Part shown: one piece after another, positions 1 to 64,000 of the stretch
How positions within the stretch are numbered: the stretch's first letter is position 1
Layout: every line of letters begins with the position of its first letter
Source: Bacillus sp. ISL-7
GTDB lineage: Bacteria; Bacillota; Bacilli; Bacillales_B; DSM-18226
Direction: 5' to 3'
Assembly (NCBI RefSeq): GCF_018613065.1
Contig: NZ_JAGGQW010000034.1
Location: 248,001-312,000, forward strand
DNA length: 64,000 bases
Program-made: the position numbers and the translations under genes
The notes under the pieces: model-generated
What the model was told of the DNA's origin: nothing
The model's database searches: none
What the model saw: the letters and a program-made list of their open reading frames with translations, nothing else

Positions 1-275
1 AGTTACCGAGGTGACTGTCGTGGATTAGACTGAAATAAGAAAAAGCGCCATATAGACGCTTCGGTAAGGAGGTTAAATTATTAGGGTACTGTATATTATG
101 AAGGGTTGTATAAGATGGTAATGGACAAACACGGAATTTTTATAAATAAATTGGTCGGGGATTAATACCGACATTACCTAGTAGATTACTCGGATATATT
201 ATAGAAGGAACACGGAATTATTCCGATTTACAACGTAAGGTGACGTAATGTGGAAGACAATAACGGTAGGCGCTA

Positions 276-416
276 TTAATTTTGACTATCGTCATTATCT
301 TCCCTATTTTGTTTTATATTTGAATAAACTAAATAAATTAGAAAATTGCCAGGAATCGAGATCAAAATGAATACAAACCAAAGCGTGTTTATAAAATGAG
401 TGTATATCCACGACAT
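276..416 (-). CDS. Small single-pass membrane protein (46 aa) of the integrated element
   Basis: A 46-codon reading frame starts with ATG at 416, preceded on the minus strand by a strong ribosome site AGGAGGTG about 6 bases upstream. The product has one hydrophobic segment (about residues 9-31, rich in F, I, L, V) and a short charged C-terminal tail with repeated N, D and E. No family is recognised. The strong ribosome site and clean membrane-then-charged-tail layout are the reasons to call it real. Its position inside the element suggests a phage or ICE accessory protein. Confidence 0.5.
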   Translation of the reverse strand: MSWIYTHFINTLWFVFILISIPGNFLIYLVYSNIKQNREDNDDSQN

Positions 417-891
417 GCTAGCACCTCCTAATTCTAGAATGTCCGAAATGTCCATATGTTACAATCAGAATAATCATCTTGCAATATGGCAGGTAATGTA
501 AAGTGATACAGTAGGGATACGGTGGCATATCGTAAGGCATCGGGCAGTACAAAAGATTACATATTTGCGATATCACTAGCACGAGGCGCCTGGAGCGGAC
601 GCCCTTCCGAAATCTCAGGGGTACTGCGCTATTATGTCAAATGATGCCGTGATCCACCACATAAACCGGCAGCTATCCGCATATTGAACGGGTATTCATT
701 ATGCATAAATTCCGGGAAATACTCGGAGCTGCTGGCGCTATGAATGGTGTAGGTATGCGGATGTATGCGGATATGTATATCGGCATTATCTACTTATTAG
801 TCGGGGCGTCTCTTTCCTTCATACCTACTTCCAAAAGTCTACAAATCTTCCGTTCTACTAATCGTGGTAAAATTAATCTGAGGTGTTTTAT
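417..891. other. Stretch without a supported gene
   Basis: Apart from the ribosome site and presumed promoter of the small minus-strand ORF that ends at 416, I see no convincing gene, RNA or repeat. A 64-codon plus-strand frame at 701-895 lacks a ribosome site and runs into the start of the ligase gene, so it is not called. Confidence 0.4.
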
Positions 892-1716
892 ATGACGTTT
901 ATCAAACCAATGCTATTACAAAAATCGGACCAGCCTTTCGATGACTCCGATTTCATTACGGAGCTCAAACTCGACGGCATCCGTTTAATATACTCGGTTG
1001 ATTCAGTGGGCAAGGTCCGCTTATTTTCACACCACAATAACGAAGTCACATCGAAATTCCCCCAACTGCACGACCTTAATATCCCGCCTGGTACCACGCT
1101 TGACGGCGAGCTGATAATTAGTGACAACGCCGGAAAACCGGATTTCGAAGCCATGATGAGCCGGTTCATGAGTTCGAAGGATAAATCTCCGGTCAGCTTC
1201 GTTTCTTTTGACGTAATCCAGCATGAAGGTGAGCGTGTATCAAAACTCCCGTTACTCGAGCGTAAGGAAATACTTGCGGAACTTGTGCCGAATGATTCCA
1301 CGCTGATTGCCAAATCGCAATTTATCGAAGGACACGGTGAGGCATATTTTGACACAATCAAGGCACAAGGACTCGCAGGAATTGTTTTAAAACGCAAAGA
1401 TTCGCGTTAAGAAGTCGGCAAGAGATCACACTCATGGCTGAAGGTCATAAATTACCAATACGCCAATGTTTTCGTGGTTGGCTACCGCAAGCAACCGAAG
1501 GGTTTCGGCTGGCTATTGACGGACGCTGATGGTAGGTACATGGGCGTGATGGAACTCGGAGTGCCTGTGAGTGAAAAGGCGAAAGTTTACCGAGCTCCTA
1601 TCGTAAAAGAAACCGATGATTTTGCGAATATAGCTCCGATTGGCGTTCGAGTTAAGTACCGTAATTTAACAAAGTCGGGCTTATTACGTATTCCTAGCTT
1701 TGTAGAGTGGGTTTAA
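892..1716 (+). pseudogene. ATP-dependent DNA ligase (phage YoqV type) interrupted by one in-frame TAA
   Basis: The N-terminal part shows the nucleotidyltransferase motifs of ATP-dependent ligases: motif I ELKLDGIR with the adenylated Lys, motif III LDGELI, motif IV SFDVI and motif V GIVLKRKDS. The same frame continues past a TAA at 1408-1410 through a KRSHSWLKV motif and an OB-fold-like C-terminal region ending at 1716, with no frameshift. Removing the stop gives a 274-residue protein, close to the small phage ligases of this family. In relatives the position after KRKDS(K/R) is usually Tyr (TAT/TAC), one base from TAA. The start at 892 has a GAGGTG ribosome site. It may be a pseudogene, or two fragments may be made. 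A ribosome site for a separate second fragment is not evident. Confidence 0.75.
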
Positions 1717-1732
1717 CGACCCACTCTTTTTT
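1704..1732 (+). terminator. Intrinsic terminator overlapping the end of the ligase gene
   Basis: A 9-bp perfect stem (AGAGTGGGT / ACCCACTCT) with a 6-base loop is followed by a run of T. The ligase stop codon lies in the loop. Confidence 0.85.
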
Positions 1733-1907
1733 AAAGATCTGTTATACAATAACCTTGATAATTTACCAAATGAAAAAGGACTTTTTTGAAGACTTCTTAT
1801 TTAACAAAAGCACCCCTTTAGCTGAATAAGAAATCTCGAGAAAATTATTGGTATCAAAGGAGAAAACCTCCTTTATGTCGATAATAATAGATAAAGGGGA
1901 TGACCCA

Positions 1908-2120
1908 ATGAATAAAGTTGGTTTATTAAAAAATCTACGTAATGCGAGTCGAGGTAATTTTTTTTCAATAGAGATTCCTAAAGCTACAAAAGAAGATGAA
2001 AAAAAGATTGAAGAATGGGTTGGAGAATTAGAAAGTGAAGGGAAAATCAAGTTAAGAGAATGTGTACAGCGAGAATACTCGGTTTATTTACATGGAATAA
2101 TTAAGTATGCGTCCGAATAA
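1908..2120 (+). CDS. Hypothetical 70-aa protein of the integrated element
   Basis: The frame starts at ATG 1908 after an AAAGGGGATGA ribosome site; upstream in-frame start codons lack one. The product is hydrophilic with a highly charged middle (KEDEKKIEEW) likely to form a helix, and a C-terminal part with alternating polar and aromatic residues (REYSVYLHGI). This could be a small winged-helix or toxin/antitoxin-like fold, but I recognise no family. It lies between the broken ligase and a small membrane protein. Confidence 0.5.
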   Translation: MNKVGLLKNLRNASRGNFFSIEIPKATKEDEKKIEEWVGELESEGKIKLRECVQREYSVYLHGIIKYASE

Positions 2121-2222
2121 TCGGGTGCTTTTTAATGGGGTGAAACGAAAGAGGATATATCAAACCAAGAAAGCACAGAGTAATTACTTTAGCTAAAAAA
2201 GCCCCAGCAGGTACGCCAAGGC

Positions 2223-2516
2223 TTAATAAAATGGGCGGTTATGATAAGATTCATTAGGTCTTTCTTTCGCGTTGTATGTATAGTCACTCGATTTTCTTTC
2301 GAGGAAATGCGAGACGGTGACCACCATCAGTCCGATTGGCACCGTGACTGCGAGAACAAAGGATGCGTAAAGCCAGCGATATGGGTGCGGTGATTCCTCC
2401 GCGACGAAATCAATAGCGCTAATGTCGACAATCTTTAGTGACGTAATAATATAAACAGCAATGATAATACCGGTTGCTATGGCGAAATAGCCTGCCAAAC
2501 ATAATGCGTTTCTCAT
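2223..2516 (-). CDS. Hypothetical small membrane protein (97 aa), two transmembrane segments
   Basis: ATG at 2516 follows a GGTGGAG ribosome site by 5 bases; an in-frame GTG at 2528 overlaps that site and is less likely. Two hydrophobic segments (about residues 5-28 and 50-73) flank a short loop with acidic residues and prolines, and the C-terminal 22 residues are polar and charged. No family is recognised. It lies inside the integrated element, transcribed like the integrase but separated from it by about 200 bases and a hairpin. Confidence 0.5.
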   Translation of the reverse strand: MRNALCLAGYFAIATGIIIAVYIITSLKIVDISAIDFVAEESPHPYRWLYASFVLAVTVPIGLMVVTVSHFLERKSSDYTYNAKERPNESYHNRPFY

Positions 2517-2701
2517 ACGAATCTCCACCCAATCCTATTGGTTAAATCGAAGTTATAGCATTATATGTAAAATATAGTTATTTAAGTCTCTAAAGTAAAA
2601 AAAATGGAATCATCATGCGGAATTAGAAGAGTACGAAGGTCAACTGGTATAGTAGGGAAAGTAAGACGGGGATATTTAGGTTTCCGCGTTTTATGAATAA
2701 G

Positions 2702-2727
2702 GCCGCCCAATAAGGACGGCTTTTTTA
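2702..2727. terminator. Hairpin at the end of the integrase gene
   Basis: GCCGCCC AATAA GGACGGC forms a stem of about 7 bp. On the plus strand it is followed by a T run; on the minus strand it lies directly behind the integrase stop codon. It may act in both directions. Confidence 0.6.
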
Positions 2728-3762
2728 TTACGTTCGAATGCCATTGCGCTTCATAATATTACGTACTGGCGAGAACTTATTATGTTGCTCGCGAATATGC
2801 TCGCTGTCCATTTGGACATATTTTCGCGTGGTTTGTATGTCCGCATGATCGAGTATCTTTTGAAGGGTGAATATATCTCCGCCATTTAATACATAATTCC
2901 GTGCAAATGTATGGCGGAACATATGCGGATGGAGTTTCGTTATATTTAATTTACGCTTTAATCGATTTAACCTACGACGGAATGCATCGTCGGTAAAATC
3001 CTCACCATAAGCGTTCATGAACAACTGAGCGTCCTCACCGAAATACAGTTGCGTTTCATCTAAAAGCTGCCGCATTCTCTTAGCGACCTCTCGGCTTATA
3101 GGTATCTCTCGAGACCTCCGATTCTTTGCGATTTTAGACGGCACAGTGACCGTTAAATCTTTGAAATCAATTTGAGCTGCGGTTAATGACAGTGCTTCAC
3201 CGATTCGTAGGCCGGTATCCGATAACAATAGAATAAGAGTCTTATCGCGCCATTGTGCGAATTGCCGATCGTCATAAGAGGCGAGAATGGCATCGATTTG
3301 CTCGTCCGGAATACCTGGCACCTCTTCGCGGGCATCATCGCGGACTTGTGAGATATTCTGCATTGGATTGCTCGGAATCATTCCCTCGTTAAATAGAAAG
3401 CGAAACATCGTGCTGAGACCTCGAATTCGTATATTAATAGTATGCACCGACAAACCCTTTCCACTACGCTTCCGTTGGGGGTCTTCGGCATATGGTGTTC
3501 GTTCAGTGCGAAGATAATTAATATAATCACGAATACAGTCTGCGGTAATTTCATTAATATTCGTAATGTCTTCGTCTAACCATTGTCGAAAATAACGGAA
3601 AATATCGTGGTATCCAGTAAGTGTTCCCGGACGAACACCTTCCGCTGTTTTAGCGCGAATAAAGATTTCGATAGCTTCCTCGATGGTATATAGGACCTCC
3701 CGAGGCTTTCGGACTTGAGGCGATGCTGTTGCTCCTCTTTCGTCAATAAACTTACGTTTCAT
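2728..3762 (-). CDS. int: Tyrosine recombinase / integrase
   Basis: This 344-residue protein has the two-domain layout of XerC/D-type and phage integrases: an N-terminal SAM-like core-binding domain (about residues 27-130) and a C-terminal catalytic domain. Catalytic residues are visible: the first Arg in DTGLRIGEAL, the H-x-x-R box in HPHMFRHTF, the next His in LDHADIQTTRKYV and the Tyr nucleophile in that same motif. The start at 3762 has an AGAAGGAG ribosome site. The gene lies 178 bp from tRNA-Arg and presumably recombines the element at its 3' end. No excisionase is recognisable nearby. Confidence 0.93.
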   Translation of the reverse strand: MKRKFIDERGATASPQVRKPREVLYTIEEAIEIFIRAKTAEGVRPGTLTGYHDIFRYFRQWLDEDITNINEITADCIRDYINYLRTERTPYAEDPQRKRSGKGLSVHTINIRIRGLSTMFRFLFNEGMIPSNPMQNISQVRDDAREEVPGIPDEQIDAILASYDDRQFAQWRDKTLILLLSDTGLRIGEALSLTAAQIDFKDLTVTVPSKIAKNRRSREIPISREVAKRMRQLLDETQLYFGEDAQLFMNAYGEDFTDDAFRRRLNRLKRKLNITKLHPHMFRHTFARNYVLNGGDIFTLQKILDHADIQTTRKYVQMDSEHIREQHNKFSPVRNIMKRNGIRT

Positions 3763-3939
3763 ACGGTTTTAACTCCTTCTGTAATTCAGCCGCAAGTGTC
3801 CTACGTTCACCATTCGATGTCCTATAGCGTCAAAAACCACGTCCTACAGATAACGTAAAAAAGCGCCATGTCAACGCATTGTCACCGTATTGCTTAACGG
3901 ATGACAAACCGCATATCATAGCGCTTTACATAATGAAGA

Positions 3940-4013
3940 TGTCCCAGAGAGGATTCGAACCTCCGACCTACAGTTTAGGAAACTGTTGCTCTATCCTACT
4001 GAGCTACTGAGAC
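3940..4013 (-). tRNA. tRNA-Arg (anticodon CCT)
   Basis: On the minus strand the sequence folds into a full cloverleaf. It has a 7-bp acceptor stem (GTCTCAG with CTGGGAC, one G-U), a D arm GCTC..GAGC, an anticodon arm ACAGT-TTCCTAA-ACTGT with anticodon CCT, and a T arm with loop TTCGAAT. The discriminator base is A and CCA is not encoded, which fits an element joined at the 3' end. It reads AGG arginine codons and is the probable integration site of the element to the left. Confidence 0.93.
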
Positions 4014-4077
4014 AAATAAAATAGGAACGTTATTTATTATAATTTGTTAATTCTAAAAGGTCAATAAAAAGTTGAGA

Positions 4078-4821
4078 TTATTGAATTGGCAGGTCTCTGG
4101 CAACTTCGCTTTTTTTCGCACCCTTTTCACGGAATATCAACCAAACGATTAAACTAAGCCCAATTAATAAACCTTCCAGCGATAAAATGTACCAAGGATA
4201 GGGTCCTAATACATCTAATAAACTTGCACTGTCAGGTTTATGACTTAAGAACATATAATTTCCGTCTACCAGCTTATTGATCAACATTATAATCGGCATG
4301 AGTACATTCAAAAAGATACATAATTTTAATACAGACCAAATTGTCGGTCGGTATCCCTTTGCCCAAGTAAAATAAAGCGGCACCCAGATCTCCATCAAAT
4401 GTGTATAAAAGAAATGGAAAAACCGAAAATGCGGGAAATCATAATTTAATGATGGTGTTAATAACGCCTGTGATGCGCCTAATAATGCAGTGAATAATAA
4501 AATCTCATAGATTATTTTTTTCTTAGTTAGCAATAAAATGACGGTTAATATCAGACTGATGCTGCACAATTCTAATGGGATGGCGTGGCTCACATCCCAA
4601 CTTCCATTTAAAAGCATCCAGGTATGATAAGTCGTTTCCATGATGATTAGTGAAATAGCGACCCCGATTTCAGTTCGTCGCCATTCATTAGCCTTCAATT
4701 TATCTCTAAACAGGAATAGGCAGACTGAAACTAAGAGTAAGATAGAGATAATAACAAAGTGACTTGCAGAAAACATCTCAAAATCAAAGTTGTTGTTACT
4801 GCGGCCAAACACTCCCTCCAT
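4078..4821 (-). CDS. YwaF-like TIGR02206 integral membrane protein
   Basis: The 247-residue product has about six to seven hydrophobic segments. Hallmarks of the TIGR02206/YwaF family are an N-terminal FDFEMFSASHF stretch, conserved polar or charged residues between the segments (including LELCSISL), and an HFFYTHLMEIWVPLY helix. The molecular function of the family is not known. ATG 4821 is chosen because a GGGGTGGTGG ribosome site precedes it; the upstream ATG at 4863 has none. The gene is divergent from mutS and not part of that operon. Confidence 0.75.
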   Translation of the reverse strand: MEGVFGRSNNNFDFEMFSASHFVIISILLLVSVCLFLFRDKLKANEWRRTEIGVAISLIIMETTYHTWMLLNGSWDVSHAIPLELCSISLILTVILLLTKKKIIYEILLFTALLGASQALLTPSLNYDFPHFRFFHFFYTHLMEIWVPLYFTWAKGYRPTIWSVLKLCIFLNVLMPIIMLINKLVDGNYMFLSHKPDSASLLDVLGPYPWYILSLEGLLIGLSLIVWLIFREKGAKKSEVARDLPIQ

Positions 4822-5051
4822 ATTACCACCACCCCTGTAGACAATAATCAAAACAATTATCAATTGTAAATTAATGCTAGTTTTACCTTAATAATTATAT
4901 TCTATGGGATATGCTTTTACTCCTCTTAAGAAATTTTAATTATTTCTATTTTGACTACGATTAGGTTTTTTCTTCCTAATAAAGTTTTCTCGAATTATGG
5001 TATAATAATTTGTCGAAGAAAATCGAAAGTCTTTATATAGTGGAGGTCATT

Positions 5052-7661
5052 ATGGCTGCATATACGCCGATGATACAGCAATACTTAACAGTTAAGGCAG
5101 ATTATCAAGATGCCTTTTTATTTTTTCGTTTAGGCGATTTTTATGAAATGTTTTTTGACGATGCGATTAAAGCTTCGCAAGAATTAGAAATAACTTTAAC
5201 GAGCAGACAAGGTGGCACGGATGACCGGATTCCGATGTGCGGCGTTCCCTACCATGCGGCACCTAACTATATTGAACAACTCATTTCAAAAGGCTACAAA
5301 GTGGCCATTTGTGAGCAAGTGGAAGACCCGAAACTGACCAAAGGGATGGTAAAAAGGGAAGTTGTCCAATTGATCACACCGGGAACAGTGATGGAGGGCA
5401 AGGGGTTAAATGATAAAGAGAATAACTATATTGCCTCGATCACAAGCTTTGATGACCAAACCTATGGTTTTTCCTACAATGATATCTCAACTGGTGAAAG
5501 CCGGGTTACGTTATTATCGAATAATTTTGACGAAGTTTTAAATGAGTTAGCCGTATTAAGTGCAAAGGAAGTCGTTGTCTCTAGCAGTTTTGACGGAGAA
5601 TTACAAAAAAAACTTCGTGAACGCGATGTACTAGCGATTTCGTTTGAAGATAATAGTTCAATAGATATCAATTATTCGCATTTACTTCAAGATTTGAATC
5701 AAGAAAAATTAAAGCAATCCATCGCAAGACTTTTTAACTATTTATACCGGTCACAAAAAAGAAGTTTGGACCATCTTCAGCCAGTCACTACCTATCAAAT
5801 CCATCAATATATGAAAATTGATTACTATTCAAAGCGCAATCTTGAACTTACGGAAACGATTCGTTCCAAAGGAAAGAAAGGTTCATTATTATGGCTCCTT
5901 GATGAGACGATGACCGCAATGGGCGGAAGAATGTTAAAACACTGGATCGACCGACCGTTAATCAATCAGAATGAAATTGAATCACGTCAAACCATCGTTG
6001 AAGTCCTGATGTCTTATTATTTTGAGCGTCAGGAACTTCGTGAAAAGCTGAAGGAAGTTTACGATTTAGAACGATTAGCGGGAAGAGTAGCCTTTGGCAA
6101 TATTAATGCCCGTGATTTGGTTCAATTAAAACGTTCTTTAATGCAGGTCCCTTACTTGAAACAAATCCTTGCAGGCATGCAGAATGAAAAAGTGAGCCAA
6201 ATTGCCGATCTTCTTGACCCGTGTGAAAAGATCACAGATCTATTGGAGCAGTCGATTGTTGAAAATCCACCGCTTTCCTTAAAAGAAGGCAATATGATTC
6301 GTGATGGATACAATGCTCAGCTCGATCAATATCGTGATGCCAGCCGGAACGGGAAAACGTGGATTGCCCAACTTGAACGTGAAGAGCGTGAGAAAACCGG
6401 TATTAAATCGTTGAAGGTTGGCTATAATCGTGTATTTGGTTACTATATTGAGATTACCCGGGCGAATCTGCATCTTTTAACAGAAGGTCAGTATGAACGG
6501 AAGCAAACCTTATCGAACGCAGAACGGTTTATTACTACAGATTTAAAAGAAAAAGAAGCATTAATTTTACAGGCTGAAGAAAAATGCGGTGAGCTTGAAT
6601 ATGAGTTGTTTACCGAAATTCGCGAAATTGTGAAGGAACAAATCCCGCGCCTACAGGCCTTGGCAAAAGCGATTAGTGAGCTTGATGTCTTGCAGTGTTT
6701 TGCTCAAGTAAGTGAAGACCGGCACTATATAAAACCGCAGTTTTCTATGGAAGGCCGGGTCGTTGTAAAGGAAGGCCGCCATCCAGTCGTTGAAAAGGTA
6801 TTAAACGCCCAGGAATATGTTCCGAATGATTGCTTCATGGACAGCGAGCGCGAAGTCATGTTGATCACGGGTCCGAACATGTCAGGGAAAAGTACGTACA
6901 TGCGCCAAATCGCGTTAATCTCGATATTAGCCCAAATTGGTTGTAATGTTCCGGCCACAGAAGCCATACTGCCGATTTTTGACCAAATATTTACCCGTAT
7001 CGGTGCTGCGGATGATTTGATCTCAGGACAAAGTACCTTTATGGTTGAAATGTTGGAAGCCAAAAATGCGATTTCAAATGCGACACAAAACAGCTTAATT
7101 TTGTTTGACGAAATCGGGCGAGGTACATCTACTTATGATGGAATGGCACTTGCTCAAGCTATCATTGAATATATTCATACCCAGATTGGGGCAAAGACTC
7201 TTTTCTCCACCCATTATCATGAATTAACGGTTTTAGAGGAAGAACTGGATAAGTTAAAAAACATTCACGTCAGTGCGATTGAACATAATGGAAAAGTTGT
7301 TTTCCTTCATAAAATTAAAGAAGGACCGGCTGATAAGAGCTACGGGATTCATGTTGCCCAGCTTGCAGGACTGCCGTCAGAATTAATCAGCCGCGCTAAT
7401 GAAATATTAACCGCACTCGAGCAGTCTGATAACCAACTAGACACGCCAAAAAAAGATGTGGTAAAAGTAGCGGAAGTAGTGGAGGTACAAGAACAACCTG
7501 CCCAACTATCTTTCTTTGATGAACCAAAAGATGTGAAAAAGCAGGAACTCTCCTCGAAAGAGAAACGTGTAATCGAGAAAATGAAAGAATTAGATATATT
7601 GGATTTAACACCACTTCAGGCGATCAACCTGTTGTACGAGCTTCAGAAAAAGTTAAAGTAG
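5052..7661 (+). CDS. mutS: DNA mismatch repair protein MutS
   Basis: MutS (869 aa) recognises mismatches and small loops and recruits MutL. The mismatch-reading motif GDFYEMF (Phe30, Glu32) is present near the N-terminus. The C-terminal ATPase has Walker [10 protein letters not shown] (about residues 606-614), Walker [13 protein letters not shown] (about 682-693) and the STHYHEL motif. The C-terminal tail QLSFFDE resembles a beta-clamp-binding peptide. ATG 5052 follows GTGGAGG; the in-frame TTG at 5010 has no site. mutL follows 13 bases downstream, so the two form an operon. In B. subtilis cotE lies upstream of mutS; here a YwaF-like gene and the tRNA/element border take that place. Confidence 0.98.
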
Positions 7662-7674
7662 GGGGTGAATCCGA

Positions 7675-9591
7675 ATGGGTAAAATTATTCAATTGGATGA
7701 TGCCTTATCCAATAAAATCGCGGCAGGGGAAGTAGTCGAACGGCCTGCATCTGTTGTAAAAGAGTTGGTTGAAAATTCGATTGATGCCGGCAGCACCGTG
7801 ATTGAAATTGAGGTAGAAGAAGCGGGCCTCGCCAAAATACGCATTACCGATAATGGAAATGGCATCGAGGAAGAGGATGTTTTACTCGCCTTTCAACGTC
7901 ATGCCACATCCAAAATCAAAAATGAAAATGATTTGTTCCGAATTCGGACTCTCGGGTTCCGTGGAGAAGCCCTGCCAAGTGTTGCCTCGGTTTCACGGCT
8001 CGAGATGAAGACTTCTACAGGAGAAGGTGCTGGAAATCGATTGGTGATTGAAGGCGGCAAAGTCGAAACGTTTGAAAAAGCTTCAAGCAGGCGCGGGACT
8101 GATATCTCGATCACCGATTTATTTTACAACACACCTGCCCGCTTGAAGTATATGAAGACGATTCATACTGAGCTTGGAAATATTACGGATGTCGTGAATC
8201 GACTGGCCCTTTCTCATCCAGAGGTGGCCTTCCGCCTCATTCATAATGATCGCAAACTGCTGCAAACGAATGGTAATGGGGATGTTCGTCAGGTGCTGGC
8301 ATCGATCTACGGTATTGGGATCGCCAAGCAATTAGTTCCAATCACCGGCCATTCGCTTGATTACAAAATTAGTGGATTTGCTTCGATGCCTGAGGTAACA
8401 AGAGCCTCAAGAAACTATATTTCGACGATGATTAATGGCCGATTCATTAAAAACTATCCATTGGCCAAGGCAATTCAGGAAGGCTATCATACCTTGCTTC
8501 CGATCGGCAGGTTCCCGATTGTGCTCCTTAATATTGAAATGGACCCTTTACTCGTTGATGTCAATGTTCACCCCTCGAAAATGGAGGTCCGCATTAGTAA
8601 AGAAGCGGAACTGAATGAGCTTGTCACTTCGATTATAAAAGAAGCGTTTAAATCAAAGATCCTTATCCCGACAGCATATACAGCGGTGAAAAAGGATGTA
8701 CCGAAGGAAGAACAAACTTCTTTGGTTCTGGATGAAGGTACAAGACAGGCAAATGATGAGAAAGAGTTTGAATGGAAACAACCAGTTGCAGCTGCAACTA
8801 TTCAGGAGACCCGTCCATTGCTGGAAGTGCCTGCTGAGACACCTGTTAATAAATTACCGAGTTTCCAGCGTGATGAAGCGACGGGTGGAAGAGACAGTTG
8901 GCAATCTATTAATCCATTTAGTGACTCAGATGACAAACCTGATGATAGTAATCATACGATTGAACCTAATGTGGATACTGTTGAGACAGGAAATGTTTCG
9001 GTCGAGAGCAGAGTTCCACGGTTATATCCGATTGGACAAATGCACGGAACTTACATTTTTGCTCAAAATGAAAATGGCCTTTATATTATTGATCAGCATG
9101 CGGCACAGGAACGGTTGAAGTATGAGTATTTCCGGGAGAAAGTTGGGCAAGTCCAATCAGAACTGCAGGAAATGCTTGTGCCATTAACCTTTGAATACTC
9201 GACGGATGAATTTTTGAAAATAAATGAATACCAAATTGAGCTTGAAAAGGTCGGGGTTTTTCTTGAGGAATTTGGACTAAATAGTTTTATTGTCCGATCC
9301 CATCCGCAGTGGTTCCCAAAAGGGGAAGAAAAACAAATCATAGAAGACATGATTGAACAGCTTTTATTGATGAAAAAGGTGGATATTAAGAAACTACGTG
9401 AAGAAGCAGCGATTATGATGAGCTGCAAGGCATCCATAAAAGCCAATCGGCATTTGCGAAATGATGAGATTCAAGCACTCCTTGATGATTTGAGGAAAGC
9501 ATCTGATCCATTTACTTGTCCGCACGGCAGACCGATTATTGTTCATTATTCGGTTTATGAGATGGAGAAAATGTTTAAACGGGTGATGTAA
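7675..9591 (+). CDS. mutL: DNA mismatch repair endonuclease MutL
   Basis: The 638-residue protein has an N-terminal GHKL ATPase with [21 protein letters not shown] and GFRGEALPS motifs (about residues 30-105). A poorly conserved linker (about 340-440) precedes a C-terminal dimerisation/endonuclease domain. The metal-binding endonuclease motif [12 protein letters not shown] (about 472-483) and CPHGRP (about 614) mark it as a nicking MutL, as usual in bacteria without MutH. It is co-transcribed with mutS and has a strong AGGGGGTGA ribosome site. A terminator follows. Confidence 0.98.
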
Positions 9592-9596
9592 CTAAG

Positions 9597-9636
9597 AAGA
9601 ACGTTCCTATTTTATTAGGGTGCGTTCTTTTTTTTT
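9597..9636 (+). terminator. Terminator of the mutS-mutL operon
   Basis: The stem AAGAACG...CGTTCTT (extended by CCTA/TAGG) begins 5 bases after the mutL stop codon and ends in a run of eight or more T. Confidence 0.85.
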
Positions 9637-9676
9637 GAGTGTTGGTTAAGTGATTTTATTGAAAAGATGGATGGCT

Positions 9677-9825
9677 CTACGTGCCCGAAACCGAGGGTAA
9701 ACATTGAATATGGTCACGTAGAGAGGTCCTACGTGCCCGAAACCGAGGGGAAACATTGAATATGGTCACGTAGAGAGGTCCTACGTGCCCGAAACCGAGG
9801 GGAAATAATGAATCGGGTAACGTAG
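9677..9825. repeat. 52-bp tandem repeat array A (3 units) between convergent mutL and mreBH
   Basis: Units start at 9677, 9729 and 9781, exactly 52 bp apart. Each unit begins CTACGTGCCC and carries the inverted counterpart GGTCACGTAG (GGTAACGTAG in unit 3), so a single-stranded copy could fold into a long hairpin. The first two units differ by one base in the arm-to-arm segment; the third is more diverged. Short frames across the array arise only from the repeats and are not called as genes. Confidence 0.9.
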
Positions 9826-9850
9826 ACATGCTATTCATGACGACCCAAAA

Positions 9851-9884
9851 GAAAAAAAGCTGCAGAAAAGGATTTTTCTGCAAC
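9851..9884 (-). terminator. Terminator of mreBH
   Basis: On the minus strand, GTTGCAGAAAA and TTTTCTGCAGC form an 11-bp stem with a 4-base loop, followed by a run of seven T. Confidence 0.85.
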
Positions 9885-9958
9885 TTTGATATTACTATTA
9901 ATTTGATTACTATTAATATGAGTGCAATCTCTGGAAATGATCTTGCCGCCCAAGTTGC

Positions 9959-10966
9959 TTATTTCACAGCTACGGGGAGCTTGCTCATATACATTAGGGC
10001 CTTTCCAGTTCCTATCGCTACCGATTCTAGAGGGTTTGGGGCAAGCTGGACAGGAACAACTATCTCTTCACTTAGCCATGCCTCCATCCCATTCAATAAT
10101 GCTCCACCGCCGGTCAGAATTACGCCCCTGTCGACGATGTCTCCACTGAGCTCTGCTGGGCAATCCTCTAGGGTTGCACGAATGGCTTCTAAAATATGCA
10201 ATAGTGCTTCCTTGATCGCCACACGAATTTCATAGGATGATAGTTTAATCGTTTTTGGCAGTCCAGTTAATAGGTCGCGACCCCGGACATCCATGAAACG
10301 TTCTTCATGGTCAATGAGAGCAAAACCAATTTCCATTTTGATGTTTTCTGCAGTTCTTTCACCAATTAGGATATTATATTCTTTCCGAACATGTTGAATA
10401 ATATCTTCATCGAGGCGGTCACCGCCAATTTTAATGGAATGGCATGCAACTACCCCGCCAAAGGAAATAATTGCTACCTCAGTATTGCCGCCGCCAATAT
10501 CCACTACCACATTGGCAACTGGTTCATCGACAGGTAATCCAGCACCAATTGCTGCTGCAACTGGTTCCTCAATTAAGCTGATTTTTTTTGCCCCAGCCTG
10601 TCTTACTGCATCTTGGATCGCTCTTCTTTCCACACTTGTGGAACCAGATGGAATACTAACAACGACATTTGGTTTACGCACAGCAAAACCAATCTTTTTG
10701 GATGCATCGCGCATAATGTGTTTTAGCAATTCAGTGGTTACATCATAATCTGCGATTACGCCATCCTTCATGGGGCGAATGGCGACGATTTTTTCAGGTG
10801 TCTTTCCTATCATTTCCTTTGCTTCTGTACCAACAGCTACAACATTTTTTGTCACTGTATCAATCGCCACAACAGAAGGTTCATTAATAACGATTCCTTT
10901 ATTTTTACTATAAACTAGTATATTTGCAGTTCCTAAATCAATACCTATATCAAAAGTAGATAACAT
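9959..10966 (-). CDS. mreBH: Actin-like cell-shape protein MreBH
   Basis: The 335-residue actin-fold protein has the MreB nucleotide-binding motifs: phosphate 1 [13 protein letters not shown] (here [10 protein letters not shown], residues 6-15), phosphate 2 [13 protein letters not shown], and adenosine-site [13 protein letters not shown]. Length and wording ([22 protein letters not shown]) match B. subtilis MreBH better than MreB or Mbl. It polymerises under the membrane and guides wall synthesis and LytE-type autolysins. The start has a GGTGAAGG ribosome site. In B. subtilis mreBH is elsewhere on the chromosome, so the position between mutL and miaA is a local rearrangement. Confidence 0.9.
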
Positions 10967-11216
10967 ATTCCTTCACCTAATTTCCCTATTTTTCATTCAA
11001 AATAAGCTACGAGTTAGTCTACCATAAATTTGGGGGTGGAAAGCCTTTTGTAAATGAACCGTTATCCTTTTGTAAATTTACAAGAAAATTATCCCTATTT
11101 AGGAATAAAAGTGGATGAAATAAATTTCATGTCCAATTAACGGCATAGAAATGAACTTTTATGTATATACTAGTTTGATGTTCTACTGCTTTTAAAAATT
11201 ATGTTACGATAAAGGG

Positions 11217-11246
11217 GTGAAAGTGGAATCATAAACCTGCTTTCAC
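11217..11246. promoter_or_regulatory. Short inverted repeat in the miaA leader
   Basis: GTGAAAG and CTTTCAC face each other with a 16-base loop just upstream of miaA. Nothing T-rich follows, so it is not a terminator. It could be an RNA structure or chance. Confidence 0.25.
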
Positions 11247-11266
11247 TGAAAATGGGATAAGGCAGT

Positions 11267-12232
11267 GTGAAAATATTGGATTCAAAACAAAAATTATTAG
11301 TGATCATCGGACCAACCGCCGTCGGAAAAACAAAGTTAAGTATCGAAATGGCTAAACGCTATAATGGTGAAATTATCAGCGGAGATTCTATGCAAATCTA
11401 TCGTGGCATGGATATTGGGACGGCAAAAATCAAAAAGGATGAAATGGAAGGTATTCCTCACTATCTGATAGATATTAAAGAGCCATTTGAAAATTTTTCC
11501 GTTGCTGAATTTCAACTCCTTGTTCGGGCTAAAATAGGTGAGATTGCTAAAAAGGGAAAGCTGCCCATTATTGTCGGTGGAACAGGGTTGTATATACAGT
11601 CCGTCATTTATGATTATCAATTTTCTGATGTACCAGGCGATGAGTCCTATCGTCTTAAGCTAGAGGAAAGAGTCAAGAAAATAGGGAATGAGGCACTTTA
11701 TAAAGAATTGTTGGAGGTGGATCCAGGTAGTGCTTCACAAATCCATCCAAATAATGTAAGAAGAGTCATTCGCGCACTTGAAATCTTCCATCTTACAGGT
11801 AAGACGATGCAAGAATTCCAAAGCACACAACAACCAGATCTTTTGTACAATACAGCAATAGTTGGTTTATCGATGGAACGCGAGAAACTTTATGAGCGCA
11901 TTAATTATCGAGTGGATTTAATGATGGAGGAAGGGCTTATCGAGGAAGTAAAAGGTTTGTATCAAAGGGGTTTGCGCGATTGTCAATCGATCCAAGCAAT
12001 TGGCTACAAAGAAATGTATGCCTATTTAGAAGGTAGAGTACCTTTAGAAGAGGCTATAGAGAATTTAAAACAAAATTCAAGAAGATACGCAAAAAGGCAA
12101 TTAACTTGGTTTCGGAACAAAATGGAGGTATCATGGTTTGACATGACCAGTGTGGAGGACACCTCAAAAAAAATAACGGAAATTTCACGTTGTGTTGAAG
12201 GAAAGCTTAAAGTAAAATCGAATACATATTAG
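11267..12232 (+). CDS. miaA: tRNA dimethylallyltransferase MiaA
   Basis: MiaA transfers a dimethylallyl group to N6 of A37 in tRNAs that read UNN codons. The 321-residue product has the P-loop GPTAVGKT (about residues 15-22), the [15 protein letters not shown] motif and GGTGLYIQS, all diagnostic of the family. The start is GTG at 11267 after a GATAAGG site; the pairing is modest but upstream ATGs are out of frame. hfq follows 26 bases later, as in B. subtilis, and is probably co-transcribed. Confidence 0.96.
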
Positions 12233-12258
12233 TAGAGATAAAAGAGGAGGAAATACAA

Positions 12259-12489
12259 ATGAAAACAACAATCAATATTCAGGACCAATTTTTAAACCAG
12301 TGCCGCAAAGATAACATACATGTTACCGTCTTTTTACTTAACGGTTTTCAATTAAGAGGTCAAATTAAGGGCTTTGATAATTTTACAGTTCTTTTTGAAT
12401 CAGAAGGAAAGCAACAATTAGTATATAAGCATGCTATTTCAACTTTTGCACCGCAAAGAAACGTGCAGCTTGAACTGGATAACCAATAA
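12259..12489 (+). CDS. hfq: RNA chaperone Hfq
   Basis: The 76-residue protein is an Sm-fold RNA-binding hexamer subunit, close to the usual Gram-positive length (73-76). Sm1 ([19 protein letters not shown]) and Sm2 (LVYKHAIST) motifs are intact. It has a strong AGAGGAGG ribosome site and follows miaA. A terminator follows directly. Confidence 0.97.
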
Positions 12490-12501
12490 GTCATAGTTAG
12501 G

Positions 12502-12524
12502 AGCCCATTTATTGGGCTTTTTTA
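12502..12524 (+). terminator. Terminator of miaA-hfq
   Basis: AGCCCA TTTAT TGGGCT stem-loop followed by a T-rich tract. Confidence 0.85.
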
Positions 12525-12686
12525 TTTATTATAAAAAACTTTTTTAATGAAATTCAGGGAGTTTGAATACATATAAAATGAAGGATTATGCTTTCCTTTG
12601 TGCAAATAATCAGTTCAGAATGTAAATTCTGAGTGGCCATAAAAACTCATCATATAAACTGTTGGTAAAAATGAGAGGTGAAAGCT

Positions 12687-13634
12687 TTGGACCAACCCAT
12701 CAGAATGAAAAGTAACGGCCAAATAAGAGTAGTTCTCAATTCACAAATAGGGAAAACGATGACAAAAGAGTTACCTGACTTTCAGGTGGTTCCAAAGGAC
12801 ATTCCACCTGAGCATTCGGCTCTAAAGGAAATTGAAGAGGAGTTAGGGGCTCTTGTTGGTATGGAAGAAATGAAAAAGATGATAAAGGAAATTTATGCAT
12901 GGATTTACGTGAATAAAAAACGTGAGGAAATGGGTTTAAAAGCAAGAAAACAAGCCCTCCATATGATGTTTAAAGGAAATCCTGGAACAGGTAAAACGAC
13001 AGTCGCTAGATTAATAGGTAAGTTATTTCAAAAAATGAGCGTTTTAACAAAAGGACACTTAATTGAGGCGGAACGTGCGGACCTCGTGGGGGAGTATATT
13101 GGTCATACAGCACAGAAGACAAGGGATTTAATCAAGAAGGCCCAAGGGGGGATTTTGTTCATCGATGAGGCTTACTCATTGGGGCGCGGCGGTGAGAAGG
13201 ATTTCGGCAAAGAAGCAATCGATACATTGGTTAAGCATATGGAAGATAAGCAGCATGAGTTTATTCTTATCCTTGCTGGATACTCCCGTGAAATGGAGTA
13301 TTTCTTGACCCTTAATCCTGGGCTCCATTCACGCTTTCCATTAGTTATTGATTTTCCTGACTACAATATAAATCAACTAATGGAAATTTCGGCGAGAATG
13401 TTAATCGAAAGAGAATACACGTTTAGCCATGAGGCGGAAAAAAAGTTAAAAGAACATTTAATATGGGTTAAAGCGGTATTAAGTCCAAATAGTTTTTCAA
13501 ATGGAAGGTATGTACGAAATATCATTGAAAAATCGATCCGCGCCCAGGCCATGAGGCTGCTCATGTTAAATAGTTATGACAGGCATGAATTAATGACAAT
13601 TAGAAGTAATGATCTTGTGTTTGAAGAAGATTAG
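12687..13634 (+). CDS. spoVK: Stage V sporulation protein K (AAA+ ATPase)
   Basis: This 315-residue AAA+ protein of the CbxX/CfqX type has Walker A GNPGTGKT, Walker B GGILFIDEAY and an arginine-finger region LHSRFPLVIDFPDY, and closely resembles B. subtilis SpoVK. It is needed for spore maturation. TTG at 12687 is preferred since GAGAGGTG lies 6-8 bases before it; an alternative GTG at 12678 overlaps that site. Expression should be mother-cell specific, but I could not assign a sporulation-sigma promoter with confidence. Confidence 0.93.
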   Translation: MDQPIRMKSNGQIRVVLNSQIGKTMTKELPDFQVVPKDIPPEHSALKEIEEELGALVGMEEMKKMIKEIYAWIYVNKKREEMGLKARKQALHMMFKGNPGTGKTTVARLIGKLFQKMSVLTKGHLIEAERADLVGEYIGHTAQKTRDLIKKAQGGILFIDEAYSLGRGGEKDFGKEAIDTLVKHMEDKQHEFILILAGYSREMEYFLTLNPGLHSRFPLVIDFPDYNINQLMEISARMLIEREYTFSHEAEKKLKEHLIWVKAVLSPNSFSNGRYVRNIIEKSIRAQAMRLLMLNSYDRHELMTIRSNDLVFEED

Positions 13635-13642
13635 AGACAAAA

Positions 13643-13672
13643 AAACGGCAGATTCTAAGCAATCTGCCGTTT
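13643..13672. terminator. Bidirectional terminator between spoVK and the TRIC channel gene
   Basis: A 12-bp perfect stem (AAACGGCAGATT / AATCTGCCGTTT) with a 6-base loop. A and T runs on both sides allow action for both convergent genes. Confidence 0.9.
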
Positions 13673-13688
13673 CTATTTGGATTAGTTA

Positions 13689-14294
13689 TTAATTGGCCTC
13701 AAATTTACGTATCGGCAGCTTCCAATCAAAGGTATAGGAGAGGACGCGTAAAACTGTCACAAGGAAAAAGAGAGAATACAATTCCCAAGAATGCGTCACG
13801 ATCTTAAGTCCGATAAATAAGCCTGTCAATATCGCCCATATTGCATAGATTTCCGATCGTAAGACGATTGGTTTTCTTCCTGCCAATAAATCACGAATAA
13901 TCCCGCCGCCGATTCCGGTTAGCACCGCTGCAACAATAACTGCACTAAGCGGGTGATTCATTTTAACGGCGTAAAGAGCACCTTGGATGGCAAAGGCTGA
14001 AAGGCCAATCGCATCAAATAAGTTTCCCCATTTTTGCCAATGTTTTAAAAGGTTGCTTGGAAATAAAAACACAGCAGTTATGGATAATAAGGCAATTTGA
14101 AAAAATAACCCTTGTTCCCAAAGTGCTGATACAGGTACACCGATTAATAGGTTTCGAATCGCCCCGCCGCCAAAAGCGGTGACAATACCTAAAATGTATA
14201 CGCCAAAAATATCATATTCCTCTTCCATCGCAACAATGGCCCCACTAACGGCGAAGGCGATTGTTCCAATCATACTTAAAACTTCCCATGTCAT
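13689..14294 (-). CDS. TRIC-type cation channel family protein (YvgT-like)
   Basis: The 201-residue integral membrane protein consists of two tandem TRIC (former UPF0126) repeats. Each has a glycine-rich motif, GGGAIRNLL in the first half and GIGGGIIRDLL in the second, with about seven membrane segments. Bacterial TRIC proteins form homotrimeric monovalent-cation channels. It is convergent with spoVK and divergent from hflX. B. subtilis has a homologue, YvgT, elsewhere, so this is a local insertion relative to that genome. Confidence 0.88.
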   Translation of the reverse strand: MTWEVLSMIGTIAFAVSGAIVAMEEEYDIFGVYILGIVTAFGGGAIRNLLIGVPVSALWEQGLFFQIALLSITAVFLFPSNLLKHWQKWGNLFDAIGLSAFAIQGALYAVKMNHPLSAVIVAAVLTGIGGGIIRDLLAGRKPIVLRSEIYAIWAILTGLFIGLKIVTHSWELYSLFFLVTVLRVLSYTFDWKLPIRKFEAN

Positions 14295-14487
14295 CTATCC
14301 GAATTCTCCTTGAAATCTTTATTTTATTTAACTATATGAAAATAGTAATAATGATATTAGAAAACAGTAAGATTATATCAAGATATGGGGAAATTACAAT
14401 AAGTTTTTTCTAATGTTGGGCAAATTAGAGTATACAACCTTTTTTTGTTATGATGGAGATAGAAGATTACGGAAGGAACGATGCCTT

Positions 14488-15747
14488 ATGGAACAAAAAG
14501 ACACGAAAGAGAAGGCGATCCTCGTTGGCTGTCAAACCAATGGGGATACGGATTTGCGCTTTCATTATTCAATGGAAGAGTTAGGAGCACTAACAGAAAC
14601 CGCTCAGGGTGAAGTATTGATGTCGGTCGTTCAAAAAAGGGACCGGCGCCACCCAGCTACCTATATAGGTAAAGGGAAAGTGGAGGAACTTAATGTCCTG
14701 GTGGATGAACTGGAGGCAGATATAGTTATTTTTAATGACGAGCTATCACCCAGTCAAAAAAGAAATCTCTCTACGGAAATAAATGCCCGTATCATCGACA
14801 GAACCCAGCTCATCTTAGACATTTTTGCACAAAGGGCTCGCTCCAAAGAAGGGAAATTACAGGTTGAACTTGCCCAATTGCAATACATGCTTCCTCGTCT
14901 TGCGGGTCAGGGGACTGCATTATCCCGTTTGGGGGCTGGGATAGGAACAAGGGGTCCTGGTGAAACAAAGTTAGAATCAGACCGCCGGCATATCCGCCGC
15001 AGAATCGATGAAATTAAAACCCAACTTTCCGTTATCGTTCAGCACAGGGATCGATACAGAGAAAGAAGAAAGAAAAATAAAACCTTTCAGGTCGCGATTG
15101 TCGGTTATACCAATGCCGGTAAATCCAGTCTTTTCAATCGTTTATCTGAAGCAGAATCGTACGAGGAAAATCAATTGTTTGCAACCCTAGATCCAATGAC
15201 ACGAAAATTGATTTTACCAAGTGGTTTCCTAGCCTTGATTACCGATACGGTTGGGTTTATACAAGATTTACCGACAACACTAATTGCTGCATTTCGATCG
15301 ACGCTTGAGGAAGTCAAGGAAGCTGATTTGCTTCTTCATGTGGTCGATATGTCCAACCCAGATTATTTCCATCACGAAAAAACTGTTAAAAAGCTGCTTG
15401 AAGACTTGGAAGTTAAAGATATCCCGCAAATAACAGTATATAATAAGAAAGATATTCAGCATTCAGATTTTGTCCCAACCGCAGATACACCGACCGCATT
15501 TATTAGTGCATTTGATAAAGAGGACCGTCAAGCCTTGAAGCAGCAAATGGAGAAGGTAGTTATGGAAATGATGGATTCTTACGAAGTTCAGATTCCGTCC
15601 ACAGAAGGAAAGCTGCTTTCTTTATTAAAAAATGAGACAATATTAAGAGAGCTTGTGTTTGATGAAGAAGATCAATTCTATCGATGCAAAGGATATACAC
15701 TTCAGGATCATCAAATAACAGGACAATTACAGAAATTCACAATATAG
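14488..15747 (+). CDS. hflX: Ribosome-associated GTPase HflX (YnbA)
   Basis: The 419-residue protein has the N-terminal HflX domain ([11 protein letters not shown]; glycine-rich [15 protein letters not shown] near residues 150-170) and a C-terminal GTPase with G1 [10 protein letters not shown]3 DTVGF and G4 YNKKD. HflX splits stalled or hibernating 70S ribosomes. ATG 14488 is preferred (GGAAGGA upstream, length 419 against 420 in B. subtilis YnbA). ynbB follows 14 bases downstream. Confidence 0.95.
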
Positions 15748-15761
15748 ATAGGGGTCACAAC

Positions 15762-17033
15762 ATGTTTCAACAGTTAAAAAATGGGGAAAAGCTTCAGCCG
15801 TTGGTAGAGGAAGTTGAACAACAAATCGCTAAAGTACATAAAGAAATAGACAATAAAATCGAATCAAATCAATTTCGGGTATTAAAAAGCTTTCAAAACA
15901 AAAGAGTGAGTGATTCACATTTTAATCCGTCGACAGGGTATGGCTATGACGATCATGGCAGGGATACACTAGAAATGGTCTATGCAGACGTTTTTGGGGG
16001 AGAAGCAGGACTTGTTCGTCCGCAAATAATCTCTGGCACACATGCCATTTCCATTGCCTTATTTGGCGTTCTTCGACCTGGGGATGAACTTCTATATATA
16101 ACGGGCAAACCCTATGATACGCTTGAAGAAATTGTTGGACTTCGTGGGAACGGGGTTGGCTCATTAAAGGAATTTGGAATTTCCTATGATAGTGTAGCTC
16201 TGACGAATCAAGGTGGAATTGATTGGGAGGCTGTCTCAAAGAAAATAAAACCGAATACAAAAATGATTGGCATTCAGCGTTCCAAGGGCTATGCCACAAG
16301 ACCATCTTTTACGATTGCAGAAATTGCAGAAATGATCACGTTTGTCAAAGAAATTAAACAGGATGTGGTCGTATTTGTAGATAATTGCTATGGGGAATTT
16401 GTTGAGGAGACCGAGCCTTGTCATGTCGGTGCGGACTTAATCGCAGGGTCACTAATCAAAAATCCAGGCGGAGGGATTGTGAAGACTGGCGGCTATATTG
16501 TTGGTAAAAAACAGTGGGTGGAGGCATGTTCGTATCGAATGACTTCACCAGGGATAGGAGCCGAAGCAGGAGCGTCCCTCTATAGTCTTCAAGAAATGTA
16601 TCAAGGTTTTTTTCTTGCCCCCCATGTGGTTGGCCAGGCATTAAAAGGGGCCGTTTTCACAGCAGCAATGTTGGAGAAATTAGGCATGAATTCTTCTCCG
16701 AAATGGAATGCTAAAAGGACGGACTTAATTCAGTCTGTCCAGTTTGATGACCGAGATAAAATGATTGCTTTTTGTCAGGCCATTCAATTCGCATCACCGA
16801 TTAATTCTTATGTCACACCCCATGCCAGTTATATGCCAGGGTATGAGGACGATGTAATTATGGCAGCAGGTACTTTTATTCAGGGGGCGAGCATTGAACT
16901 CACAGCAGATGGACCGATTAGACCACCATATGTTGCCTATGTACAAGGTGGTTTAACCTATGCACACGTAAAGATGGCTGTTTGTCTGGCCATAGACCAC
17001 TTAACGGATAAAGGATTAATCGAATTGTTTTAG
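15762..17033 (+). CDS. ynbB: PLP-dependent cystathionine-lyase-like protein YnbB (aluminium resistance family)
   Basis: The 423-residue protein belongs to the COG4100 / Met_gamma_lyase family of fold-type I PLP enzymes. The likely PLP lysine lies in AGSLIKNPGGG, and the cofactor aspartate in VVFVDNCYGEF. True substrate unknown; the family carries an old aluminium-resistance label. ATG 15762 follows TAGGGG. The hflX-ynbB-glnR-glnA order is as in B. subtilis. Confidence 0.92.
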   Translation: MFQQLKNGEKLQPLVEEVEQQIAKVHKEIDNKIESNQFRVLKSFQNKRVSDSHFNPSTGYGYDDHGRDTLEMVYADVFGGEAGLVRPQIISGTHAISIALFGVLRPGDELLYITGKPYDTLEEIVGLRGNGVGSLKEFGISYDSVALTNQGGIDWEAVSKKIKPNTKMIGIQRSKGYATRPSFTIAEIAEMITFVKEIKQDVVVFVDNCYGEFVEETEPCHVGADLIAGSLIKNPGGGIVKTGGYIVGKKQWVEACSYRMTSPGIGAEAGASLYSLQEMYQGFFLAPHVVGQALKGAVFTAAMLEKLGMNSSPKWNAKRTDLIQSVQFDDRDKMIAFCQAIQFASPINSYVTPHASYMPGYEDDVIMAAGTFIQGASIELTADGPIRPPYVAYVQGGLTYAHVKMAVCLAIDHLTDKGLIELF

Positions 17034-17071
17034 GAGAACAGCAAAGTGTCCAATTATTTTAAAAATTTTAA

Positions 17072-17088
17072 TGTAAGAAAACCTAACA
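17072..17088. promoter_or_regulatory. GlnR/TnrA operator (site 1) upstream of glnRA
   Basis: TGTAAGAAAACCTAACA fits the GlnR/TnrA consensus TGTNA-N7-TNACA at every fixed position. It sits just upstream of the -35 box. A second, one-mismatch site (TGACA-N7-TAACA, 17095-17111) overlaps the -35 region, giving the two-operator arrangement known from B. subtilis glnRA. Confidence 0.88.
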
Positions 17089-17093
17089 TATCA

Positions 17094-17122
17094 TTGACAA
17101 CTTTTCTAACACAAAATATAAT
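17094..17122 (+). promoter_or_regulatory. SigA promoter of glnRA
   Basis: A perfect -35 TTGACA (17094-17099) and a perfect -10 TATAAT (17117-17122) are separated by 17 bp. The second GlnR site covers the -35 box, which explains repression under nitrogen excess. Confidence 0.9.
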
Positions 17123-17157
17123 AGTATTATAATCAACCCGAGGGGAGGAGGAATTAG

Positions 17158-17559
17158 ATGAGTGGAAAGGAAATTCGCCGTTCCATGCCACTGTTTCCAA
17201 TTGGAACAGTCATGCAACTAACGGAACTCACAGCCAGGCAAATTCGTTACTACGAAGAACACCAATTGATTTCTCCAGCAAGAACCGAGGGGAATAGACG
17301 TTTATATTGTTTAAATGATATTGATAGGCTTCTAGAAATTAAGGATTTAATTGATCAAGGTGTCAATATGGCTGGCATTAAACAATTGTTCCTAGTAAAA
17401 GCGCAACAATCAAACATTCTTGAGCAACAAACAGAAAAGACCAAGCGCGAATTAACAGATGAACAGCTTAGAAAGCTGCTACGCAACGAAATGATGCATT
17501 TAGGTCGAAACAATCGATCCTCTTTACGTCAAGGAGATATGTCAAGATTCTTTCATTAA
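17158..17559 (+). CDS. glnR: MerR-family nitrogen repressor GlnR
   Basis: The 133-residue protein has an N-terminal MerR winged helix ([17 protein letters not shown], about residues 20-36), a dimerisation helix and a C-terminal tail with many R, N and H residues. In Bacillus this tail senses feedback-inhibited glutamine synthetase. It is first in the glnRA operon, behind its own operators, and so is autoregulated. Confidence 0.97.
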
Positions 17560-17597
17560 TGTGGAAGTTTTCTTTTTAAAAAATAGGAGGTAAGGAA

Positions 17598-18932
17598 ATG
17601 GCAAAGTATTCAAGAGAAGATATTAAAAGATTAGCGGTCGAAGAAAACGTGAAATTTATTCGTTTGCAATTCACAGACATCCTTGGAACTATCAAAAACG
17701 TGGAGATTCCAATTAGCCAATTAGAAAAAGCACTTGATAACAAAATGATGTTTGACGGTTCTTCAATTGAAGGTTTTGTACGTATTGAAGAATCTGATAT
17801 GTTACTATATCCTGACCTTAACACATGGGTTGTATTCCCATGGACAGCAGAAAAAGGGAAAGTTGCCCGCTTAATTTGTGATATTTATACTCCAGAAGGA
17901 AAACCATTTGAAGGGGATCCTCGTAATAACTTAAGAAGAGTATTAAAAGAAATGGAAGAGTTAGGTTTCACTAACTTTAACCTTGGACCTGAGCCGGAAT
18001 TCTTCTTATTTAAATTAGATGAAAAAGGCGAACCGAGTTTAGAGTTAAATGACCAAGGCGGATATTTTGACTTAGCACCAACAGATTTAGGTGAAAACTG
18101 TCGTCGTGATATCGTTCTTGAGTTAGAAGAAATGGGCTTTGAAATTGAAGCTTCTCACCATGAGGTAGCACCAGGTCAGCATGAAATTGACTTTAAATAT
18201 GCAGATGCATTAACAGCATGTGACCAAATCCAAACGTTCAAGCTAGTTGTTAAAACAATTGCTCGTAAACACGGTTTGCACGCAACATTCATGCCAAAAC
18301 CGTTATACGGAGTCAATGGATCTGGAATGCACATGAACCTTTCATTATTTACAAATGGAGAAAATGCATTCTATCAGCCAAGCGGCGACTTAGAAATGAG
18401 CGATACAGCTCGTCAATTTATTGCAGGTATCCTTAAGCACGCTCCTGCCTTTACAGCGGTAACAAACCCAACTGTAAACTCTTATAAGCGTCTTGTTCCG
18501 GGTTATGAAGCACCTTGCTACGTTGCTTGGTCAGCTAGAAACCGTTCACCATTAATTCGTATTCCTGCTTCTCGTGGATTAAGTACACGTGTTGAAGTAA
18601 GAAGTGTAGACCCATCTGCTAATCCATACCTTGCAATGGCTGTACTTCTTAAAGCTGGCTTAGACGGAATTAAAAATAAATTAACTCCGCCGGCACCAGT
18701 TGACAGAAACATCTATGTAATGAGCAAAGAAGAAAGAATCGAAGAAGGAATCATCGATCTTCCAGCAACATTAGCTCAAGCATTAGATCAACTGAAAGCT
18801 GATGAAGTGATTGTGTCTGGTCTTGGCGAGCACATTATGGAACACTTCCTTGAAGCTAAAGAAATCGAGTGGGATATGTTCCGCACAGTCGTTCACCAAT
18901 GGGAACGCGATCAATATATGAGCATGTATTAA
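17598..18932 (+). CDS. glnA: Glutamine synthetase, type I-alpha
   Basis: GlnA (444 aa) makes glutamine from glutamate, ammonium and ATP. Typical active-site signatures are [29 protein letters not shown] and [13 protein letters not shown]. The length and absence of an adenylylation Tyr loop fit the Gram-positive I-alpha class, regulated by feedback inhibition and by forming a complex with GlnR. An AATAGGAGG site precedes the ATG. Confidence 0.98.
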
Positions 18933-18943
18933 TATTATCTAAG

Positions 18944-18969
18944 CCCTGGCGCCTGGCGTCAGGGTTTTT
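18944..18969 (+). terminator. Terminator of glnRA
   Basis: CCCTG..GCC-T-GGC..CAGGG stem with small internal mismatches, followed by TTTTT. Confidence 0.8.
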
Positions 18970-19286
18970 CTATGTCGCGCTTCTTTTCTTAGATTCTCTC
19001 AGTGAAAAATGCCATCCCATTGGCTACCCGGTTTTTCCATTAAACAATTACGGTAGCTAATAAGCCTGATTGTCGACCCAAATTGCTCCTTCTCAACGAC
19101 TTCGAACGTCAATAACTTCAATGGCTCTTTTTCCAATTAGGCATCCTAGATCATTCTAAATAAAATTAATAGGAATAGAATAGAAAAAGAGGTGCTTGAT
19201 GTTCTTTAAAAATTCACAATTTTTACGGTTTACTTAATCCTAAATAATATATGCTTAAGTTGTAAACATTTGGGAGGTGCTTTAAA
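18970..19286. other. Intergenic stretch after glnA
   Basis: No gene, tRNA or clear RNA structure was seen beyond the ribosome site of the following small ORF. A 63-codon frame overlapping the glnA end and terminator is not credible. Confidence 0.4.
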
Positions 19287-19541
19287 TTGTATAAACTGCA
19301 AATTTGTAATGCTCTAACCCAAGAAATACTACGAGAAAAGACGTATAAAAAGCCTGACCTTATTTTAAGTTTGATAGAATCAGGAACAAAAGGTCAGGAA
19401 TGTTTCCTATTTGATGAACAGCTCAAGACCTTGAAAGGAACGTATGTTACACATTCCAGTTTTAATGAAGGGGACACGAAAGTATATAAAGTGCTTTTTA
19501 AGGTGAAACTATCTGAAATACAAGCAAGAATAGCGAAATAG
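19287..19541 (+). CDS. Conserved-looking hypothetical protein, 84 aa
   Basis: TTG at 19287 follows a strong GGGAGGTG ribosome site by 7 bases. The product is soluble, with strand/helix alternation, and contains GTKGQECFLFDEQ and a KVYKVLFKVKLSE C-terminus. I recognise no family. It is a single-gene unit between glnA and repeat array B, ended by a G-U-rich hairpin at 19548-19574. Confidence 0.55.
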   Translation: MYKLQICNALTQEILREKTYKKPDLILSLIESGTKGQECFLFDEQLKTLKGTYVTHSSFNEGDTKVYKVLFKVKLSEIQARIAK

Positions 19542-19547
19542 GAATTA

Positions 19548-19574
19548 AAGGAGTGGCTTATGGCTGCTTCTTTT
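19548..19574 (+). terminator. Putative terminator after the 84-aa gene
   Basis: AAGGAGTGGC pairs with GCTGCTTCTT (10 bp with G-U pairs) around a short TTATG loop, followed by TTTATTTT. Confidence 0.6.
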
Positions 19575-19638
19575 TATTTTGAGTATTAAAGCAGTTCTTC
19601 TGTCATAGAGACAACACTACGAGACAGACCTCACTATT

Positions 19639-20107
19639 ATTCTTTTGGAACGTCACGTAGGAATTCTTCCGGAAAGGTAGAGTAGTCCGTCTCTACGTGC
19701 CCCACCTCGTAGGAATTCTTCCGGAAAGGTCACGTAGGCTGTCTCTACGTGCCCCACCTCGTAGGAATTCTTCCGGAAAGGTCACGTAGGCTGTCTCTAC
19801 GTGCCCCACCTCGTAGAAGTTCTTCCGGAAAGGTCACGTAGGCTGTCTCTACGTGCCCCACCTCGTAGGAATTCATCTAGAAAGGTCACGTAGATCGCCT
19901 CTACGTGCTCCACCTCGTAGAAGTTCTTCCGGAAAGGTCACGTAGTCCGCCTCTACGTGCTCCACCTCGTAGGAATTCTTGCGGAAAGGTCACGTAGTCC
20001 GTCTCTATGTGCCCCACCTCGTAGGAATTCATCTAGAAAGGTCACGTAGTCCGCCTCTACGTGCCCCACCTCGTAGGAATTCTTCTACAACGGTCACGTA
20101 GACTCAC
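19639..20107. repeat. 52-bp tandem repeat array B (8 clear units plus a degenerate first unit)
   Basis: Units start at 19691, 19743, 19795, 19847, 19899, 19951, 20003 and 20055, all exactly 52 bp apart, with a degenerate unit before them. Each reads CTCTACGTGCCCCACCTCG, then TAGGAATTCTTCCGGAA, then AGGTCACGTAG plus a variable 5-6 base linker. CTACGTG can pair with the terminal CACGTAG, and CTACG with the internal CGTAG, giving two competing hairpins. Outer arms match those of array A; the middle differs. The array lies between a plus-strand gene and lexA on the minus strand. Confidence 0.93.
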
Positions 20108-20196
20108 TCTATCCCGGATTCTGTAATTCCTTCAGCTTGAGGTTGATTAGCCACAACAAAAAAAGAGTCGGCACGTATATGCCAACTCTCTTAAAC

Positions 20197-20820
20197 TTAA
20201 TGAATATGTCGGTAAACCCCAATGACTTTACCTAAAATCGAAACATTCCTTAAGATAATAGGGTCCATTGTAGAATTTTCCGGCTGCAGGCGTATGTAAT
20301 CTTTTTCCTTGAAAAATCTTTTACAGGTGGCTTCATCTTCCTCGGTCATTGCTACAACAATATCCCCGTTATTAGCGGTTGGCTGCTGTTTTACAATTAC
20401 ATAATCCCCGTCTAGGATCCCAGCTTCTATCATACTCTCACCCATGATTTCTAACATGAAAACTTGTTCATCTGCAGGTGCAAGACTTTCTGGAAGCGGA
20501 AAATACTCTTCCACATTTTCAATCGCTGTAATTGGGAGTCCTGCCGTTACTTTCCCAACCACTGGAACATTGACAACTGTATTTCTTGGTATATGTGCAG
20601 CAACATCTGCTTCTAATATTTCAATTGCTCTTGGTTTTGTGGGATCCCGTCTAATAAGTCCTTTGCTTTCCAATCTTGCTAGATGTCCGTGAACAGTAGA
20701 ACTGGATGCGAGTCCAACCGCTTCTCCAATTTCCCTTACTGAAGGGGGATATCCTTTACTCTTAACCTCACTTTTAATGAAGTCTAAGATATCTTGCTGC
20801 CTCTTTGATATTTTAGCCAT
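20197..20820 (-). CDS. lexA: SOS repressor LexA
   Basis: The 207-residue protein has an N-terminal winged helix ([13 protein letters not shown], about residues 25-37) and a C-terminal S24 self-cleavage domain. The scissile Ala93-Gly94 lies in KVTAGLP; the catalytic Ser129 is in MGESM and Lys167 in ATCKRFF. ATG 20820 is chosen (AGGTGG upstream, MAKISKRQ like B. subtilis). It is divergent from yneA, with SOS boxes between them, so it is autoregulated. Confidence 0.98.
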
Positions 20821-20881
20821 GATAAAATCCACCTCGCCTGGTTAATGTTGTCTTTATTATAACATGTTCGTATTTTTTATA

Positions 20882-20961
20882 CAAACATAAGTTCGAAAAT
20901 ACAGTTGACAACAAACAAACGTTCGATTTATAATAAAAATAGTAAAACGAACATACATTCT
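20882..20961. promoter_or_regulatory. SOS boxes in the lexA-yneA intergenic region
   Basis: Three matches to the Gram-positive SOS box (CGAAC-N4-GTTCG): CAAACATAAGTTCG (20882-20895), CAAACAAACGTTCG (20912-20925) and a weaker CGAACATACATTCT (20948-20961). The first two differ from consensus at one position. They should bind LexA and control both divergent genes. Confidence 0.85.
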
Positions 20962-20977
20962 TAAAGAGGTGTTATTT

Positions 20978-21301
20978 ATGAAAAAATTATGGAACAAATA
21001 CTCCTATGCTATTACTCTTATTATTTTAAGTTGTTCACTTTCAATCATATTATCATTCCAACATCATTCGAACGCGCAAGATGATTATTTAAAGGTTACA
21101 ATCACTGAAGGAGATTCACTATGGGAAATCTCTAATCAATTTTCCAATCAACATTCATTATCAAACAAGGAATTTGTTGCTTGGATAAAAAAGCATAATG
21201 AATTAGATGATGATCAAATTTTTCCAGGTGAAGAAATTATCATTCCGGTGAGTAAAGAAGTCTCATCTACAAATGAATTTGCTAGCGCCGTTGGTGAATA
21301 G
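20978..21301 (+). CDS. yneA: SOS cell-division inhibitor YneA
   Basis: The 107-residue protein has one N-terminal membrane segment (about residues 8-26) and an extracellular LysM domain (VTITEGDSLWEISNQF to IFPGEEIIIP), the YneA layout. In B. subtilis it delays division during DNA damage and is then degraded. ATG 20978 follows AAAGAGGTG. It heads yneA-yneB(-ynzC) under LexA control. Confidence 0.92.
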   Translation: MKKLWNKYSYAITLIILSCSLSIILSFQHHSNAQDDYLKVTITEGDSLWEISNQFSNQHSLSNKEFVAWIKKHNELDDDQIFPGEEIIIPVSKEVSSTNEFASAVGE

Positions 21302-21961
<660 letters not shown>

Positions 21962-22038
21962 ACCTTTTGCCTTGTCATTAGGTTTTTTTTTTAGTAAAAT
22001 CAGGTGTCATGTAAATAGTTTGAAAGGAAGGTCTTGGA

Positions 22039-22269
22039 ATGCTTTCAAAAGAAAAGATGGCTAGAATTAATGAGCTGGCACGAAAAGCAAAAGCAACGGG
22101 ATTGACTGAAACAGAAGCGAAAGAGCAAACTAAATTAAGAAGTGAATATTTGGCTACTTTTCGTTCGAATATGCTTGATACCCTTACCAACACCAAGTTT
22201 ATTGATCCGGAAGGAAATGACGTTACACCGGAAAAAATCAAGGCTAGGAAAAAAAATACACTTCACTAA
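22039..22269 (+). CDS. ynzC: DUF896 protein YnzC
   Basis: The 76-residue, two-helix N-terminal protein ([20 protein letters not shown]) with a charged tail is diagnostic of the DUF896/YnzC family. The family is small, conserved in Firmicutes and of unknown function. It follows yneB and precedes tkt. A hairpin with weak T tract (AGGAATAC/GTATTCCT, 22275-22299) follows it. Confidence 0.92.
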
Positions 22270-22446
22270 AAGTTCAGGAATACATTTTTTGTATTCCTAT
22301 TTACATATACTGACTATTTTTGTGTAAAAATAAAAAAATAGTGAATTTTGTTTCTTATTATTATGCTATTTGTTGAATAAAAAACGGTAGCGATATAAAA
22401 TTGAAAATGTATTTAGTAACCTTGTGATTAGGAAAGGATGTAATTC

Positions 22447-24453
22447 ATGTTTAATACTATTGATGATTTATCGGTAACCTCCATTCGAACGCTTTCTATT
22501 GATGCGATCGAAAAAGCAAACTCAGGACATCCAGGAATGCCGATGGGTGCAGCGCCAATGACCTATACTTTATGGACGCGTTTCTTGAACCAAAATCCAA
22601 AGAATCCACAGTGGTTTAACCGTGATCGTTTTGTCTTGTCAGCAGGTCATGGTTCAGCATTGTTATACAGCATGCTTCACTTGTCTGGTTTCAACTTAAC
22701 AATGGATGACTTAAAGCAATTCCGCCAATGGGGCTCTAAAACGCCTGGACACCCAGAGTATGGTCACACTGAGGGTGTAGAAGCAACTACTGGTCCACTT
22801 GGACAGGGGATTGCAATGGCAGTAGGAATGGCAATGGCAGAACGCCATGTTGCAAGTGTTTATAATAAAGATAAATATGAACTTGTGAACCATTTTACAT
22901 ACAGTATCTGTGGAGATGGAGATTTGATGGAGGGTGTATCTGCTGAGGCAGCGTCGCTAGCAGGACACTTGAAATTAGGGCGATTGGTAGTCCTTTATGA
23001 TTCAAACGATATCTCACTTGATGGAGACCTAGATAAGTCGTTCTCAGAAAGTGTCAAAGATCGCTTCCTATCATACGGATGGCAATATGTTCGTGTCGAA
23101 GACGGCAATAATTTAGAAGAAATTGCAAAAGCTCTTGAAGAAGCTAAAAACGATCTAGACAGACCAACGATGATTGAAGTAAGAACAGTAATTGGATACG
23201 GTTCACCAAACCGTGCGGGAACTTCAGGTGTTCATGGCTCACCCCTTGGAGCAAATGAATTAAAACTTACTAAAGAAGCCTATAAATGGACTTTTGAAGA
23301 AGATTTCCATGTACCACAGGAAGTCTATGACAACTTCCAGAAGCTGATCGTTGAAAATGGCGAGAAAAAGGAAAAAGAGTGGAATGATCTTTTCGCTCAA
23401 TATAAAAAAGAGTACCCTGAACTAGCTACTCAGCTTGAACAAGCATTAAATAATGAACTTCCTGCAGGTTGGGATAAAGAAATCCCTGTATATCCAGAAG
23501 GAAAAAGCCTTGCAAGCCGTGCCTCTTCAGGTGAAGTATTAAATGGTATTGCTAAGAATCTACCTATTTTTATCGGTGGATCAGCAGACCTTGCTGGTTC
23601 GAATAAAACGATGATTAAAGGTACGAAAGATTTTATGCCTGGTTCCTATGAAGGCCGTAATATCTGGTTTGGTGTTCGTGAATTTGCGATGGGTGCTGCA
23701 ATGAACGGTATTGCTCTTCATGGCGGCGTAAAAGTATTTGGAGGAACATTCTTTGTCTTCTCTGACTACTTGCGTCCTGCTATTCGTCTAGCAGCGTTAA
23801 TGGGATTACCTGTCACTTATGTCTTTACCCATGACAGTATTGCTGTTGGGGAAGATGGACCAACACATGAGCCAGTTGAACAGCTTGCAGCATTACGTGC
23901 CATGTCAGGATTATCAATCATTCGTCCTGCAGACGGTAATGAAACGGCAGCGGCTTGGAAACTTGCAGTTGAGTCTACCAACAAACCAACTGCACTTGTT
24001 TTAACTCGTCAAGATTTACCTACATTAAAAGGAACGGATATCAATGCGTACGAGGGAGTTTCTAAAGGGGCATATGTGGTGTCTCCTTCAGAAAGAGAAA
24101 CTCCAGATGCGTTGTTATTAGCAACTGGATCAGAAGTAAGCCTTGCAGTGGAAGCTCAAAAAGCGCTTGCTGGAGAAGGTGTTCATGTTTCGGTTATAAG
24201 TATGCCTTCATGGGATCGATTCGAGCAGCAATCTCAAGAGTACAAAGAGTCTGTTCTGCCAAGAAGTGTGAAAAAGCGTCTTGGAATTGAAGTGGGAGCA
24301 TCATTTGGCTGGCACAAATACACTGGTGACGAAGGCGATGTTCTTGCTATTGATCATTTCGGAGCTTCAGCACCAGGAGAAAAGATTATGGAAGAATTCG
24401 GGTTCACTGTAAACAACGTAGTTGCACGTGTAAAAGCACTTCTGCAAAAATAA
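22447..24453 (+). CDS. tkt: Transketolase (core copy)
   Basis: The 668-residue thiamine-diphosphate enzyme of the pentose phosphate pathway transfers two-carbon units between sugar phosphates. Signatures are [12 protein letters not shown], the ThDP/Mg motif [10 protein letters not shown] followed by [10 protein letters not shown], and the pyrimidine-domain motif [16 protein letters not shown]. Length and locus match B. subtilis tkt. A second tkt (61797-63791) occurs in this window. Confidence 0.98.
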
Positions 24454-24469
24454 AATAATGAGATTTTAG

Positions 24470-24500
24470 GGAGAGCGGAAATCATCCGTTCTCCTTTTTT
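24470..24500 (+). terminator. Terminator of tkt
   Basis: GGAGAGCGGA / TCCGTTCTCC stem (one G-U) with a 5-base loop, followed by six T. Confidence 0.9.
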
Positions 24501-24606
24501 GATGGTATAAAGGGTCAAATTTCAACAATATTATGAACAAAGTTAATTTTTGAAGGAAAATTCAACAAATCTACCGAATTTATAGAAGAATAGTTTAGAT
24601 TCCTGC

Positions 24607-24621
24607 TAATCGACAAAAATA
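24607..24621. promoter_or_regulatory. Possible Spo0A box upstream of sirA
   Basis: On the minus strand TTTTTGTCGATT resembles the Spo0A box TTTGTCGAA with one mismatch in the core. It lies about 90 bases before sirA, a gene activated by Spo0A in B. subtilis. One imperfect 7-mer is weak evidence. Confidence 0.35.
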
Positions 24622-24706
24622 GTGAAAGTTTTTGCCGCCGTAAGACATATGTTTCTTTAATCTTTTTTTATAATAGTAAAAAGGGTAATCAACGAAGGAG
24701 AGAACA

Positions 24707-25150
24707 GTGGTGAGAAAATATCAGCTATATTTAATAGAAGATGAATTTGCGACCCATTACTTCGGAAGAGAACGATTGTTTTTTCGGCTTTTTCAGGAAC
24801 ATCGAAAAGCAAACGGCGAACTTAAATTTATTACACAAAAACAAATTTCCTATATAACAAAAAAGGTTGAGGTTCTAAAGATCCATCAACTTATCCAAAA
24901 GCAGCTTGGAAAAATCAAGGGATTTAAAGCTGAGCATGGTGCATATTCAATTGAATTAAGCGGAAAACTAAGTACGGCAAAGTTAGAGGTTTTTCAAGAC
25001 TTAATTACAATCGAGGCACAAGGCAGCTATGAAGCTGAGACGGCTTTTTTTGAAGTTCTAAGAAAATGTGAGACTTCCTTTTTGGCACTTGACCTTGAAC
25101 ATCAGCGATATGGTTGGTTAAAGCCGATAAAGGAAAGAAAATTTATCTAA
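24707..25150 (+). CDS. sirA: Sporulation inhibitor of replication SirA (YneE)
   Basis: The 147-residue product begins with a YLIEDEFATHYFGRE motif closely matching B. subtilis SirA, which binds domain I of DnaA to block re-replication after sporulation starts. Start is one of two adjacent GTG codons (24707 or 24710) after AAGGAG. Order tkt-sirA-yneF is as in B. subtilis. Confidence 0.92.
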   Translation: MVRKYQLYLIEDEFATHYFGRERLFFRLFQEHRKANGELKFITQKQISYITKKVEVLKIHQLIQKQLGKIKGFKAEHGAYSIELSGKLSTAKLEVFQDLITIEAQGSYEAETAFFEVLRKCETSFLALDLEHQRYGWLKPIKERKFI

Positions 25151-25221
25151 TAGCAGATATTGTCTAATCGTGTTTTATTTAGTACACTGTATGGTAGACA
25201 ACATGAAGGAGGAAGTTGAAT

Positions 25222-25437
25222 ATGGTTTATTACATTCTAGTTGGTATACTAGCATTAGCAGCTGGTGTAGCACTAGGATTTTTCATTGCTCGTAAATATA
25301 TGATGAGCTACTTAAAGAAAAATCCGCCAATCAATGAACAAATGTTAAAAATGATGATGATGCAAATGGGACAAAAACCATCACAAAAGAAGATCAACCA
25401 AATGATGGCTGCCATGAACAAACAACAATCAAAATAA
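25222..25437 (+). CDS. yneF: YneF family small membrane protein (UPF0154)
   Basis: The 71-residue protein has one N-terminal membrane segment (about residues 2-22), then a polar region rich in Met and Lys ([22 protein letters not shown]), hallmark of UPF0154. Function unknown. ATG 25222 has AAGGAGG 8 bases upstream; the in-frame TTG at 25216 is too close to it. Confidence 0.93.
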
Positions 25438-25445
25438 AACGGACT

Positions 25446-25472
25446 AGCACTCATATAGATGGGTGCTTTTTT
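25446..25472 (+). terminator. Terminator of yneF
   Basis: AGCACTCAT / ATGGGTGCT, 9-bp stem (G-U pairs included) with a 4-base loop, then a T run. Confidence 0.85.
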
Positions 25473-25619
25473 CGTGCGGATAAAAATATTCTAAATCTTT
25501 ATTATTTTATAAAAATTTGGTAAAATTAAACCTCAGTCCGTTGGATTATTTTCCCGAATAACTTATCAAACGTATTCAATTTTTGGCAGATCGATTACTC
25601 GTGATTTGGGGGCGGTTTA

Positions 25620-27371
25620 ATGAAAGTATTTTTAGAATTAGGCTGGTATTTTAAACAGGAGAAAAAAGCATATATATCCGGGATTTTCCTCCTAATGCTT
25701 GTAGCAATATTGCAACTGGTGCCGCCTAAGATCATAGGAATCATAGCTGACCAAGTTAAGAATGGGACGATGACAACGGGAATTCTCTTACAGTGGATGG
25801 CCGTATTAGTTATTGTTGCCCTTGCAATGTATTTCCTTAGGTACTACTGGAGAATTATGATTTTTGGATCATCAGTTAAGTTAAGTAAGTTGCTTCGAAA
25901 TCGGCTGTATCATCATTTTACAAATATGTCGCCATCATTTTACCAAAAACGTCGAATAGGGGATTTAATGGCACATGCCACCAACGATCTGTCAGCCATT
26001 CAACAAACAGCGGGCGTAGGCGTGCTAACCTTCGTTGATTCTCTTTCAACTGGCGGGTTTGTTATCTGTGCAATGGCATTTACGATTAGCTGGAAATTAA
26101 CATTAATCTGTTTAATTCCGATGCCCTTTATGGTAATCCTTACAAGCTGGTTTGGGACAATGCTCCATCGAACCTTTTATCAGGCACAGGAAGCATTTTC
26201 GTCATTAAATGATAAAACTCAGGAAAGTATTACTGGGATTAAAGTGATTAAGACGTTTGGCCAGGAAAAGGAAGATATCGAGGATTTTCGGAAGCAATCA
26301 GAAGATGTCGTCCAAAAAAATATCACCGTCGCAAAAATTGATTCTCTCTTCGATCCGACGATTTCGATCATCGTAGGTATTTCCTTCTTCTTATCGATTG
26401 TGTTTGGTGCAAAATACGTGCTTAATGGGGAACTAACAATCGGGCAATTACTCTCGTTTACTACATATTTAGGTTTACTTATCTGGCCGATGCTTGCATT
26501 TGGCTGGTTGTTTAACATTGTTGAGCGAGGCAGTGCTTCCTATGACCGAGTTTCCATGCTCCTTCAAGAAAAAGAAGATATTACCGATAAGGAAGGGGCC
26601 ATAAACGTGGTGCCCGCAGGTGATATTGAATACAAACTTTCTAGCTTTACCTATCCTGGGGAATCCACAACGGTTTTAAAAGATATATATTTTTCGATAT
26701 ATACCGGCGAGACGGTAGGCATCGTTGGTAAAACCGGTGCTGGTAAAACCACTCTTTTAAAACTGCTCATTCGTGAGTTTGATAGTTACCAAGGTGAGAT
26801 TAGATTTGGAGGTAAATCTCTGCAGGAATACAAGCTTGAAAAATTACGCGAGGCCATTGGTTATGTACCGCAAGATCATTTCTTGTTTTCAGCCTCTGTT
26901 AGTGAAAATATCGCCTTTACAAACCACGGGGCATCAATAGAGGAAGTCGAGAATGCCGCTAAGCTTGCCAATATCCATACTGATATCCTTCAATTTACTG
27001 AAGGGTATCAAACGGTTGTTGGAGAGCGTGGGGTATCCTTATCGGGCGGGCAGAAGCAAAGGATTTCGATTGCCCGGGCTATTTTGATGAAGCCAGAAGT
27101 GTTAGTACTCGATGATTCCTTATCTGCAGTAGATGCAAAAACAGAAGAAGCCATTCTTTCAGCATTAAAACAGAATAGGGAAGGAAAAACAACCATCATC
27201 ACTTCACACCGATTAAGTGCCATTCAACATGCAAATCTCATTCTGGTTCTTGAGGATGGAAAGATTGTGGAAAGAGGTAGACATGAAGTATTGATGGAAT
27301 CGGGTGGATGGTATAAGGAAATGTATTTACGCCAGCAGCTAGAAGAGTTGGTTGAGCATGGAGGGCGTTAA
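25620..27371 (+). CDS. yheI: Heterodimeric ABC exporter subunit, YheI/BmrC type
   Basis: The 583-residue half-transporter has six N-terminal membrane helices (about residues 15-300) and a C-terminal ATPase. Walker A is GKTGAGKTT, signature LSGGQKQ, and Walker B VLVLDDSLSAVD. The residue after the Walker B Asp is Asp, not the catalytic Glu, as in the degenerate-site subunit of heterodimers such as BmrC/BmrD. It resembles B. subtilis YheI along its whole length. The partner gene starts one base after its stop. Multidrug export is the known role of the family; the substrate here is unknown. Confidence 0.88.
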   Translation: MKVFLELGWYFKQEKKAYISGIFLLMLVAILQLVPPKIIGIIADQVKNGTMTTGILLQWMAVLVIVALAMYFLRYYWRIMIFGSSVKLSKLLRNRLYHHFTNMSPSFYQKRRIGDLMAHATNDLSAIQQTAGVGVLTFVDSLSTGGFVICAMAFTISWKLTLICLIPMPFMVILTSWFGTMLHRTFYQAQEAFSSLNDKTQESITGIKVIKTFGQEKEDIEDFRKQSEDVVQKNITVAKIDSLFDPTISIIVGISFFLSIVFGAKYVLNGELTIGQLLSFTTYLGLLIWPMLAFGWLFNIVERGSASYDRVSMLLQEKEDITDKEGAINVVPAGDIEYKLSSFTYPGESTTVLKDIYFSIYTGETVGIVGKTGAGKTTLLKLLIREFDSYQGEIRFGGKSLQEYKLEKLREAIGYVPQDHFLFSASVSENIAFTNHGASIEEVENAAKLANIHTDILQFTEGYQTVVGERGVSLSGGQKQRISIARAILMKPEVLVLDDSLSAVDAKTEEAILSALKQNREGKTTIITSHRLSAIQHANLILVLEDGKIVERGRHEVLMESGGWYKEMYLRQQLEELVEHGGR

Positions 27372-27372
27372 G

Positions 27373-29166
27373 ATGGACGAAAAAATTCAGCTTACAGAAC
27401 GTGAACAAAGAAATATTTTATTCCGTTTGCTTTCCTATACGAAGCCACATAAAAAAACGATTGTCATAGCATTTATCTTCTTACTATTAACAACCATCGG
27501 CGATATTGTTTTACCGATTATCGTAAAAATATTTATCGATGATTATTTAACTCCTGGTAAGCTAGAGTTTCAGCCACTTCTGATCCTAGGTTCCACATAC
27601 ATGTCAATCCAAATCATTAAAGCGATTGTCATGTTTTTTCAATTGGTTAAATTCCAGGAACTGGCTTTGAGGATTATCCAACAGCTGCGCATTGATGTTT
27701 TTTCTAAAGTACAGTCGCTCGGGCTAAAGTATTTTGATAAGACCCCAGCAGGAAGTATCGTTTCAAGGGTGACCAATGATACGGAAGCCATTAAAGACAT
27801 GTTTGTTACCGTTATTGCAACGTTTATCCAAGGTGGATTTTTATTACTAGGTATTTTTATTGCGATGTTTATTCTGGACATCAGACTTGGCTTATTATGT
27901 GTCGTGATTCTTCCGTTATTATTGTTTGTCATGAACCTATACAGAAAATTAAGTTCACGATTTTACCTTGATATGCGCGAACGGCTGAGCCAATTGAATG
28001 CCAAGCTCAGTGAATCATTATCTGGAATGGGAATAATTCAAGTGTTTCGGCAGGAAAAAAGACTACGAGAAGAATTCGGAGCTATTAATGAACAACACTA
28101 TCAGGCAGGAATGAAAAATATCAAAATAGATGGCCTCCTGTTAAGACCAGCGATTGATTTAATCTATATTTTGGGCTTAATCATTGTATTAAGTTATTTT
28201 GGAATAACGTCTTTTAACCATGTGGTGGAAATCGGCGTGTTATATGCCTTCATAAATTATTTGGATCGTTTTTTCGAACCGGTTAATCAGATGATGATGA
28301 GGCTTTCCTTGTACCAACAAGCGATTGTCGCTGGCTCGCGTGTTTTTAAACTGTTGGATGAGGAAGAATTAGCACCAATACAAAAAGAAGAGCGGACCAA
28401 TTCCATTGAAAAAGGAATGATTGAGTTTAAGAATTTAAGTTTTTCCTACGATGGAAGACGGGATGTGCTAAAATCTATTTCTTTCATGGTAAATCCTGGT
28501 GAAACAGTCGCACTGGTTGGCCATACCGGAAGTGGAAAAAGCTCGATTATCAATATGTTATTGCGTTTTTATGAGTATGAACGGGGGGACATTTTGATTG
28601 ATGGTCAATCGATTCGGAACTTCACAAAGACAGAACTCAGGGAGAAAATGGGCTTAGTATTACAAGATCCATTCTTGTTCTACGGAACGGTGAAGGATAA
28701 TATTCGCCTTCATTCGAATGACATGACGGATGAACAAGTTGAGGAAGCAGCAAAGTTTGTCCAAGCCCACACCTTTATTGAAAAGTTGGAGGATGGCTTT
28801 GAACATAAGGTTGTCGAGCGTGGTACCACATTTTCAAGCGGTCAAAGGCAACTACTCGCTTTTGCCCGAACGATCGCCGCTAATCCCAAAATATTGGTTC
28901 TCGACGAAGCGACCGCCAACATTGATACAGAAACAGAAGAAGCCATTCAAACCGCACTTGCCAAAATGCGAAAAGGGCGAACGACTATAGCCATTGCGCA
29001 TCGCCTGTCAACCATTCAGGATGCTGATTTAATTCTAGTTATGCATCAGGGGGAAATTGTTGAAAGGGGAACCCATCAACAACTGCTTGCCCAGGGTGGC
29101 TTGTACCATAAAATGTTCCTTTTGCAAAACGGAGCGGTAGAACGTCTTGAGGATGTTGTGAATTAA
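27373..29166 (+). CDS. yheH: Heterodimeric ABC exporter subunit, YheH/BmrD-like
   Basis: The 597-residue half-transporter is the partner of the preceding gene. It has Walker A GHTGSGKSS, Walker B ILVLDEATANID with the catalytic Glu, and a degenerate signature FSSGQRQ. The two half-transporters therefore complement each other at the composite ATP sites, the usual heterodimer pattern. It is shorter than B. subtilis YheH because an extracytoplasmic-type insertion near the N-terminus is missing. ATG 27373 follows GGAGGGC. In B. subtilis no ABC pair lies between yneF and ynzD, so these two genes are inserted here. Confidence 0.87.
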   Translation: MDEKIQLTEREQRNILFRLLSYTKPHKKTIVIAFIFLLLTTIGDIVLPIIVKIFIDDYLTPGKLEFQPLLILGSTYMSIQIIKAIVMFFQLVKFQELALRIIQQLRIDVFSKVQSLGLKYFDKTPAGSIVSRVTNDTEAIKDMFVTVIATFIQGGFLLLGIFIAMFILDIRLGLLCVVILPLLLFVMNLYRKLSSRFYLDMRERLSQLNAKLSESLSGMGIIQVFRQEKRLREEFGAINEQHYQAGMKNIKIDGLLLRPAIDLIYILGLIIVLSYFGITSFNHVVEIGVLYAFINYLDRFFEPVNQMMMRLSLYQQAIVAGSRVFKLLDEEELAPIQKEERTNSIEKGMIEFKNLSFSYDGRRDVLKSISFMVNPGETVALVGHTGSGKSSIINMLLRFYEYERGDILIDGQSIRNFTKTELREKMGLVLQDPFLFYGTVKDNIRLHSNDMTDEQVEEAAKFVQAHTFIEKLEDGFEHKVVERGTTFSSGQRQLLAFARTIAANPKILVLDEATANIDTETEEAIQTALAKMRKGRTTIAIAHRLSTIQDADLILVMHQGEIVERGTHQQLLAQGGLYHKMFLLQNGAVERLEDVVN

Positions 29167-29169
29167 TGG

Positions 29170-29200
29170 AAAAAAGCCTGGCGATTTGCCAGGCTTTTTT
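29170..29200. terminator. Bidirectional terminator between yheH and ynzD
   Basis: AAAAAAGCCTGGC / GCCAGGCTTTTTT with a short loop. A perfect inverted repeat with A and T runs serves both convergent genes. Confidence 0.92.
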
Positions 29201-29255
29201 CATTATATAGGTCTATTGTCTATTTCTAATGATGACGACATACAACGACTTTCTT

Positions 29256-29432
29256 TTAACTAGCTGATGAAGGCATCTTGTTTATATATACTCTATGATA
29301 TTCATTTAAGAGATGATCAAGTTCCTGGCTGTAGCGAATTGCAACGGAGGATGTCAAGCCGTTGGTGATGGCGACTTGAATTAATTCAGCTCGTTTTTTT
29401 TCAATTAATGTAACTAAATCATTTTTTGTCAC
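29256..29432 (-). CDS. ynzD: Spo0E-like aspartyl-phosphate phosphatase YnzD
   Basis: The 58-residue helical protein contains the Spo0E-family motif SQELDHLLNEY (about residues 34-44), used to dephosphorylate Spo0A-P. GTG 29432 is chosen because GGAAAGGA lies 8 bases before it and the length then matches B. subtilis YnzD (57 aa). Its position beside ccdA is conserved. It should delay sporulation. Confidence 0.88.
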   Translation of the reverse strand: MTKNDLVTLIEKKRAELIQVAITNGLTSSVAIRYSQELDHLLNEYHRVYINKMPSSAS

Positions 29433-29708
29433 GGCCGATGTCCTTTCCGGAGTAACTCCTAAATTATGGTGCAAATAGACTACTAATATATCAAAATGAC
29501 ATTGATTTTTCTAGTATAACCTATGATGTAAATTTTTTCAAAGACATTTGTAAATAAATATCCAACGAATTTATGCATATATTTTATGGAAGAGGCATTT
29601 CAGTGGAACAAAAAAAGGCGGCGACACAAAATATTCAAGTTAACCATTATCATTTATATCAAACATTTGTTAGAATATAAACGTATCGACTATAGTGGGA
29701 GTGTTATT

Positions 29709-30416
29709 ATGTCAGATGTAAATATATTTTTAGCCTTAGGGGCAGGATTTTTAAGCTTTATTTCTCCTTGTTGTTTACCACTTTATCCTGCATTTCTCTC
29801 GTACATCACAGGTATGTCTGTTGGGGAGCTAAAAAGTGAAAACGCCATGCTTCAAAAGCGGAGTCTACTCCACACATTATTTTTCCTTTTAGGCTTTTCG
29901 ATTATTTTTATTGCGATTGGATTTGGAACTTCGTTTCTAGGAAGCTTTTTCTTACAGTATAAAGACCTTATTCGTCAACTAGGCGGAATTTTTATTGTTT
30001 TCTTTGGTTTAGTGATCGTTGGGATTTTAAATCCGAAGTTTATGATGAAGGATCGCCGAATTGAATTTAAAAATCGTCCTTCAGGTTATTTTGGTTCTGT
30101 TTTAATTGGGATGGCATTTGCCGCGGGTTGGACGCCTTGTACAGGTCCGATTCTTTCGTTTGTTATTTCCCTAGCAGCCACAAATCCAGGTTCAGGTATG
30201 ATGTATATGATTGCCTATTGTCTAGGCTTTGCCATACCATTCTTTATTCTTTCGTTCTTCCTTGGGCGCATGACTTGGATTAAGAAGAACAGCGGTAAAA
30301 TTGTAAAAATTGGCGGTTACATAATGATTGTAATGGGGGTTGTCCTATTCTTTGACTGGATGACTAAAATCATTACTATTTTTTCAGGAATGTTTGGTGG
30401 CTTTACGGGGTTCTAA
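29709..30416 (+). CDS. ccdA: Cytochrome c biogenesis thiol-disulfide transporter CcdA
   Basis: The 235-residue protein has six membrane segments and the two conserved cysteine motifs [13 protein letters not shown] (about residues 19-31) and [11 protein letters not shown] (about 139-149). It carries electrons from cytoplasmic thioredoxin to extracytoplasmic ResA/StoA for cytochrome c and spore cortex maturation. ATG 29709 gives exactly the B. subtilis length; the in-frame start at 29586 adds an unrelated tail. Confidence 0.95.
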
Positions 30417-30467
30417 TGTAAACACGGAAATGATAAATATATAAAAATATTATATTTTTTGAAAGGG

Positions 30468-30488
30468 AACTTCCTTAGGAGGTTTTTT
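30468..30488 (+). terminator. Terminator of ccdA
   Basis: AACTTCC TTA GGAGGTT stem-loop followed by TTTT and another T tract. Confidence 0.75.
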
Positions 30489-30613
30489 CCTTTTTTTGTA
30501 TCGATCACCTGTGTGTTAGAATTGGGAACATTTTATCATGAGTTAATTTTTTTCAAATGAATTTATTTGCGATATAATGGGTTAGTAAATAAATTAGATA
30601 AGGAATGAATCTA

Positions 30614-31093
30614 ATGAACATAGTTCTTGCTTCTTCAATTGGAGCGGTATTTATGGGCACCCTGGCCTTGGTAGTCCGGATGAAAGCCGCAAAGAAACCC
30701 ACGAATGCTCGTAAAATAATTCTACCTCCATTTTTCATGTCGAGTGGGGCTTTAATGTATATGGATCCGCAATTTAGACTAACTGGAGCAGAAATGATCG
30801 AGGCAGCGATTGTGGGGATGCTATTCTCTATCTTACTCATTAAAACTTCTAAGTTTGAAATCCGCGATAACGATATTTATCTAAAGCGATCTAAGGCATT
30901 TTTCTTTATTTTGATTGGTCTATTAGTTGTTCGCCTTGTTATGAAGTCCGTTCTAAGTGCAACCATTGATTTTGGAGAATTAAGCGGCATGTTCTTCTTC
31001 CTTGCCTATTGTATGATTGTCCCATGGCGGATTGCGATGTATATGGACTACAAAAAGTTGTTTAGACGACTTCATGGTGATAAGCAATTATAA
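30614..31093 (+). CDS. ccdC: CcdC-like membrane protein (YneJ)
   Basis: The 159-residue protein has four to five membrane segments and the CcdC-family sequence KKPTNARKIILPPFFMSSG (about residues 30-48). It sits in the ccdA neighbourhood as yneJ does in B. subtilis; the response-regulator-like yneI found between them there is absent. Its role in cytochrome c maturation was reported as dispensable. ATG 30614 is 10 bases after AAGGAATG. Confidence 0.9.
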   Translation: MNIVLASSIGAVFMGTLALVVRMKAAKKPTNARKIILPPFFMSSGALMYMDPQFRLTGAEMIEAAIVGMLFSILLIKTSKFEIRDNDIYLKRSKAFFFILIGLLVVRLVMKSVLSATIDFGELSGMFFFLAYCMIVPWRIAMYMDYKKLFRRLHGDKQL

Positions 31094-31104
31094 TTAAGTG
31101 AGAG

Positions 31105-31133
31105 ACTGGTCCTTTATTGGGATCAGTTTTTCT
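31105..31133 (+). terminator. Terminator of ccdC
   Basis: ACTGGTCC TTTATT GGGATCAGT stem (one bulge), followed by a T-rich tract. Confidence 0.8.
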
Positions 31134-31230
31134 TTTTAGGATTTGTTGGATAATGTTATTGAATTGTGGAGGGAATAGTTTGATAGGGACCGGGGTATTG
31201 GCTATAGAATTCAGGGGAAATTAATGAAAA

Positions 31231-31490
31231 GTGTCTTCAATAAGGGCTATTGACGACAAAAGGCAGGAAAAAACAGTGAAAAGTGTCGCCAATAAGGCCT
31301 ATTGGCGACAAAATTTAAGGAAAAACAATGAGATGTGTCTCCAATAAAAGTTATTGGCGACAGAAATCAGAAAAAAGATGTGGAAAGAGTCGCCAATAAG
31401 GGCTGTTGACGACAAAAGTTAGGAAAAAACTATGAAAAATGTATCCAATGGAATCCGTTGATGACAAAATAAAAAACCATCTATTAGCTA
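31231..31490. repeat. 52-bp tandem repeat array C (5 units) between convergent ccdC and yneK
   Basis: Units start at 31231, 31283, 31335, 31387 and 31439, exactly 52 bp apart. The unit core is a palindrome; in unit 2 GTCGCCAATA and TATTGGCGAC flank AGGCC, a 10-bp perfect stem. The rest is A-rich spacer. The last unit is diverged. Sequence is unrelated to arrays A and B, but the period and the setting between convergent genes are the same. Confidence 0.92.
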
Positions 31491-31495
31491 GACGG

Positions 31496-31921
31496 TTAAA
31501 ATAGATGCTCAAAAGGAGCAACATCAATTCTATTTTCAAAAAGCTTTTTTCGTAAAAATTTATGATCCCTTTTTGGTGTGGCTTGAATATAGCCACGAAT
31601 GACGAGGTCTTGAGTAATTTTTGATGCCTTTTCTCGAAGGGCGATTTCGCCAATTTTTCCGGCAATCTTATGTCTGGCAACATCACGGAATAATTCGGGA
31701 ACAGGGCTTACTAAATCCTCTAGGAGTTCTTTCTCCTCGGGCCCCCACAAGTGCCGCGATTCATTTACATAATGTTCTTCCCAATCCATAACTGATTTGC
31801 CATCTTCTTTCGGCATCTTCTTCAAAAACTTTCGGAACATAAAAAATCCACCAATGGCAAATGATCCAACTAGGAAAAATACCCAGAACAGGATAAACCA
31901 TAGAAACCAACCATGAAGCAT
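31496..31921 (-). CDS. yneK: DUF2621 membrane protein YneK
   Basis: The 141-residue protein has one or two N-terminal hydrophobic segments (about residues 5-29), then a soluble region with KSVMDWEEHYVNESRHLWG and an RDHKFLRKKL C-terminal motif. Length and sequence match B. subtilis YneK (DUF2621). Function unknown. The conserved yne block ends here. Confidence 0.9.
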   Translation of the reverse strand: MLHGWFLWFILFWVFFLVGSFAIGGFFMFRKFLKKMPKEDGKSVMDWEEHYVNESRHLWGPEEKELLEDLVSPVPELFRDVARHKIAGKIGEIALREKASKITQDLVIRGYIQATPKRDHKFLRKKLFENRIDVAPFEHLF

Positions 31922-32244
31922 ATCTATTCACCTACAAGATAACTATTTTTCTTATTATTATAGTCTGTTTTTATGAATTAAGACAAGTATTGGACAAAAT
32001 TGAATGAAATTATACTTAAGATTTTAATCAAGAATCTAATCATAGTGAATGCGCGAAACAGGTAATGGTTCTGTAGTTTCCTGATGAAAAGCTTGTCGAA
32101 AAAATGACAAGTACGCTGATTCTATTGATTATCACCATATTCCATAGTAATATAATAACAATAGATAGGGAAGCGAAGTAATTTGTTTCTTTCGCCAAAT
32201 GACTGTGTTACTGTAGTCCAAACATCTTGATATTTTCCATCCAT

Positions 32245-32341
32245 GGGGCTGAATGGGGTACTGGTGTCCTCCACAGTCTTCAAAACTGCTTGAGACCTGC
32301 GTGCCAGGTCTGGTGGGTTCGATTCCCACGCAGTCCCGCCA
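32245..32341 (+). tRNA. selC: tRNA-Sec (anticodon TCA)
   Basis: A 97-base cloverleaf has the marks of bacterial selenocysteine tRNA: acceptor GGGGCTG pairing with CAGTCCC, then discriminator G and an encoded CCA. The anticodon loop is CTTCAAA with anticodon TCA. A long variable arm (AGACCTG / CAGGTCT, 7 bp) and a T arm GTGGG-TTCGATT-CCCAC follow. The extra acceptor base pair expected at position 8 is an A-G apposition, and the anticodon stem shows four clear pairs. It decodes UGA with SelB at SECIS elements. No selA, selB, selD or selenoprotein gene was recognised in this window. Confidence 0.9.
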
Positions 32342-32427
32342 ACAATTAATTCTCATCACCACAGTCTTTTGCTCATTTTGAACGAATCTGTGTGAAACAG
32401 AAAATATGATATTGTGTGCGTTAAGAG

Positions 32428-32456
32428 CCTTCAAATTATAAATTTGGAGGTTTTTT
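32428..32456 (+). terminator. Terminator downstream of selC
   Basis: CCTTCAAATT ATA AATTTGGAGG, a 10-bp stem (one G-U) followed by six T. Confidence 0.85.
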
Positions 32457-32651
32457 GTTTGAGAAAAGGTATTCGAGAACATGGAAGGGATTACCCTATT
32501 CAGCTAAAAAAGTCGGAAATTTGATAAAAGAAGTCGTTTTTACAGTAGGAAAGGGCTTTCAGTTATTTTATAGTAATTAAACAGGTGTTTAGATAACTTT
32601 AAAAGGGAGGAAAAAGTAAAGAAAAAGTTAGAACGAGAAATTTATATTTTT

Positions 32652-32700
32652 AACCCTTCTGATTAATTCCCTTACTAAGATAGGAAGGGTTATTATTTTT
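32652..32700 (+). terminator. Weak terminator-like hairpin
   Basis: AACCCTTC and GAAGGGTT pair across a 24-base loop, followed by a T-rich tract. No gene lies upstream within 300 bases, so its target is unclear. Confidence 0.45.
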
Positions 32701-32851
32701 AATCTTCACTAATACTTTCATGAATCTCTTTTTTAAAAAATACCTTCCAATTATTGTTGATTCATTATTTTTATATTTTCGCAATCTTTTTACAACGATA
32801 ATGTATAATAGAAAATTATATTAATAAAGTTGTAAATCAGGAGGAACACAT

Positions 32852-34567
32852 ATGAAACCGCTTAAACCAATTTTTAATTCATTAATGTTTAAGCTCTTTT
32901 TGACTATTTTCCTCATAATCGGTCCATTAATTATCTTTCATATTATTAATAATTATTATGCTAATGAAGTAATTCGAAGCCAAGTGGCTCAATCTAACAA
33001 AAATATGCTGAATATTTATATGGATCAAATCGATAAGAGTTTGGAAGGTGTTGGAAATTATATATTTCAACTTTCCGCGAATACCGATTTATATTTCCTT
33101 CAATATCATGAAAACTTTGATCTTAACGACTACGAAGAGGCAAAAATAAGATTGTTTAATTCTATCAATAATCAATCTTATTTTTATACAGCAATTGACT
33201 CTATTTTTCTTTATTCATCATCCTATAAAGATTTCCTATATACTCAGAAAAATGATGAAGATTTTACAGACCACATGAATGCGACGGATGAAATTCATGA
33301 ATTGCTTGAGAAAAAACCCGAAAATCTTCTTGAAGGCAAATGGAACTTATGGAAGGGAAAGAAAAATTATTATTTACTATACTATTTAAATATAGATGGA
33401 GTCTACGTAGGGGCTTGGGTAAATGTGAACAATTTGATTAAGCCTTTTAAGTATATTGATTTTGGAGAAACAGGTAGAGCCCTGCTTGCAACTTCCGAAT
33501 TGCAGCCGATCACCAATAAAAAATTTATAGAAGATGAAAAAATAGACTTAACATTGAAGGGAAATAAGTTTGCAGTGTCTGGGGAAAATGACCGCTTTAT
33601 GGTCATGAAGGAAAAATCATCAAGTGGTGATTTTTATCTTTTAGCATTGATACCAGAAAGTGAAATTTTAGAGAAACTTCCTTTTTTACAAAGAATTTCA
33701 TCGGTTATTTCTTTTGGAGCTGTTTTGTTCTTATTTCTATTTATCTTTATCATGAGAAAGGTTTTTCTTCAACCAATAAATCGTATTGTTTCAGCCATGA
33801 AAAAGCTTCGCGAGGGTGATATGGAAGTACGGCTTCCTCTGAACCATAATTCTACGGAGTTTGAAGTGATGAATGGGTCCTTCAACCATATGATATCGGA
33901 GATAAAAGACTTAAAAATCAATGTTTACGAAGAAAAGTTAAATTTACAAAGGGCGGAACTAAAGCATTTACAATTACAAATTAACCCGCACTTTTTCCTT
34001 AACTCATTAAATATTATTTATAATCTTGCAACAGTTAAAGATTTTGCCATCATTCAAGAAATGTCCAAATGCCTAGCCAATTACTTTCGGTTTATGTTTC
34101 GTAGTAATTCGTATTTCGTTAGCTTAGAAGAAGAATTAAATCATACGGAGAATTATATAAAGATTCAACAACTTAGATTTCCAGAAGCTATCAATTATGA
34201 TGTGGAAGCATCTTCAGAATTGATGAAATGCAATATACCGCCTTTGGTCATTCAAACGATTGTTGAAAATTCTATTAAACATGCTTTTAATATGGATGAA
34301 CCGATTGAAATTAAAATAACTGTTAAAAAAGACAATGAAGACCCCGGTTTTATGGAAATTAAAATCCAGGATACTGGTGAAGGATTCCCTGAAGAGGTTT
34401 TATGGAGTTTAGAAAATGACGAATCACTTACAAACCAGAATGGGGAACGAATTGGACTTTGGAATGTTAAGCGACGGTTGAATTTGTTATATGAAGGGTA
34501 TGCTCATATACACTTTTCAAACGAACAAGGAAAAGGTGCAACAGTCCGCATGAAGGTACCGATATAA
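32852..34567 (+). CDS. Membrane sensor histidine kinase, YesM/LytS class
   Basis: The 571-residue kinase has two membrane segments (about residues 14-34 and 290-308) flanking a large extracellular sensor. A HAMP linker, a His_kinase (PF06580) box QINPHFFLNSLNIIYN with the phospho-accepting His, and a GHKL ATPase (N-box VIQTIVENSIKHAF; DTGEGFP) follow. It is the usual partner of AraC-type response regulators that control oligosaccharide import. The regulator gene follows 23 bases downstream. Confidence 0.92.
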   Translation: MKPLKPIFNSLMFKLFLTIFLIIGPLIIFHIINNYYANEVIRSQVAQSNKNMLNIYMDQIDKSLEGVGNYIFQLSANTDLYFLQYHENFDLNDYEEAKIRLFNSINNQSYFYTAIDSIFLYSSSYKDFLYTQKNDEDFTDHMNATDEIHELLEKKPENLLEGKWNLWKGKKNYYLLYYLNIDGVYVGAWVNVNNLIKPFKYIDFGETGRALLATSELQPITNKKFIEDEKIDLTLKGNKFAVSGENDRFMVMKEKSSSGDFYLLALIPESEILEKLPFLQRISSVISFGAVLFLFLFIFIMRKVFLQPINRIVSAMKKLREGDMEVRLPLNHNSTEFEVMNGSFNHMISEIKDLKINVYEEKLNLQRAELKHLQLQINPHFFLNSLNIIYNLATVKDFAIIQEMSKCLANYFRFMFRSNSYFVSLEEELNHTENYIKIQQLRFPEAINYDVEASSELMKCNIPPLVIQTIVENSIKHAFNMDEPIEIKITVKKDNEDPGFMEIKIQDTGEGFPEEVLWSLENDESLTNQNGERIGLWNVKRRLNLLYEGYAHIHFSNEQGKGATVRMKVPI

Positions 34568-34596
34568 AAATTCCAATAAAGGAAAGGGGTATGATG

Positions 34597-36210
34597 ATGA
34601 ATCAATTTCATGTACTTATCGTTGACGATGAAATTCATTCAATTAGAGGCGTTCAGGCGGGTGTTGATTGGAAAAAGCACCATATCTCAACTGTTTATAC
34701 AGCCAATAACATGAGGCAGGCACAAGAGGTGTTTTTAAATAATAGGGTGGATCTTTTGCTTTGTGATATTGAAATGCCTAAAGGATCGGGAATTGACCTT
34801 TTAAAATGGGTCAGGGAACATTACCCAAGTACGGAAGCGATTTTTTTAACCTGTCATTCAGATTTCGGATATGCAAAGCAAGCATTGCAGTTGAAAAGTC
34901 TCAACTATTTACTCAAACCAGTCGATTATCAAGAGCTGGAAGGTGTTATTCACAATGCCTTGGAAAAAATTAAAAAGGATCAGGATACAAAACTGGTGGA
35001 GGAGTCTTACCATCAATTGAAGAAATCGCACCAATCTGTCATGAAGGAACGATTCTGGTTAGATCTCATTCACCAAGTTGTCCCTTCTACCATTGACAAG
35101 ATTAATGAGCATAAGAAGTACCATCATTTATCGTATACGGAGTACACAACTTTTTTGCCCATTTTATTTCATGTTCAACGTTGGAAAAAGGAACTGTCGG
35201 TCCATGAAGAAAAATTAAGGGAGAATGGCCTTCAGAATGCAGTAAATGAAGAAATTGCCAAATCCAATATGGATGCCCATGTGGTAAATTTGGGAACTGG
35301 TTATATTTTGGTCATTTTGCCCCTAGTAAAAGCAACAAACATCGAGGAGCAAACATGTAATTTTAATGATTTTATTTCTCGATTTGCTCTATATTTCTCA
35401 TGCGAACTTTGCTGTTATATTGGCAATCAGGTTCCTATCGAGGAGGTAGTAAGCATGGTTCACTTGTTGCAGGATCTTGATCGTAACAATGTAACCAAGA
35501 GTAACCAGACCATTGTGTATAATAATAAAAAAAAGGATTCATGCTCGATTCCGTTGCTACCTGTTTATTGGTCGAGTTTAATGAAAAGTGGTCCAAAGGA
35601 AAAATTGTTGGATGCAATTAATCAATATTTTAAGGATTGGAAAAAATCAGATGATGATATAACCGCACAATCACTTCATTTATTTTATCAGGATTTTTTG
35701 CAATTGGTTTTTTATGTGCTCCAAGTAAAAGGGATTCAGGCAAATCAGGTTTTTTCACAAAACTTGCTGACTGAAAAGCCTGTTAAAGTGTTGAAATCGT
35801 TAGATTTTCTACAAGATTGGGTTATTTATATTGCGGATGTAGCCATGAATCAGCTTCATGTTCCTCAAGAAAAAGGTTCTGTAGTTAACATTGTTAAACA
35901 ATATATTCAAAACCATCTTGGTGAACAGAGGTTAACACGAGAAGAAATTGCAAATTATGTTTATCTCAATCCTGACTACTTAACAAGACTTTTTAAAAAA
36001 CAAACAGGAGTATCTATATCCGAATTCTTGCAACTGCAGCGTATTGAATATGCAAAAAAACTATTGGCTGGAACAAATTTACCTGTAAGTGAAGTGGCTT
36101 TATCTGCTGGATATTCGAATTTTTCCTATTTCTCTACTATTTTCAAAAAGGCAACTGAATTAAATCCAATGGAATATCGAAAAATGGAACTCTCCATAGA
36201 TAAGTCGTAA
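34597..36210 (+). CDS. AraC-type response regulator, YesN class
   Basis: The 537-residue regulator has an N-terminal receiver domain (VDDE near residue 9; phospho-Asp in LLLCDIEMP near residue 55; Lys in YLLKPVDY). A long middle region follows, then a C-terminal AraC double helix-turn-helix (LTREEIANYVYLNPDYLTRL; VSEVALSAGYSNFSYF). Start is the third of three adjacent ATGs, spaced 7 bases from GGAAAGGGG. It should activate the transporter genes that follow in response to the extracellular sugar seen by the kinase. Confidence 0.92.
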   Translation: MNQFHVLIVDDEIHSIRGVQAGVDWKKHHISTVYTANNMRQAQEVFLNNRVDLLLCDIEMPKGSGIDLLKWVREHYPSTEAIFLTCHSDFGYAKQALQLKSLNYLLKPVDYQELEGVIHNALEKIKKDQDTKLVEESYHQLKKSHQSVMKERFWLDLIHQVVPSTIDKINEHKKYHHLSYTEYTTFLPILFHVQRWKKELSVHEEKLRENGLQNAVNEEIAKSNMDAHVVNLGTGYILVILPLVKATNIEEQTCNFNDFISRFALYFSCELCCYIGNQVPIEEVVSMVHLLQDLDRNNVTKSNQTIVYNNKKKDSCSIPLLPVYWSSLMKSGPKEKLLDAINQYFKDWKKSDDDITAQSLHLFYQDFLQLVFYVLQVKGIQANQVFSQNLLTEKPVKVLKSLDFLQDWVIYIADVAMNQLHVPQEKGSVVNIVKQYIQNHLGEQRLTREEIANYVYLNPDYLTRLFKKQTGVSISEFLQLQRIEYAKKLLAGTNLPVSEVALSAGYSNFSYFSTIFKKATELNPMEYRKMELSIDKS

Positions 36211-36280
36211 TAACAAAAATAAAATGTCGTTTTTTTAGTAAGTGTATTTCTACCCATCCTCTATACTAAAACTAGATAGT

Positions 36281-36294
36281 TGATAACGCTTTCA
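36281..36294. promoter_or_regulatory. CcpA catabolite-response site (cre) upstream of lplA-like gene
   Basis: Read on the minus strand, TGAAAGCGTTATCA fits the cre consensus WTGNAANCGNWNNCW at all fixed positions. It lies 45 bases before the binding-protein start, so glucose should repress the transporter. Confidence 0.8.
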
Positions 36295-36338
36295 ATAAGA
36301 GTTTTCAACAGATCAAAAAGAATAAGGGGGAAAGAAAG

Positions 36339-37832
36339 TTGAAGAGTATTAAATCATTTACAAAGTTTTTAATGATTATTATGTCTGTGCTTTTGGTTTT
36401 GGCTGGGTGCAGTTCCAAGGAAAGTAGTACAAGTAAAAAGGACGGAACTAGCTCCAAAAATAAGCCATATGAAATTACAATGGCTTATTTAACATTAAAT
36501 ACCAAAATAGATGAACTTCCATTGGTTCAAGAAGAAATTAATAAAATTACTAAAAAGAAGATTAATGCTACGGTAAAATTAGTCCCAATAAGTGGAGCTG
36601 CATGGCAACAGCAACAAAATTTAATGTTAACAAGCAACGAAAAGTTGGATTTAATCATGTCTTCATCATTCTATGGCTACAATACACAAGCAGCAAAAGG
36701 TCAATACCTTCCATTAGATGATTTGCTCCAATCACATGGTCAAGGAATTTTTAAAGTGGTTCCTAAACATCTTATAGAAGGTAATAAAGTTAACGGGGAA
36801 ATATACGGTATTCCAAGTATAAGAGACTGGGGTTCTTATTATGGCTTTGCTATGAGAAAGGATTTAGTCGACAAATATAAGATTGATCTTTCTCAAATCA
36901 AAACATTTACGGACTTGGAAGATGTCTTTAAAATGGTCAAAGAAAAAGAACCAACATTAACACCAGTAGTCAACACTTCAATGGGAACATCGGTTGCCAC
37001 CGCAGTTACTGCTGGAAAATTTGATGTGCTAGGGGACAACCTTGGAGTGGTGTCATTTAAAAATAAGAAAATTGTAAATATGTTTAAAGACCCGCAATAT
37101 GTAGAAGCTGTTAAATTAGCACGAAAGTGGTTCCAAGCGGGTTACATCATTAAGGATTCAGCCACATCAAAAGAATCTGCCGCCAATCTTGTAAAAGCAA
37201 ATAAAGGATTTGGCTATTTCGCTAAAATGAAGCCAGGTTTTGATGTCCAGGAGAAGGGAATAACTGGCTATGAAATGGTTTCGGTAAAATTAACGGATGT
37301 TTATTCGTACACAGATGCAGCCACGGGCTTCAACATGTCTATTGCGAGAAACAGTCAAAATCCTGAAAAAGCGATGGAATTTATCAATTTACTATATACT
37401 GATAAAGACATTATGAATTTACTAGATCTTGGCGTGGAAGGTAAACATTATGTGAAAAATTCGGATGGAACCATTAAATTGCCTGACGGCGTTAAGGAAT
37501 CAAAATATGCATTTAACCAGTGGGAAATTGGAAATAACTTCTTGACCCTTCCTTGGGAAGGAAACCCTGCAAATTACTGGGATTTAATGAAAGAACATAA
37601 CGATTCAGCTATTTTTTCTCCAGCATTTGGCTTTACGTTCAATCCAGATCCAGTAAAAACTGAAATTGCTGCATCGACAAACGTATTAAATCAGTACAAG
37701 CTAGGGCTTGAATCAGGTACTCTAAATCCGGAGAAAAGTTTGCCGGAATTTAATAGTAAGCTTAAAGCATCAGGTCTGGGGAAAATTATTGCGGAAAAAC
37801 AAAAACAATTTGACAAGTGGAAAGAGAAGTAA
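36339..37832 (+). CDS. Extracellular solute-binding lipoprotein, LplA-like
   Basis: The 497-residue precursor has a lipoprotein signal peptide with lipobox VLAGC (Cys near residue 24) and a Ser/Lys-rich linker. A family 1 solute-binding fold follows with PSIRDWGSYYGFAMRKDLVD and PEKAMEFINLLYTD motifs, as in B. subtilis LplA/YtcQ. These proteins bind complex or oligomeric sugars. Start is TTG after AAGGGGG. A strong terminator after the gene probably allows read-through so that the binding protein is made in excess over the permeases. Confidence 0.9.
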   Translation: MKSIKSFTKFLMIIMSVLLVLAGCSSKESSTSKKDGTSSKNKPYEITMAYLTLNTKIDELPLVQEEINKITKKKINATVKLVPISGAAWQQQQNLMLTSNEKLDLIMSSSFYGYNTQAAKGQYLPLDDLLQSHGQGIFKVVPKHLIEGNKVNGEIYGIPSIRDWGSYYGFAMRKDLVDKYKIDLSQIKTFTDLEDVFKMVKEKEPTLTPVVNTSMGTSVATAVTAGKFDVLGDNLGVVSFKNKKIVNMFKDPQYVEAVKLARKWFQAGYIIKDSATSKESAANLVKANKGFGYFAKMKPGFDVQEKGITGYEMVSVKLTDVYSYTDAATGFNMSIARNSQNPEKAMEFINLLYTDKDIMNLLDLGVEGKHYVKNSDGTIKLPDGVKESKYAFNQWEIGNNFLTLPWEGNPANYWDLMKEHNDSAIFSPAFGFTFNPDPVKTEIAASTNVLNQYKLGLESGTLNPEKSLPEFNSKLKASGLGKIIAEKQKQFDKWKEK

Positions 37833-37841
37833 GATGAGAAA

Positions 37842-37872
37842 AGAGAGCTAGTGGTGCTAGCTCTCTTTTTTT
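37842..37872 (+). terminator. Terminator after the binding-protein gene
   Basis: AGAGAGCTAG TGGTG CTAGCTCTCT, 10-bp perfect stem with seven T. Confidence 0.92.
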
Positions 37873-38006
37873 CACTGGTTTGTCTGTCTTGAGATGGATT
37901 TCACGTTCCAAATAGTCGGATAAACGAAAATAAGAAGTCGTATTATGGATAGTTTCAATAGACCTAGTTTAATAAAATAATATTATAGCAAGAAATGAAA
38001 GTTGTT

Positions 38007-38020
38007 TGTAAGCGGAAACA
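38007..38020. promoter_or_regulatory. Second cre site, upstream of lplB-like gene
   Basis: TGTAAGCGGAAACA fits TGNAANCGNWNNCW completely. It is 26 bases before the permease start, where CcpA would act as a roadblock or cover a promoter. Confidence 0.7.
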
Positions 38021-38045
38021 CTTTAATCAGCAAGGGGGAAAAAGG

Positions 38046-39023
38046 ATGTCAGAAGTGACAGTAAAGAAAATGAAAGCAAGCATCCAGGCGATACCAGCTA
38101 AAAAGGTAAATAACAGGATGATCAAGTTTAAAAGATTTTTACCTCTTTTTATCATGATGGTACCTGGGTTAATTTATTTGCTGATAAACAATTATTTACC
38201 GATGTTCGGATTGGTCATTGCTTTTAAGGATGTTAACTATGCGAAAGGAATCTTCGCAAGTGATTGGATAGGCTTTAAAAACTTTGAGTACCTATTTAGT
38301 TCAAGAGATGCCTTTGTTATTACCCGAAATACCATTCTCTATAATGGAGGATTTATTATCTTAAATACGATACTGGCGATTGGAATAGCCATAATGCTCA
38401 ATGAAATTAAAAATAAGCTCGCGAAAAGCTTTTATCAAAGTGTTATTCTATTGCCATTCTTGATCTCGATGGTTATTGTCAGTTATCTGGGATTTGCCTT
38501 TTTAAGTGAAGATGTGGGTTATCTGAATAAAACGATTCTGCCTTTACTTGGGCTGGATGGAGTTTCATGGTATAACGAAGCAAAATATTGGCCCTATATA
38601 TTAACCTTCATCAATTTATGGAAGGGTGTCGGATTCCTATGTGTCATTTATTTGGCGGCTATAATCGGGATCGACCAGGAGTACTATGAAGCAGCCACTT
38701 TAGATGGGGCGAATAAATGGCATCAAATTATTCATATTACCATTCCATCGATTATGCCAGTCATTATCATGATGACATTACTGTCAATAGGACGAATTTT
38801 CTACTCTGATTTTGGTTTGTTTTATCAAGTACCAATGAACTCAGGGGCAATCTACGATACCACGAATGTTATTGACACTTATGTTTACCGAGGTTTAATG
38901 CAGCTTGGGGATATCGGGATGTCCGCTGCAGCCGGCCTATATCAATCCATCGTTGGATTTGTACTGGTCCTGATATCCAATTATCTCGTCCGCAGAAAAA
39001 GTAAAGACAATGCATTATTTTAA
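38046..39023 (+). CDS. Sugar ABC transporter permease, LplB type
   Basis: The 325-residue permease has six membrane segments and the EAA loop EYYEAATLDGANKWHQIIHI (about residues 210-229), which contacts the ATPase. ATG 38046 follows an AAGGGGGAAAAAGG site; the upstream in-frame ATG at 37995 overlaps the cre region. It pairs with the next gene as a heterodimeric channel. No ATPase gene is present, so a shared MsmX-type ATPase encoded elsewhere is expected. Confidence 0.92.
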   Translation: MSEVTVKKMKASIQAIPAKKVNNRMIKFKRFLPLFIMMVPGLIYLLINNYLPMFGLVIAFKDVNYAKGIFASDWIGFKNFEYLFSSRDAFVITRNTILYNGGFIILNTILAIGIAIMLNEIKNKLAKSFYQSVILLPFLISMVIVSYLGFAFLSEDVGYLNKTILPLLGLDGVSWYNEAKYWPYILTFINLWKGVGFLCVIYLAAIIGIDQEYYEAATLDGANKWHQIIHITIPSIMPVIIMMTLLSIGRIFYSDFGLFYQVPMNSGAIYDTTNVIDTYVYRGLMQLGDIGMSAAAGLYQSIVGFVLVLISNYLVRRKSKDNALF

Positions 39024-39040
39024 GCAGGAGGTAAGGAAGA

Positions 39041-39928
39041 ATGTATAAATCTGATCGAATAACACAATGGGTTTCCCATATCTTTTTAATCGTACTTGCA
39101 GCAGGCAGCATTATTCCCTTTATCATTCTTTTATCTTCTTCTCTAACAGGTGAAAAGGTCATTTTGAAGGATGGTTATTCCTTTTTCCCTAGGGAATTTA
39201 GCTTTGCAGCTTATGAGTATTTGTTAAATAATTCTTCAAGTATTTTAAGGGCCTACGGTATTACAATTTTCGTAACTGTATTTGGAACGGTTGTTAGTTT
39301 GGGTATAACTGCGTTTTTGGCATATGCACTTTCACGCCGAGATTTACCTTACAGAAATGTTTTTGCTTTCTTTGTATTCTTTACCTTATTATTCAACGGT
39401 GGACTTGTACCAACCTATCTGGTTTATACACAAATCTTTGATTTGAAAAATACGATTTGGGCATTAATTGTACCTGGTCTGCTTATGAATGGTTTTAACG
39501 TATTATTAATGAGAACATTTTTTATAACTTCCATTCCAGAGCCTGTGATTGAATCAGCACGGATGGATGGTGCAGGTGAATTCAGGACCTTTTTCTCCAT
39601 AGTCCTGCCTTTATCACTGCCTATTTTGGCAACGATTGGATTACTTCAAACCATTCATTATTGGAATGACTGGTTTAACGGTCTCATTTATATTACCGAC
39701 CCACAACTATTCAGTATCCAAAACATTTTAAACAGGATGCTTGCGGATATTCAGTTTTTAGCGACCAGTGATTTGGGTTCAAACGCCAGTCAGGCAGCTT
39801 CGGAAATTCCTTCAACAGGTGTACGGATGGCGATTGCTGTTGTAGGGGTATTACCGATTTTAATTGCGTATCCATTTTTCCAAAAATACCTTGTAAAAGG
39901 AATTGCATTAGGTTCTGTAAAAGGATGA
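39041..39928 (+). CDS. Sugar ABC transporter permease, LplC/YtcP type
   Basis: The 295-residue permease has six membrane segments and the EAA loop PVIESARMDGAGEFRTFFSI. The C-terminus GVRMAIAVVGVLPILIAYPF is typical of the CUT1 LplC/YtcP subfamily. An AGCAGGAGG ribosome site lies 17 bases after lplB. Confidence 0.93.
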   Translation: MYKSDRITQWVSHIFLIVLAAGSIIPFIILLSSSLTGEKVILKDGYSFFPREFSFAAYEYLLNNSSSILRAYGITIFVTVFGTVVSLGITAFLAYALSRRDLPYRNVFAFFVFFTLLFNGGLVPTYLVYTQIFDLKNTIWALIVPGLLMNGFNVLLMRTFFITSIPEPVIESARMDGAGEFRTFFSIVLPLSLPILATIGLLQTIHYWNDWFNGLIYITDPQLFSIQNILNRMLADIQFLATSDLGSNASQAASEIPSTGVRMAIAVVGVLPILIAYPFFQKYLVKGIALGSVKG

Positions 39929-39944
39929 GATATTTGTCTAAGAG

Positions 39945-39966
39945 TAGCCCTATCTTAGGGCTATTT
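39945..39966 (+). terminator. Hairpin after lplC-like gene
   Basis: TAGCCCTA TCT TAGGGCTA with a weak T tract; a partial terminator is likely because the YesL-type gene follows. Confidence 0.7.
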
Positions 39967-40016
39967 TCCTTAATATGATTGAGTCATTGCAGCGATAAAG
40001 GAAGGAGTTATCCTTA

Positions 40017-40628
40017 ATGGAAGGTTTTATGAAGGGCATTCATCGTGTTTCCGAGTGGGGTATGAGATTAATGTATGTAAACGTGCTTTGGATTGTCTTC
40101 ACGTTTCTTGGTCTAATTGTTCTAGGTTTTTTTCCTGCAACAGCAGCGATGTTCGCCGTTGTCCGAAAGTGGGTAATGAAGCAGGATATTGATGTATTTA
40201 AAACGTTTTGGACGGTTTATAAAAGTGAATTTCTAAAAAGTAATGGTGTCGGTTTAATTCTGATCGCGTTAGGAGGTTTCCTATACTCTAATATAAAGAT
40301 AATAGAAGCCATATCGTTACCAATATTCAAATTACTTTATATTCCCAATGTTATTTTGATTTTTATTTTCTTCTTTACCTTATTTTATATTTTTCCCGTC
40401 CTTGTACATTTTCATGTGGGGGTAAAAGGAGTCATTAAAAATGCGGTTATCCTAATGACGACCAATCCAATGGCAACCTTTATAATGGCTGTGTTTACAG
40501 GGATTTTCTTTTTTATAACATTTAAGTTTCCTGGATTAATTCCTTTTTTTAGTGGAAGTGTCCCTGCATTTTTACTTATGTCTTTATGCAATTATACATT
40601 CAAAAAATATCATCAAAAGTCGGATTAA
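40017..40628 (+). CDS. YesL-type DUF624 membrane protein
   Basis: The 203-residue protein has about five membrane segments. The DUF624 signature is present: LGFFPATAAMFAVVRKWV near residues 40-57 and PVLVHFHVGVKGVIKNAVIL. Members almost always sit next to LplABC-type importers and YesM/YesN regulators, as here. Their exact function is unknown. Confidence 0.88.
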   Translation: MEGFMKGIHRVSEWGMRLMYVNVLWIVFTFLGLIVLGFFPATAAMFAVVRKWVMKQDIDVFKTFWTVYKSEFLKSNGVGLILIALGGFLYSNIKIIEAISLPIFKLLYIPNVILIFIFFFTLFYIFPVLVHFHVGVKGVIKNAVILMTTNPMATFIMAVFTGIFFFITFKFPGLIPFFSGSVPAFLLMSLCNYTFKKYHQKSD

Positions 40629-40772
40629 TGAAAATAGGTAGTCGTAATTCGAATAGTGGAAACAATGCGAGTGTTTTAAAATGAAATTAAAAGGCAGTTA
40701 ACTTAGAACAAAAGTAATATTATCCGTCATATCAAATTATGAAAGCGTTAAACATTTACTAGGGAGGATACT

Positions 40773-40968
40773 ATGAAAAGAAATATCAGACAATTAATTG
40801 AAAAAATGACACTTGAAGACCGAAGACTCGGATTCGTTTGAAATGTTTCAGGCGATGATGAAATTTATGCATTTACGGGCAATGGTTGCTTTCAATCCGG
40901 AAAAATTTACTGATGATATGTTAAATGATCTCCTAAATAAACTGAATGAAGTATTAGATAATGTTTAA
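40773..40968 (+). pseudogene. Collapsed GH3 beta-glucosidase gene (N- and C-terminal ends only)
   Basis: After a good GGGAGGA ribosome site an ATG starts MKRNIRQLIEKMTLED, the typical N-terminus of glycoside hydrolase family 3 beta-glucosidases. After 16-20 codons the frame shifts into a sequence (SFEMFQAMMKFMHLRAMV, then FTDDMLNDLLNKLNE) that looks like the C-terminal end of the same family. About 2 kb of the middle is missing, so one deletion joined the two ends. A cre-like TGAAAGCGTTAAAC is still present at 40739. GH3 assignment of the C-terminal piece is from memory of family sequences. Confidence 0.7.
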
Positions 40969-41047
40969 GAAGATTTAATCATACGAAACTATTAATTTAC
41001 TATCAAATTTACTAAAAGATCTATGATTATAAAAAAGGAGAATGAAG

Positions 41048-42865
41048 ATGTTATATCCTATCGTAACTGAAACACGCAGTATCACTGATTTAAACGGGAT
41101 ATGGAATTTTAAGCTTGATTCGGGAAATGGTTTTCAGGAAAACTGGCAAAATTCCAAATTGACCGATGCATTCAGCATGGCTGTTCCATCCTCTTTTAAT
41201 GATATTGGTGTAAATGCAAGTATACGTGATCATGTTGGCTGGGTTTGGTATGAACGGGAGTTTTCTGTTCCGTCCAAACTGCAATCTGAGCGTGTGGTTT
41301 TGCGGTTCGGTTCGGCCACTCATCTAGCTAAGGTGTATGTCAATGGAGAGCTTGTTGTCGAGCATAAAGGTGGCTTCTTACCGTTTGAGGCAGAATTAAA
41401 TAAGTTTTTACAAAAAGGGAAAAATCGATTAACTGTTGCAGTCAACAATATTGTTGATTACTCAACTTTACCGGTTGGCACAGTAATTGAGAAGGATATT
41501 CCTGGTGTTGGCAAAGTAAAACGTAACCAGCCAAATTTTGACTTTTTCAACTACGCCGGTTTGCACCGTCCAGTGAAAATTTATACTACACCGACTATTT
41601 ATGTTAAGGATGTAACGATTGTAACGGATATAGATGGACAAGTTCACTATTCAATTGAAGGAGCAGGCACAGTACAAGTAAAAGTAAAGGCCATTGACGA
41701 ATATGGAATCGTAGTAGGTGAGGCAGAAGGAGTTACTGGCACCATCAACATTCCAAATGTAAGGCTGTGGGAGCCATTAAATGCCTATTTGTACACACTC
41801 CAGGTAGAGCTAGAAAAAGATGGGGAATCCGTTGATATTTATGAACAGCCATTTGGTGTTAGAACAGTTGCTGTCGAAGATGGAAAGTTCCTTATTAATA
41901 ATAAGCCATTTTATTTCAAAGGCTTTGGCAAGCACGAAGATACATCGATTCATGGTAGAGGCTTTGATGAAGCCGCTAACGTAATGGATTTCAATCTGAT
42001 GAAATGGATTGGAGCAAATTCATTCCGTACAGCCCATTACCCATATTCAGAAGAAATTATGCGCCTAGCTGACCGCGAAGGTTTTGTCATCATTGATGAA
42101 GTGCCTGCCGTTGGTTTGCACTTGAACATGTTGGTTGTCTTTTTGGGTGGACCCAAACGGGATACCTGGAAGGAGCTTAAAACCTTCGAACATCATCAGC
42201 AGGTGATCAAGGAACTAATCAATCGTGATAAAAACCATCCTTCTGTCGTATTGTGGAATATAGCCAATGAAGCTGCAACTGAAGAAGAGGGAGCATATGA
42301 ATACTTTAAGCCGCTAGTCGAGCTGGCAAAAGAACTTGACCCGCAAAAACGTCCTGTTACTATTGTTACTGAAATTCAATCTTCACCTGAAAACGATCAA
42401 ATAGCGGAATTACTGGATATCCTTGCCTTTAACCGATACTACGGCTGGTATGTGGATGGCGGTGATTTAGTGTCAGCTAAAGAAAGGCTTCGTGCTGAGT
42501 TTAATAGCTGGCTTAAAAGGTGCCCGAACAAACCATTTATGATGACTGAGTATGGTGCTGATACGGTAGCAGGATTACACGATGTAGAACCTGTCATGTT
42601 TACGGAAGAATATCAAGCAGCGTTTTATAGAGCAAACCATGAAGTGTTTGATGAATTTGATCATTTCGTTGGTGAACAGGTATGGAACTTTGCTGATTTT
42701 GCAACGGGCCAAGGAATTGTTCGGGTTCAAGGAAACAAAAAAGGCATTTTTACTCGCGACCGGAAACCAAAATATGCTGCACATGAGCTGAGAAAACGTT
42801 GGACAGAAATACCTGATTTTAACTATAAAGGGATAAAACCAAGCCTATCATATGCTTATAAATAG
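41048..42865 (+). CDS. uidA: Beta-glucuronidase (GH2)
   Basis: The 605-residue enzyme matches E. coli UidA (603 aa) over its length: sugar-binding, immunoglobulin-like and TIM-barrel domains. The acid/base Glu lies in NIANEAA (about residue 407) and the nucleophile Glu in MMTEYGAD (about 501). The [14 protein letters not shown] motif (about 562) has the Asn and Lys that recognise the carboxylate of glucuronic acid. It releases glucuronate from glucuronides. ATG 41048 is 7 bases after AAGGAG; ATG 41042 is too close. The enzyme has no signal peptide, so substrate must be imported, plausibly by the LplABC-type system upstream. Confidence 0.95.
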
Positions 42866-42950
42866 TTGTTTAATATAAATATTTTGTTTGAATAGTGGTT
42901 AGCTTTATGGAATTTGTGTTGCTGCTTATCTTAAGAAGATAAATAAAAGT

Positions 42951-43145
42951 TTGGACTTAAGTAAAATTATTAAGCATGAGTTGATCTCTAGGGCAGAATT
43001 AGCAAATATCACAAAACTAACAAAGGCAACGATTTCTTCACAGGAAGCGGAGTTATTTACCAATTACGTCACCTTCACGGGTGGCGTTTTTATTTGTACA
43101 AAAATTAAAGAAAGCCCTATGTTCAAGGGCCCAATTGTCGTGTAA
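42951..43145 (+). pseudogene. Fragment of a ROK-family repressor (N-terminal helix-turn-helix only)
   Basis: The frame SRAELANITKLTKATISSQEA matches the N-terminal winged helix of ROK repressors (XylR/NagC type). Within a few residues homology ends in a hairpin (GTCACC / GGTGGC, about 43068-43085) with a T run. The sugar-binding domain is missing. It presumably once controlled the adjacent uidA or beta-glucosidase genes. Confidence 0.65.
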
Positions 43146-43156
43146 AGTATCGATAA

Positions 43157-43333
43157 TTAATTCTTAAAGTTTTCCTCAATTTTATGAATATACACGACAC
43201 CGCTCGTTACAACTGAACCATTTGTTTCACCGCAATGGGGGCAATTTATATACTCACGCTCCTTGCCTCCAGGGACATTCATTTCCGTAACTTGGAAATA
43301 AAACTCTTTTTCACATTTTTTGCAGTTCAACAA
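43157..43333 (-). CDS. Small zinc-ribbon protein (58 aa)
   Basis: TTG at 43333 follows a GGAGGG ribosome site by about 8 bases. The product carries two cysteine pairs, NCKKC near residue 4 and NCPHC near residue 34, spaced as in a zinc ribbon, with a polar middle and a C-terminal strand region (VVTSGVVYIHKIEEN). No family function is recognised. It may be a small regulator or metal-binding adaptor. Confidence 0.65.
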   Translation of the reverse strand: MLNCKKCEKEFYFQVTEMNVPGGKEREYINCPHCGETNGSVVTSGVVYIHKIEENFKN

Positions 43334-43447
43334 AAGACATCCCTCCGTGTACTTTTATTAGTAACTCAAAGTATATATTCGCCAAGTTGTAAGCGTTTTC
43401 CTCCTTAATATTATTTATTTGACGGAATTATAAAGGACATTATGAAT

Positions 43448-43464
43448 ATACCTACTGGGGGTAT
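43448..43464. promoter_or_regulatory. CsoR-like operator in front of an aminotransferase remnant
   Basis: ATACCTACTGGGGGTAT has the AT-flanked TACC..GGGGGTA pseudo-palindrome typical of operators for CsoR-family (copper or persulfide sensing) repressors. A GGAG ribosome site follows at 43474. The gene it controlled is gone; only the end of an aminotransferase frame follows. Confidence 0.5.
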
Positions 43465-43485
43465 ATAATAAAAGGAGCACGGTAT

Positions 43486-43722
43486 ATTGCGAATAGGGTA
43501 CGTATCTTTCGTTGGTTACTATTACCGGGCAAAATCACAGGTACGGAATTTGAAAGGGTAGCTGCACAAAATGGGGTACAAGTGTATGCGGCGGAACGAT
43601 TTGTGGTTGGAAATAGTTGTCCAGAGCGGGCTGTAAGAGTTTCGATCTGTGCTCCACAATCACTCGAAGAGCTTGAGCAAGGATTGATAATCCTTAAACG
43701 TTTACTAAAAGAACATACATAA
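43486..43722 (+). pseudogene. C-terminal remnant of a PLP-dependent aminotransferase (MocR-like)
   Basis: An open frame without a credible start encodes LPGKITGTEFERVAAQNGV, then a GNSCPERAVRVSICAPQ block and a C-terminal helix ELEQGLIILKRLLKE. This is the typical end of fold-type I aminotransferase domains such as those in MocR regulators. The first 300 or so residues are absent. A terminator follows at 43731. Confidence 0.65.
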
Positions 43723-43730
43723 TATTATTT

Positions 43731-43760
43731 GCCATACAATTAATATTGTATGGCTTTTTT
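43731..43760 (+). terminator. Terminator after the aminotransferase remnant
   Basis: GCCATACAAT TAAT ATTGTATGGC, 10-bp perfect stem, then six T. Confidence 0.9.
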
Positions 43761-43826
43761 GTGTTTTTTGGGTCTTCCTCTTCTCGTGCACTGATTGCAA
43801 GCATGATAAAACGAACAAAGACAATT

Positions 43827-43896
43827 CGAGCCTTGCTTTTTATCAAGAAGCTAAACTTGTGAAGGGGGACAGAGTGTTTTTTCCTGGCAAGGTTCG
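43827..43896 (+). other. Long-range inverted repeat in the leader of the permease fragment
   Basis: CGAGCCTTGC (43827-43836) and GCAAGGTTCG (43887-43896) form a 10-bp stem (one G-U) enclosing 50 bases. Inside, a small CAAG/CTTG hairpin is possible. It lies about 75 bases before the permease start. It matches no riboswitch class that I can recognise. Confidence 0.35.
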
Positions 43897-43971
43897 TCGA
43901 GGTGTTAACATTATCTGTTTACCATATAAAAAATAAAGTGAAATGCACAAAGTAATGAGGAGGAAAATGAA

Positions 43972-44163
43972 ATGAGTAAAAAAATACACGTACAGTCCTA
44001 CGAGAAAGAAGACTTGAAGAGAGGTCTGTCAAGTCGTCATATCCAGATGATAGCCATAGGGGGCTCAATTGGAACTGGTCTCTTCTATGGTTCTTCCTGG
44101 GCCATTAGCAGAGGGGGACCGGCAGTTCTGCTGACATATTTACTTGTTATTGGAAGTCTATAA
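43972..44163 (+). pseudogene. N-terminal fragment of an amino-acid permease (APC family)
   Basis: A strong AGGAGG site precedes ATG 43972. The 63 codons encode [20 protein letters not shown] and [15 protein letters not shown], the start of a LysP/RocE-like amino-acid/proton symporter, then stop in the second membrane helix. The other ten helices are missing. A terminator follows at 44206. Confidence 0.85.
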
Positions 44164-44205
44164 TAATGGTTATTTTAGCATAGATTATGGGAAGGAAATT
44201 GTTTG

Positions 44206-44234
44206 CCATGCAATTATAATATTGTACGGTTTTT
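44206..44234 (+). terminator. Terminator after the permease fragment
   Basis: CCATGCAAT ... ATTGTACGG stem (9 bp with one mismatch) and a run of T. It resembles the terminator at 43731. Confidence 0.75.
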
Positions 44235-44401
44235 TGATGCGTGTTAAAATGTTTTAAATCTAGTTGTAGAGTAATCAGAGTAAGGTCTAATAAAAATTAA
44301 CTGAAAATTCAGGGTATTTCAGAGCATAGGTGGCTATTAAACTTTTTAAAATAATAGTTTAATGTAATCCATTACTAAAAATAAAAAAGGAATGATTATA
44401 A

Positions 44402-45604
44402 ATGGAAAATAAATTTGCTGATAGAACTAATTTAGTAAAACCTTCTGAGACTCGTGAAATATTAAAAGTAACAGAAAGACCAGAAGTTATCTCTTTTGCG
44501 GGAGGCCTGCCAGCTCCAGAGTTGTTTCCTGTAGAAGCTCTTAAGAATGCATGCAATGCTGTATTGAATGAAGAAGGTGCAGCTTCTCTTCAATATAGTA
44601 CGACTGAAGGATTTATTCCTTTAAGAGCAGCTATTAGTCAAAGGATGAAAGTTATTGGGATCGACTCTACTATTGAAAATGTTCTTATCACATCAGGGTC
44701 CCAGCAAGCAATCGACCTTACTGGAAGGATATTTATCAATGAGGGGGATACGATTATTTGTGAAAGCCCTACCTATCTTGCAGCCATTAATGCATTCAAG
44801 TCATACAATCCCAAATTTGTTGAAGTAGCTATGGATGATGATGGTATGGATATGGATCAGCTAGAGAAAACGCTGCAAGAGCATCCTAACACGAAATTTA
44901 TCTATACGATTCCAGATTTCCAAAACCCTACAGGTCGCACATTAAAGCTAGAAAGACGAAAGAGAATAATAGAGCTCGCTAATCAATATGATGTACTGAT
45001 TGTAGAGGATAATCCCTATGGAGCGATCAGATTTGCTGGAGAAGCACTCCCGCCTGTGAAATATTTTGACACTGAGGGTAGAGTAATTTATATCAGCACC
45101 TTTTCTAAGATTTTTACTCCCGGTCTTCGACTTGGGTGGATTTGTGCAGACGAATCTTTCATTGAAAAGTACGTTGCTTTTAAGCAAACAGCTGACTTAC
45201 ATACTGACAGCTTTGCTCAAAGAATTACAGCTAAGTATTTGGAACTTTACGATATCGATAAGCACATTAATAAAATCAAATCTGTTTATAAAGAAAGATG
45301 CACAGTCATGTTATCTTGCATTGAAGAATTTTTCCCAAAGAATTTGTCTTACAGTAAACCAGAAGGTGGATTATTTATTTGGGTTGAGTTTCCTGAGGCT
45401 GTTGATTCTAGGGAATTATTCGCTGAATGTTTGGCAAATAATGTTGCGTTTGTTCCTGGTACCCCATTCTTTCCGAATGGAACAAAGAATAATGCTTTAC
45501 GTTTAAATTACTCGAATATGCCTAAAGAGAAAATTAGGGAAGGTATGAAGCGTATGGGAGAAGTGCTACATCGTGAATTAGAAAAAGAAACAATTCTTTT
45601 ATGA
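44402..45604 (+). CDS. PLP-dependent aminotransferase, 2-aminoadipate/MocR-domain type
   Basis: The 400-residue fold-type I aminotransferase has ISFAGGLPAPELFP near residue 30, the cofactor motif VEDNPYGAIRF, the PLP lysine in STFSKIFTPGLRLGW (about residue 237), and a C-terminal NALRLNYSN. The family covers LysN-type 2-aminoadipate and aromatic or branched-chain aminotransferases; the exact substrate cannot be told. The start follows AAAGGAATG. It lies alone after the permease fragment. Confidence 0.88.
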   Translation: MENKFADRTNLVKPSETREILKVTERPEVISFAGGLPAPELFPVEALKNACNAVLNEEGAASLQYSTTEGFIPLRAAISQRMKVIGIDSTIENVLITSGSQQAIDLTGRIFINEGDTIICESPTYLAAINAFKSYNPKFVEVAMDDDGMDMDQLEKTLQEHPNTKFIYTIPDFQNPTGRTLKLERRKRIIELANQYDVLIVEDNPYGAIRFAGEALPPVKYFDTEGRVIYISTFSKIFTPGLRLGWICADESFIEKYVAFKQTADLHTDSFAQRITAKYLELYDIDKHINKIKSVYKERCTVMLSCIEEFFPKNLSYSKPEGGLFIWVEFPEAVDSRELFAECLANNVAFVPGTPFFPNGTKNNALRLNYSNMPKEKIREGMKRMGEVLHRELEKETILL

Positions 45605-45706
45605 TTCAGAGGTCACAGTCTGACCGAGGAAGACACATAGAAGAAATTTATCCCGTTCCAAGGATAAATTGTAATGTTTATTTTATTCTTAGAAAGGAGT
45701 ACTATA

Positions 45707-46519
45707 ATGCAATTTTTCTTTGATCACCTTGTTTGGTTCTTTAAGAAACCAGAGAAAGCAATTTCACCGTTAAAACAAAGAGGACTTCATGCGGTGAAGG
45801 GGGGCCGTCATGAATCTTGGGGAACATATAATACCCTAACCTATTTTGGCTTAAGTTATATTGAATTTTTAGGAATTGAAAATTTATCAATAGCTGAAAA
45901 ACATGGTGAAAATCGATTGATTACGCAAATCGTTGAACAGCTAGCAAAAGAAAGTCGGGAAGGTCCTGCGAAAGTAGCGATCCAAACAAATCAAATTGAA
46001 GAACTAGCAATAAAACTTAAAGCAGAAGGACTTACAGTATATGGGCCGCTTACTGGGGAGAGAGTTCGTGCAGATGGTCAGGTAATCAGGTGGTCATTGT
46101 TATTCCCTGAATACGCGGAAAACAAGGTTCCTTTACCATTTTTTATTGAATGGGAAAAATCAGATGAAGAAAGGTATTCGGAATTAGAGGAACAAAGACT
46201 CATAGGGTCACACATATTAGGTCAGCCAAAATTGGAAAGTGTTGGTTTCGTCGTAAATAATTTGGATAAAACATTAGAAATTTGGAGGAAATTGTTTTGC
46301 CTTAAACAAGGCGAGGAGTATATCGATACGGAAATCAATGCACGTTGTAGAATTTTAAAATTGAACAGAACTAATTTATTATTTTTTACACCAATTGGAG
46401 ATGGTCCGGCTGCTAAGGTATTAAAAGAAAAAGGGGAGACTCCTTTTTTAGTGAACCTTACTGACACAAATCAAAGTCACTTTTTTGGAATGTTGGATGG
46501 TTATTGGAGGTTCCAGTAA
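45707..46519 (+). CDS. VOC-superfamily (glyoxalase-like) protein
   Basis: The 270-residue protein begins FFFDHLVWF and has two beta-alpha-beta-beta-beta modules, the second around LESVGFVVNNLDKTLEIWRK. It resembles the glyoxalase_3-type PF13468 proteins of Bacillus. Enzyme activity is unknown. ATG 45707 has AAAGGAG upstream; the in-frame 45674 start does not. Confidence 0.8.
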   Translation: MQFFFDHLVWFFKKPEKAISPLKQRGLHAVKGGRHESWGTYNTLTYFGLSYIEFLGIENLSIAEKHGENRLITQIVEQLAKESREGPAKVAIQTNQIEELAIKLKAEGLTVYGPLTGERVRADGQVIRWSLLFPEYAENKVPLPFFIEWEKSDEERYSELEEQRLIGSHILGQPKLESVGFVVNNLDKTLEIWRKLFCLKQGEEYIDTEINARCRILKLNRTNLLFFTPIGDGPAAKVLKEKGETPFLVNLTDTNQSHFFGMLDGYWRFQ

Positions 46520-46792
46520 TATATTAAAACCATTATATAATAAATTACAGATTGAGATTGAATATGCTCCTTTTATATTGGCTTGCAAAATACCCGATAC
46601 GGTTCACCGTAACGTATCTAAATCGATTTGGTGGGGAAGAGTAAGAGTCTCTTCACACATCCTAACTATTATGTTTTAAGTGATTCCCTGAAATTCTCGG
46701 ACCTGATGAAGGATAGCAGAGTTGAATAAGACGACATAAAAAAGATGATTTCATCATATTTATCATTAATGAGAGGTTAAAGAGGTGAATAC

Positions 46793-46981
46793 ATGTTACG
46801 CAATGTTGGCAGAAGACTCATCTGGTTTTTAATCGGAAGTACGATTTTTGCTACATTTATCGGATTTACCCTGTTTAAGGCTGGCCTCATATCATTTCCA
46901 GGTATTCCTAAATCCCAAAGTGCAATGAATAATAAACATCCTAATCGAAATAGAAGAGTTGGTAGAATTCGAGTTACTTAG
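46793..46981 (+). CDS. Hypothetical small membrane protein (62 aa)
   Basis: ATG 46793 follows AAAGAGGTG by 6 bases. One hydrophobic segment (about residues 9-35) is followed by a basic, Arg/Asn-rich tail (HPNRNRRVGRIRV). No family is recognised. Confidence 0.5.
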   Translation: MLRNVGRRLIWFLIGSTIFATFIGFTLFKAGLISFPGIPKSQSAMNNKHPNRNRRVGRIRVT

Positions 46982-47312
46982 AGATATGATATCGTTAGCT
47001 TCAATAGTGTGTGTCTATGTAGTATTTCCTTGTAGTATAAAATGCTGCACATTTTTCTTACTGTAACATTATTTCGGAAAAAACAAGTCAAACATTCGAA
47101 GACTGCCAGATTTTTAAAGTTCATAAGAGGTTTGGGCTTCTTGCATCGCAATGTGCGAAAAGCCCAAACCTTTAATATATTTGTATCTTTACTCCTGTGA
47201 TACAAAAACGTGAGTAAGAAAGTAATAGGCACAGTTATTTGGAAAGCCTTCAAAACCGTATCTATGCTCGTTGTTCTTCCCGTGGTTTTGGTTTTTCCGT
47301 AGCCTAGTCTTC
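46982..47312. other. Intergenic stretch with one long hairpin
   Basis: The only clear element is an inverted repeat at 47128-47173 (AGGTTTGGGCTT / AAGCCCAAACCT with a 22-base loop). It may be a terminator for the upstream plus-strand gene or for the minus-strand phage genes. Confidence 0.5.
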
Positions 47313-47576
47313 TTAAGGTGCTTCCCCGGCAGTCAAATCCAAAACGAATTCATTAGGGATGCAGCGTGACCCCCCAGTTGAACTCTGAAGCAAATCACAA
47401 ATCTTTGGTGGATGCGGCGATTGAGCCACAAATTCCAATAGATTCTTGTGCACTTTTTCATACGAATATTTTTGCAAGACCATATGCCAGCCATCCAGCT
47501 TCTTTTGATCGAAATGAAACTTTTCATAATAGACTTCAATTAGTTCCATTAAATTATAAATCTCTTTTTTATTCAT
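47313..47576 (-). CDS. Phage replicative-helicase loader/inhibitor, G39P-like (87 aa, possibly truncated)
   Basis: The N-terminal 60 residues (MNKKEIYNLMELIEVYYEKF through a helix ending in PPKICDLLQ) resemble SPP1 G39P and related loader/inhibitor proteins of phage replicative helicases. The product is shorter than G39P (126 aa) and its last 20 residues do not look like the family, so the end may be broken. Its ATG overlaps the stop of the upstream DnaD-like gene (ATGAATAA), indicating translational coupling. Confidence 0.6.
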   Translation of the reverse strand: MNKKEIYNLMELIEVYYEKFHFDQKKLDGWHMVLQKYSYEKVHKNLLEFVAQSPHPPKICDLLQSSTGGSRCIPNEFVLDLTAGEAP

Positions 47577-48285
47577 CAAAGTTAAAATCCTCCTCAGACA
47601 TTCTCTTCTTTCTTTCCTGTTGATTGAGATAAGATTCAAATTTTGTTCCAAACAACGTCTCCGGCCTTAGAAACTTATTCCAAGCAGGATCAGACTTCCA
47701 TTCAGCTGTCTTTAAATCAATGACTCTTTTAAATTCCTCAAAGGTAAAACCTTCTTTATATCTCGCATGAATCATTTCCCTCGTTTTAATAGAACCTGGT
47801 TTAAAGTTCTTTCCTGTTATCTCATTCAAATAGTTGATAATTTCAGCATATGGTATCTCCTTTTTTACGGAAGAACTGACAGTTGTTACCTTCGTATTAT
47901 TAGCCTCTTCCTCCGGTGCATTCTCCTCAACAGGCTTAGCTGGACGTTCCAAAATGCTATCCTCTAGCTCTTTCACTTTTTCATAGTCAATGCTGTACCA
48001 TTTTGTCTTATCCATTTTCATCTCATTCCAGTTATTTGATAGAAGTAATCCCATCATCTCCAACGAGCGAATCGTCCGCTTAATCGTACTCACTGACCAA
48101 AATGGTAGCTGCTTCTGCCATTCCTCATACGTGTTATACACCCAGGTTCTCTCCTCAATAACATGTTTGCTGATTCCAAGCCAATAATGAATTTGCTGCA
48201 GCACCACTGCCTCATTTACACCAATTTTAGCTGCCAAACTAGGAATAATCATCAATGGACTTTCAGTTATTAACAACCTGCTCAT
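47569..48285 (-). CDS. Phage DnaD-like replisome organiser
   Basis: The 238-residue protein has an N-terminal winged-helix domain (NEAVVLQQIHYWLG; YEEWQKQLPFWSVSTIKRTI) and an acidic, Glu/Ala-rich linker. A conserved phage C-terminal domain of the TIGR02220/PF09524 type follows (INYLNEITGKNFKPGS, then an FLRPETLFGTKFESYLNQ block). Such proteins bind phage origins and recruit the helicase loader. Together with the overlapping downstream gene it forms an isolated replication pair; no other phage genes flank it. Confidence 0.8.
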   Translation of the reverse strand: MSRLLITESPLMIIPSLAAKIGVNEAVVLQQIHYWLGISKHVIEERTWVYNTYEEWQKQLPFWSVSTIKRTIRSLEMMGLLLSNNWNEMKMDKTKWYSIDYEKVKELEDSILERPAKPVEENAPEEEANNTKVTTVSSSVKKEIPYAEIINYLNEITGKNFKPGSIKTREMIHARYKEGFTFEEFKRVIDLKTAEWKSDPAWNKFLRPETLFGTKFESYLNQQERKKRMSEEDFNFDE

Positions 48286-48740
48286 CTGAATCTCTCCTTA
48301 GCACTTTTCATGAAGGAACCTTGAAACGGTCATAGGACGCCAACAACCAACCGATTGGTCCTTTCAAGTGTTATATATAGAAAAAAATGCAAAAAGGACA
48401 TACTATATATAAATATTTTTGCTTTGATGGAAATGAAAGGGGTCATATTATTTTTTTCTCTGAAGTAATCTATTGAAGTAATCTATGGTATTGCTCGGGT
48501 CAACGCGAGTATCTCTTTGTGTCAATCTGCACCTTTCAAAACGTCAGGATGAGCGAATCAACTTGTTCATTTTGCCCTGATGTAAAACTCAGGAAAGTGG
48601 TATTCTTTTTTGAGATTACTGAACACAAGAAAATACAAGGCGGTAAAAACTTGATATAATAGCATTACCGGAAAATATTACAAATTTGTGATAACATTGG
48701 TTTTTTTTTCATTTTTAAGTAATAGTTTAGTAGAATTGAA

Positions 48741-48755
48741 ACATAATAATTAATA
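48741..48755. promoter_or_regulatory. Possible PerR box upstream of katG
   Basis: On the minus strand TATTAATTATTATGT matches the PerR consensus TTATAATNATTATAA at 11 of 14 fixed positions. It lies about 80 bases before katG, whose family is peroxide-inducible in many Firmicutes. AT-rich DNA makes chance matches likely. Confidence 0.4.
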
Positions 48756-48769
48756 CTACCAGTTTGTAA

Positions 48770-51037
<2,268 letters not shown>

Positions 51038-51120
51038 CAAAGCCCGGGACTTTACGTAAAGGAAGAAGTAGCAAAGGTAAATAACAGAAATGAAAAATAT
51101 AAAAAAATCTAATTAGAGTA

Positions 51121-51166
51121 AAAAAAATAGGCTCATTCCTTTGAACACAAAGGGTTGGGCCTATTT
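51121..51166 (-). terminator. Terminator for the minus-strand GNAT-YczE pair
   Basis: Read on the minus strand, AAATAGGC...GCCTATTT with a long imperfect loop is followed by a run of T. It lies about 95 bases after the YczE-like stop codon. Confidence 0.55.
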
Positions 51167-51260
51167 GGAGATATTATTACGTTTGAACGGACTTTACAGT
51201 CAGAGATGTTGAATTATTTACAGAGATTTCAGGTGATGAAGGAATACAACAAAAACCATC

Positions 51261-51926
51261 CTATATTGAATGGTTTTTATCTTTATCATAATTTGATGAT
51301 GTACTTGAGTGTGTTAATATACTGTCTAATACTTTTTCAGTAAATAGCATAAAGTAATTAAGTATTAGCCCCCCTAAACAAACGGTTAATATAGTCCCAA
51401 CGCCAATTGGTCCATTTAAAAACATTGCCATTATTAAGAATACGAGGTAAATGAACGTTTTCGAAAAAAATATATTTGTTCTAGTTAATTCTTGTATGAT
51501 TAAGGTTAATCGGTCAACTGGAATCGGTGCAATATTTGTGTGTAAATATGTTGCGGTTCCTAATCCTATAACAACTAAGCCGATTCCAAAACAAACAACT
51601 TTGCTGTACCATAGTTCAGGTGTTATCAAATTGTGCAATAAAAAAAGCCACATATCAATACCAATACCCGTTATAAATGCTGTTAACAACCCCAAAACTT
51701 CTGGTCTTTGCCTTTTTAAAAATGAATTACAACCTATCAATAGTAAAGCTAATATTATTTCCCAACTTCCCACAGTAAGCCCCACATTTATGGACAGTCC
51801 TACCAAGAGTGCATCATAAGGTGAAGTTCCAAGGTCTGATTGAATAGTGAAAGAAATACCAAGGGTTAATATTAAAATTCCTAATACATAAAAAACATAT
51901 TTCACTTTACTCGACCTCTTTATCAA
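51261..51926 (-). CDS. YczE/YyaS family membrane protein
   Basis: The 221-residue protein has five or six membrane segments. The N-terminal motif LGISFTIQSDLGTSPYDALL and the repeat-like TATYLHTNIAPIPVDRLTL are typical of YczE/YitT-type proteins. Function is unknown. TTG at 51926 overlaps the stop of the preceding GNAT gene (TTGA); a GTG seven codons further on, after AGAGGTCGAG, is an alternative start. Confidence 0.82.
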   Translation of the reverse strand: MIKRSSKVKYVFYVLGILILTLGISFTIQSDLGTSPYDALLVGLSINVGLTVGSWEIILALLLIGCNSFLKRQRPEVLGLLTAFITGIGIDMWLFLLHNLITPELWYSKVVCFGIGLVVIGLGTATYLHTNIAPIPVDRLTLIIQELTRTNIFFSKTFIYLVFLIMAMFLNGPIGVGTILTVCLGGLILNYFMLFTEKVLDSILTHSSTSSNYDKDKNHSI

Positions 51927-52366
51927 TATTTACTAGACAATTCTTTGAGCATTAGAATATGTGGGATACCATCTTCCATAAAGATATTAGATGAAGTACA
52001 ATAACCAAGTTTTTTATAAAAACCTTCCGCCTGTGTTTGTCCATGTAATTTAACCTGCGAGGCTCCCCGTTCTTCCGCGATTTCTTCTAACGCTTTAATA
52101 ATGATTTTTCCAAGTCCAAATTTACGATAAGGTTCGAGGATGCAGATTCTTTCCAATTTACCTACTCCATCAATAAACCTTATCCTTCCCGTTCCGACTG
52201 GTTGTTCATTGTAATGGACTAATATGTGTTCGCAAAGTCCATTCAGTGTATCAAATTGATCAAATTCATCTTCTAGTGGTACGCCTTGTTCTTTCACAAA
52301 TACTTCTTTCCTTATTGCAAATGCTACCCTTAAATTTTCATCAATTGTTGCTCTTTTTGCATTCAT
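51923..52366 (-). CDS. GNAT N-acetyltransferase, YjcF-like
   Basis: The 147-residue protein shows the GNAT fold with acetyl-CoA loop LEPYRKFGLGKIII and YjcF-type motifs RKEVFVKEQGVPLEDEFD and GQTQAEGFYKKLGY. Substrate unknown. It is divergent from the MarR gene, sharing an intergenic region with repeated TGCAA half-sites. Confidence 0.85.
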   Translation of the reverse strand: MNAKRATIDENLRVAFAIRKEVFVKEQGVPLEDEFDQFDTLNGLCEHILVHYNEQPVGTGRIRFIDGVGKLERICILEPYRKFGLGKIIIKALEEIAEERGASQVKLHGQTQAEGFYKKLGYCTSSNIFMEDGIPHILMLKELSSKY

Positions 52367-52407
52367 TTTTATCAGTCCTTTTAAATTAAATTATCTATCA
52401 TCATTTT

Positions 52408-52476
52408 GTTGCAAATGCAATAAAATTAGGTTAAATTTAATTTATATCACTTTTATAGTAAATGCAACAAAAAGTA
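52408..52476. promoter_or_regulatory. Possible MarR operators between the GNAT and MarR genes
   Basis: TTGCAAATGCAA (52410-52421) is near-palindromic, and ATGCAACAAAA recurs at 52460-52471 on the other flank of the promoter region. Each pairs with TTGTTGCA-type arms on the opposite strand. This fits an autoregulated divergent MarR arrangement but is inferred only from symmetry. Confidence 0.4.
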
Positions 52477-52494
52477 TGGGTTAAGGAGTTAATT

Positions 52495-52947
52495 ATGAAG
52501 GAAATTCTTCGTGAAATTGGAATGATAGCAAGGGCATTAGATTCTATAAGTAATATAGAATTTAAAGAATATGACCTTACAAAAGGGCAGTATTTGTACC
52601 TGGTGCGAATATGTGAAAACCCAGGAATCATTCAAGAAAAGTTAGCTGAGATGATAAAAGTAGATCGAACAACAGCAGCTCGTGCTATAAAAAAACTTGA
52701 AATTAATGGCTTTATTGAAAAGAAAGAAGATCAACATAACAAAAAAATAAAAAAACTCTTTCCAACAGAGAAAGGGAAAAATGTTTTTCCTTTTATAAAA
52801 AGAGAAAATGATTATTCCAATATCGTTGCATTAGAGGGATTTTCCGAAAGAGAAGTAGAAACCATTTTCAACCTTCTTCAAAGAGTAAGAAAAAATATAG
52901 AAAAAGACTGGGAATTTGTAAAAAAGGGAAACAAGAGAAATTATTGA
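52495..52947 (+). CDS. MarR-family transcriptional regulator
   Basis: The 150-residue winged-helix protein contains the MarR recognition region IIQEKLAEMIKVDRTTAARA and wing NGFIEKKEDQHNKK. ATG 52495 has AAGGAG 8 bases upstream. It is followed by paiA at 25 bases, so probably controls the paiAB genes and perhaps the divergent GNAT-YczE pair. Confidence 0.88.
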   Translation: MKEILREIGMIARALDSISNIEFKEYDLTKGQYLYLVRICENPGIIQEKLAEMIKVDRTTAARAIKKLEINGFIEKKEDQHNKKIKKLFPTEKGKNVFPFIKRENDYSNIVALEGFSEREVETIFNLLQRVRKNIEKDWEFVKKGNKRNY

Positions 52948-52972
52948 TTATATGAAGGAGCGACATATTTAA

Positions 52973-53491
<519 letters not shown>

Positions 53492-53514
53492 CTTTTTTTG
53501 AAAGGTGGATTATT

Positions 53515-54138
53515 ATGTATATTCCAAAATTTTTTAAGGTCACAAATGTTGATGAAATTTGGGATTTTGTTCAAAAACACTCTTTTGGAACGATTGTCAC
53601 AACAGAACAAGGGAAACCAATTGCCACTCATTTGCCTTTGGGGTTAAATAAAAAAGATGATGATTACTATATTACTGGGCATTTGGCTTATGGAAATCCT
53701 CAGTGGAGAACATTTGAAACCTGTGAAGATGGGCTTGTTATGTTTCAGGGACCGAACGCTTACATTTCTTCTTCTTGGTATGGTCATGAAGAAGTACCAA
53801 CATGGAATTATCAAGCCGTCCATATATATGGTAAAGCAAGCATTTTAGAGAAAGATGAATTAATAGAAGAATTAACAATAATGCTGGAAAAATATGAAGA
53901 AAATCGTGAAAATCCAGTTTTATGGGATAAACTTTCTCCTGAACTATTAGAAAATCAACTGCAAGGTATTGTTGGTTTTAAGATTAAAGTTGAACAAATC
54001 CAGGCTGCATATAAATTAAGTCAGAACCGAAATGAAACGGATTATATGAACATCATTGATAAATTACAAAATGAAGAAAATCCAAATTCGAAACAAATGG
54101 CAGAACTGATGGAAAAGAGATTAAAAAATCACATATAA
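53515..54138 (+). CDS. paiB: FMN-binding negative regulator PaiB
   Basis: The 207-residue split-barrel protein matches PaiB: an N-terminal MYIPKFFKVTNVDEIWDFV, the PxAxHLP motif IATHLPL, and GPNAYISSSWYGHEEVPTWN. PaiB in B. subtilis represses sporulation and protease genes when in high copy. It lies 23 bases after paiA. Confidence 0.92.
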   Translation: MYIPKFFKVTNVDEIWDFVQKHSFGTIVTTEQGKPIATHLPLGLNKKDDDYYITGHLAYGNPQWRTFETCEDGLVMFQGPNAYISSSWYGHEEVPTWNYQAVHIYGKASILEKDELIEELTIMLEKYEENRENPVLWDKLSPELLENQLQGIVGFKIKVEQIQAAYKLSQNRNETDYMNIIDKLQNEENPNSKQMAELMEKRLKNHI

Positions 54139-54174
54139 GCTCACTTTGATGATATTTATCAAATCTGTTGTGGA

Positions 54175-54399
54175 ATGGAAGAGGAAGAAACATTAAGGAA
54201 GGCAAAGCTTGCGAATGAACGGTTAAAACTCATGAAAGCTCATTTTCCAAATGACTTTCGATGGTGGGAAGAGGCAATTAGAGAGAGTTTAAACGAAAAA
54301 GAAAGAGAGGTATTATATCTAAAAAGAATACTAGGTGATCATCCCCCGTTTGTTCCGAATCAAGGAATGATGGGGGATTATTTTTTTGTTTTTTCGTGA
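54175..54399 (+). CDS. Hypothetical 74-aa protein or fragment
   Basis: The frame encodes a charged helical protein (LANERLKLMKAHFPNDFRWW; RESLNEKEREVLYLKRI). Its last 20 codons run through a strong terminator hairpin at 54338-54388, and the ribosome site is poor. It may be the tail of a lost gene. No family is recognised. Confidence 0.35.
   Translation: MEEEETLRKAKLANERLKLMKAHFPNDFRWWEEAIRESLNEKEREVLYLKRILGDHPPFVPNQGMMGDYFFVFS
54338..54388 (+). terminator. Terminator downstream of paiAB
   Basis: ATCATCCCCC pairs with GGGGGAT (7-8 bp) plus a GTTCC/GGAAT inner stem, followed by TATTTTTTT. Confidence 0.75.
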
Positions 54400-54442
54400 C
54401 AATCCTTTATTTTCCAACCTATAAAGAAACTTAAACGGAAGA

Positions 54443-54715
54443 TCATGATTTTACACCGATAAAAATACAGCCAACTCCGATGAAAATCCAGACTATTTTG
54501 GCAAATGAAATATTCCCCGTCAATCCTAGAACACCAATTGTAGTCGTTAAGATGAGAATAATAGGGCCAACGAGTGCCAGAGAACTATTAACTAAAAGGG
54601 CCTTTTCAACTGAATTAAACTTAATCATAAGTATAGCTGCAAGTATTTCAATACTTCCTGAAAGTACTCTTAATAAGGCCATTCCCAAAACGGCTATTTC
54701 AATAAAAATAAACAT
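54443..54715 (-). CDS. YqhV-like DUF2619 membrane protein
   Basis: The 90-residue protein has three membrane segments. The ALLRVLSGSIEILAAILMI and LVNSSLALVGPIILILTT sequences match B. subtilis YqhV (93 aa) closely. Function unknown. The GGAGGAGA ribosome site is strong. In B. subtilis yqhV lies near spoIIIA, so this is a separate copy or moved gene. Confidence 0.8.
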   Translation of the reverse strand: MFIFIEIAVLGMALLRVLSGSIEILAAILMIKFNSVEKALLVNSSLALVGPIILILTTTIGVLGLTGNISFAKIVWIFIGVGCIFIGVKS

Positions 54716-54839
54716 ATTCTCCTCCTATGTAATACTGTTCATCTCTCATCCGTATATGTTTATTATATGAATGGAGGGACAAGAACTTAACGAAATGCAT
54801 ATCCATGGGACGTCAAAAAAGACAAGATGAGGCCTATCC

Positions 54840-54959
54840 CTAGAGGACATAAATCCCTTGGTATCCAAAATATATACCCAACACGATTAATGAAACTCCG
54901 GAAACAATAGAGATAGCGATTAGACTCTTGTACATTTTATGAGAAAAATTAAGACTCAT
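54840..54959 (-). CDS. Possible 39-aa single-pass membrane peptide
   Basis: The frame ends with a clean hydrophobic helix (LIAISIVSGVSLIVLGIYFG) after a short basic N-terminus. There is no ribosome site, so it may be the tail of a lost gene. Kept because the helix composition is unlikely by chance. Confidence 0.3.
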   Translation of the reverse strand: MSLNFSHKMYKSLIAISIVSGVSLIVLGIYFGYQGIYVL

Positions 54960-55055
54960 GCCAAAAAACGAATAACGGCAACCAATACGCCATACATGAA
55001 CTGAGGTAATATAAATTTTTCTCTTAAGAATTTGTGGGCAATCTCTTACCATTGA

Positions 55056-55184
55056 AATCTTGTAACTGGAGAAAGCTATAAAAAATCTCATAACCTTATT
55101 AATGTAACTGTTAAAAAGGACACACCTGAAGAACAAATTTTGCATTTCGCACAAGAGCAAATTAAGAAACAATGGTTAAATTAA
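55056..55184 (+). pseudogene. Gene-end remnant of unknown family
   Basis: A start-less plus-strand frame encodes a polar stretch (SYKKSHNLINVTVKKDTPEE followed by an Ala/Gln/Lys helix) with coding-like composition, ending in TAA. It looks like the C-terminus of a lost protein, but I do not recognise it. Confidence 0.3.
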
Positions 55185-55254
55185 AAAAAAAGCCCGTGAT
55201 TCGGCTGGGGCTATTTGGAGAAAAACAGTTATTGATTAAATTATAAAACAGGTA

Positions 55255-55283
55255 TTGACATTATCTCGAATTCAAGATATATT
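55255..55283 (+). promoter_or_regulatory. Promoter and MhqR operator in front of mhqR
   Basis: A perfect -35 TTGACA (55255-55260) and -10 TATATT (55278-55283) are 17 bp apart. The spacer is filled by TATCTCGAATTCAAGATA (55262-55279), a near-perfect inverted repeat equal to the MhqR box of B. subtilis (tATCTcgAAtTCgAGATa). The repressor would block RNA polymerase directly, giving autoregulation. Confidence 0.9.
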
Positions 55284-55313
55284 AATTAAAGATATTAATT
55301 AGGAGGTGTGAAT

Positions 55314-55739
55314 ATGGAAAGGAAATGTACTAACCATCCATTTTTGCTACTAATGCAAACCTCAAAAGGCATTCAGGAACGAATAAGAGACGAAATGTCC
55401 AAAAATAATCTTAGTATTACCGAGTTTTCTGTTTTAGAGGTACTTTTCTACAAAGGGAAACAAACCATTCAGCAGATTAGAAATAGAATCCTGACCTCTA
55501 GTGGCTCGATGACGTATGTTATTGATAAACTTGAACAAAAAGGAATCATAAAAAGGAATGACTGTAGAGAAGACCGGCGGGTTATTCATGTAACCTTAAC
55601 AGCTGAAGGAATAAAAATGATGGAAAACATCATGCCGAAGTATCAAGACATGGTTAATTCTATTTTTGAAGATTTAACAGAAGATGAGTCCGAGTTGATG
55701 GTCCATTGTTTAAAGAAAGTTAGAAACAGAGTGGAATAA
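55314..55739 (+). CDS. mhqR: MarR-type repressor MhqR
   Basis: The 141-residue winged-helix protein has helix-turn-helix TIQQIRNRILTSSGSMTYVI and wing KNDCREDRR-type residues (IIKRNDCREDRRVIHV). MhqR controls genes for resistance to quinones and diamide in B. subtilis. Assignment rests on the family, the MhqR boxes on its own and on downstream genes, and the surrounding mhq-type enzymes. ATG 55314 follows AGGAGGTG. Confidence 0.88.
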   Translation: MERKCTNHPFLLLMQTSKGIQERIRDEMSKNNLSITEFSVLEVLFYKGKQTIQQIRNRILTSSGSMTYVIDKLEQKGIIKRNDCREDRRVIHVTLTAEGIKMMENIMPKYQDMVNSIFEDLTEDESELMVHCLKKVRNRVE

Positions 55740-55756
55740 TATATTTTTTAAATTAA

Positions 55757-55774
55757 TATCTCGAAGTCGAGATA
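55757..55774. promoter_or_regulatory. MhqR operator upstream of the DoxX gene
   Basis: TATCTCGAAGTCGAGATA is an 8-bp inverted repeat around a 2-base centre, the best of the three boxes here. It lies 22 bases before the DoxX start, overlapping the likely promoter. Confidence 0.9.
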
Positions 55775-55796
55775 AGTAAAAATAGGAGGTAATAAA

Positions 55797-56195
55797 ATGA
55801 TGAGTATGGGATTATTTATTATAAGGGTAGTCGTGGGTGTGTCATTCATGGCTCACGGTGCACAGAAATTATTTGGCTGGTTTGGCGGTTACGGCTTAAA
55901 GGGAACAGGAGGCTGGATGGAGTCGCTCGGTATGAAACCAGGTGTGATGATGGCCCTCATGGCAGGATTAGCAGAAATAATTGGGGGATTATTGTTTACA
56001 TTAGGACTTCTTACTCCCCTTGCAGGAATCATGATTGCAGCTACAATGGTAATGGCAATTGTAAAGGTTCATGCTTCTAATGGCTATTGGGCAACACAAA
56101 ATGGATACGAATATAATTTGACGTTGATAGCGGTTGTAATTGGTATAGCATTAATTGGACCTGGAAAATATGCATTGGATGCTTTTTTATTCTAA
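55797..56195 (+). CDS. DoxX-family membrane protein (MhqP/CatD-like)
   Basis: The 132-residue protein has four membrane segments and the DoxX signature FMAHGAQKLFGWFGGYG (about residues 18-34), with a GGWMESLGMKPG loop. MhqP and CatD in B. subtilis sit next to ring-cleaving dioxygenases and help resist quinones. It has its own MhqR box and an AGGAGGT ribosome site. Confidence 0.9.
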   Translation: MMSMGLFIIRVVVGVSFMAHGAQKLFGWFGGYGLKGTGGWMESLGMKPGVMMALMAGLAEIIGGLLFTLGLLTPLAGIMIAATMVMAIVKVHASNGYWATQNGYEYNLTLIAVVIGIALIGPGKYALDAFLF

Positions 56196-56197
56196 AA

Positions 56198-56215
56198 TAT
56201 CTCGAATTAGAGAAT
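56198..56215. promoter_or_regulatory. MhqR operator upstream of the dioxygenase gene
   Basis: TATCTCGAATTAGAGAAT keeps both half-sites (ATCTCGAA / TTAGAGA) with two deviations. It lies 70 bases before the dioxygenase start. Confidence 0.8.
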
Positions 56216-56285
56216 CCCGATTTTTAATAGTATCAATAATTTAATTATTGAATAGAGATCATTATTTTGAAAGGAGTGTTTCAAA

Positions 56286-57224
56286 ATGAGTAAGAAAACA
56301 ATGGGTATTCATCATATCACTGCAATTGTAGGACATCCACAGGAGAATGTTGATTTTTATGCAGGTGTTTTAGGATTACGCTTAGTGAAACAAACAGTAA
56401 ACTTTGATGACCCTGGAACGTATCACCTTTATTTCGGTGATGAAGGAGGAAAACCAGGAACCATCATTACGTTCTTCCCTTGGGCAGGAGCTCGTCAAGG
56501 AACCATTGGGGATGGTCAAGTAGGAGTTACCTCTTATGTTGTTCCAAAAGGTTCTATGGAATTTTGGGAGAACAGGCTAGAAAAGTTAAAGGTTTCATTT
56601 ACGAAAATGGATCGATTCGGTGAGCAATATTTGGAATTTGATGATCCACATGGCCTTCACCTTGAAATTGTTGAAAGAGAAGAAGGAGAAGTTAATAATT
56701 GGAACTTTAGCGGGGTAACTCCAGAGGTCGCCATCAAAGGGTTTGGCGGAGCTACTCTATTATCAACACAGCCCAATAAAACGGCTGATTTGTTAGAAAA
56801 TGTTATGGGACTTGAATTCGTAGGTAAAGAAGGAGATTTCGCCCGTTATCGTTCTTCAGCTGAGATCGGAAATGTTATTGACCTGAAATTAACTCCGATT
56901 GGACGCGGAAGAATGGGTGTGGGGACCGTACATCACATCGCTTGGCGGGCTAGTGATGACCAGGATCAATTGGAATGGCAAAAGTATGTTGCAGGAAATG
57001 GATATGGCGTCACCCCAGTACAAGATCGAAACTATTTTAATGCCATTTATTTCAGAGAACACGGAGAAATATTATTTGAAATTGCAACAGATCCTCCAGG
57101 CTTCGCTCATGATGAGTCACAAGAAACCATGGGAGAAAAATTGATGTTGCCTGCACAGTATGAACCAAAAAGAGAACAAATTGAACGCGGATTACTGCCA
57201 TTTGAAGTAAGAGAACTAGACTGA
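56286..57224 (+). CDS. Ring-cleaving dioxygenase, VOC family (MhqA/MhqO-type)
   Basis: The 312-residue two-domain vicinal-oxygen-chelate enzyme has metal-ligand motifs GIHHITAIVG (first domain), VHHIAW (second domain) and REHGEILFEIATDPPGF with the Glu ligand. Family members MhqA/MhqE/MhqO are thought to open hydroquinone or catechol rings and so detoxify quinones. It ends with the characteristic LPFEVREL tail. A flavin reductase gene follows. Confidence 0.92.
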   Translation: MSKKTMGIHHITAIVGHPQENVDFYAGVLGLRLVKQTVNFDDPGTYHLYFGDEGGKPGTIITFFPWAGARQGTIGDGQVGVTSYVVPKGSMEFWENRLEKLKVSFTKMDRFGEQYLEFDDPHGLHLEIVEREEGEVNNWNFSGVTPEVAIKGFGGATLLSTQPNKTADLLENVMGLEFVGKEGDFARYRSSAEIGNVIDLKLTPIGRGRMGVGTVHHIAWRASDDQDQLEWQKYVAGNGYGVTPVQDRNYFNAIYFREHGEILFEIATDPPGFAHDESQETMGEKLMLPAQYEPKREQIERGLLPFEVRELD

Positions 57225-57247
57225 TTATACGAAAAGGAATGATTTCT

Positions 57248-57856
57248 TTGCTTTCAATTGATCCAGCCTTAATGACTGAAAGAGAAAATTATAAGTTTCT
57301 AATAGGAAGCATCATACCTAGACCTATTGCTTTCGTGACAACCATTTCAAAAGATGGCGTTTTAAATGGTGCACCATTTAGTTATTTTAATATCGTCTCA
57401 TCCAATCCGCCGATGATTTCATTATCTATTCAACGTTCAGCGGGGAGTCAAAAGGATACAGCGAGAAATATCATCGACTCCAAGCAATTTGTGGTCCATA
57501 TTGTTGACGAACAAAATGTTGAAAAAATAAATAAGACGGCTGCAAGTCTTCCTTCTGATCAAAGTGAAGTTAAGTTAGCAAACTTGACTTCAGTAGATAG
57601 TGTAAAAATTTCGGTACCAGGTGTGAAGGAAGCAAAAATTCGAATGGAATGTTCATTAGAGCATTCCTTAGAATTGGGAAGTTCGGATAGTCCTGGATGT
57701 GATTTTATTATAGGAAGAGTGGTTCAATTTCATATTGAAGATGAAATTTATAAAAATGGAAGAATTGATGCTAGAGGTTTAGCTGCGGTAAGTCGATTAG
57801 CAGGGAATAATTACGCCAAAATCGGTGAGATTTTTGAAATAGAAAGGCCTAAATAA
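57248..57856 (+). CDS. Flavin reductase family protein (FMN-binding split barrel)
   Basis: The product (202 aa from TTG 57248, MLSIDPALMTEREN) has the flavin-binding GSIIPRPIAFVTTIS and NGAPFSYFNIVSSNPPMIS motifs and a C-terminal GLAAVSRLAGNNYA. Such proteins reduce or bind FMN. TTG is preferred because AAAAGG lies 9-10 bases upstream; the ATG at 57239 overlaps that site. Co-transcription with the dioxygenase is likely. Confidence 0.85.
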   Translation: MLSIDPALMTERENYKFLIGSIIPRPIAFVTTISKDGVLNGAPFSYFNIVSSNPPMISLSIQRSAGSQKDTARNIIDSKQFVVHIVDEQNVEKINKTAASLPSDQSEVKLANLTSVDSVKISVPGVKEAKIRMECSLEHSLELGSSDSPGCDFIIGRVVQFHIEDEIYKNGRIDARGLAAVSRLAGNNYAKIGEIFEIERPK

Positions 57857-57858
57857 CT

Positions 57859-58005
57859 TCTTACCCACCAGGCTTTTCAGTGGATGAACCAGTCGCTAAA
57901 CATGGGGAAAAACTAATGTTGCCATCTTGGCTAGAGTCAAAAAGAGAAGAATTAGAAGAAACCTTACCGCCTGTAGAGGTTCGAGTTCTGGAGGGAGATA
58001 AATAA
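57859..58005 (+). pseudogene. C-terminal remnant of a second ring-cleaving dioxygenase (MhqE-like)
   Basis: Directly after the flavin reductase stop, another frame encodes YPPGFSVDEPVAKHGEKLML and PSWLESKREELEETLPPVEV, the last 50 residues of the same dioxygenase family as 56286-57224. Its TAA overlaps the ATG of mhqD (TAATG). In B. subtilis mhqE directly precedes mhqD, so this is the stump of mhqE; about 265 codons have been lost. Confidence 0.85.
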
Positions 58006-58613
58006 TGAAACATATATTCAATAAGGGGCAAAATCAAACAAAACCCACGTTGTTATTGCTTCATGGTACAGGAGGCAATGAATTAGACCTGTTGCCAATT
58101 GCAGGAATGATTGATGATGAGGCAAATGTACTAAGCGTTCGTGGGAATGTATTAGAAAATGGAATGCCTCGATTTTTTCGCAGATTGGCAGAAGGGGTAT
58201 TTGATGAGGAAGATCTTATTTATCGAACAATAGAGTTAAACGAGTTTCTTGATGAGGCCTCCGAAAAGTATGATTTTGATCGAGATAATATTCTTGCGAT
58301 AGGTTACTCAAATGGAGCCAATATAGCTGCGAGTTTATTATTTCACCATCAAAATGCTTTAAAGGGTGCGATTCTTCATCATCCCATGGTGCCGCGAAAA
58401 GGAATTGAACTACCTGATTTAACAGGGAAATCAGTATTTATTGCAGCTGGCACCAATGATCCTATCTGCTCGCCATTAGAATCTGCTGAATTACAATCTT
58501 TATTAGAAAAGGCAAATGCAAATGTAGAAATTCATTGGGAGAATAGAGGTCATCAATTAACCTCTCAAGAAGTTGAAGCTGCAGCTCAATGGTATCAAAA
58601 AAGTATAAACTAA
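58005..58613 (+). CDS. mhqD: Carboxylesterase/hydrolase MhqD
   Basis: The 202-residue alpha/beta hydrolase aligns end to end with B. subtilis MhqD: LLLLHGTGGNELDLLP, nucleophile Ser in AIGYSNGANIA, Asp in GTNDPIC and His in NRGHQLT form the catalytic triad. It is induced by quinones through MhqR. Its ATG overlaps the stop of the dioxygenase stump; the former GGAGGGA ribosome site inside the stump (57991-57997) still serves it. Confidence 0.95.
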   Translation: MKHIFNKGQNQTKPTLLLLHGTGGNELDLLPIAGMIDDEANVLSVRGNVLENGMPRFFRRLAEGVFDEEDLIYRTIELNEFLDEASEKYDFDRDNILAIGYSNGANIAASLLFHHQNALKGAILHHPMVPRKGIELPDLTGKSVFIAAGTNDPICSPLESAELQSLLEKANANVEIHWENRGHQLTSQEVEAAAQWYQKSIN

Positions 58614-58614
58614 A

Positions 58615-58783
58615 AGTAAAACTTTCTGTTGGTTTATTAGGAAATGGTCAAATGGCGGGATATGAGTTGGATTTAGCATTTTTAGCAATGGTAGTTTATC
58701 TTGCAATCAATGGAAGCAAGCTATTATCAGTTAGTTACTTGATTTTTCAAAAGGATTCAATTGAGTCCAAAAAAGCAGCTTAA
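58615..58783 (+). pseudogene. C-terminal remnant of a second DoxX/MhqP-like gene
   Basis: Right after mhqD a start-less frame encodes LSVGLLGNGQMAGYELDLAF followed by a final membrane helix and a basic tail, the usual end of MhqP-like DoxX proteins. The first three helices are missing. Confidence 0.7.
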
Positions 58784-58998
58784 TATGGAATGATAATTTT
58801 ACAAGAAAGCTAATCGGAACCTTTCGATTAGTTTTTTATTTACATAGAAAATACTTTTATACTCGAAGGAATAGTAAATACTACCTAAAGAAATAATATT
58901 TAGGAAATTATTTTTACTCTGCTTGGTTTGATGGGGTTTTACAGAACATTGTAGGGCGGGAGCATATCAAATTGTGATTCACATCGGAGGATGTTTTT

Positions 58999-59475
58999 AT
59001 GGAAAAGAAACTGTTGAATTTACTTACTGCTTTGTGTGTGGTTTCCTTGCCATTTTTATTTAAAGGATCTAAAATGCGAGAAAATCTTGTTATTTTTTTC
59101 TCAAAAGGAGTCCTTGCAACTCTAATTGATGCTTTTGTGGTAGGTACCAAAAGACTAGAATATCCAGTTCGTCCTTTTCCAAAAATTTTTAAGACAAACA
59201 TCATTTATGACCTCTTGTTTTTCCCGCTTTTAAGTGTTATATGGGTGAAACTGACTTATAACGATCATTTAGGCAAAATACTTTTGAAAAGTTTACTTTT
59301 TAGTGTTCCCATGAGTATCGGTCAATGGTGCTTTGAAAAGAATTCCAAGTTATTTAAATGGGAAAAATGGACAATATTTCATACCTTTACCAGTGTAAAT
59401 TTTACTTTGTTTACGATAAGAGGTTTCGTTGGATTATTAAAAAAATTAGATAAGGTAAAGAGTGCAAATTTTTAG
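58999..59475 (+). CDS. CBO0543-type integral membrane protein
   Basis: The 158-residue protein has about four membrane segments with sequence features of the CBO0543 family (FVVGTKRLEYPVRPFPKIF; YDLLFFPLLSVIW). Function unknown. An ATCGGAGGATG-type ribosome site precedes ATG 58999. Confidence 0.7.
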   Translation: MEKKLLNLLTALCVVSLPFLFKGSKMRENLVIFFSKGVLATLIDAFVVGTKRLEYPVRPFPKIFKTNIIYDLLFFPLLSVIWVKLTYNDHLGKILLKSLLFSVPMSIGQWCFEKNSKLFKWEKWTIFHTFTSVNFTLFTIRGFVGLLKKLDKVKSANF

Positions 59476-59493
59476 AGCTATTCAATTCAAAAG

Positions 59494-59695
59494 ATGGACG
59501 CTATTTTATTTGTAACTCCTGAATATAATCGTTCTGTACCAGCTGTAATAAAGAATTCTCTTGATGTAGGATCCCGTCCATATGGAGCAAGCGTATGGAA
59601 CGGCAAACGGCAAAATTAAAGATAATGGAACGGTCCAAATCTTACAAACATTTGTCAATGTGTTTGTTGATTTGATTAAAAAATATCAAGCATAA
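59494..59695 (+). pseudogene. Remnant of an NADPH-dependent FMN reductase gene
   Basis: The frame MDAILFVTPEYNRSVPAVIK, then SLDVGSRPYGASVWNGK, is a hallmark of NADPH-dependent FMN (azo/chromate) reductases. A frameshift and deletion follow; another frame then gives GKIKDNGTVQILQTFVNVFV and LIKKYQA, the usual C-terminus. The N-terminus (about 70 residues) and a stretch in the middle are lost. Confidence 0.85.
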
Positions 59696-59828
59696 GGAAA
59701 TTCTAGGAAAGAAAGAGTTGGAGCATATAGCAGAAGAAATCCTGTTATATATTCCAACTTTTTGTTTTGAATGGAAGAAATAAAGCTCGATATTCATGAC
59801 TAAGAAATTCAGATAAGGAGTGACGGAA

Positions 59829-60041
59829 TTGATTCAAATTTGTCCTGCAGATACACGATACACAGTAAAAAATTGCTGGAGAGTAATTTAAGTTTTTCTT
59901 TTGGTGAGTATTATGACACTTCCAATATCCGATTTGGTCCACTGCGTGTGTTTCAACAGGAAGAAGGCAGGAAGAGTTACGATCCAGGCAAATCAAGATA
60001 GTTTCTTTTTATTAATTGATTTACCTGGGGGTGAATTTTAA
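59829..60041 (+). pseudogene. Frameshifted, internally deleted pirin-family gene
   Basis: AAGGAG and TTG 59829 start IQICPADTRYTVKN, then the frame moves to ESNLSFSFGEYYDTSNIRFG and PLRVF, which together make a pirin/YhhW quercetinase N-terminus. A third frame ends with TIQANQDSFFLLIDLP, a typical C-terminal strand. The metal-binding cupin middle is absent. Confidence 0.75.
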
Positions 60042-60231
60042 TGTTAATGATTCGTCACTCTATAGGCAGCCGATTGCTTTGTCAGATTTTCAGGATGAGT
60101 TAAATATATTTGAAGCAAAGGAAAATGAAAAGACTTGGTATTACTCCTCTGATTCACAAATTAATTTTCAACCTAATGAAAAACAATTGGTGATCCTTGC
60201 TGATCATAAAACTGTCTATCCGACTCAATGA
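60031..60231 (+). CDS. Unrecognised 66-aa frame, possibly part of a decayed gene
   Basis: GTG 60031 overlaps the end of the pirin remnant; GGGG lies just upstream. The product is polar, with DFQDELNIFEAKENEKTWYY and a VILADHKTVYPTQ end. Coding-like composition, but no family is recognised. It could be a fragment. Confidence 0.3.
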   Translation: MNFNVNDSSLYRQPIALSDFQDELNIFEAKENEKTWYYSSDSQINFQPNEKQLVILADHKTVYPTQ

Positions 60232-60292
60232 TTAAAAGTCTGATGGGATTTACAAGCTCCTTTATTTTTATTAGAAAGAAAGGATGTCTACA

Positions 60293-60763
60293 ATGAAAAA
60301 CAATTTATATGAAAAAGGAATTTTAAAAAATCTTAGTAAACTTAAAGAATTAGCACCAGAACAGCTTGAAACTTTTTCGGATTTTAATACGGCGGTCATG
60401 ACAGATGGTGCACTGAGTAAAAAGGAAAAAGAAATCATAGCGGTTGCAATTGCCCATGTAACGGAATGCCCTTATTGTATTGATTCACATACACGACGTG
60501 CAAAAGCTGAAGGAGCATTACTTGAAGAATTAGTAGAAGCAATCTTTGTTGTAGCAGGAGTAGAAGCAGGTGGGGTAGTAACCCATAGTACTCATATACA
60601 TAATGCGATGGATGCAGAAGCAGAGGATTCACTTTATAGACGTTCAAATCTAAAAAACCTTGGTCAATTAAATGAAGCTAGACAGTATATGAAGCAAGTC
60701 AAAGAAGATTTAGACCGCAGCATTGGCCTTTTAAATAAAGCAGTTAGAGATAATTATGCTTAA
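60293..60763 (+). CDS. AhpD/carboxymuconolactone decarboxylase family protein
   Basis: The 156-residue helical protein contains the redox motif ECPYCIDSHTRRA (about residues 60-72) with the C-x-x-C and proton-relay His of AhpD-like proteins, and a DGALSKKEKEIIAVAIA helix. Members act as alkylhydroperoxidases or thiol oxidoreductases. ATG 60293 follows AGAAAGGATG. Context (quinone and redox genes) fits oxidative or electrophile stress. Confidence 0.85.
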   Translation: MKNNLYEKGILKNLSKLKELAPEQLETFSDFNTAVMTDGALSKKEKEIIAVAIAHVTECPYCIDSHTRRAKAEGALLEELVEAIFVVAGVEAGGVVTHSTHIHNAMDAEAEDSLYRRSNLKNLGQLNEARQYMKQVKEDLDRSIGLLNKAVRDNYA

Positions 60764-61062
60764 TCTAATCTATGATAAATATTTCTGCAAAGTTAGGCGC
60801 TCTATTAGATACCATATCGAAGCTCAGGTCGACATGAGTCCGATGAAACTATTAATCTCATGAACCATTGAATTAAAACTTTTAGTTTATCTTGATTGCA
60901 GTTATTTTGCAATTTGCCATTCAGCTATTCTTCTTTATACATATTCGTGATGGAGACGGACCAAGATATGTAGAGTGCTTTGAGCAATTTATGAAATGTT
61001 ATACCAATGGACTTGCAATTGAAAGAGCGGCAATGAAAATCTTAAATAACCAAATTAGGAAT
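60764..61062. other. Stretch without a supported gene
   Basis: Only a 102-codon plus-strand frame (60892-61200) exists; it lacks a ribosome site and runs through the tal terminator and into tal antisense. Nothing else is visible. Confidence 0.4.
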
Positions 61063-61106
61063 AAAAACCACGACAGGGATGAATTTCTCCTGTCGTGGTT
61101 TTTATT
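61063..61106. terminator. Bidirectional terminator at the end of tal
   Basis: ACCACGACAGG / CCTGTCGTGGT, an 11-bp perfect stem with an 11-base loop, A-rich before and T-rich after. It stops the minus-strand tkt-tal operon and can stop plus-strand transcription. Confidence 0.92.
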
Positions 61107-61110
61107 TCAC

Positions 61111-61779
61111 TTAGTTTTTAAGTGTATTTTCCCAATCAGCAGCAAATTTTTCGATTCCTTGATTAGTAAGTGGATGTTTAGAAATTTGCTCAATGACTGA
61201 AAATGGAATTGTTGCAATATGTGCACCTGCCATTGCTACACGAGTTACATGATCCGGATGACGAACAGATGCTGCAATAATTTGTGTGTAGAAATTATGA
61301 ATGCGGAACAATTCAGCTATTTTTGATACTAATTGGACACCGTCTTCGGAAATATCATCTAAGCGGCCTAAAAATGGAGATACATACGTTGCACCAGCAC
61401 GAGCTGCTAATAGTGCTTGGTTTACTGTAAAGATAAGTGTGACATTTGTTTTAACGCCTTTATCAGCAAGATAACGGCAAGCCTCTAAGCCAGCTAAAGT
61501 CATAGGAAGCTTGATTGTAATTTTCTCATCTCCGCCGTTAATTTTAATAAGCTCTTCAGCTTGGGCAATCATTTCATCAGCTGTAATGGCTTCTGGAGTT
61601 ACTTCAGCGGAAACAGACTCTACTTGTGGAACTGCTAGGCAGATCTCTTCAATGCGGTCTTCGAATTTTACGCCTTCCTTAGCAACTAGTGAAGGATTGG
61701 TTGTAACACCAGATAAAACGCCAATTTTATATGCCTTTTTAATATCAACAAGATTTGCAGTATCAATAAATAATTTCAT
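61111..61779 (-). CDS. tal: Transaldolase (small TalC/Fsa-like class)
   Basis: The 222-residue TIM-barrel protein has [29 protein letters not shown] and the Schiff-base Lys in ITIKLPMT (about residue 86), as in the short transaldolases of Bacillus (about 212-216 aa). It transfers a dihydroxyacetone unit in the pentose phosphate pathway. It lies 17 bases after the second transketolase gene in one operon. Confidence 0.95.
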
Positions 61780-61796
61780 AGTATATTTCCTCCATT

Positions 61797-63791
61797 TTAA
61801 GATTGCAGTAGACTTTTTGCGGTTCGAACAACATTTTCTGTCGTAAATCCAAATAGCTCCATGACTGCAGCGCCCGTTCCTGAAGCACCGAATGTTTCAA
61901 TAGATAATACTTTCCCTTCTGATCCTACATAGCGTTCCCATCCAAGAGAGATACCCAATTCTAGTGCCACACGCTTCGTAATAGAAGCAGGGAAGACAAG
62001 CTCTTTGTATTCTTTCGGTTGACGATCGAAAAGTTCCCAGCTTGGCATTGCTACAACTCGAACCGACACATTTTCCTTTTCAAGTTCAGCTTTCGCGTTA
62101 ATGGCTAATGACACTTCTGAACCGGTAGAGATCAAAATAACCTCTGGTTGGTCATTTGTTTGCGTTAATATGTAAGCTCCTTTAGAAAGGTTGTCTAAAT
62201 TGGCTTGTGTTTCTTGGAACACAGGCAGGTTTTGACGGCTTAGTACCAAAGCAACCGGACCGTCTATTTGTTGTAGTGCATAAGCCCAAGCACTTGCCGT
62301 TTCGTTTGCATCTGATGGGCGAATCACAGTTAGCCCTGGGATCGCACGAAGAGATGCTAGCTGCTCAATTGGCTCATGAGTTGGACCATCTTCACCAACT
62401 GCAATCGAATCATGAGTAAATACATAAGTGACTGGAAGCTTTTGCAAGGCTGCCAGACGAATTGACGGTCTGAGATAATCATTGAAAACAAAGAATGTGC
62501 TTACAAAAGGCTTTACCCCGCCATGAAGAGCCAAACCATTGCCAGCCGCTCCCATTGCGTGTTCCCGAACACCAAAGTAGATATTTCGTCCGCTAAATGA
62601 TTCTACTGCGAATGCTGCGTCTTCCTTTATATCTGTCATTGTGGAGTGAGAAAGATCCGCACTTCCTCCAAAAATAGAAGGAACTGATTTTACAAAATGG
62701 TTAATGGCTTCTCCGCTGGCTACACGAGTTGAAATTGTTTTACCTGTATCAAATGTCAGGATGTCTTCCGTATTGATTAAAACTTCTCCCGTGATGGCAT
62801 GTTGCAGTTCCTTAGCTAATTCAGGATATGTCTCTTGATAAGACTGGAATAATGCATTCCATTGTTGTTCTTGGCTAATTCCTCTTTGTTTTAGCTCTTC
62901 AAAATGGGCTTTAACTTCTTCCGGTACAAAGAAATCCTCTTCATAGTGCCAGCCATATACCTGTTTTGTTGCACGAGCTTCTTCTGCTCCAAGGGGATTT
63001 CCATGTGCCTTGTTTGTTCCTGCAACTTTGGGACTTCCATAACCGATAGTGGTTCTAATTTCGATCAAAGTTGGTTGGTTTGTAATTTGTTTAGCTAATG
63101 TAATAGCTTTTGAGATTTCTGCCACATCATTGCCATCTTCCACTCGTAAATATTGCCAATGAGCAGATTCTGTTCTTTTTTGAATGTCCTCTGAAAATGA
63201 AAGGTTTAATTCACCGTCCAAAGAAATATCATTTGAGTCATATAGTGCAATTAATTTTCCTAGTTTCATATGACCGGCCATAGACATGGCCTCATAAGAG
63301 ATGCCTTCCATTAAGTCTCCATCGCCAACTAGAGCATATGTATAATGGTCAATTACAGGGTATCCATCCCGATTGAACTTTGCAGCTAAATGCGCTTCAG
63401 CCATCGCCATTCCTACTGCATTTGCAATTCCTTGCCCTAAAGGCCCAGTTGTCGCTTCAACACCTTCTGTGTGACCAAATTCGGGATGACCAGGTGTTTT
63501 GCTATTAAGCTTTCTAAAATTTTTTAAATCTTCTAAAGATACATTGTACCTAGCTAAATGAAGCAAACTATACAACAAACTAGATCCGTGTCCGGCAGAA
63601 AGAATAAATCGATCTCGATTAAACCATTTTGCATTTGCAGAATTATGACTTAGATGATGTGCCCAGAGTGCATATGCCATTGGAGCAGCCCCCATAGGAA
63701 GACCTGGATGACCGGAATTAGCATTGTTGATCGCGTCAATTGATAAGGTACGAATCGTATTTACAGCTAGTGTTTCAATACTGTAATTCAT
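61797..63791 (-). CDS. tkt: Transketolase (second copy)
   Basis: The 664-residue enzyme carries the same motifs as the copy at 22447-24453 ([48 protein letters not shown]) but is clearly a paralogue, not a recent duplicate. Together with tal it makes a self-contained non-oxidative pentose phosphate module, possibly for pentose or formaldehyde-type metabolism. An AGGAGG ribosome site precedes ATG 63791. Confidence 0.95.
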
Positions 63792-64000
63792 CTTTTTTTC
63801 CTCCTCTTTATTCAGTAATTTTAAAATTAGGACAAAATGTCAGTTATTAGGTTTCTTGCCTTGAAGAATTTCTTGTTTTTGCACCCTAAAGCAAGTTATT
63901 TCGTGTTTGAGAATATTTTATCTTTATAAACAAGAAAAAACAAGAATAATTTCGTTGAATATTTTTAAAATTGGTGAATTCCAGAAAAAATAATATAATA
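63792..64000. other. Upstream region of the tkt-tal operon
   Basis: AT-rich non-coding DNA presumed to hold the promoter. No clear operator could be assigned. Confidence 0.35.

Follow-up and report, generated by a model that had tools for sequence, protein, structure and literature searches.

Why should three gaps in one stretch of Bacillus sp. ISL-7 DNA carry tandem arrays of exactly the same period? The stretch analysed, here called the window, is 64,000 nt long, and its leading strand was inferred from the nearest relative, G001. An earlier note had described the arrays (A, B and C) as repeating every 52 bp with an inverted repeat in each unit, and Tandem Repeats Finder, a dyad scan and folding confirmed this. 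Tandem Repeats Finder gave a period of 52 for array A (9677-9826; 2.9 copies, 93% matches, 0% indels), array B (19656-20101; 8.6 copies, 90% matches, 0% indels) and array C (31223-31449; 4.4 copies, 72% matches, 2% indels), and its nine-row output held no row with a period above 22 outside them. The dyad scan placed the dyads of array C at 31232, 31284, 31336 and 31388, i.e. in exact 52-bp steps. Folded as single-stranded DNA and compared with shuffles, array A as a whole gave z values of -2.6 and -3.3, and pieces of B and C gave -5.0 on both strands and -6.8 and -7.2, respectively. The features of the window are:

7675..9591, plus strand: mutL (Pfam), left of array A
9601..9625 (approximate), plus strand: terminator-like hairpin with T run, after mutL and before array A
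9677..9826, plus strand: array A, three 45-bp elements CTACGTGCCC-25 nt-GGT(C/A)ACGTAG with 7-bp spacers between them, period 52
9712..9738, plus strand: first 27-bp dyad of array A; the second is at 9764-9790, and both score 31.4 in the dyad scan
9859..9884 (approximate), minus strand: terminator-like hairpin on the far side of array A, following the mreB-like gene
9959..10966, minus strand: mreB/mreBH-like gene (Pfam MreB_Mbl), right of array A
19052..19078, plus strand: possible decayed solitary dyad of the 52-bp plan in the gap after glnA (score 16.3, near noise level)
19656..20101, minus strand: array B, about nine units, period 52, arms the same as in array A
19728..19754, minus strand: one 27-bp dyad of array B; eight are listed from 19676 to 20066, 52 apart
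20167..20186 (approximate), minus strand: terminator-like hairpin on the far side of array B, following lexA
20197..20832, minus strand: lexA (Pfam), right of array B
30605..31093, plus strand: ccdC (Pfam DUF1453/CcdC), left of array C
31106..31126 (approximate), plus strand: terminator-like hairpin between ccdC and array C
31223..31449, plus strand: array C, about five diverged units, period 52, dyad TGTCGCCAATA-N5-TATTGGCGACA
31284..31310, plus strand: perfect copy of the array C dyad (27 bp); 11-bp hairpin when folded
31477..31495 (approximate), minus strand: terminator-like hairpin on the far side of array C, following the DUF2621 gene
31496..31921, minus strand: DUF2621 gene (Pfam; the yneK of the earlier note), right of array C

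All three arrays do lie between convergent genes, as had been claimed, since A is flanked by mutL and the mreB-like gene, B by a plus-strand 84-aa ORF and lexA, and C by ccdC and the DUF2621 gene; these flanks were assigned by Pfam except for the 84-aa ORF, which had no Pfam match. (The LexA protein matches that of Bacillus sp. AFS073361 at 98% and that of Neobacillus niacini at 94%.) By a home-made rule, a terminator-like hairpin is present on both sides of each window array (3/3), and inspection by eye indicated that both hairpins flanking array C are retained in the relatives G001, G020 and G022. Among 14 convergent arrays, namely these three and 11 from the blind survey described below, the same rule found hairpins on both sides of six, on one side of four and on neither side of four, the window supplying three of the six.

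Are the arrays related to one another? Array C had been called unrelated in sequence to A and B. This fails, for the dyad of C (TGTC...GACA) shares the 27-bp geometry and the conserved end positions of A and B. To compare units more widely, their consensuses were aligned on the symmetry centre only; alignment by sequence would misplace the dyad arms because these share no sequence. In the common plan, a 27-bp dyad whose ends are conserved (G at -12 and C at +12, each in 26/28) and whose middle arms differ among families yet remain complementary is followed by a 25-bp purine-rich linker with A-tracts. The dyad of the module reads [GT]GT[CA], five variable bases, about GARRGGKTC, five complementary bases, [GT][AC]C[CA].

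The dyad span was taken from leave-one-out profiles (a circular unit has two equivalent centres). For 40 non-redundant consensuses, complementarity was 0.50-0.88 at odd spans of 7-27 and 0.09-0.38 beyond, with shuffled values near 0.2. Among 25 published consensuses from other species, 16 scored at least 5.5, and 11 of these 16 have both G-12 and C+12; in the 25, complementarity ranged over 0.35-0.71 at spans 7-27 and did not drop sharply beyond 27, with values of 0.57 at span 29 and 0.55 at span 35. At pairs 5-10, 28-31 of 34 units were paired, by several pair types, compared with shuffled means of 10-17; the leave-one-out test is the fairer of the two, since the units for the covariation count were chosen for symmetry. 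The arms are also less variable than the linker within arrays (27/32, p = 4e-7). It had been proposed that the period represents five helical turns. A-tract power at 10.4 bp, which lay above both controls (0/300 each), fits this proposal but is not proof of it, because a period of 7.4 stands out too. Arrays A, B and C all fit one dyad-linker plan, and the 52-nt class as a whole resembles a single family of modules more than a set of unrelated sequences.

Tandem repeats with a period of 51-53 are in fact known from Bacillus and Paenibacillus; they are non-coding and numerous in each genome, their families vary by species and their unit numbers among strains, and they have short shared signals, often with the reverse of these within a repeat (Subirana and Messeguer 2021, PMC8161180). 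The window arrays agree with this class in period, non-coding location, several families per genome and Bacillus host. The class, from Firmicutes and mainly Bacillus, was limited to at least four repeats (PMC8161180), and by that limit B (8.6 copies) and C (4.4) fall above and A (2.9) below. The same paper gives B. subtilis, the B. cereus group and B. megaterium as lacking such arrays. The idea of a repeat class defined by its period is therefore supported, and was already in print. As the main text of PMC8161180 gives no sequence plan shared by the repeats, no type of gene gap, no polarity relative to replication and no turnover in orthologous gaps, what is new here is the dyad-linker plan, the gap-type distribution, the leading-strand polarity and that turnover.

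The gap types and the polarity come from a survey of 95 stretches of 20 kb (1.9 Mb) from nine relatives, taken at regularly spaced positions blind to content rather than drawn at random. Genes were called with a home-made caller, the p-values treat arrays as independent, and two of the genomes (G001 and G020) are flagged as 13% contaminated. The survey found 31 arrays with periods of 50-54 bp, of which 30 are intergenic and one (period 54) is inside a gene. Intergenic periods pile up at 52 (28 arrays), 51 (2) and 20-21 (21), with none at 50, 53 or 54, so the 52-bp period is not due to chance. Unit distances in 36 arrays were 52 in 174/187 cases and 51 in the other 13; linkers are repeated within arrays, and units differ within a genome.

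Is the class also defined by position? The proposed enrichment between convergent genes stood: 11 of the 30 arrays (37%) are in convergent gaps, which make up 14.4% of intergenic bp (p = 0.0021). Position is not a defining property, however, as 14 arrays are in co-directional and five in divergent gaps; with these 19/30 lying elsewhere, exclusive placement between convergent genes was rejected. The origin-proximal half has 24 of the 30 arrays (p = 7e-4), and within that half 6/24 are convergent against 12.9% (p = 0.08). The 20-21/42-bp class in the same genomes has no convergent enrichment. Orthologous gaps hold different families, and the family can change between sister species; gap B, with three complete gaps only, does not enter this statement. 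The array A gap has three units in G001 and a single one in G022; in the gap after glnA, G022 lacks the dyad and G020 has a nine-unit array. Such family turnover between sister species fits badly with a single conserved reader.

A stronger positional signal than convergent placement is orientation with replication. With the leading strand derived from dnaA and the terminus assumed to be opposite, the leading strand carries the purine excess in 28/30 blind arrays, including all 11 convergent ones (L234 being practically zero) and all five divergent ones. The mean purine excess is +42 per 200 bp in arrays against +5 in the background (868 windows, 56% positive; p = 1e-5). In the 21/42-bp class the purine strand is leading in 14/27, and period classes other than these two lean to the leading strand (11/15, mean +14). 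In the window, array A is purine-rich on the plus (leading) strand (R-Y +36), as is array C (R-Y +77), whose linker is A-rich on that strand. Array B is an exception: its excess of purines, a modest one, lies on the minus strand (R-Y -46 on plus, the leading strand), and 7/8 of its dyads score higher on minus; its copy in G001 (L003) has R-Y -40 on plus, where plus is leading. The arm mismatch of B points in the same direction as that of A. The other exceptions are L230 (weakly) and L238 among the blind arrays and L309 among the targeted ones. The 12 arrays in a set of 80 named lexA-region loci all have the pyrimidine-rich side on the lexA strand, two of them being nearly balanced; seven of the 12 come from loci whose titles name Mesobacillus or Bacillus sp. 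(L026, L042, L044, L045).

Could orientation follow transcription instead? In co-directional gaps the two run together, because all 14 blind arrays there adjoin leading-strand genes. Among the targeted arrays, L308 (at the terminus) and L312 adjoin lagging-strand genes, and both are oriented with the fork, not the gene. Scanning for dyads only, which at score 14 assigned 108/155 array dyads to the leading strand, is uninformative on polarity since the dyad is nearly symmetric.

What, then, might the arrays do? We consider a directional DNA-level element most likely. Our preferred reading, to which we give a probability of about 40%, is that the 52-nt arrays are one module family whose DNA is probably read directionally by a fork-linked or chromosome-tracking protein. 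Such a reader would be analogous to the translocases that read KOPS or SRS, the nucleases that read Chi, or SMC elsewhere; its reading may be aided by the phased, curved linker and by extrusion of the dyad as a hairpin or cruciform, and arrays would persist best where transcripts do not cross. A fuller version is more doubtful: that 52-nt satellites are a new directional chromosome element, built of five-turn modules with a structure-conserved hairpin and a phased purine linker, fork-directed on both replichores, concentrated towards the origin and read by a putative replisome-tracking protein. Binding of the arrays by an architectural protein is possible.

It is rather unlikely that the arrays are selfish or passenger hairpin repeats, in which a folded lagging-template strand was captured or copied in fixed orientation and then grew by slippage, so that orientation would mirror mechanism and not function. 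IS200/IS605 elements do take a single strand of the lagging-strand template in fixed orientation, and this origin would account for orientation with the fork, for a hairpin with covarying arms, for a gap whose unit count is one in G022 but three in the window, and for gaps that switch family between sister species. Against it, solitary dyads are scarce: at a score of at least 16 there were 20 intergenic non-array hits versus 17 in the whole reversed-sequence control, and these 20, hardly above noise, split evenly (10/20 on the leading strand). Moreover, a different hairpin lies near RAYT-like genes at five of 14 loci, 30 Y1 loci are without a 52-bp array, and arrays occur in G020 and G022, where there was no Y1 hit. 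Nor does it seem likely that the arrays are a neutral by-product of slippage filling insertion-tolerant DNA past terminators, with template switching keeping quasi-palindromes symmetric. Template switching can produce paired changes without selection, and the convergent-gap enrichment and the terminator-like hairpins counted beside the 14 convergent arrays also speak for this reading. Against it stand one period and one consensus across several genera, a purine polarity far over background, arms more conserved than the linker, and a 21/42-bp class that is neither polar nor convergent-enriched in the same genomes.

We give little credence to the arrays being a polar brake on head-on transcription, although fork polarity, convergent-gap enrichment and the T/C-rich linker on the lagging-sense strand all suit it; on the strand read against the fork each unit would be a hairpin followed by a pyrimidine-rich linker, stopping antisense transcripts by Rho-like or weak intrinsic termination. 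Five of the 30 arrays are in divergent gaps, where a terminator has no obvious use, and the window arrays (3/3) are already flanked by terminator-like hairpins. No more probable is the proposal of the published authors that the arrays are transcribed, giving RNA chains of hairpins joined by purine-rich linkers that would serve as small RNAs, sponges or 3'-end protectors. By published RNA-seq (PMC8625621), 52-nt satellites of B. coagulans are transcribed. The purine strand was the gene strand in 12/13 co-directional arrays of one set, but in an overlapping set 9/13 matched the gene and 11/13 the fork. A first count of mismatches, oriented by the A-rich linker, had an RNA-like lean (G-U 103, A-C 70), which was not repeated at pairs 5-10 when orientation was by leading strand (G-T 25, A-C 36). 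No promoter excess was found upstream of arrays. An RNA role is disfavoured by this absence of a G-T excess and of a promoter signal; in addition, terminator-like hairpins precede the window arrays and divergent arrays are equally polar. Rfam gave no match above cut-off at the window arrays, the sole hit being RcsR1 in array B (22.8 bits, cut-off 60, E 2.8) and none in A or C. We infer that the 52-bp element acts as DNA, not RNA. Its fork-directed orientation likewise points to replication or chromosome movement.

The 52-nt repeats are on record as an enigma, with one length, apparently no shared sequence and no function; with a shared plan of sequence and structure, they can be searched for as a single family. 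How does this family compare with known repeats? REP/BIME elements are short palindromic intergenic repeats outside genes, associated with RAYT transposases. The 52-nt units are also short, palindromic and intergenic but, unlike REP/BIME, are tandem at a fixed 52 bp, with few solitary copies and no RAYT bond seen. Y1 hits occur in 33/36 same-genus genomes, most of them longer and RAYT-like as judged from ORF length and score. A hairpin GGGGACGGTTCTC...GAGAACCGTCCCC was present near RAYT-like genes at 5/14 loci examined (in L296, L300 and L293 right next to the gene, in L288 and L290 no more than 1.5 kb away); among the hairpins listed at these 14 loci none had the 27-bp plan by eye, a check that weak dyads could escape. 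A RAYT/Y1 transposase was thus rejected as the partner of the arrays, because the hairpins seen near such genes differ and arrays exist without the gene. These genomes appear to carry a separate REP-RAYT pair.

As in CRISPR, a partly palindromic 27-bp repeat alternates with about 25 bp, but the segment between the dyads is repeated, not unique, and there are many loci per genome. The 20-21/42-nt repeats are a second fixed-period intergenic class in the same genomes, without the polarity. KOPS, SRS and Chi are 5-8-bp words spread across genes, and are strand-biased, purine-rich and leading-strand-oriented. The 52-nt arrays share these three properties and differ in being long intergenic arrays with dyads. 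With overlapping finder rows counted apart, the SRS octamer showed no strand bias in arrays (2 vs 2), and the Chi word AGCGG was found 16 vs 3 times.

The three window arrays reported in the earlier note as having a 52-bp period and lying between convergent genes are all real (3/3 convergent).

Tandem arrays of the window, all of period 52 and in convergent gene gaps, each with a terminator-like hairpin on either side (home-made rule)
9677..9826: array A, 2.9 copies, between mutL and a mreB-like gene
19656..20101: array B, 8.6 copies, between an 84-aa ORF and lexA
31223..31449: array C, 4.4 copies, between ccdC and a DUF2621 gene

Judging from protein sequence, the source is Neobacillus or a close relative: its LexA is 98% identical to that of Bacillus sp. 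AFS073361 and 94% to that of N. niacini. The arrays belong to an already published class. Subirana and Messeguer found 52-nt tandem repeats, constant in length and variable in sequence, in about 30% of the Bacillus species in their study (length 51-53 nt in 1886 of 4029 repeats), and suggested a role involving small RNAs or a nucleoid protein (PMC8161180). The main text of that paper contains none of the terms intergenic, convergent, palindrom- and hairpin. A literature search by title and start of abstract, which may have missed subscription papers, gave no report of replication polarity or convergent placement for such repeats. Our analysis gives this class a shared structure and a direction; we did not find these in print and regard them as new here.

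A blind sample of 95 stretches of 20 kb from nine relatives (1.9 Mb) had intergenic repeats of period 52 (28), 51 (2), 21 (14), 20 (7) and 42 (4), plus scattered others. The 30 arrays of 50-54 bp comprised 11 in convergent, 14 in co-directional and 5 in divergent gaps, whose shares of intergenic DNA are 14.4%, 64.3% and 21.3%. Convergent placement thus holds as an enrichment (p = 0.0021 by intergenic DNA, 0.0004 by the count of gaps of at least 100 bp) but not as a rule for the class; divergent gaps were not depleted (5/30, p = 0.36). The origin-proximal half held 24 arrays and the terminus half 6, a fourfold difference for equal intergenic DNA; convergent arrays were 6/24 in the former (p = 0.08 for that half alone) and 5/6 in the latter. 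One of the nine genomes, G033, had no 50-54-bp array across five stretches. A second fixed-period intergenic class in these genomes (20-21 and 42 bp) lacks both polarity and convergent-gap enrichment.

With the origin set by dnaA, purines are in excess on the leading strand in 28/30 blind arrays (convergent 11/11, divergent 5/5, co-directional 12/14; exceptions L230 and L238), or 27/30 when rounded, because the purine excess of one convergent array (L234) is practically zero. Mean excess is 42 per 200 bp, against 5 in background windows (56% positive). The 21/42-bp class gave 14/27 and other periods 11/15. In a second set, which overlaps the blind one and takes in targeted loci (41 arrays listed), 28 of 30 arrays with a linker bias of at least 5 conform, and two beside lagging-strand genes, one of them at the terminus, follow the fork. 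The 80 named lexA-region loci yielded 12 arrays, every one pyrimidine-rich on the lexA strand, assumed to be lagging, though only slightly so in two. Seven of the 12 come from loci whose titles read Mesobacillus or Bacillus sp. and whose LexA is 82-87% identical. Of the window arrays, A (+36) and C (+77) fit the rule whereas B (-46) breaks it.

The common structure emerged from arrays of the relatives, the named loci and the window, 62 in all, reduced to 51 consensuses below 80% identity, 40 of them exactly 52 long. When these 40 were aligned solely on their best symmetry centre, omitting the tested pair each time, complementarity was 0.50-0.88 at odd spans 7 to 27 and ended there; 34/40 had an odd-span centre. 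The 28 best have G at -12 and C at +12 in 26 cases each. In leading-strand orientation, 39 consensuses (11 others, of other length or with a weak dyad, are omitted) have in common their ends, a GARRGGKTC-like loop at the centre and a purine linker containing A-tracts. Variation is lower in the arms than in the linkers of 27/32 arrays, and dyad pairs 5-10 covary, in units selected for symmetry. Among 25 consensuses published for other species, 16 reach the score, 11 with both G-12 and C+12, and nine fall below it; pairing in the 25 has no sharp end at span 27 (0.57 at 29, 0.55 at 35). For the pair adjoining the centre of symmetry, complementarity is rarer than in shuffled sequences (3/33 at span 3; shuffled, 0.26).

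Mismatches at pairs 5-10 (G-T 25, A-C 36) carry no RNA wobble signature, though an earlier, linker-oriented count leaned the opposite way (103 versus 70). Promoter-like matches upstream of arrays in the leading sense were not commoner (6.9 versus 7.5 of 12). The proposal that the period represents five helical turns gains from A-tract power at 52/5 = 10.4 bp, which is above that of shuffled and of rotated linkers in every one of 300 trials per control; since period 7.4 stands out almost equally, it is supported rather than proven. A DNA-level, fork-directed element is the most likely reading, at a probability of roughly 0.4 with its mechanism included, and the main rival is a selfish hairpin repeat. 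Turnover bears on both: complete mutL gaps have an array in 8/17 cases (six unit families) and complete ccdC gaps in 7/30 (five). Between the same two ccdC-gap hairpins, the window and its nearest relative (G001) share one family, and a different one is present in G020 and G022; the mutL gap has three units in the window versus one in G022.

The gap after glnA (window 18933-19286; L150-L152) differs among close relatives, with three states: it has no element in G022, carries a possible decayed dyad in the window and G001, and holds a nine-unit array of another family in G020. The window also encodes a selenocysteine tRNA at 32245-32341 (+) (ARAGORN tRNA-SeC, anticodon tca; Rfam RF01852, 63.3 bits). 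A search of the window for ORFs lengthened by TGA read-through identified no selenoprotein; TGA as a residue slightly lengthens the + strand ORFs 39041-39958 and 44402-45640. Finally, a hairpin, GGGGACGGTTCTC...GAGAACCGTCCCC, occurs near RAYT-like Y1 transposase genes in five loci (L296, L300, L293, L288 and L290), at close range to the gene in the first three, and looks like part of a separate REP-RAYT pair.
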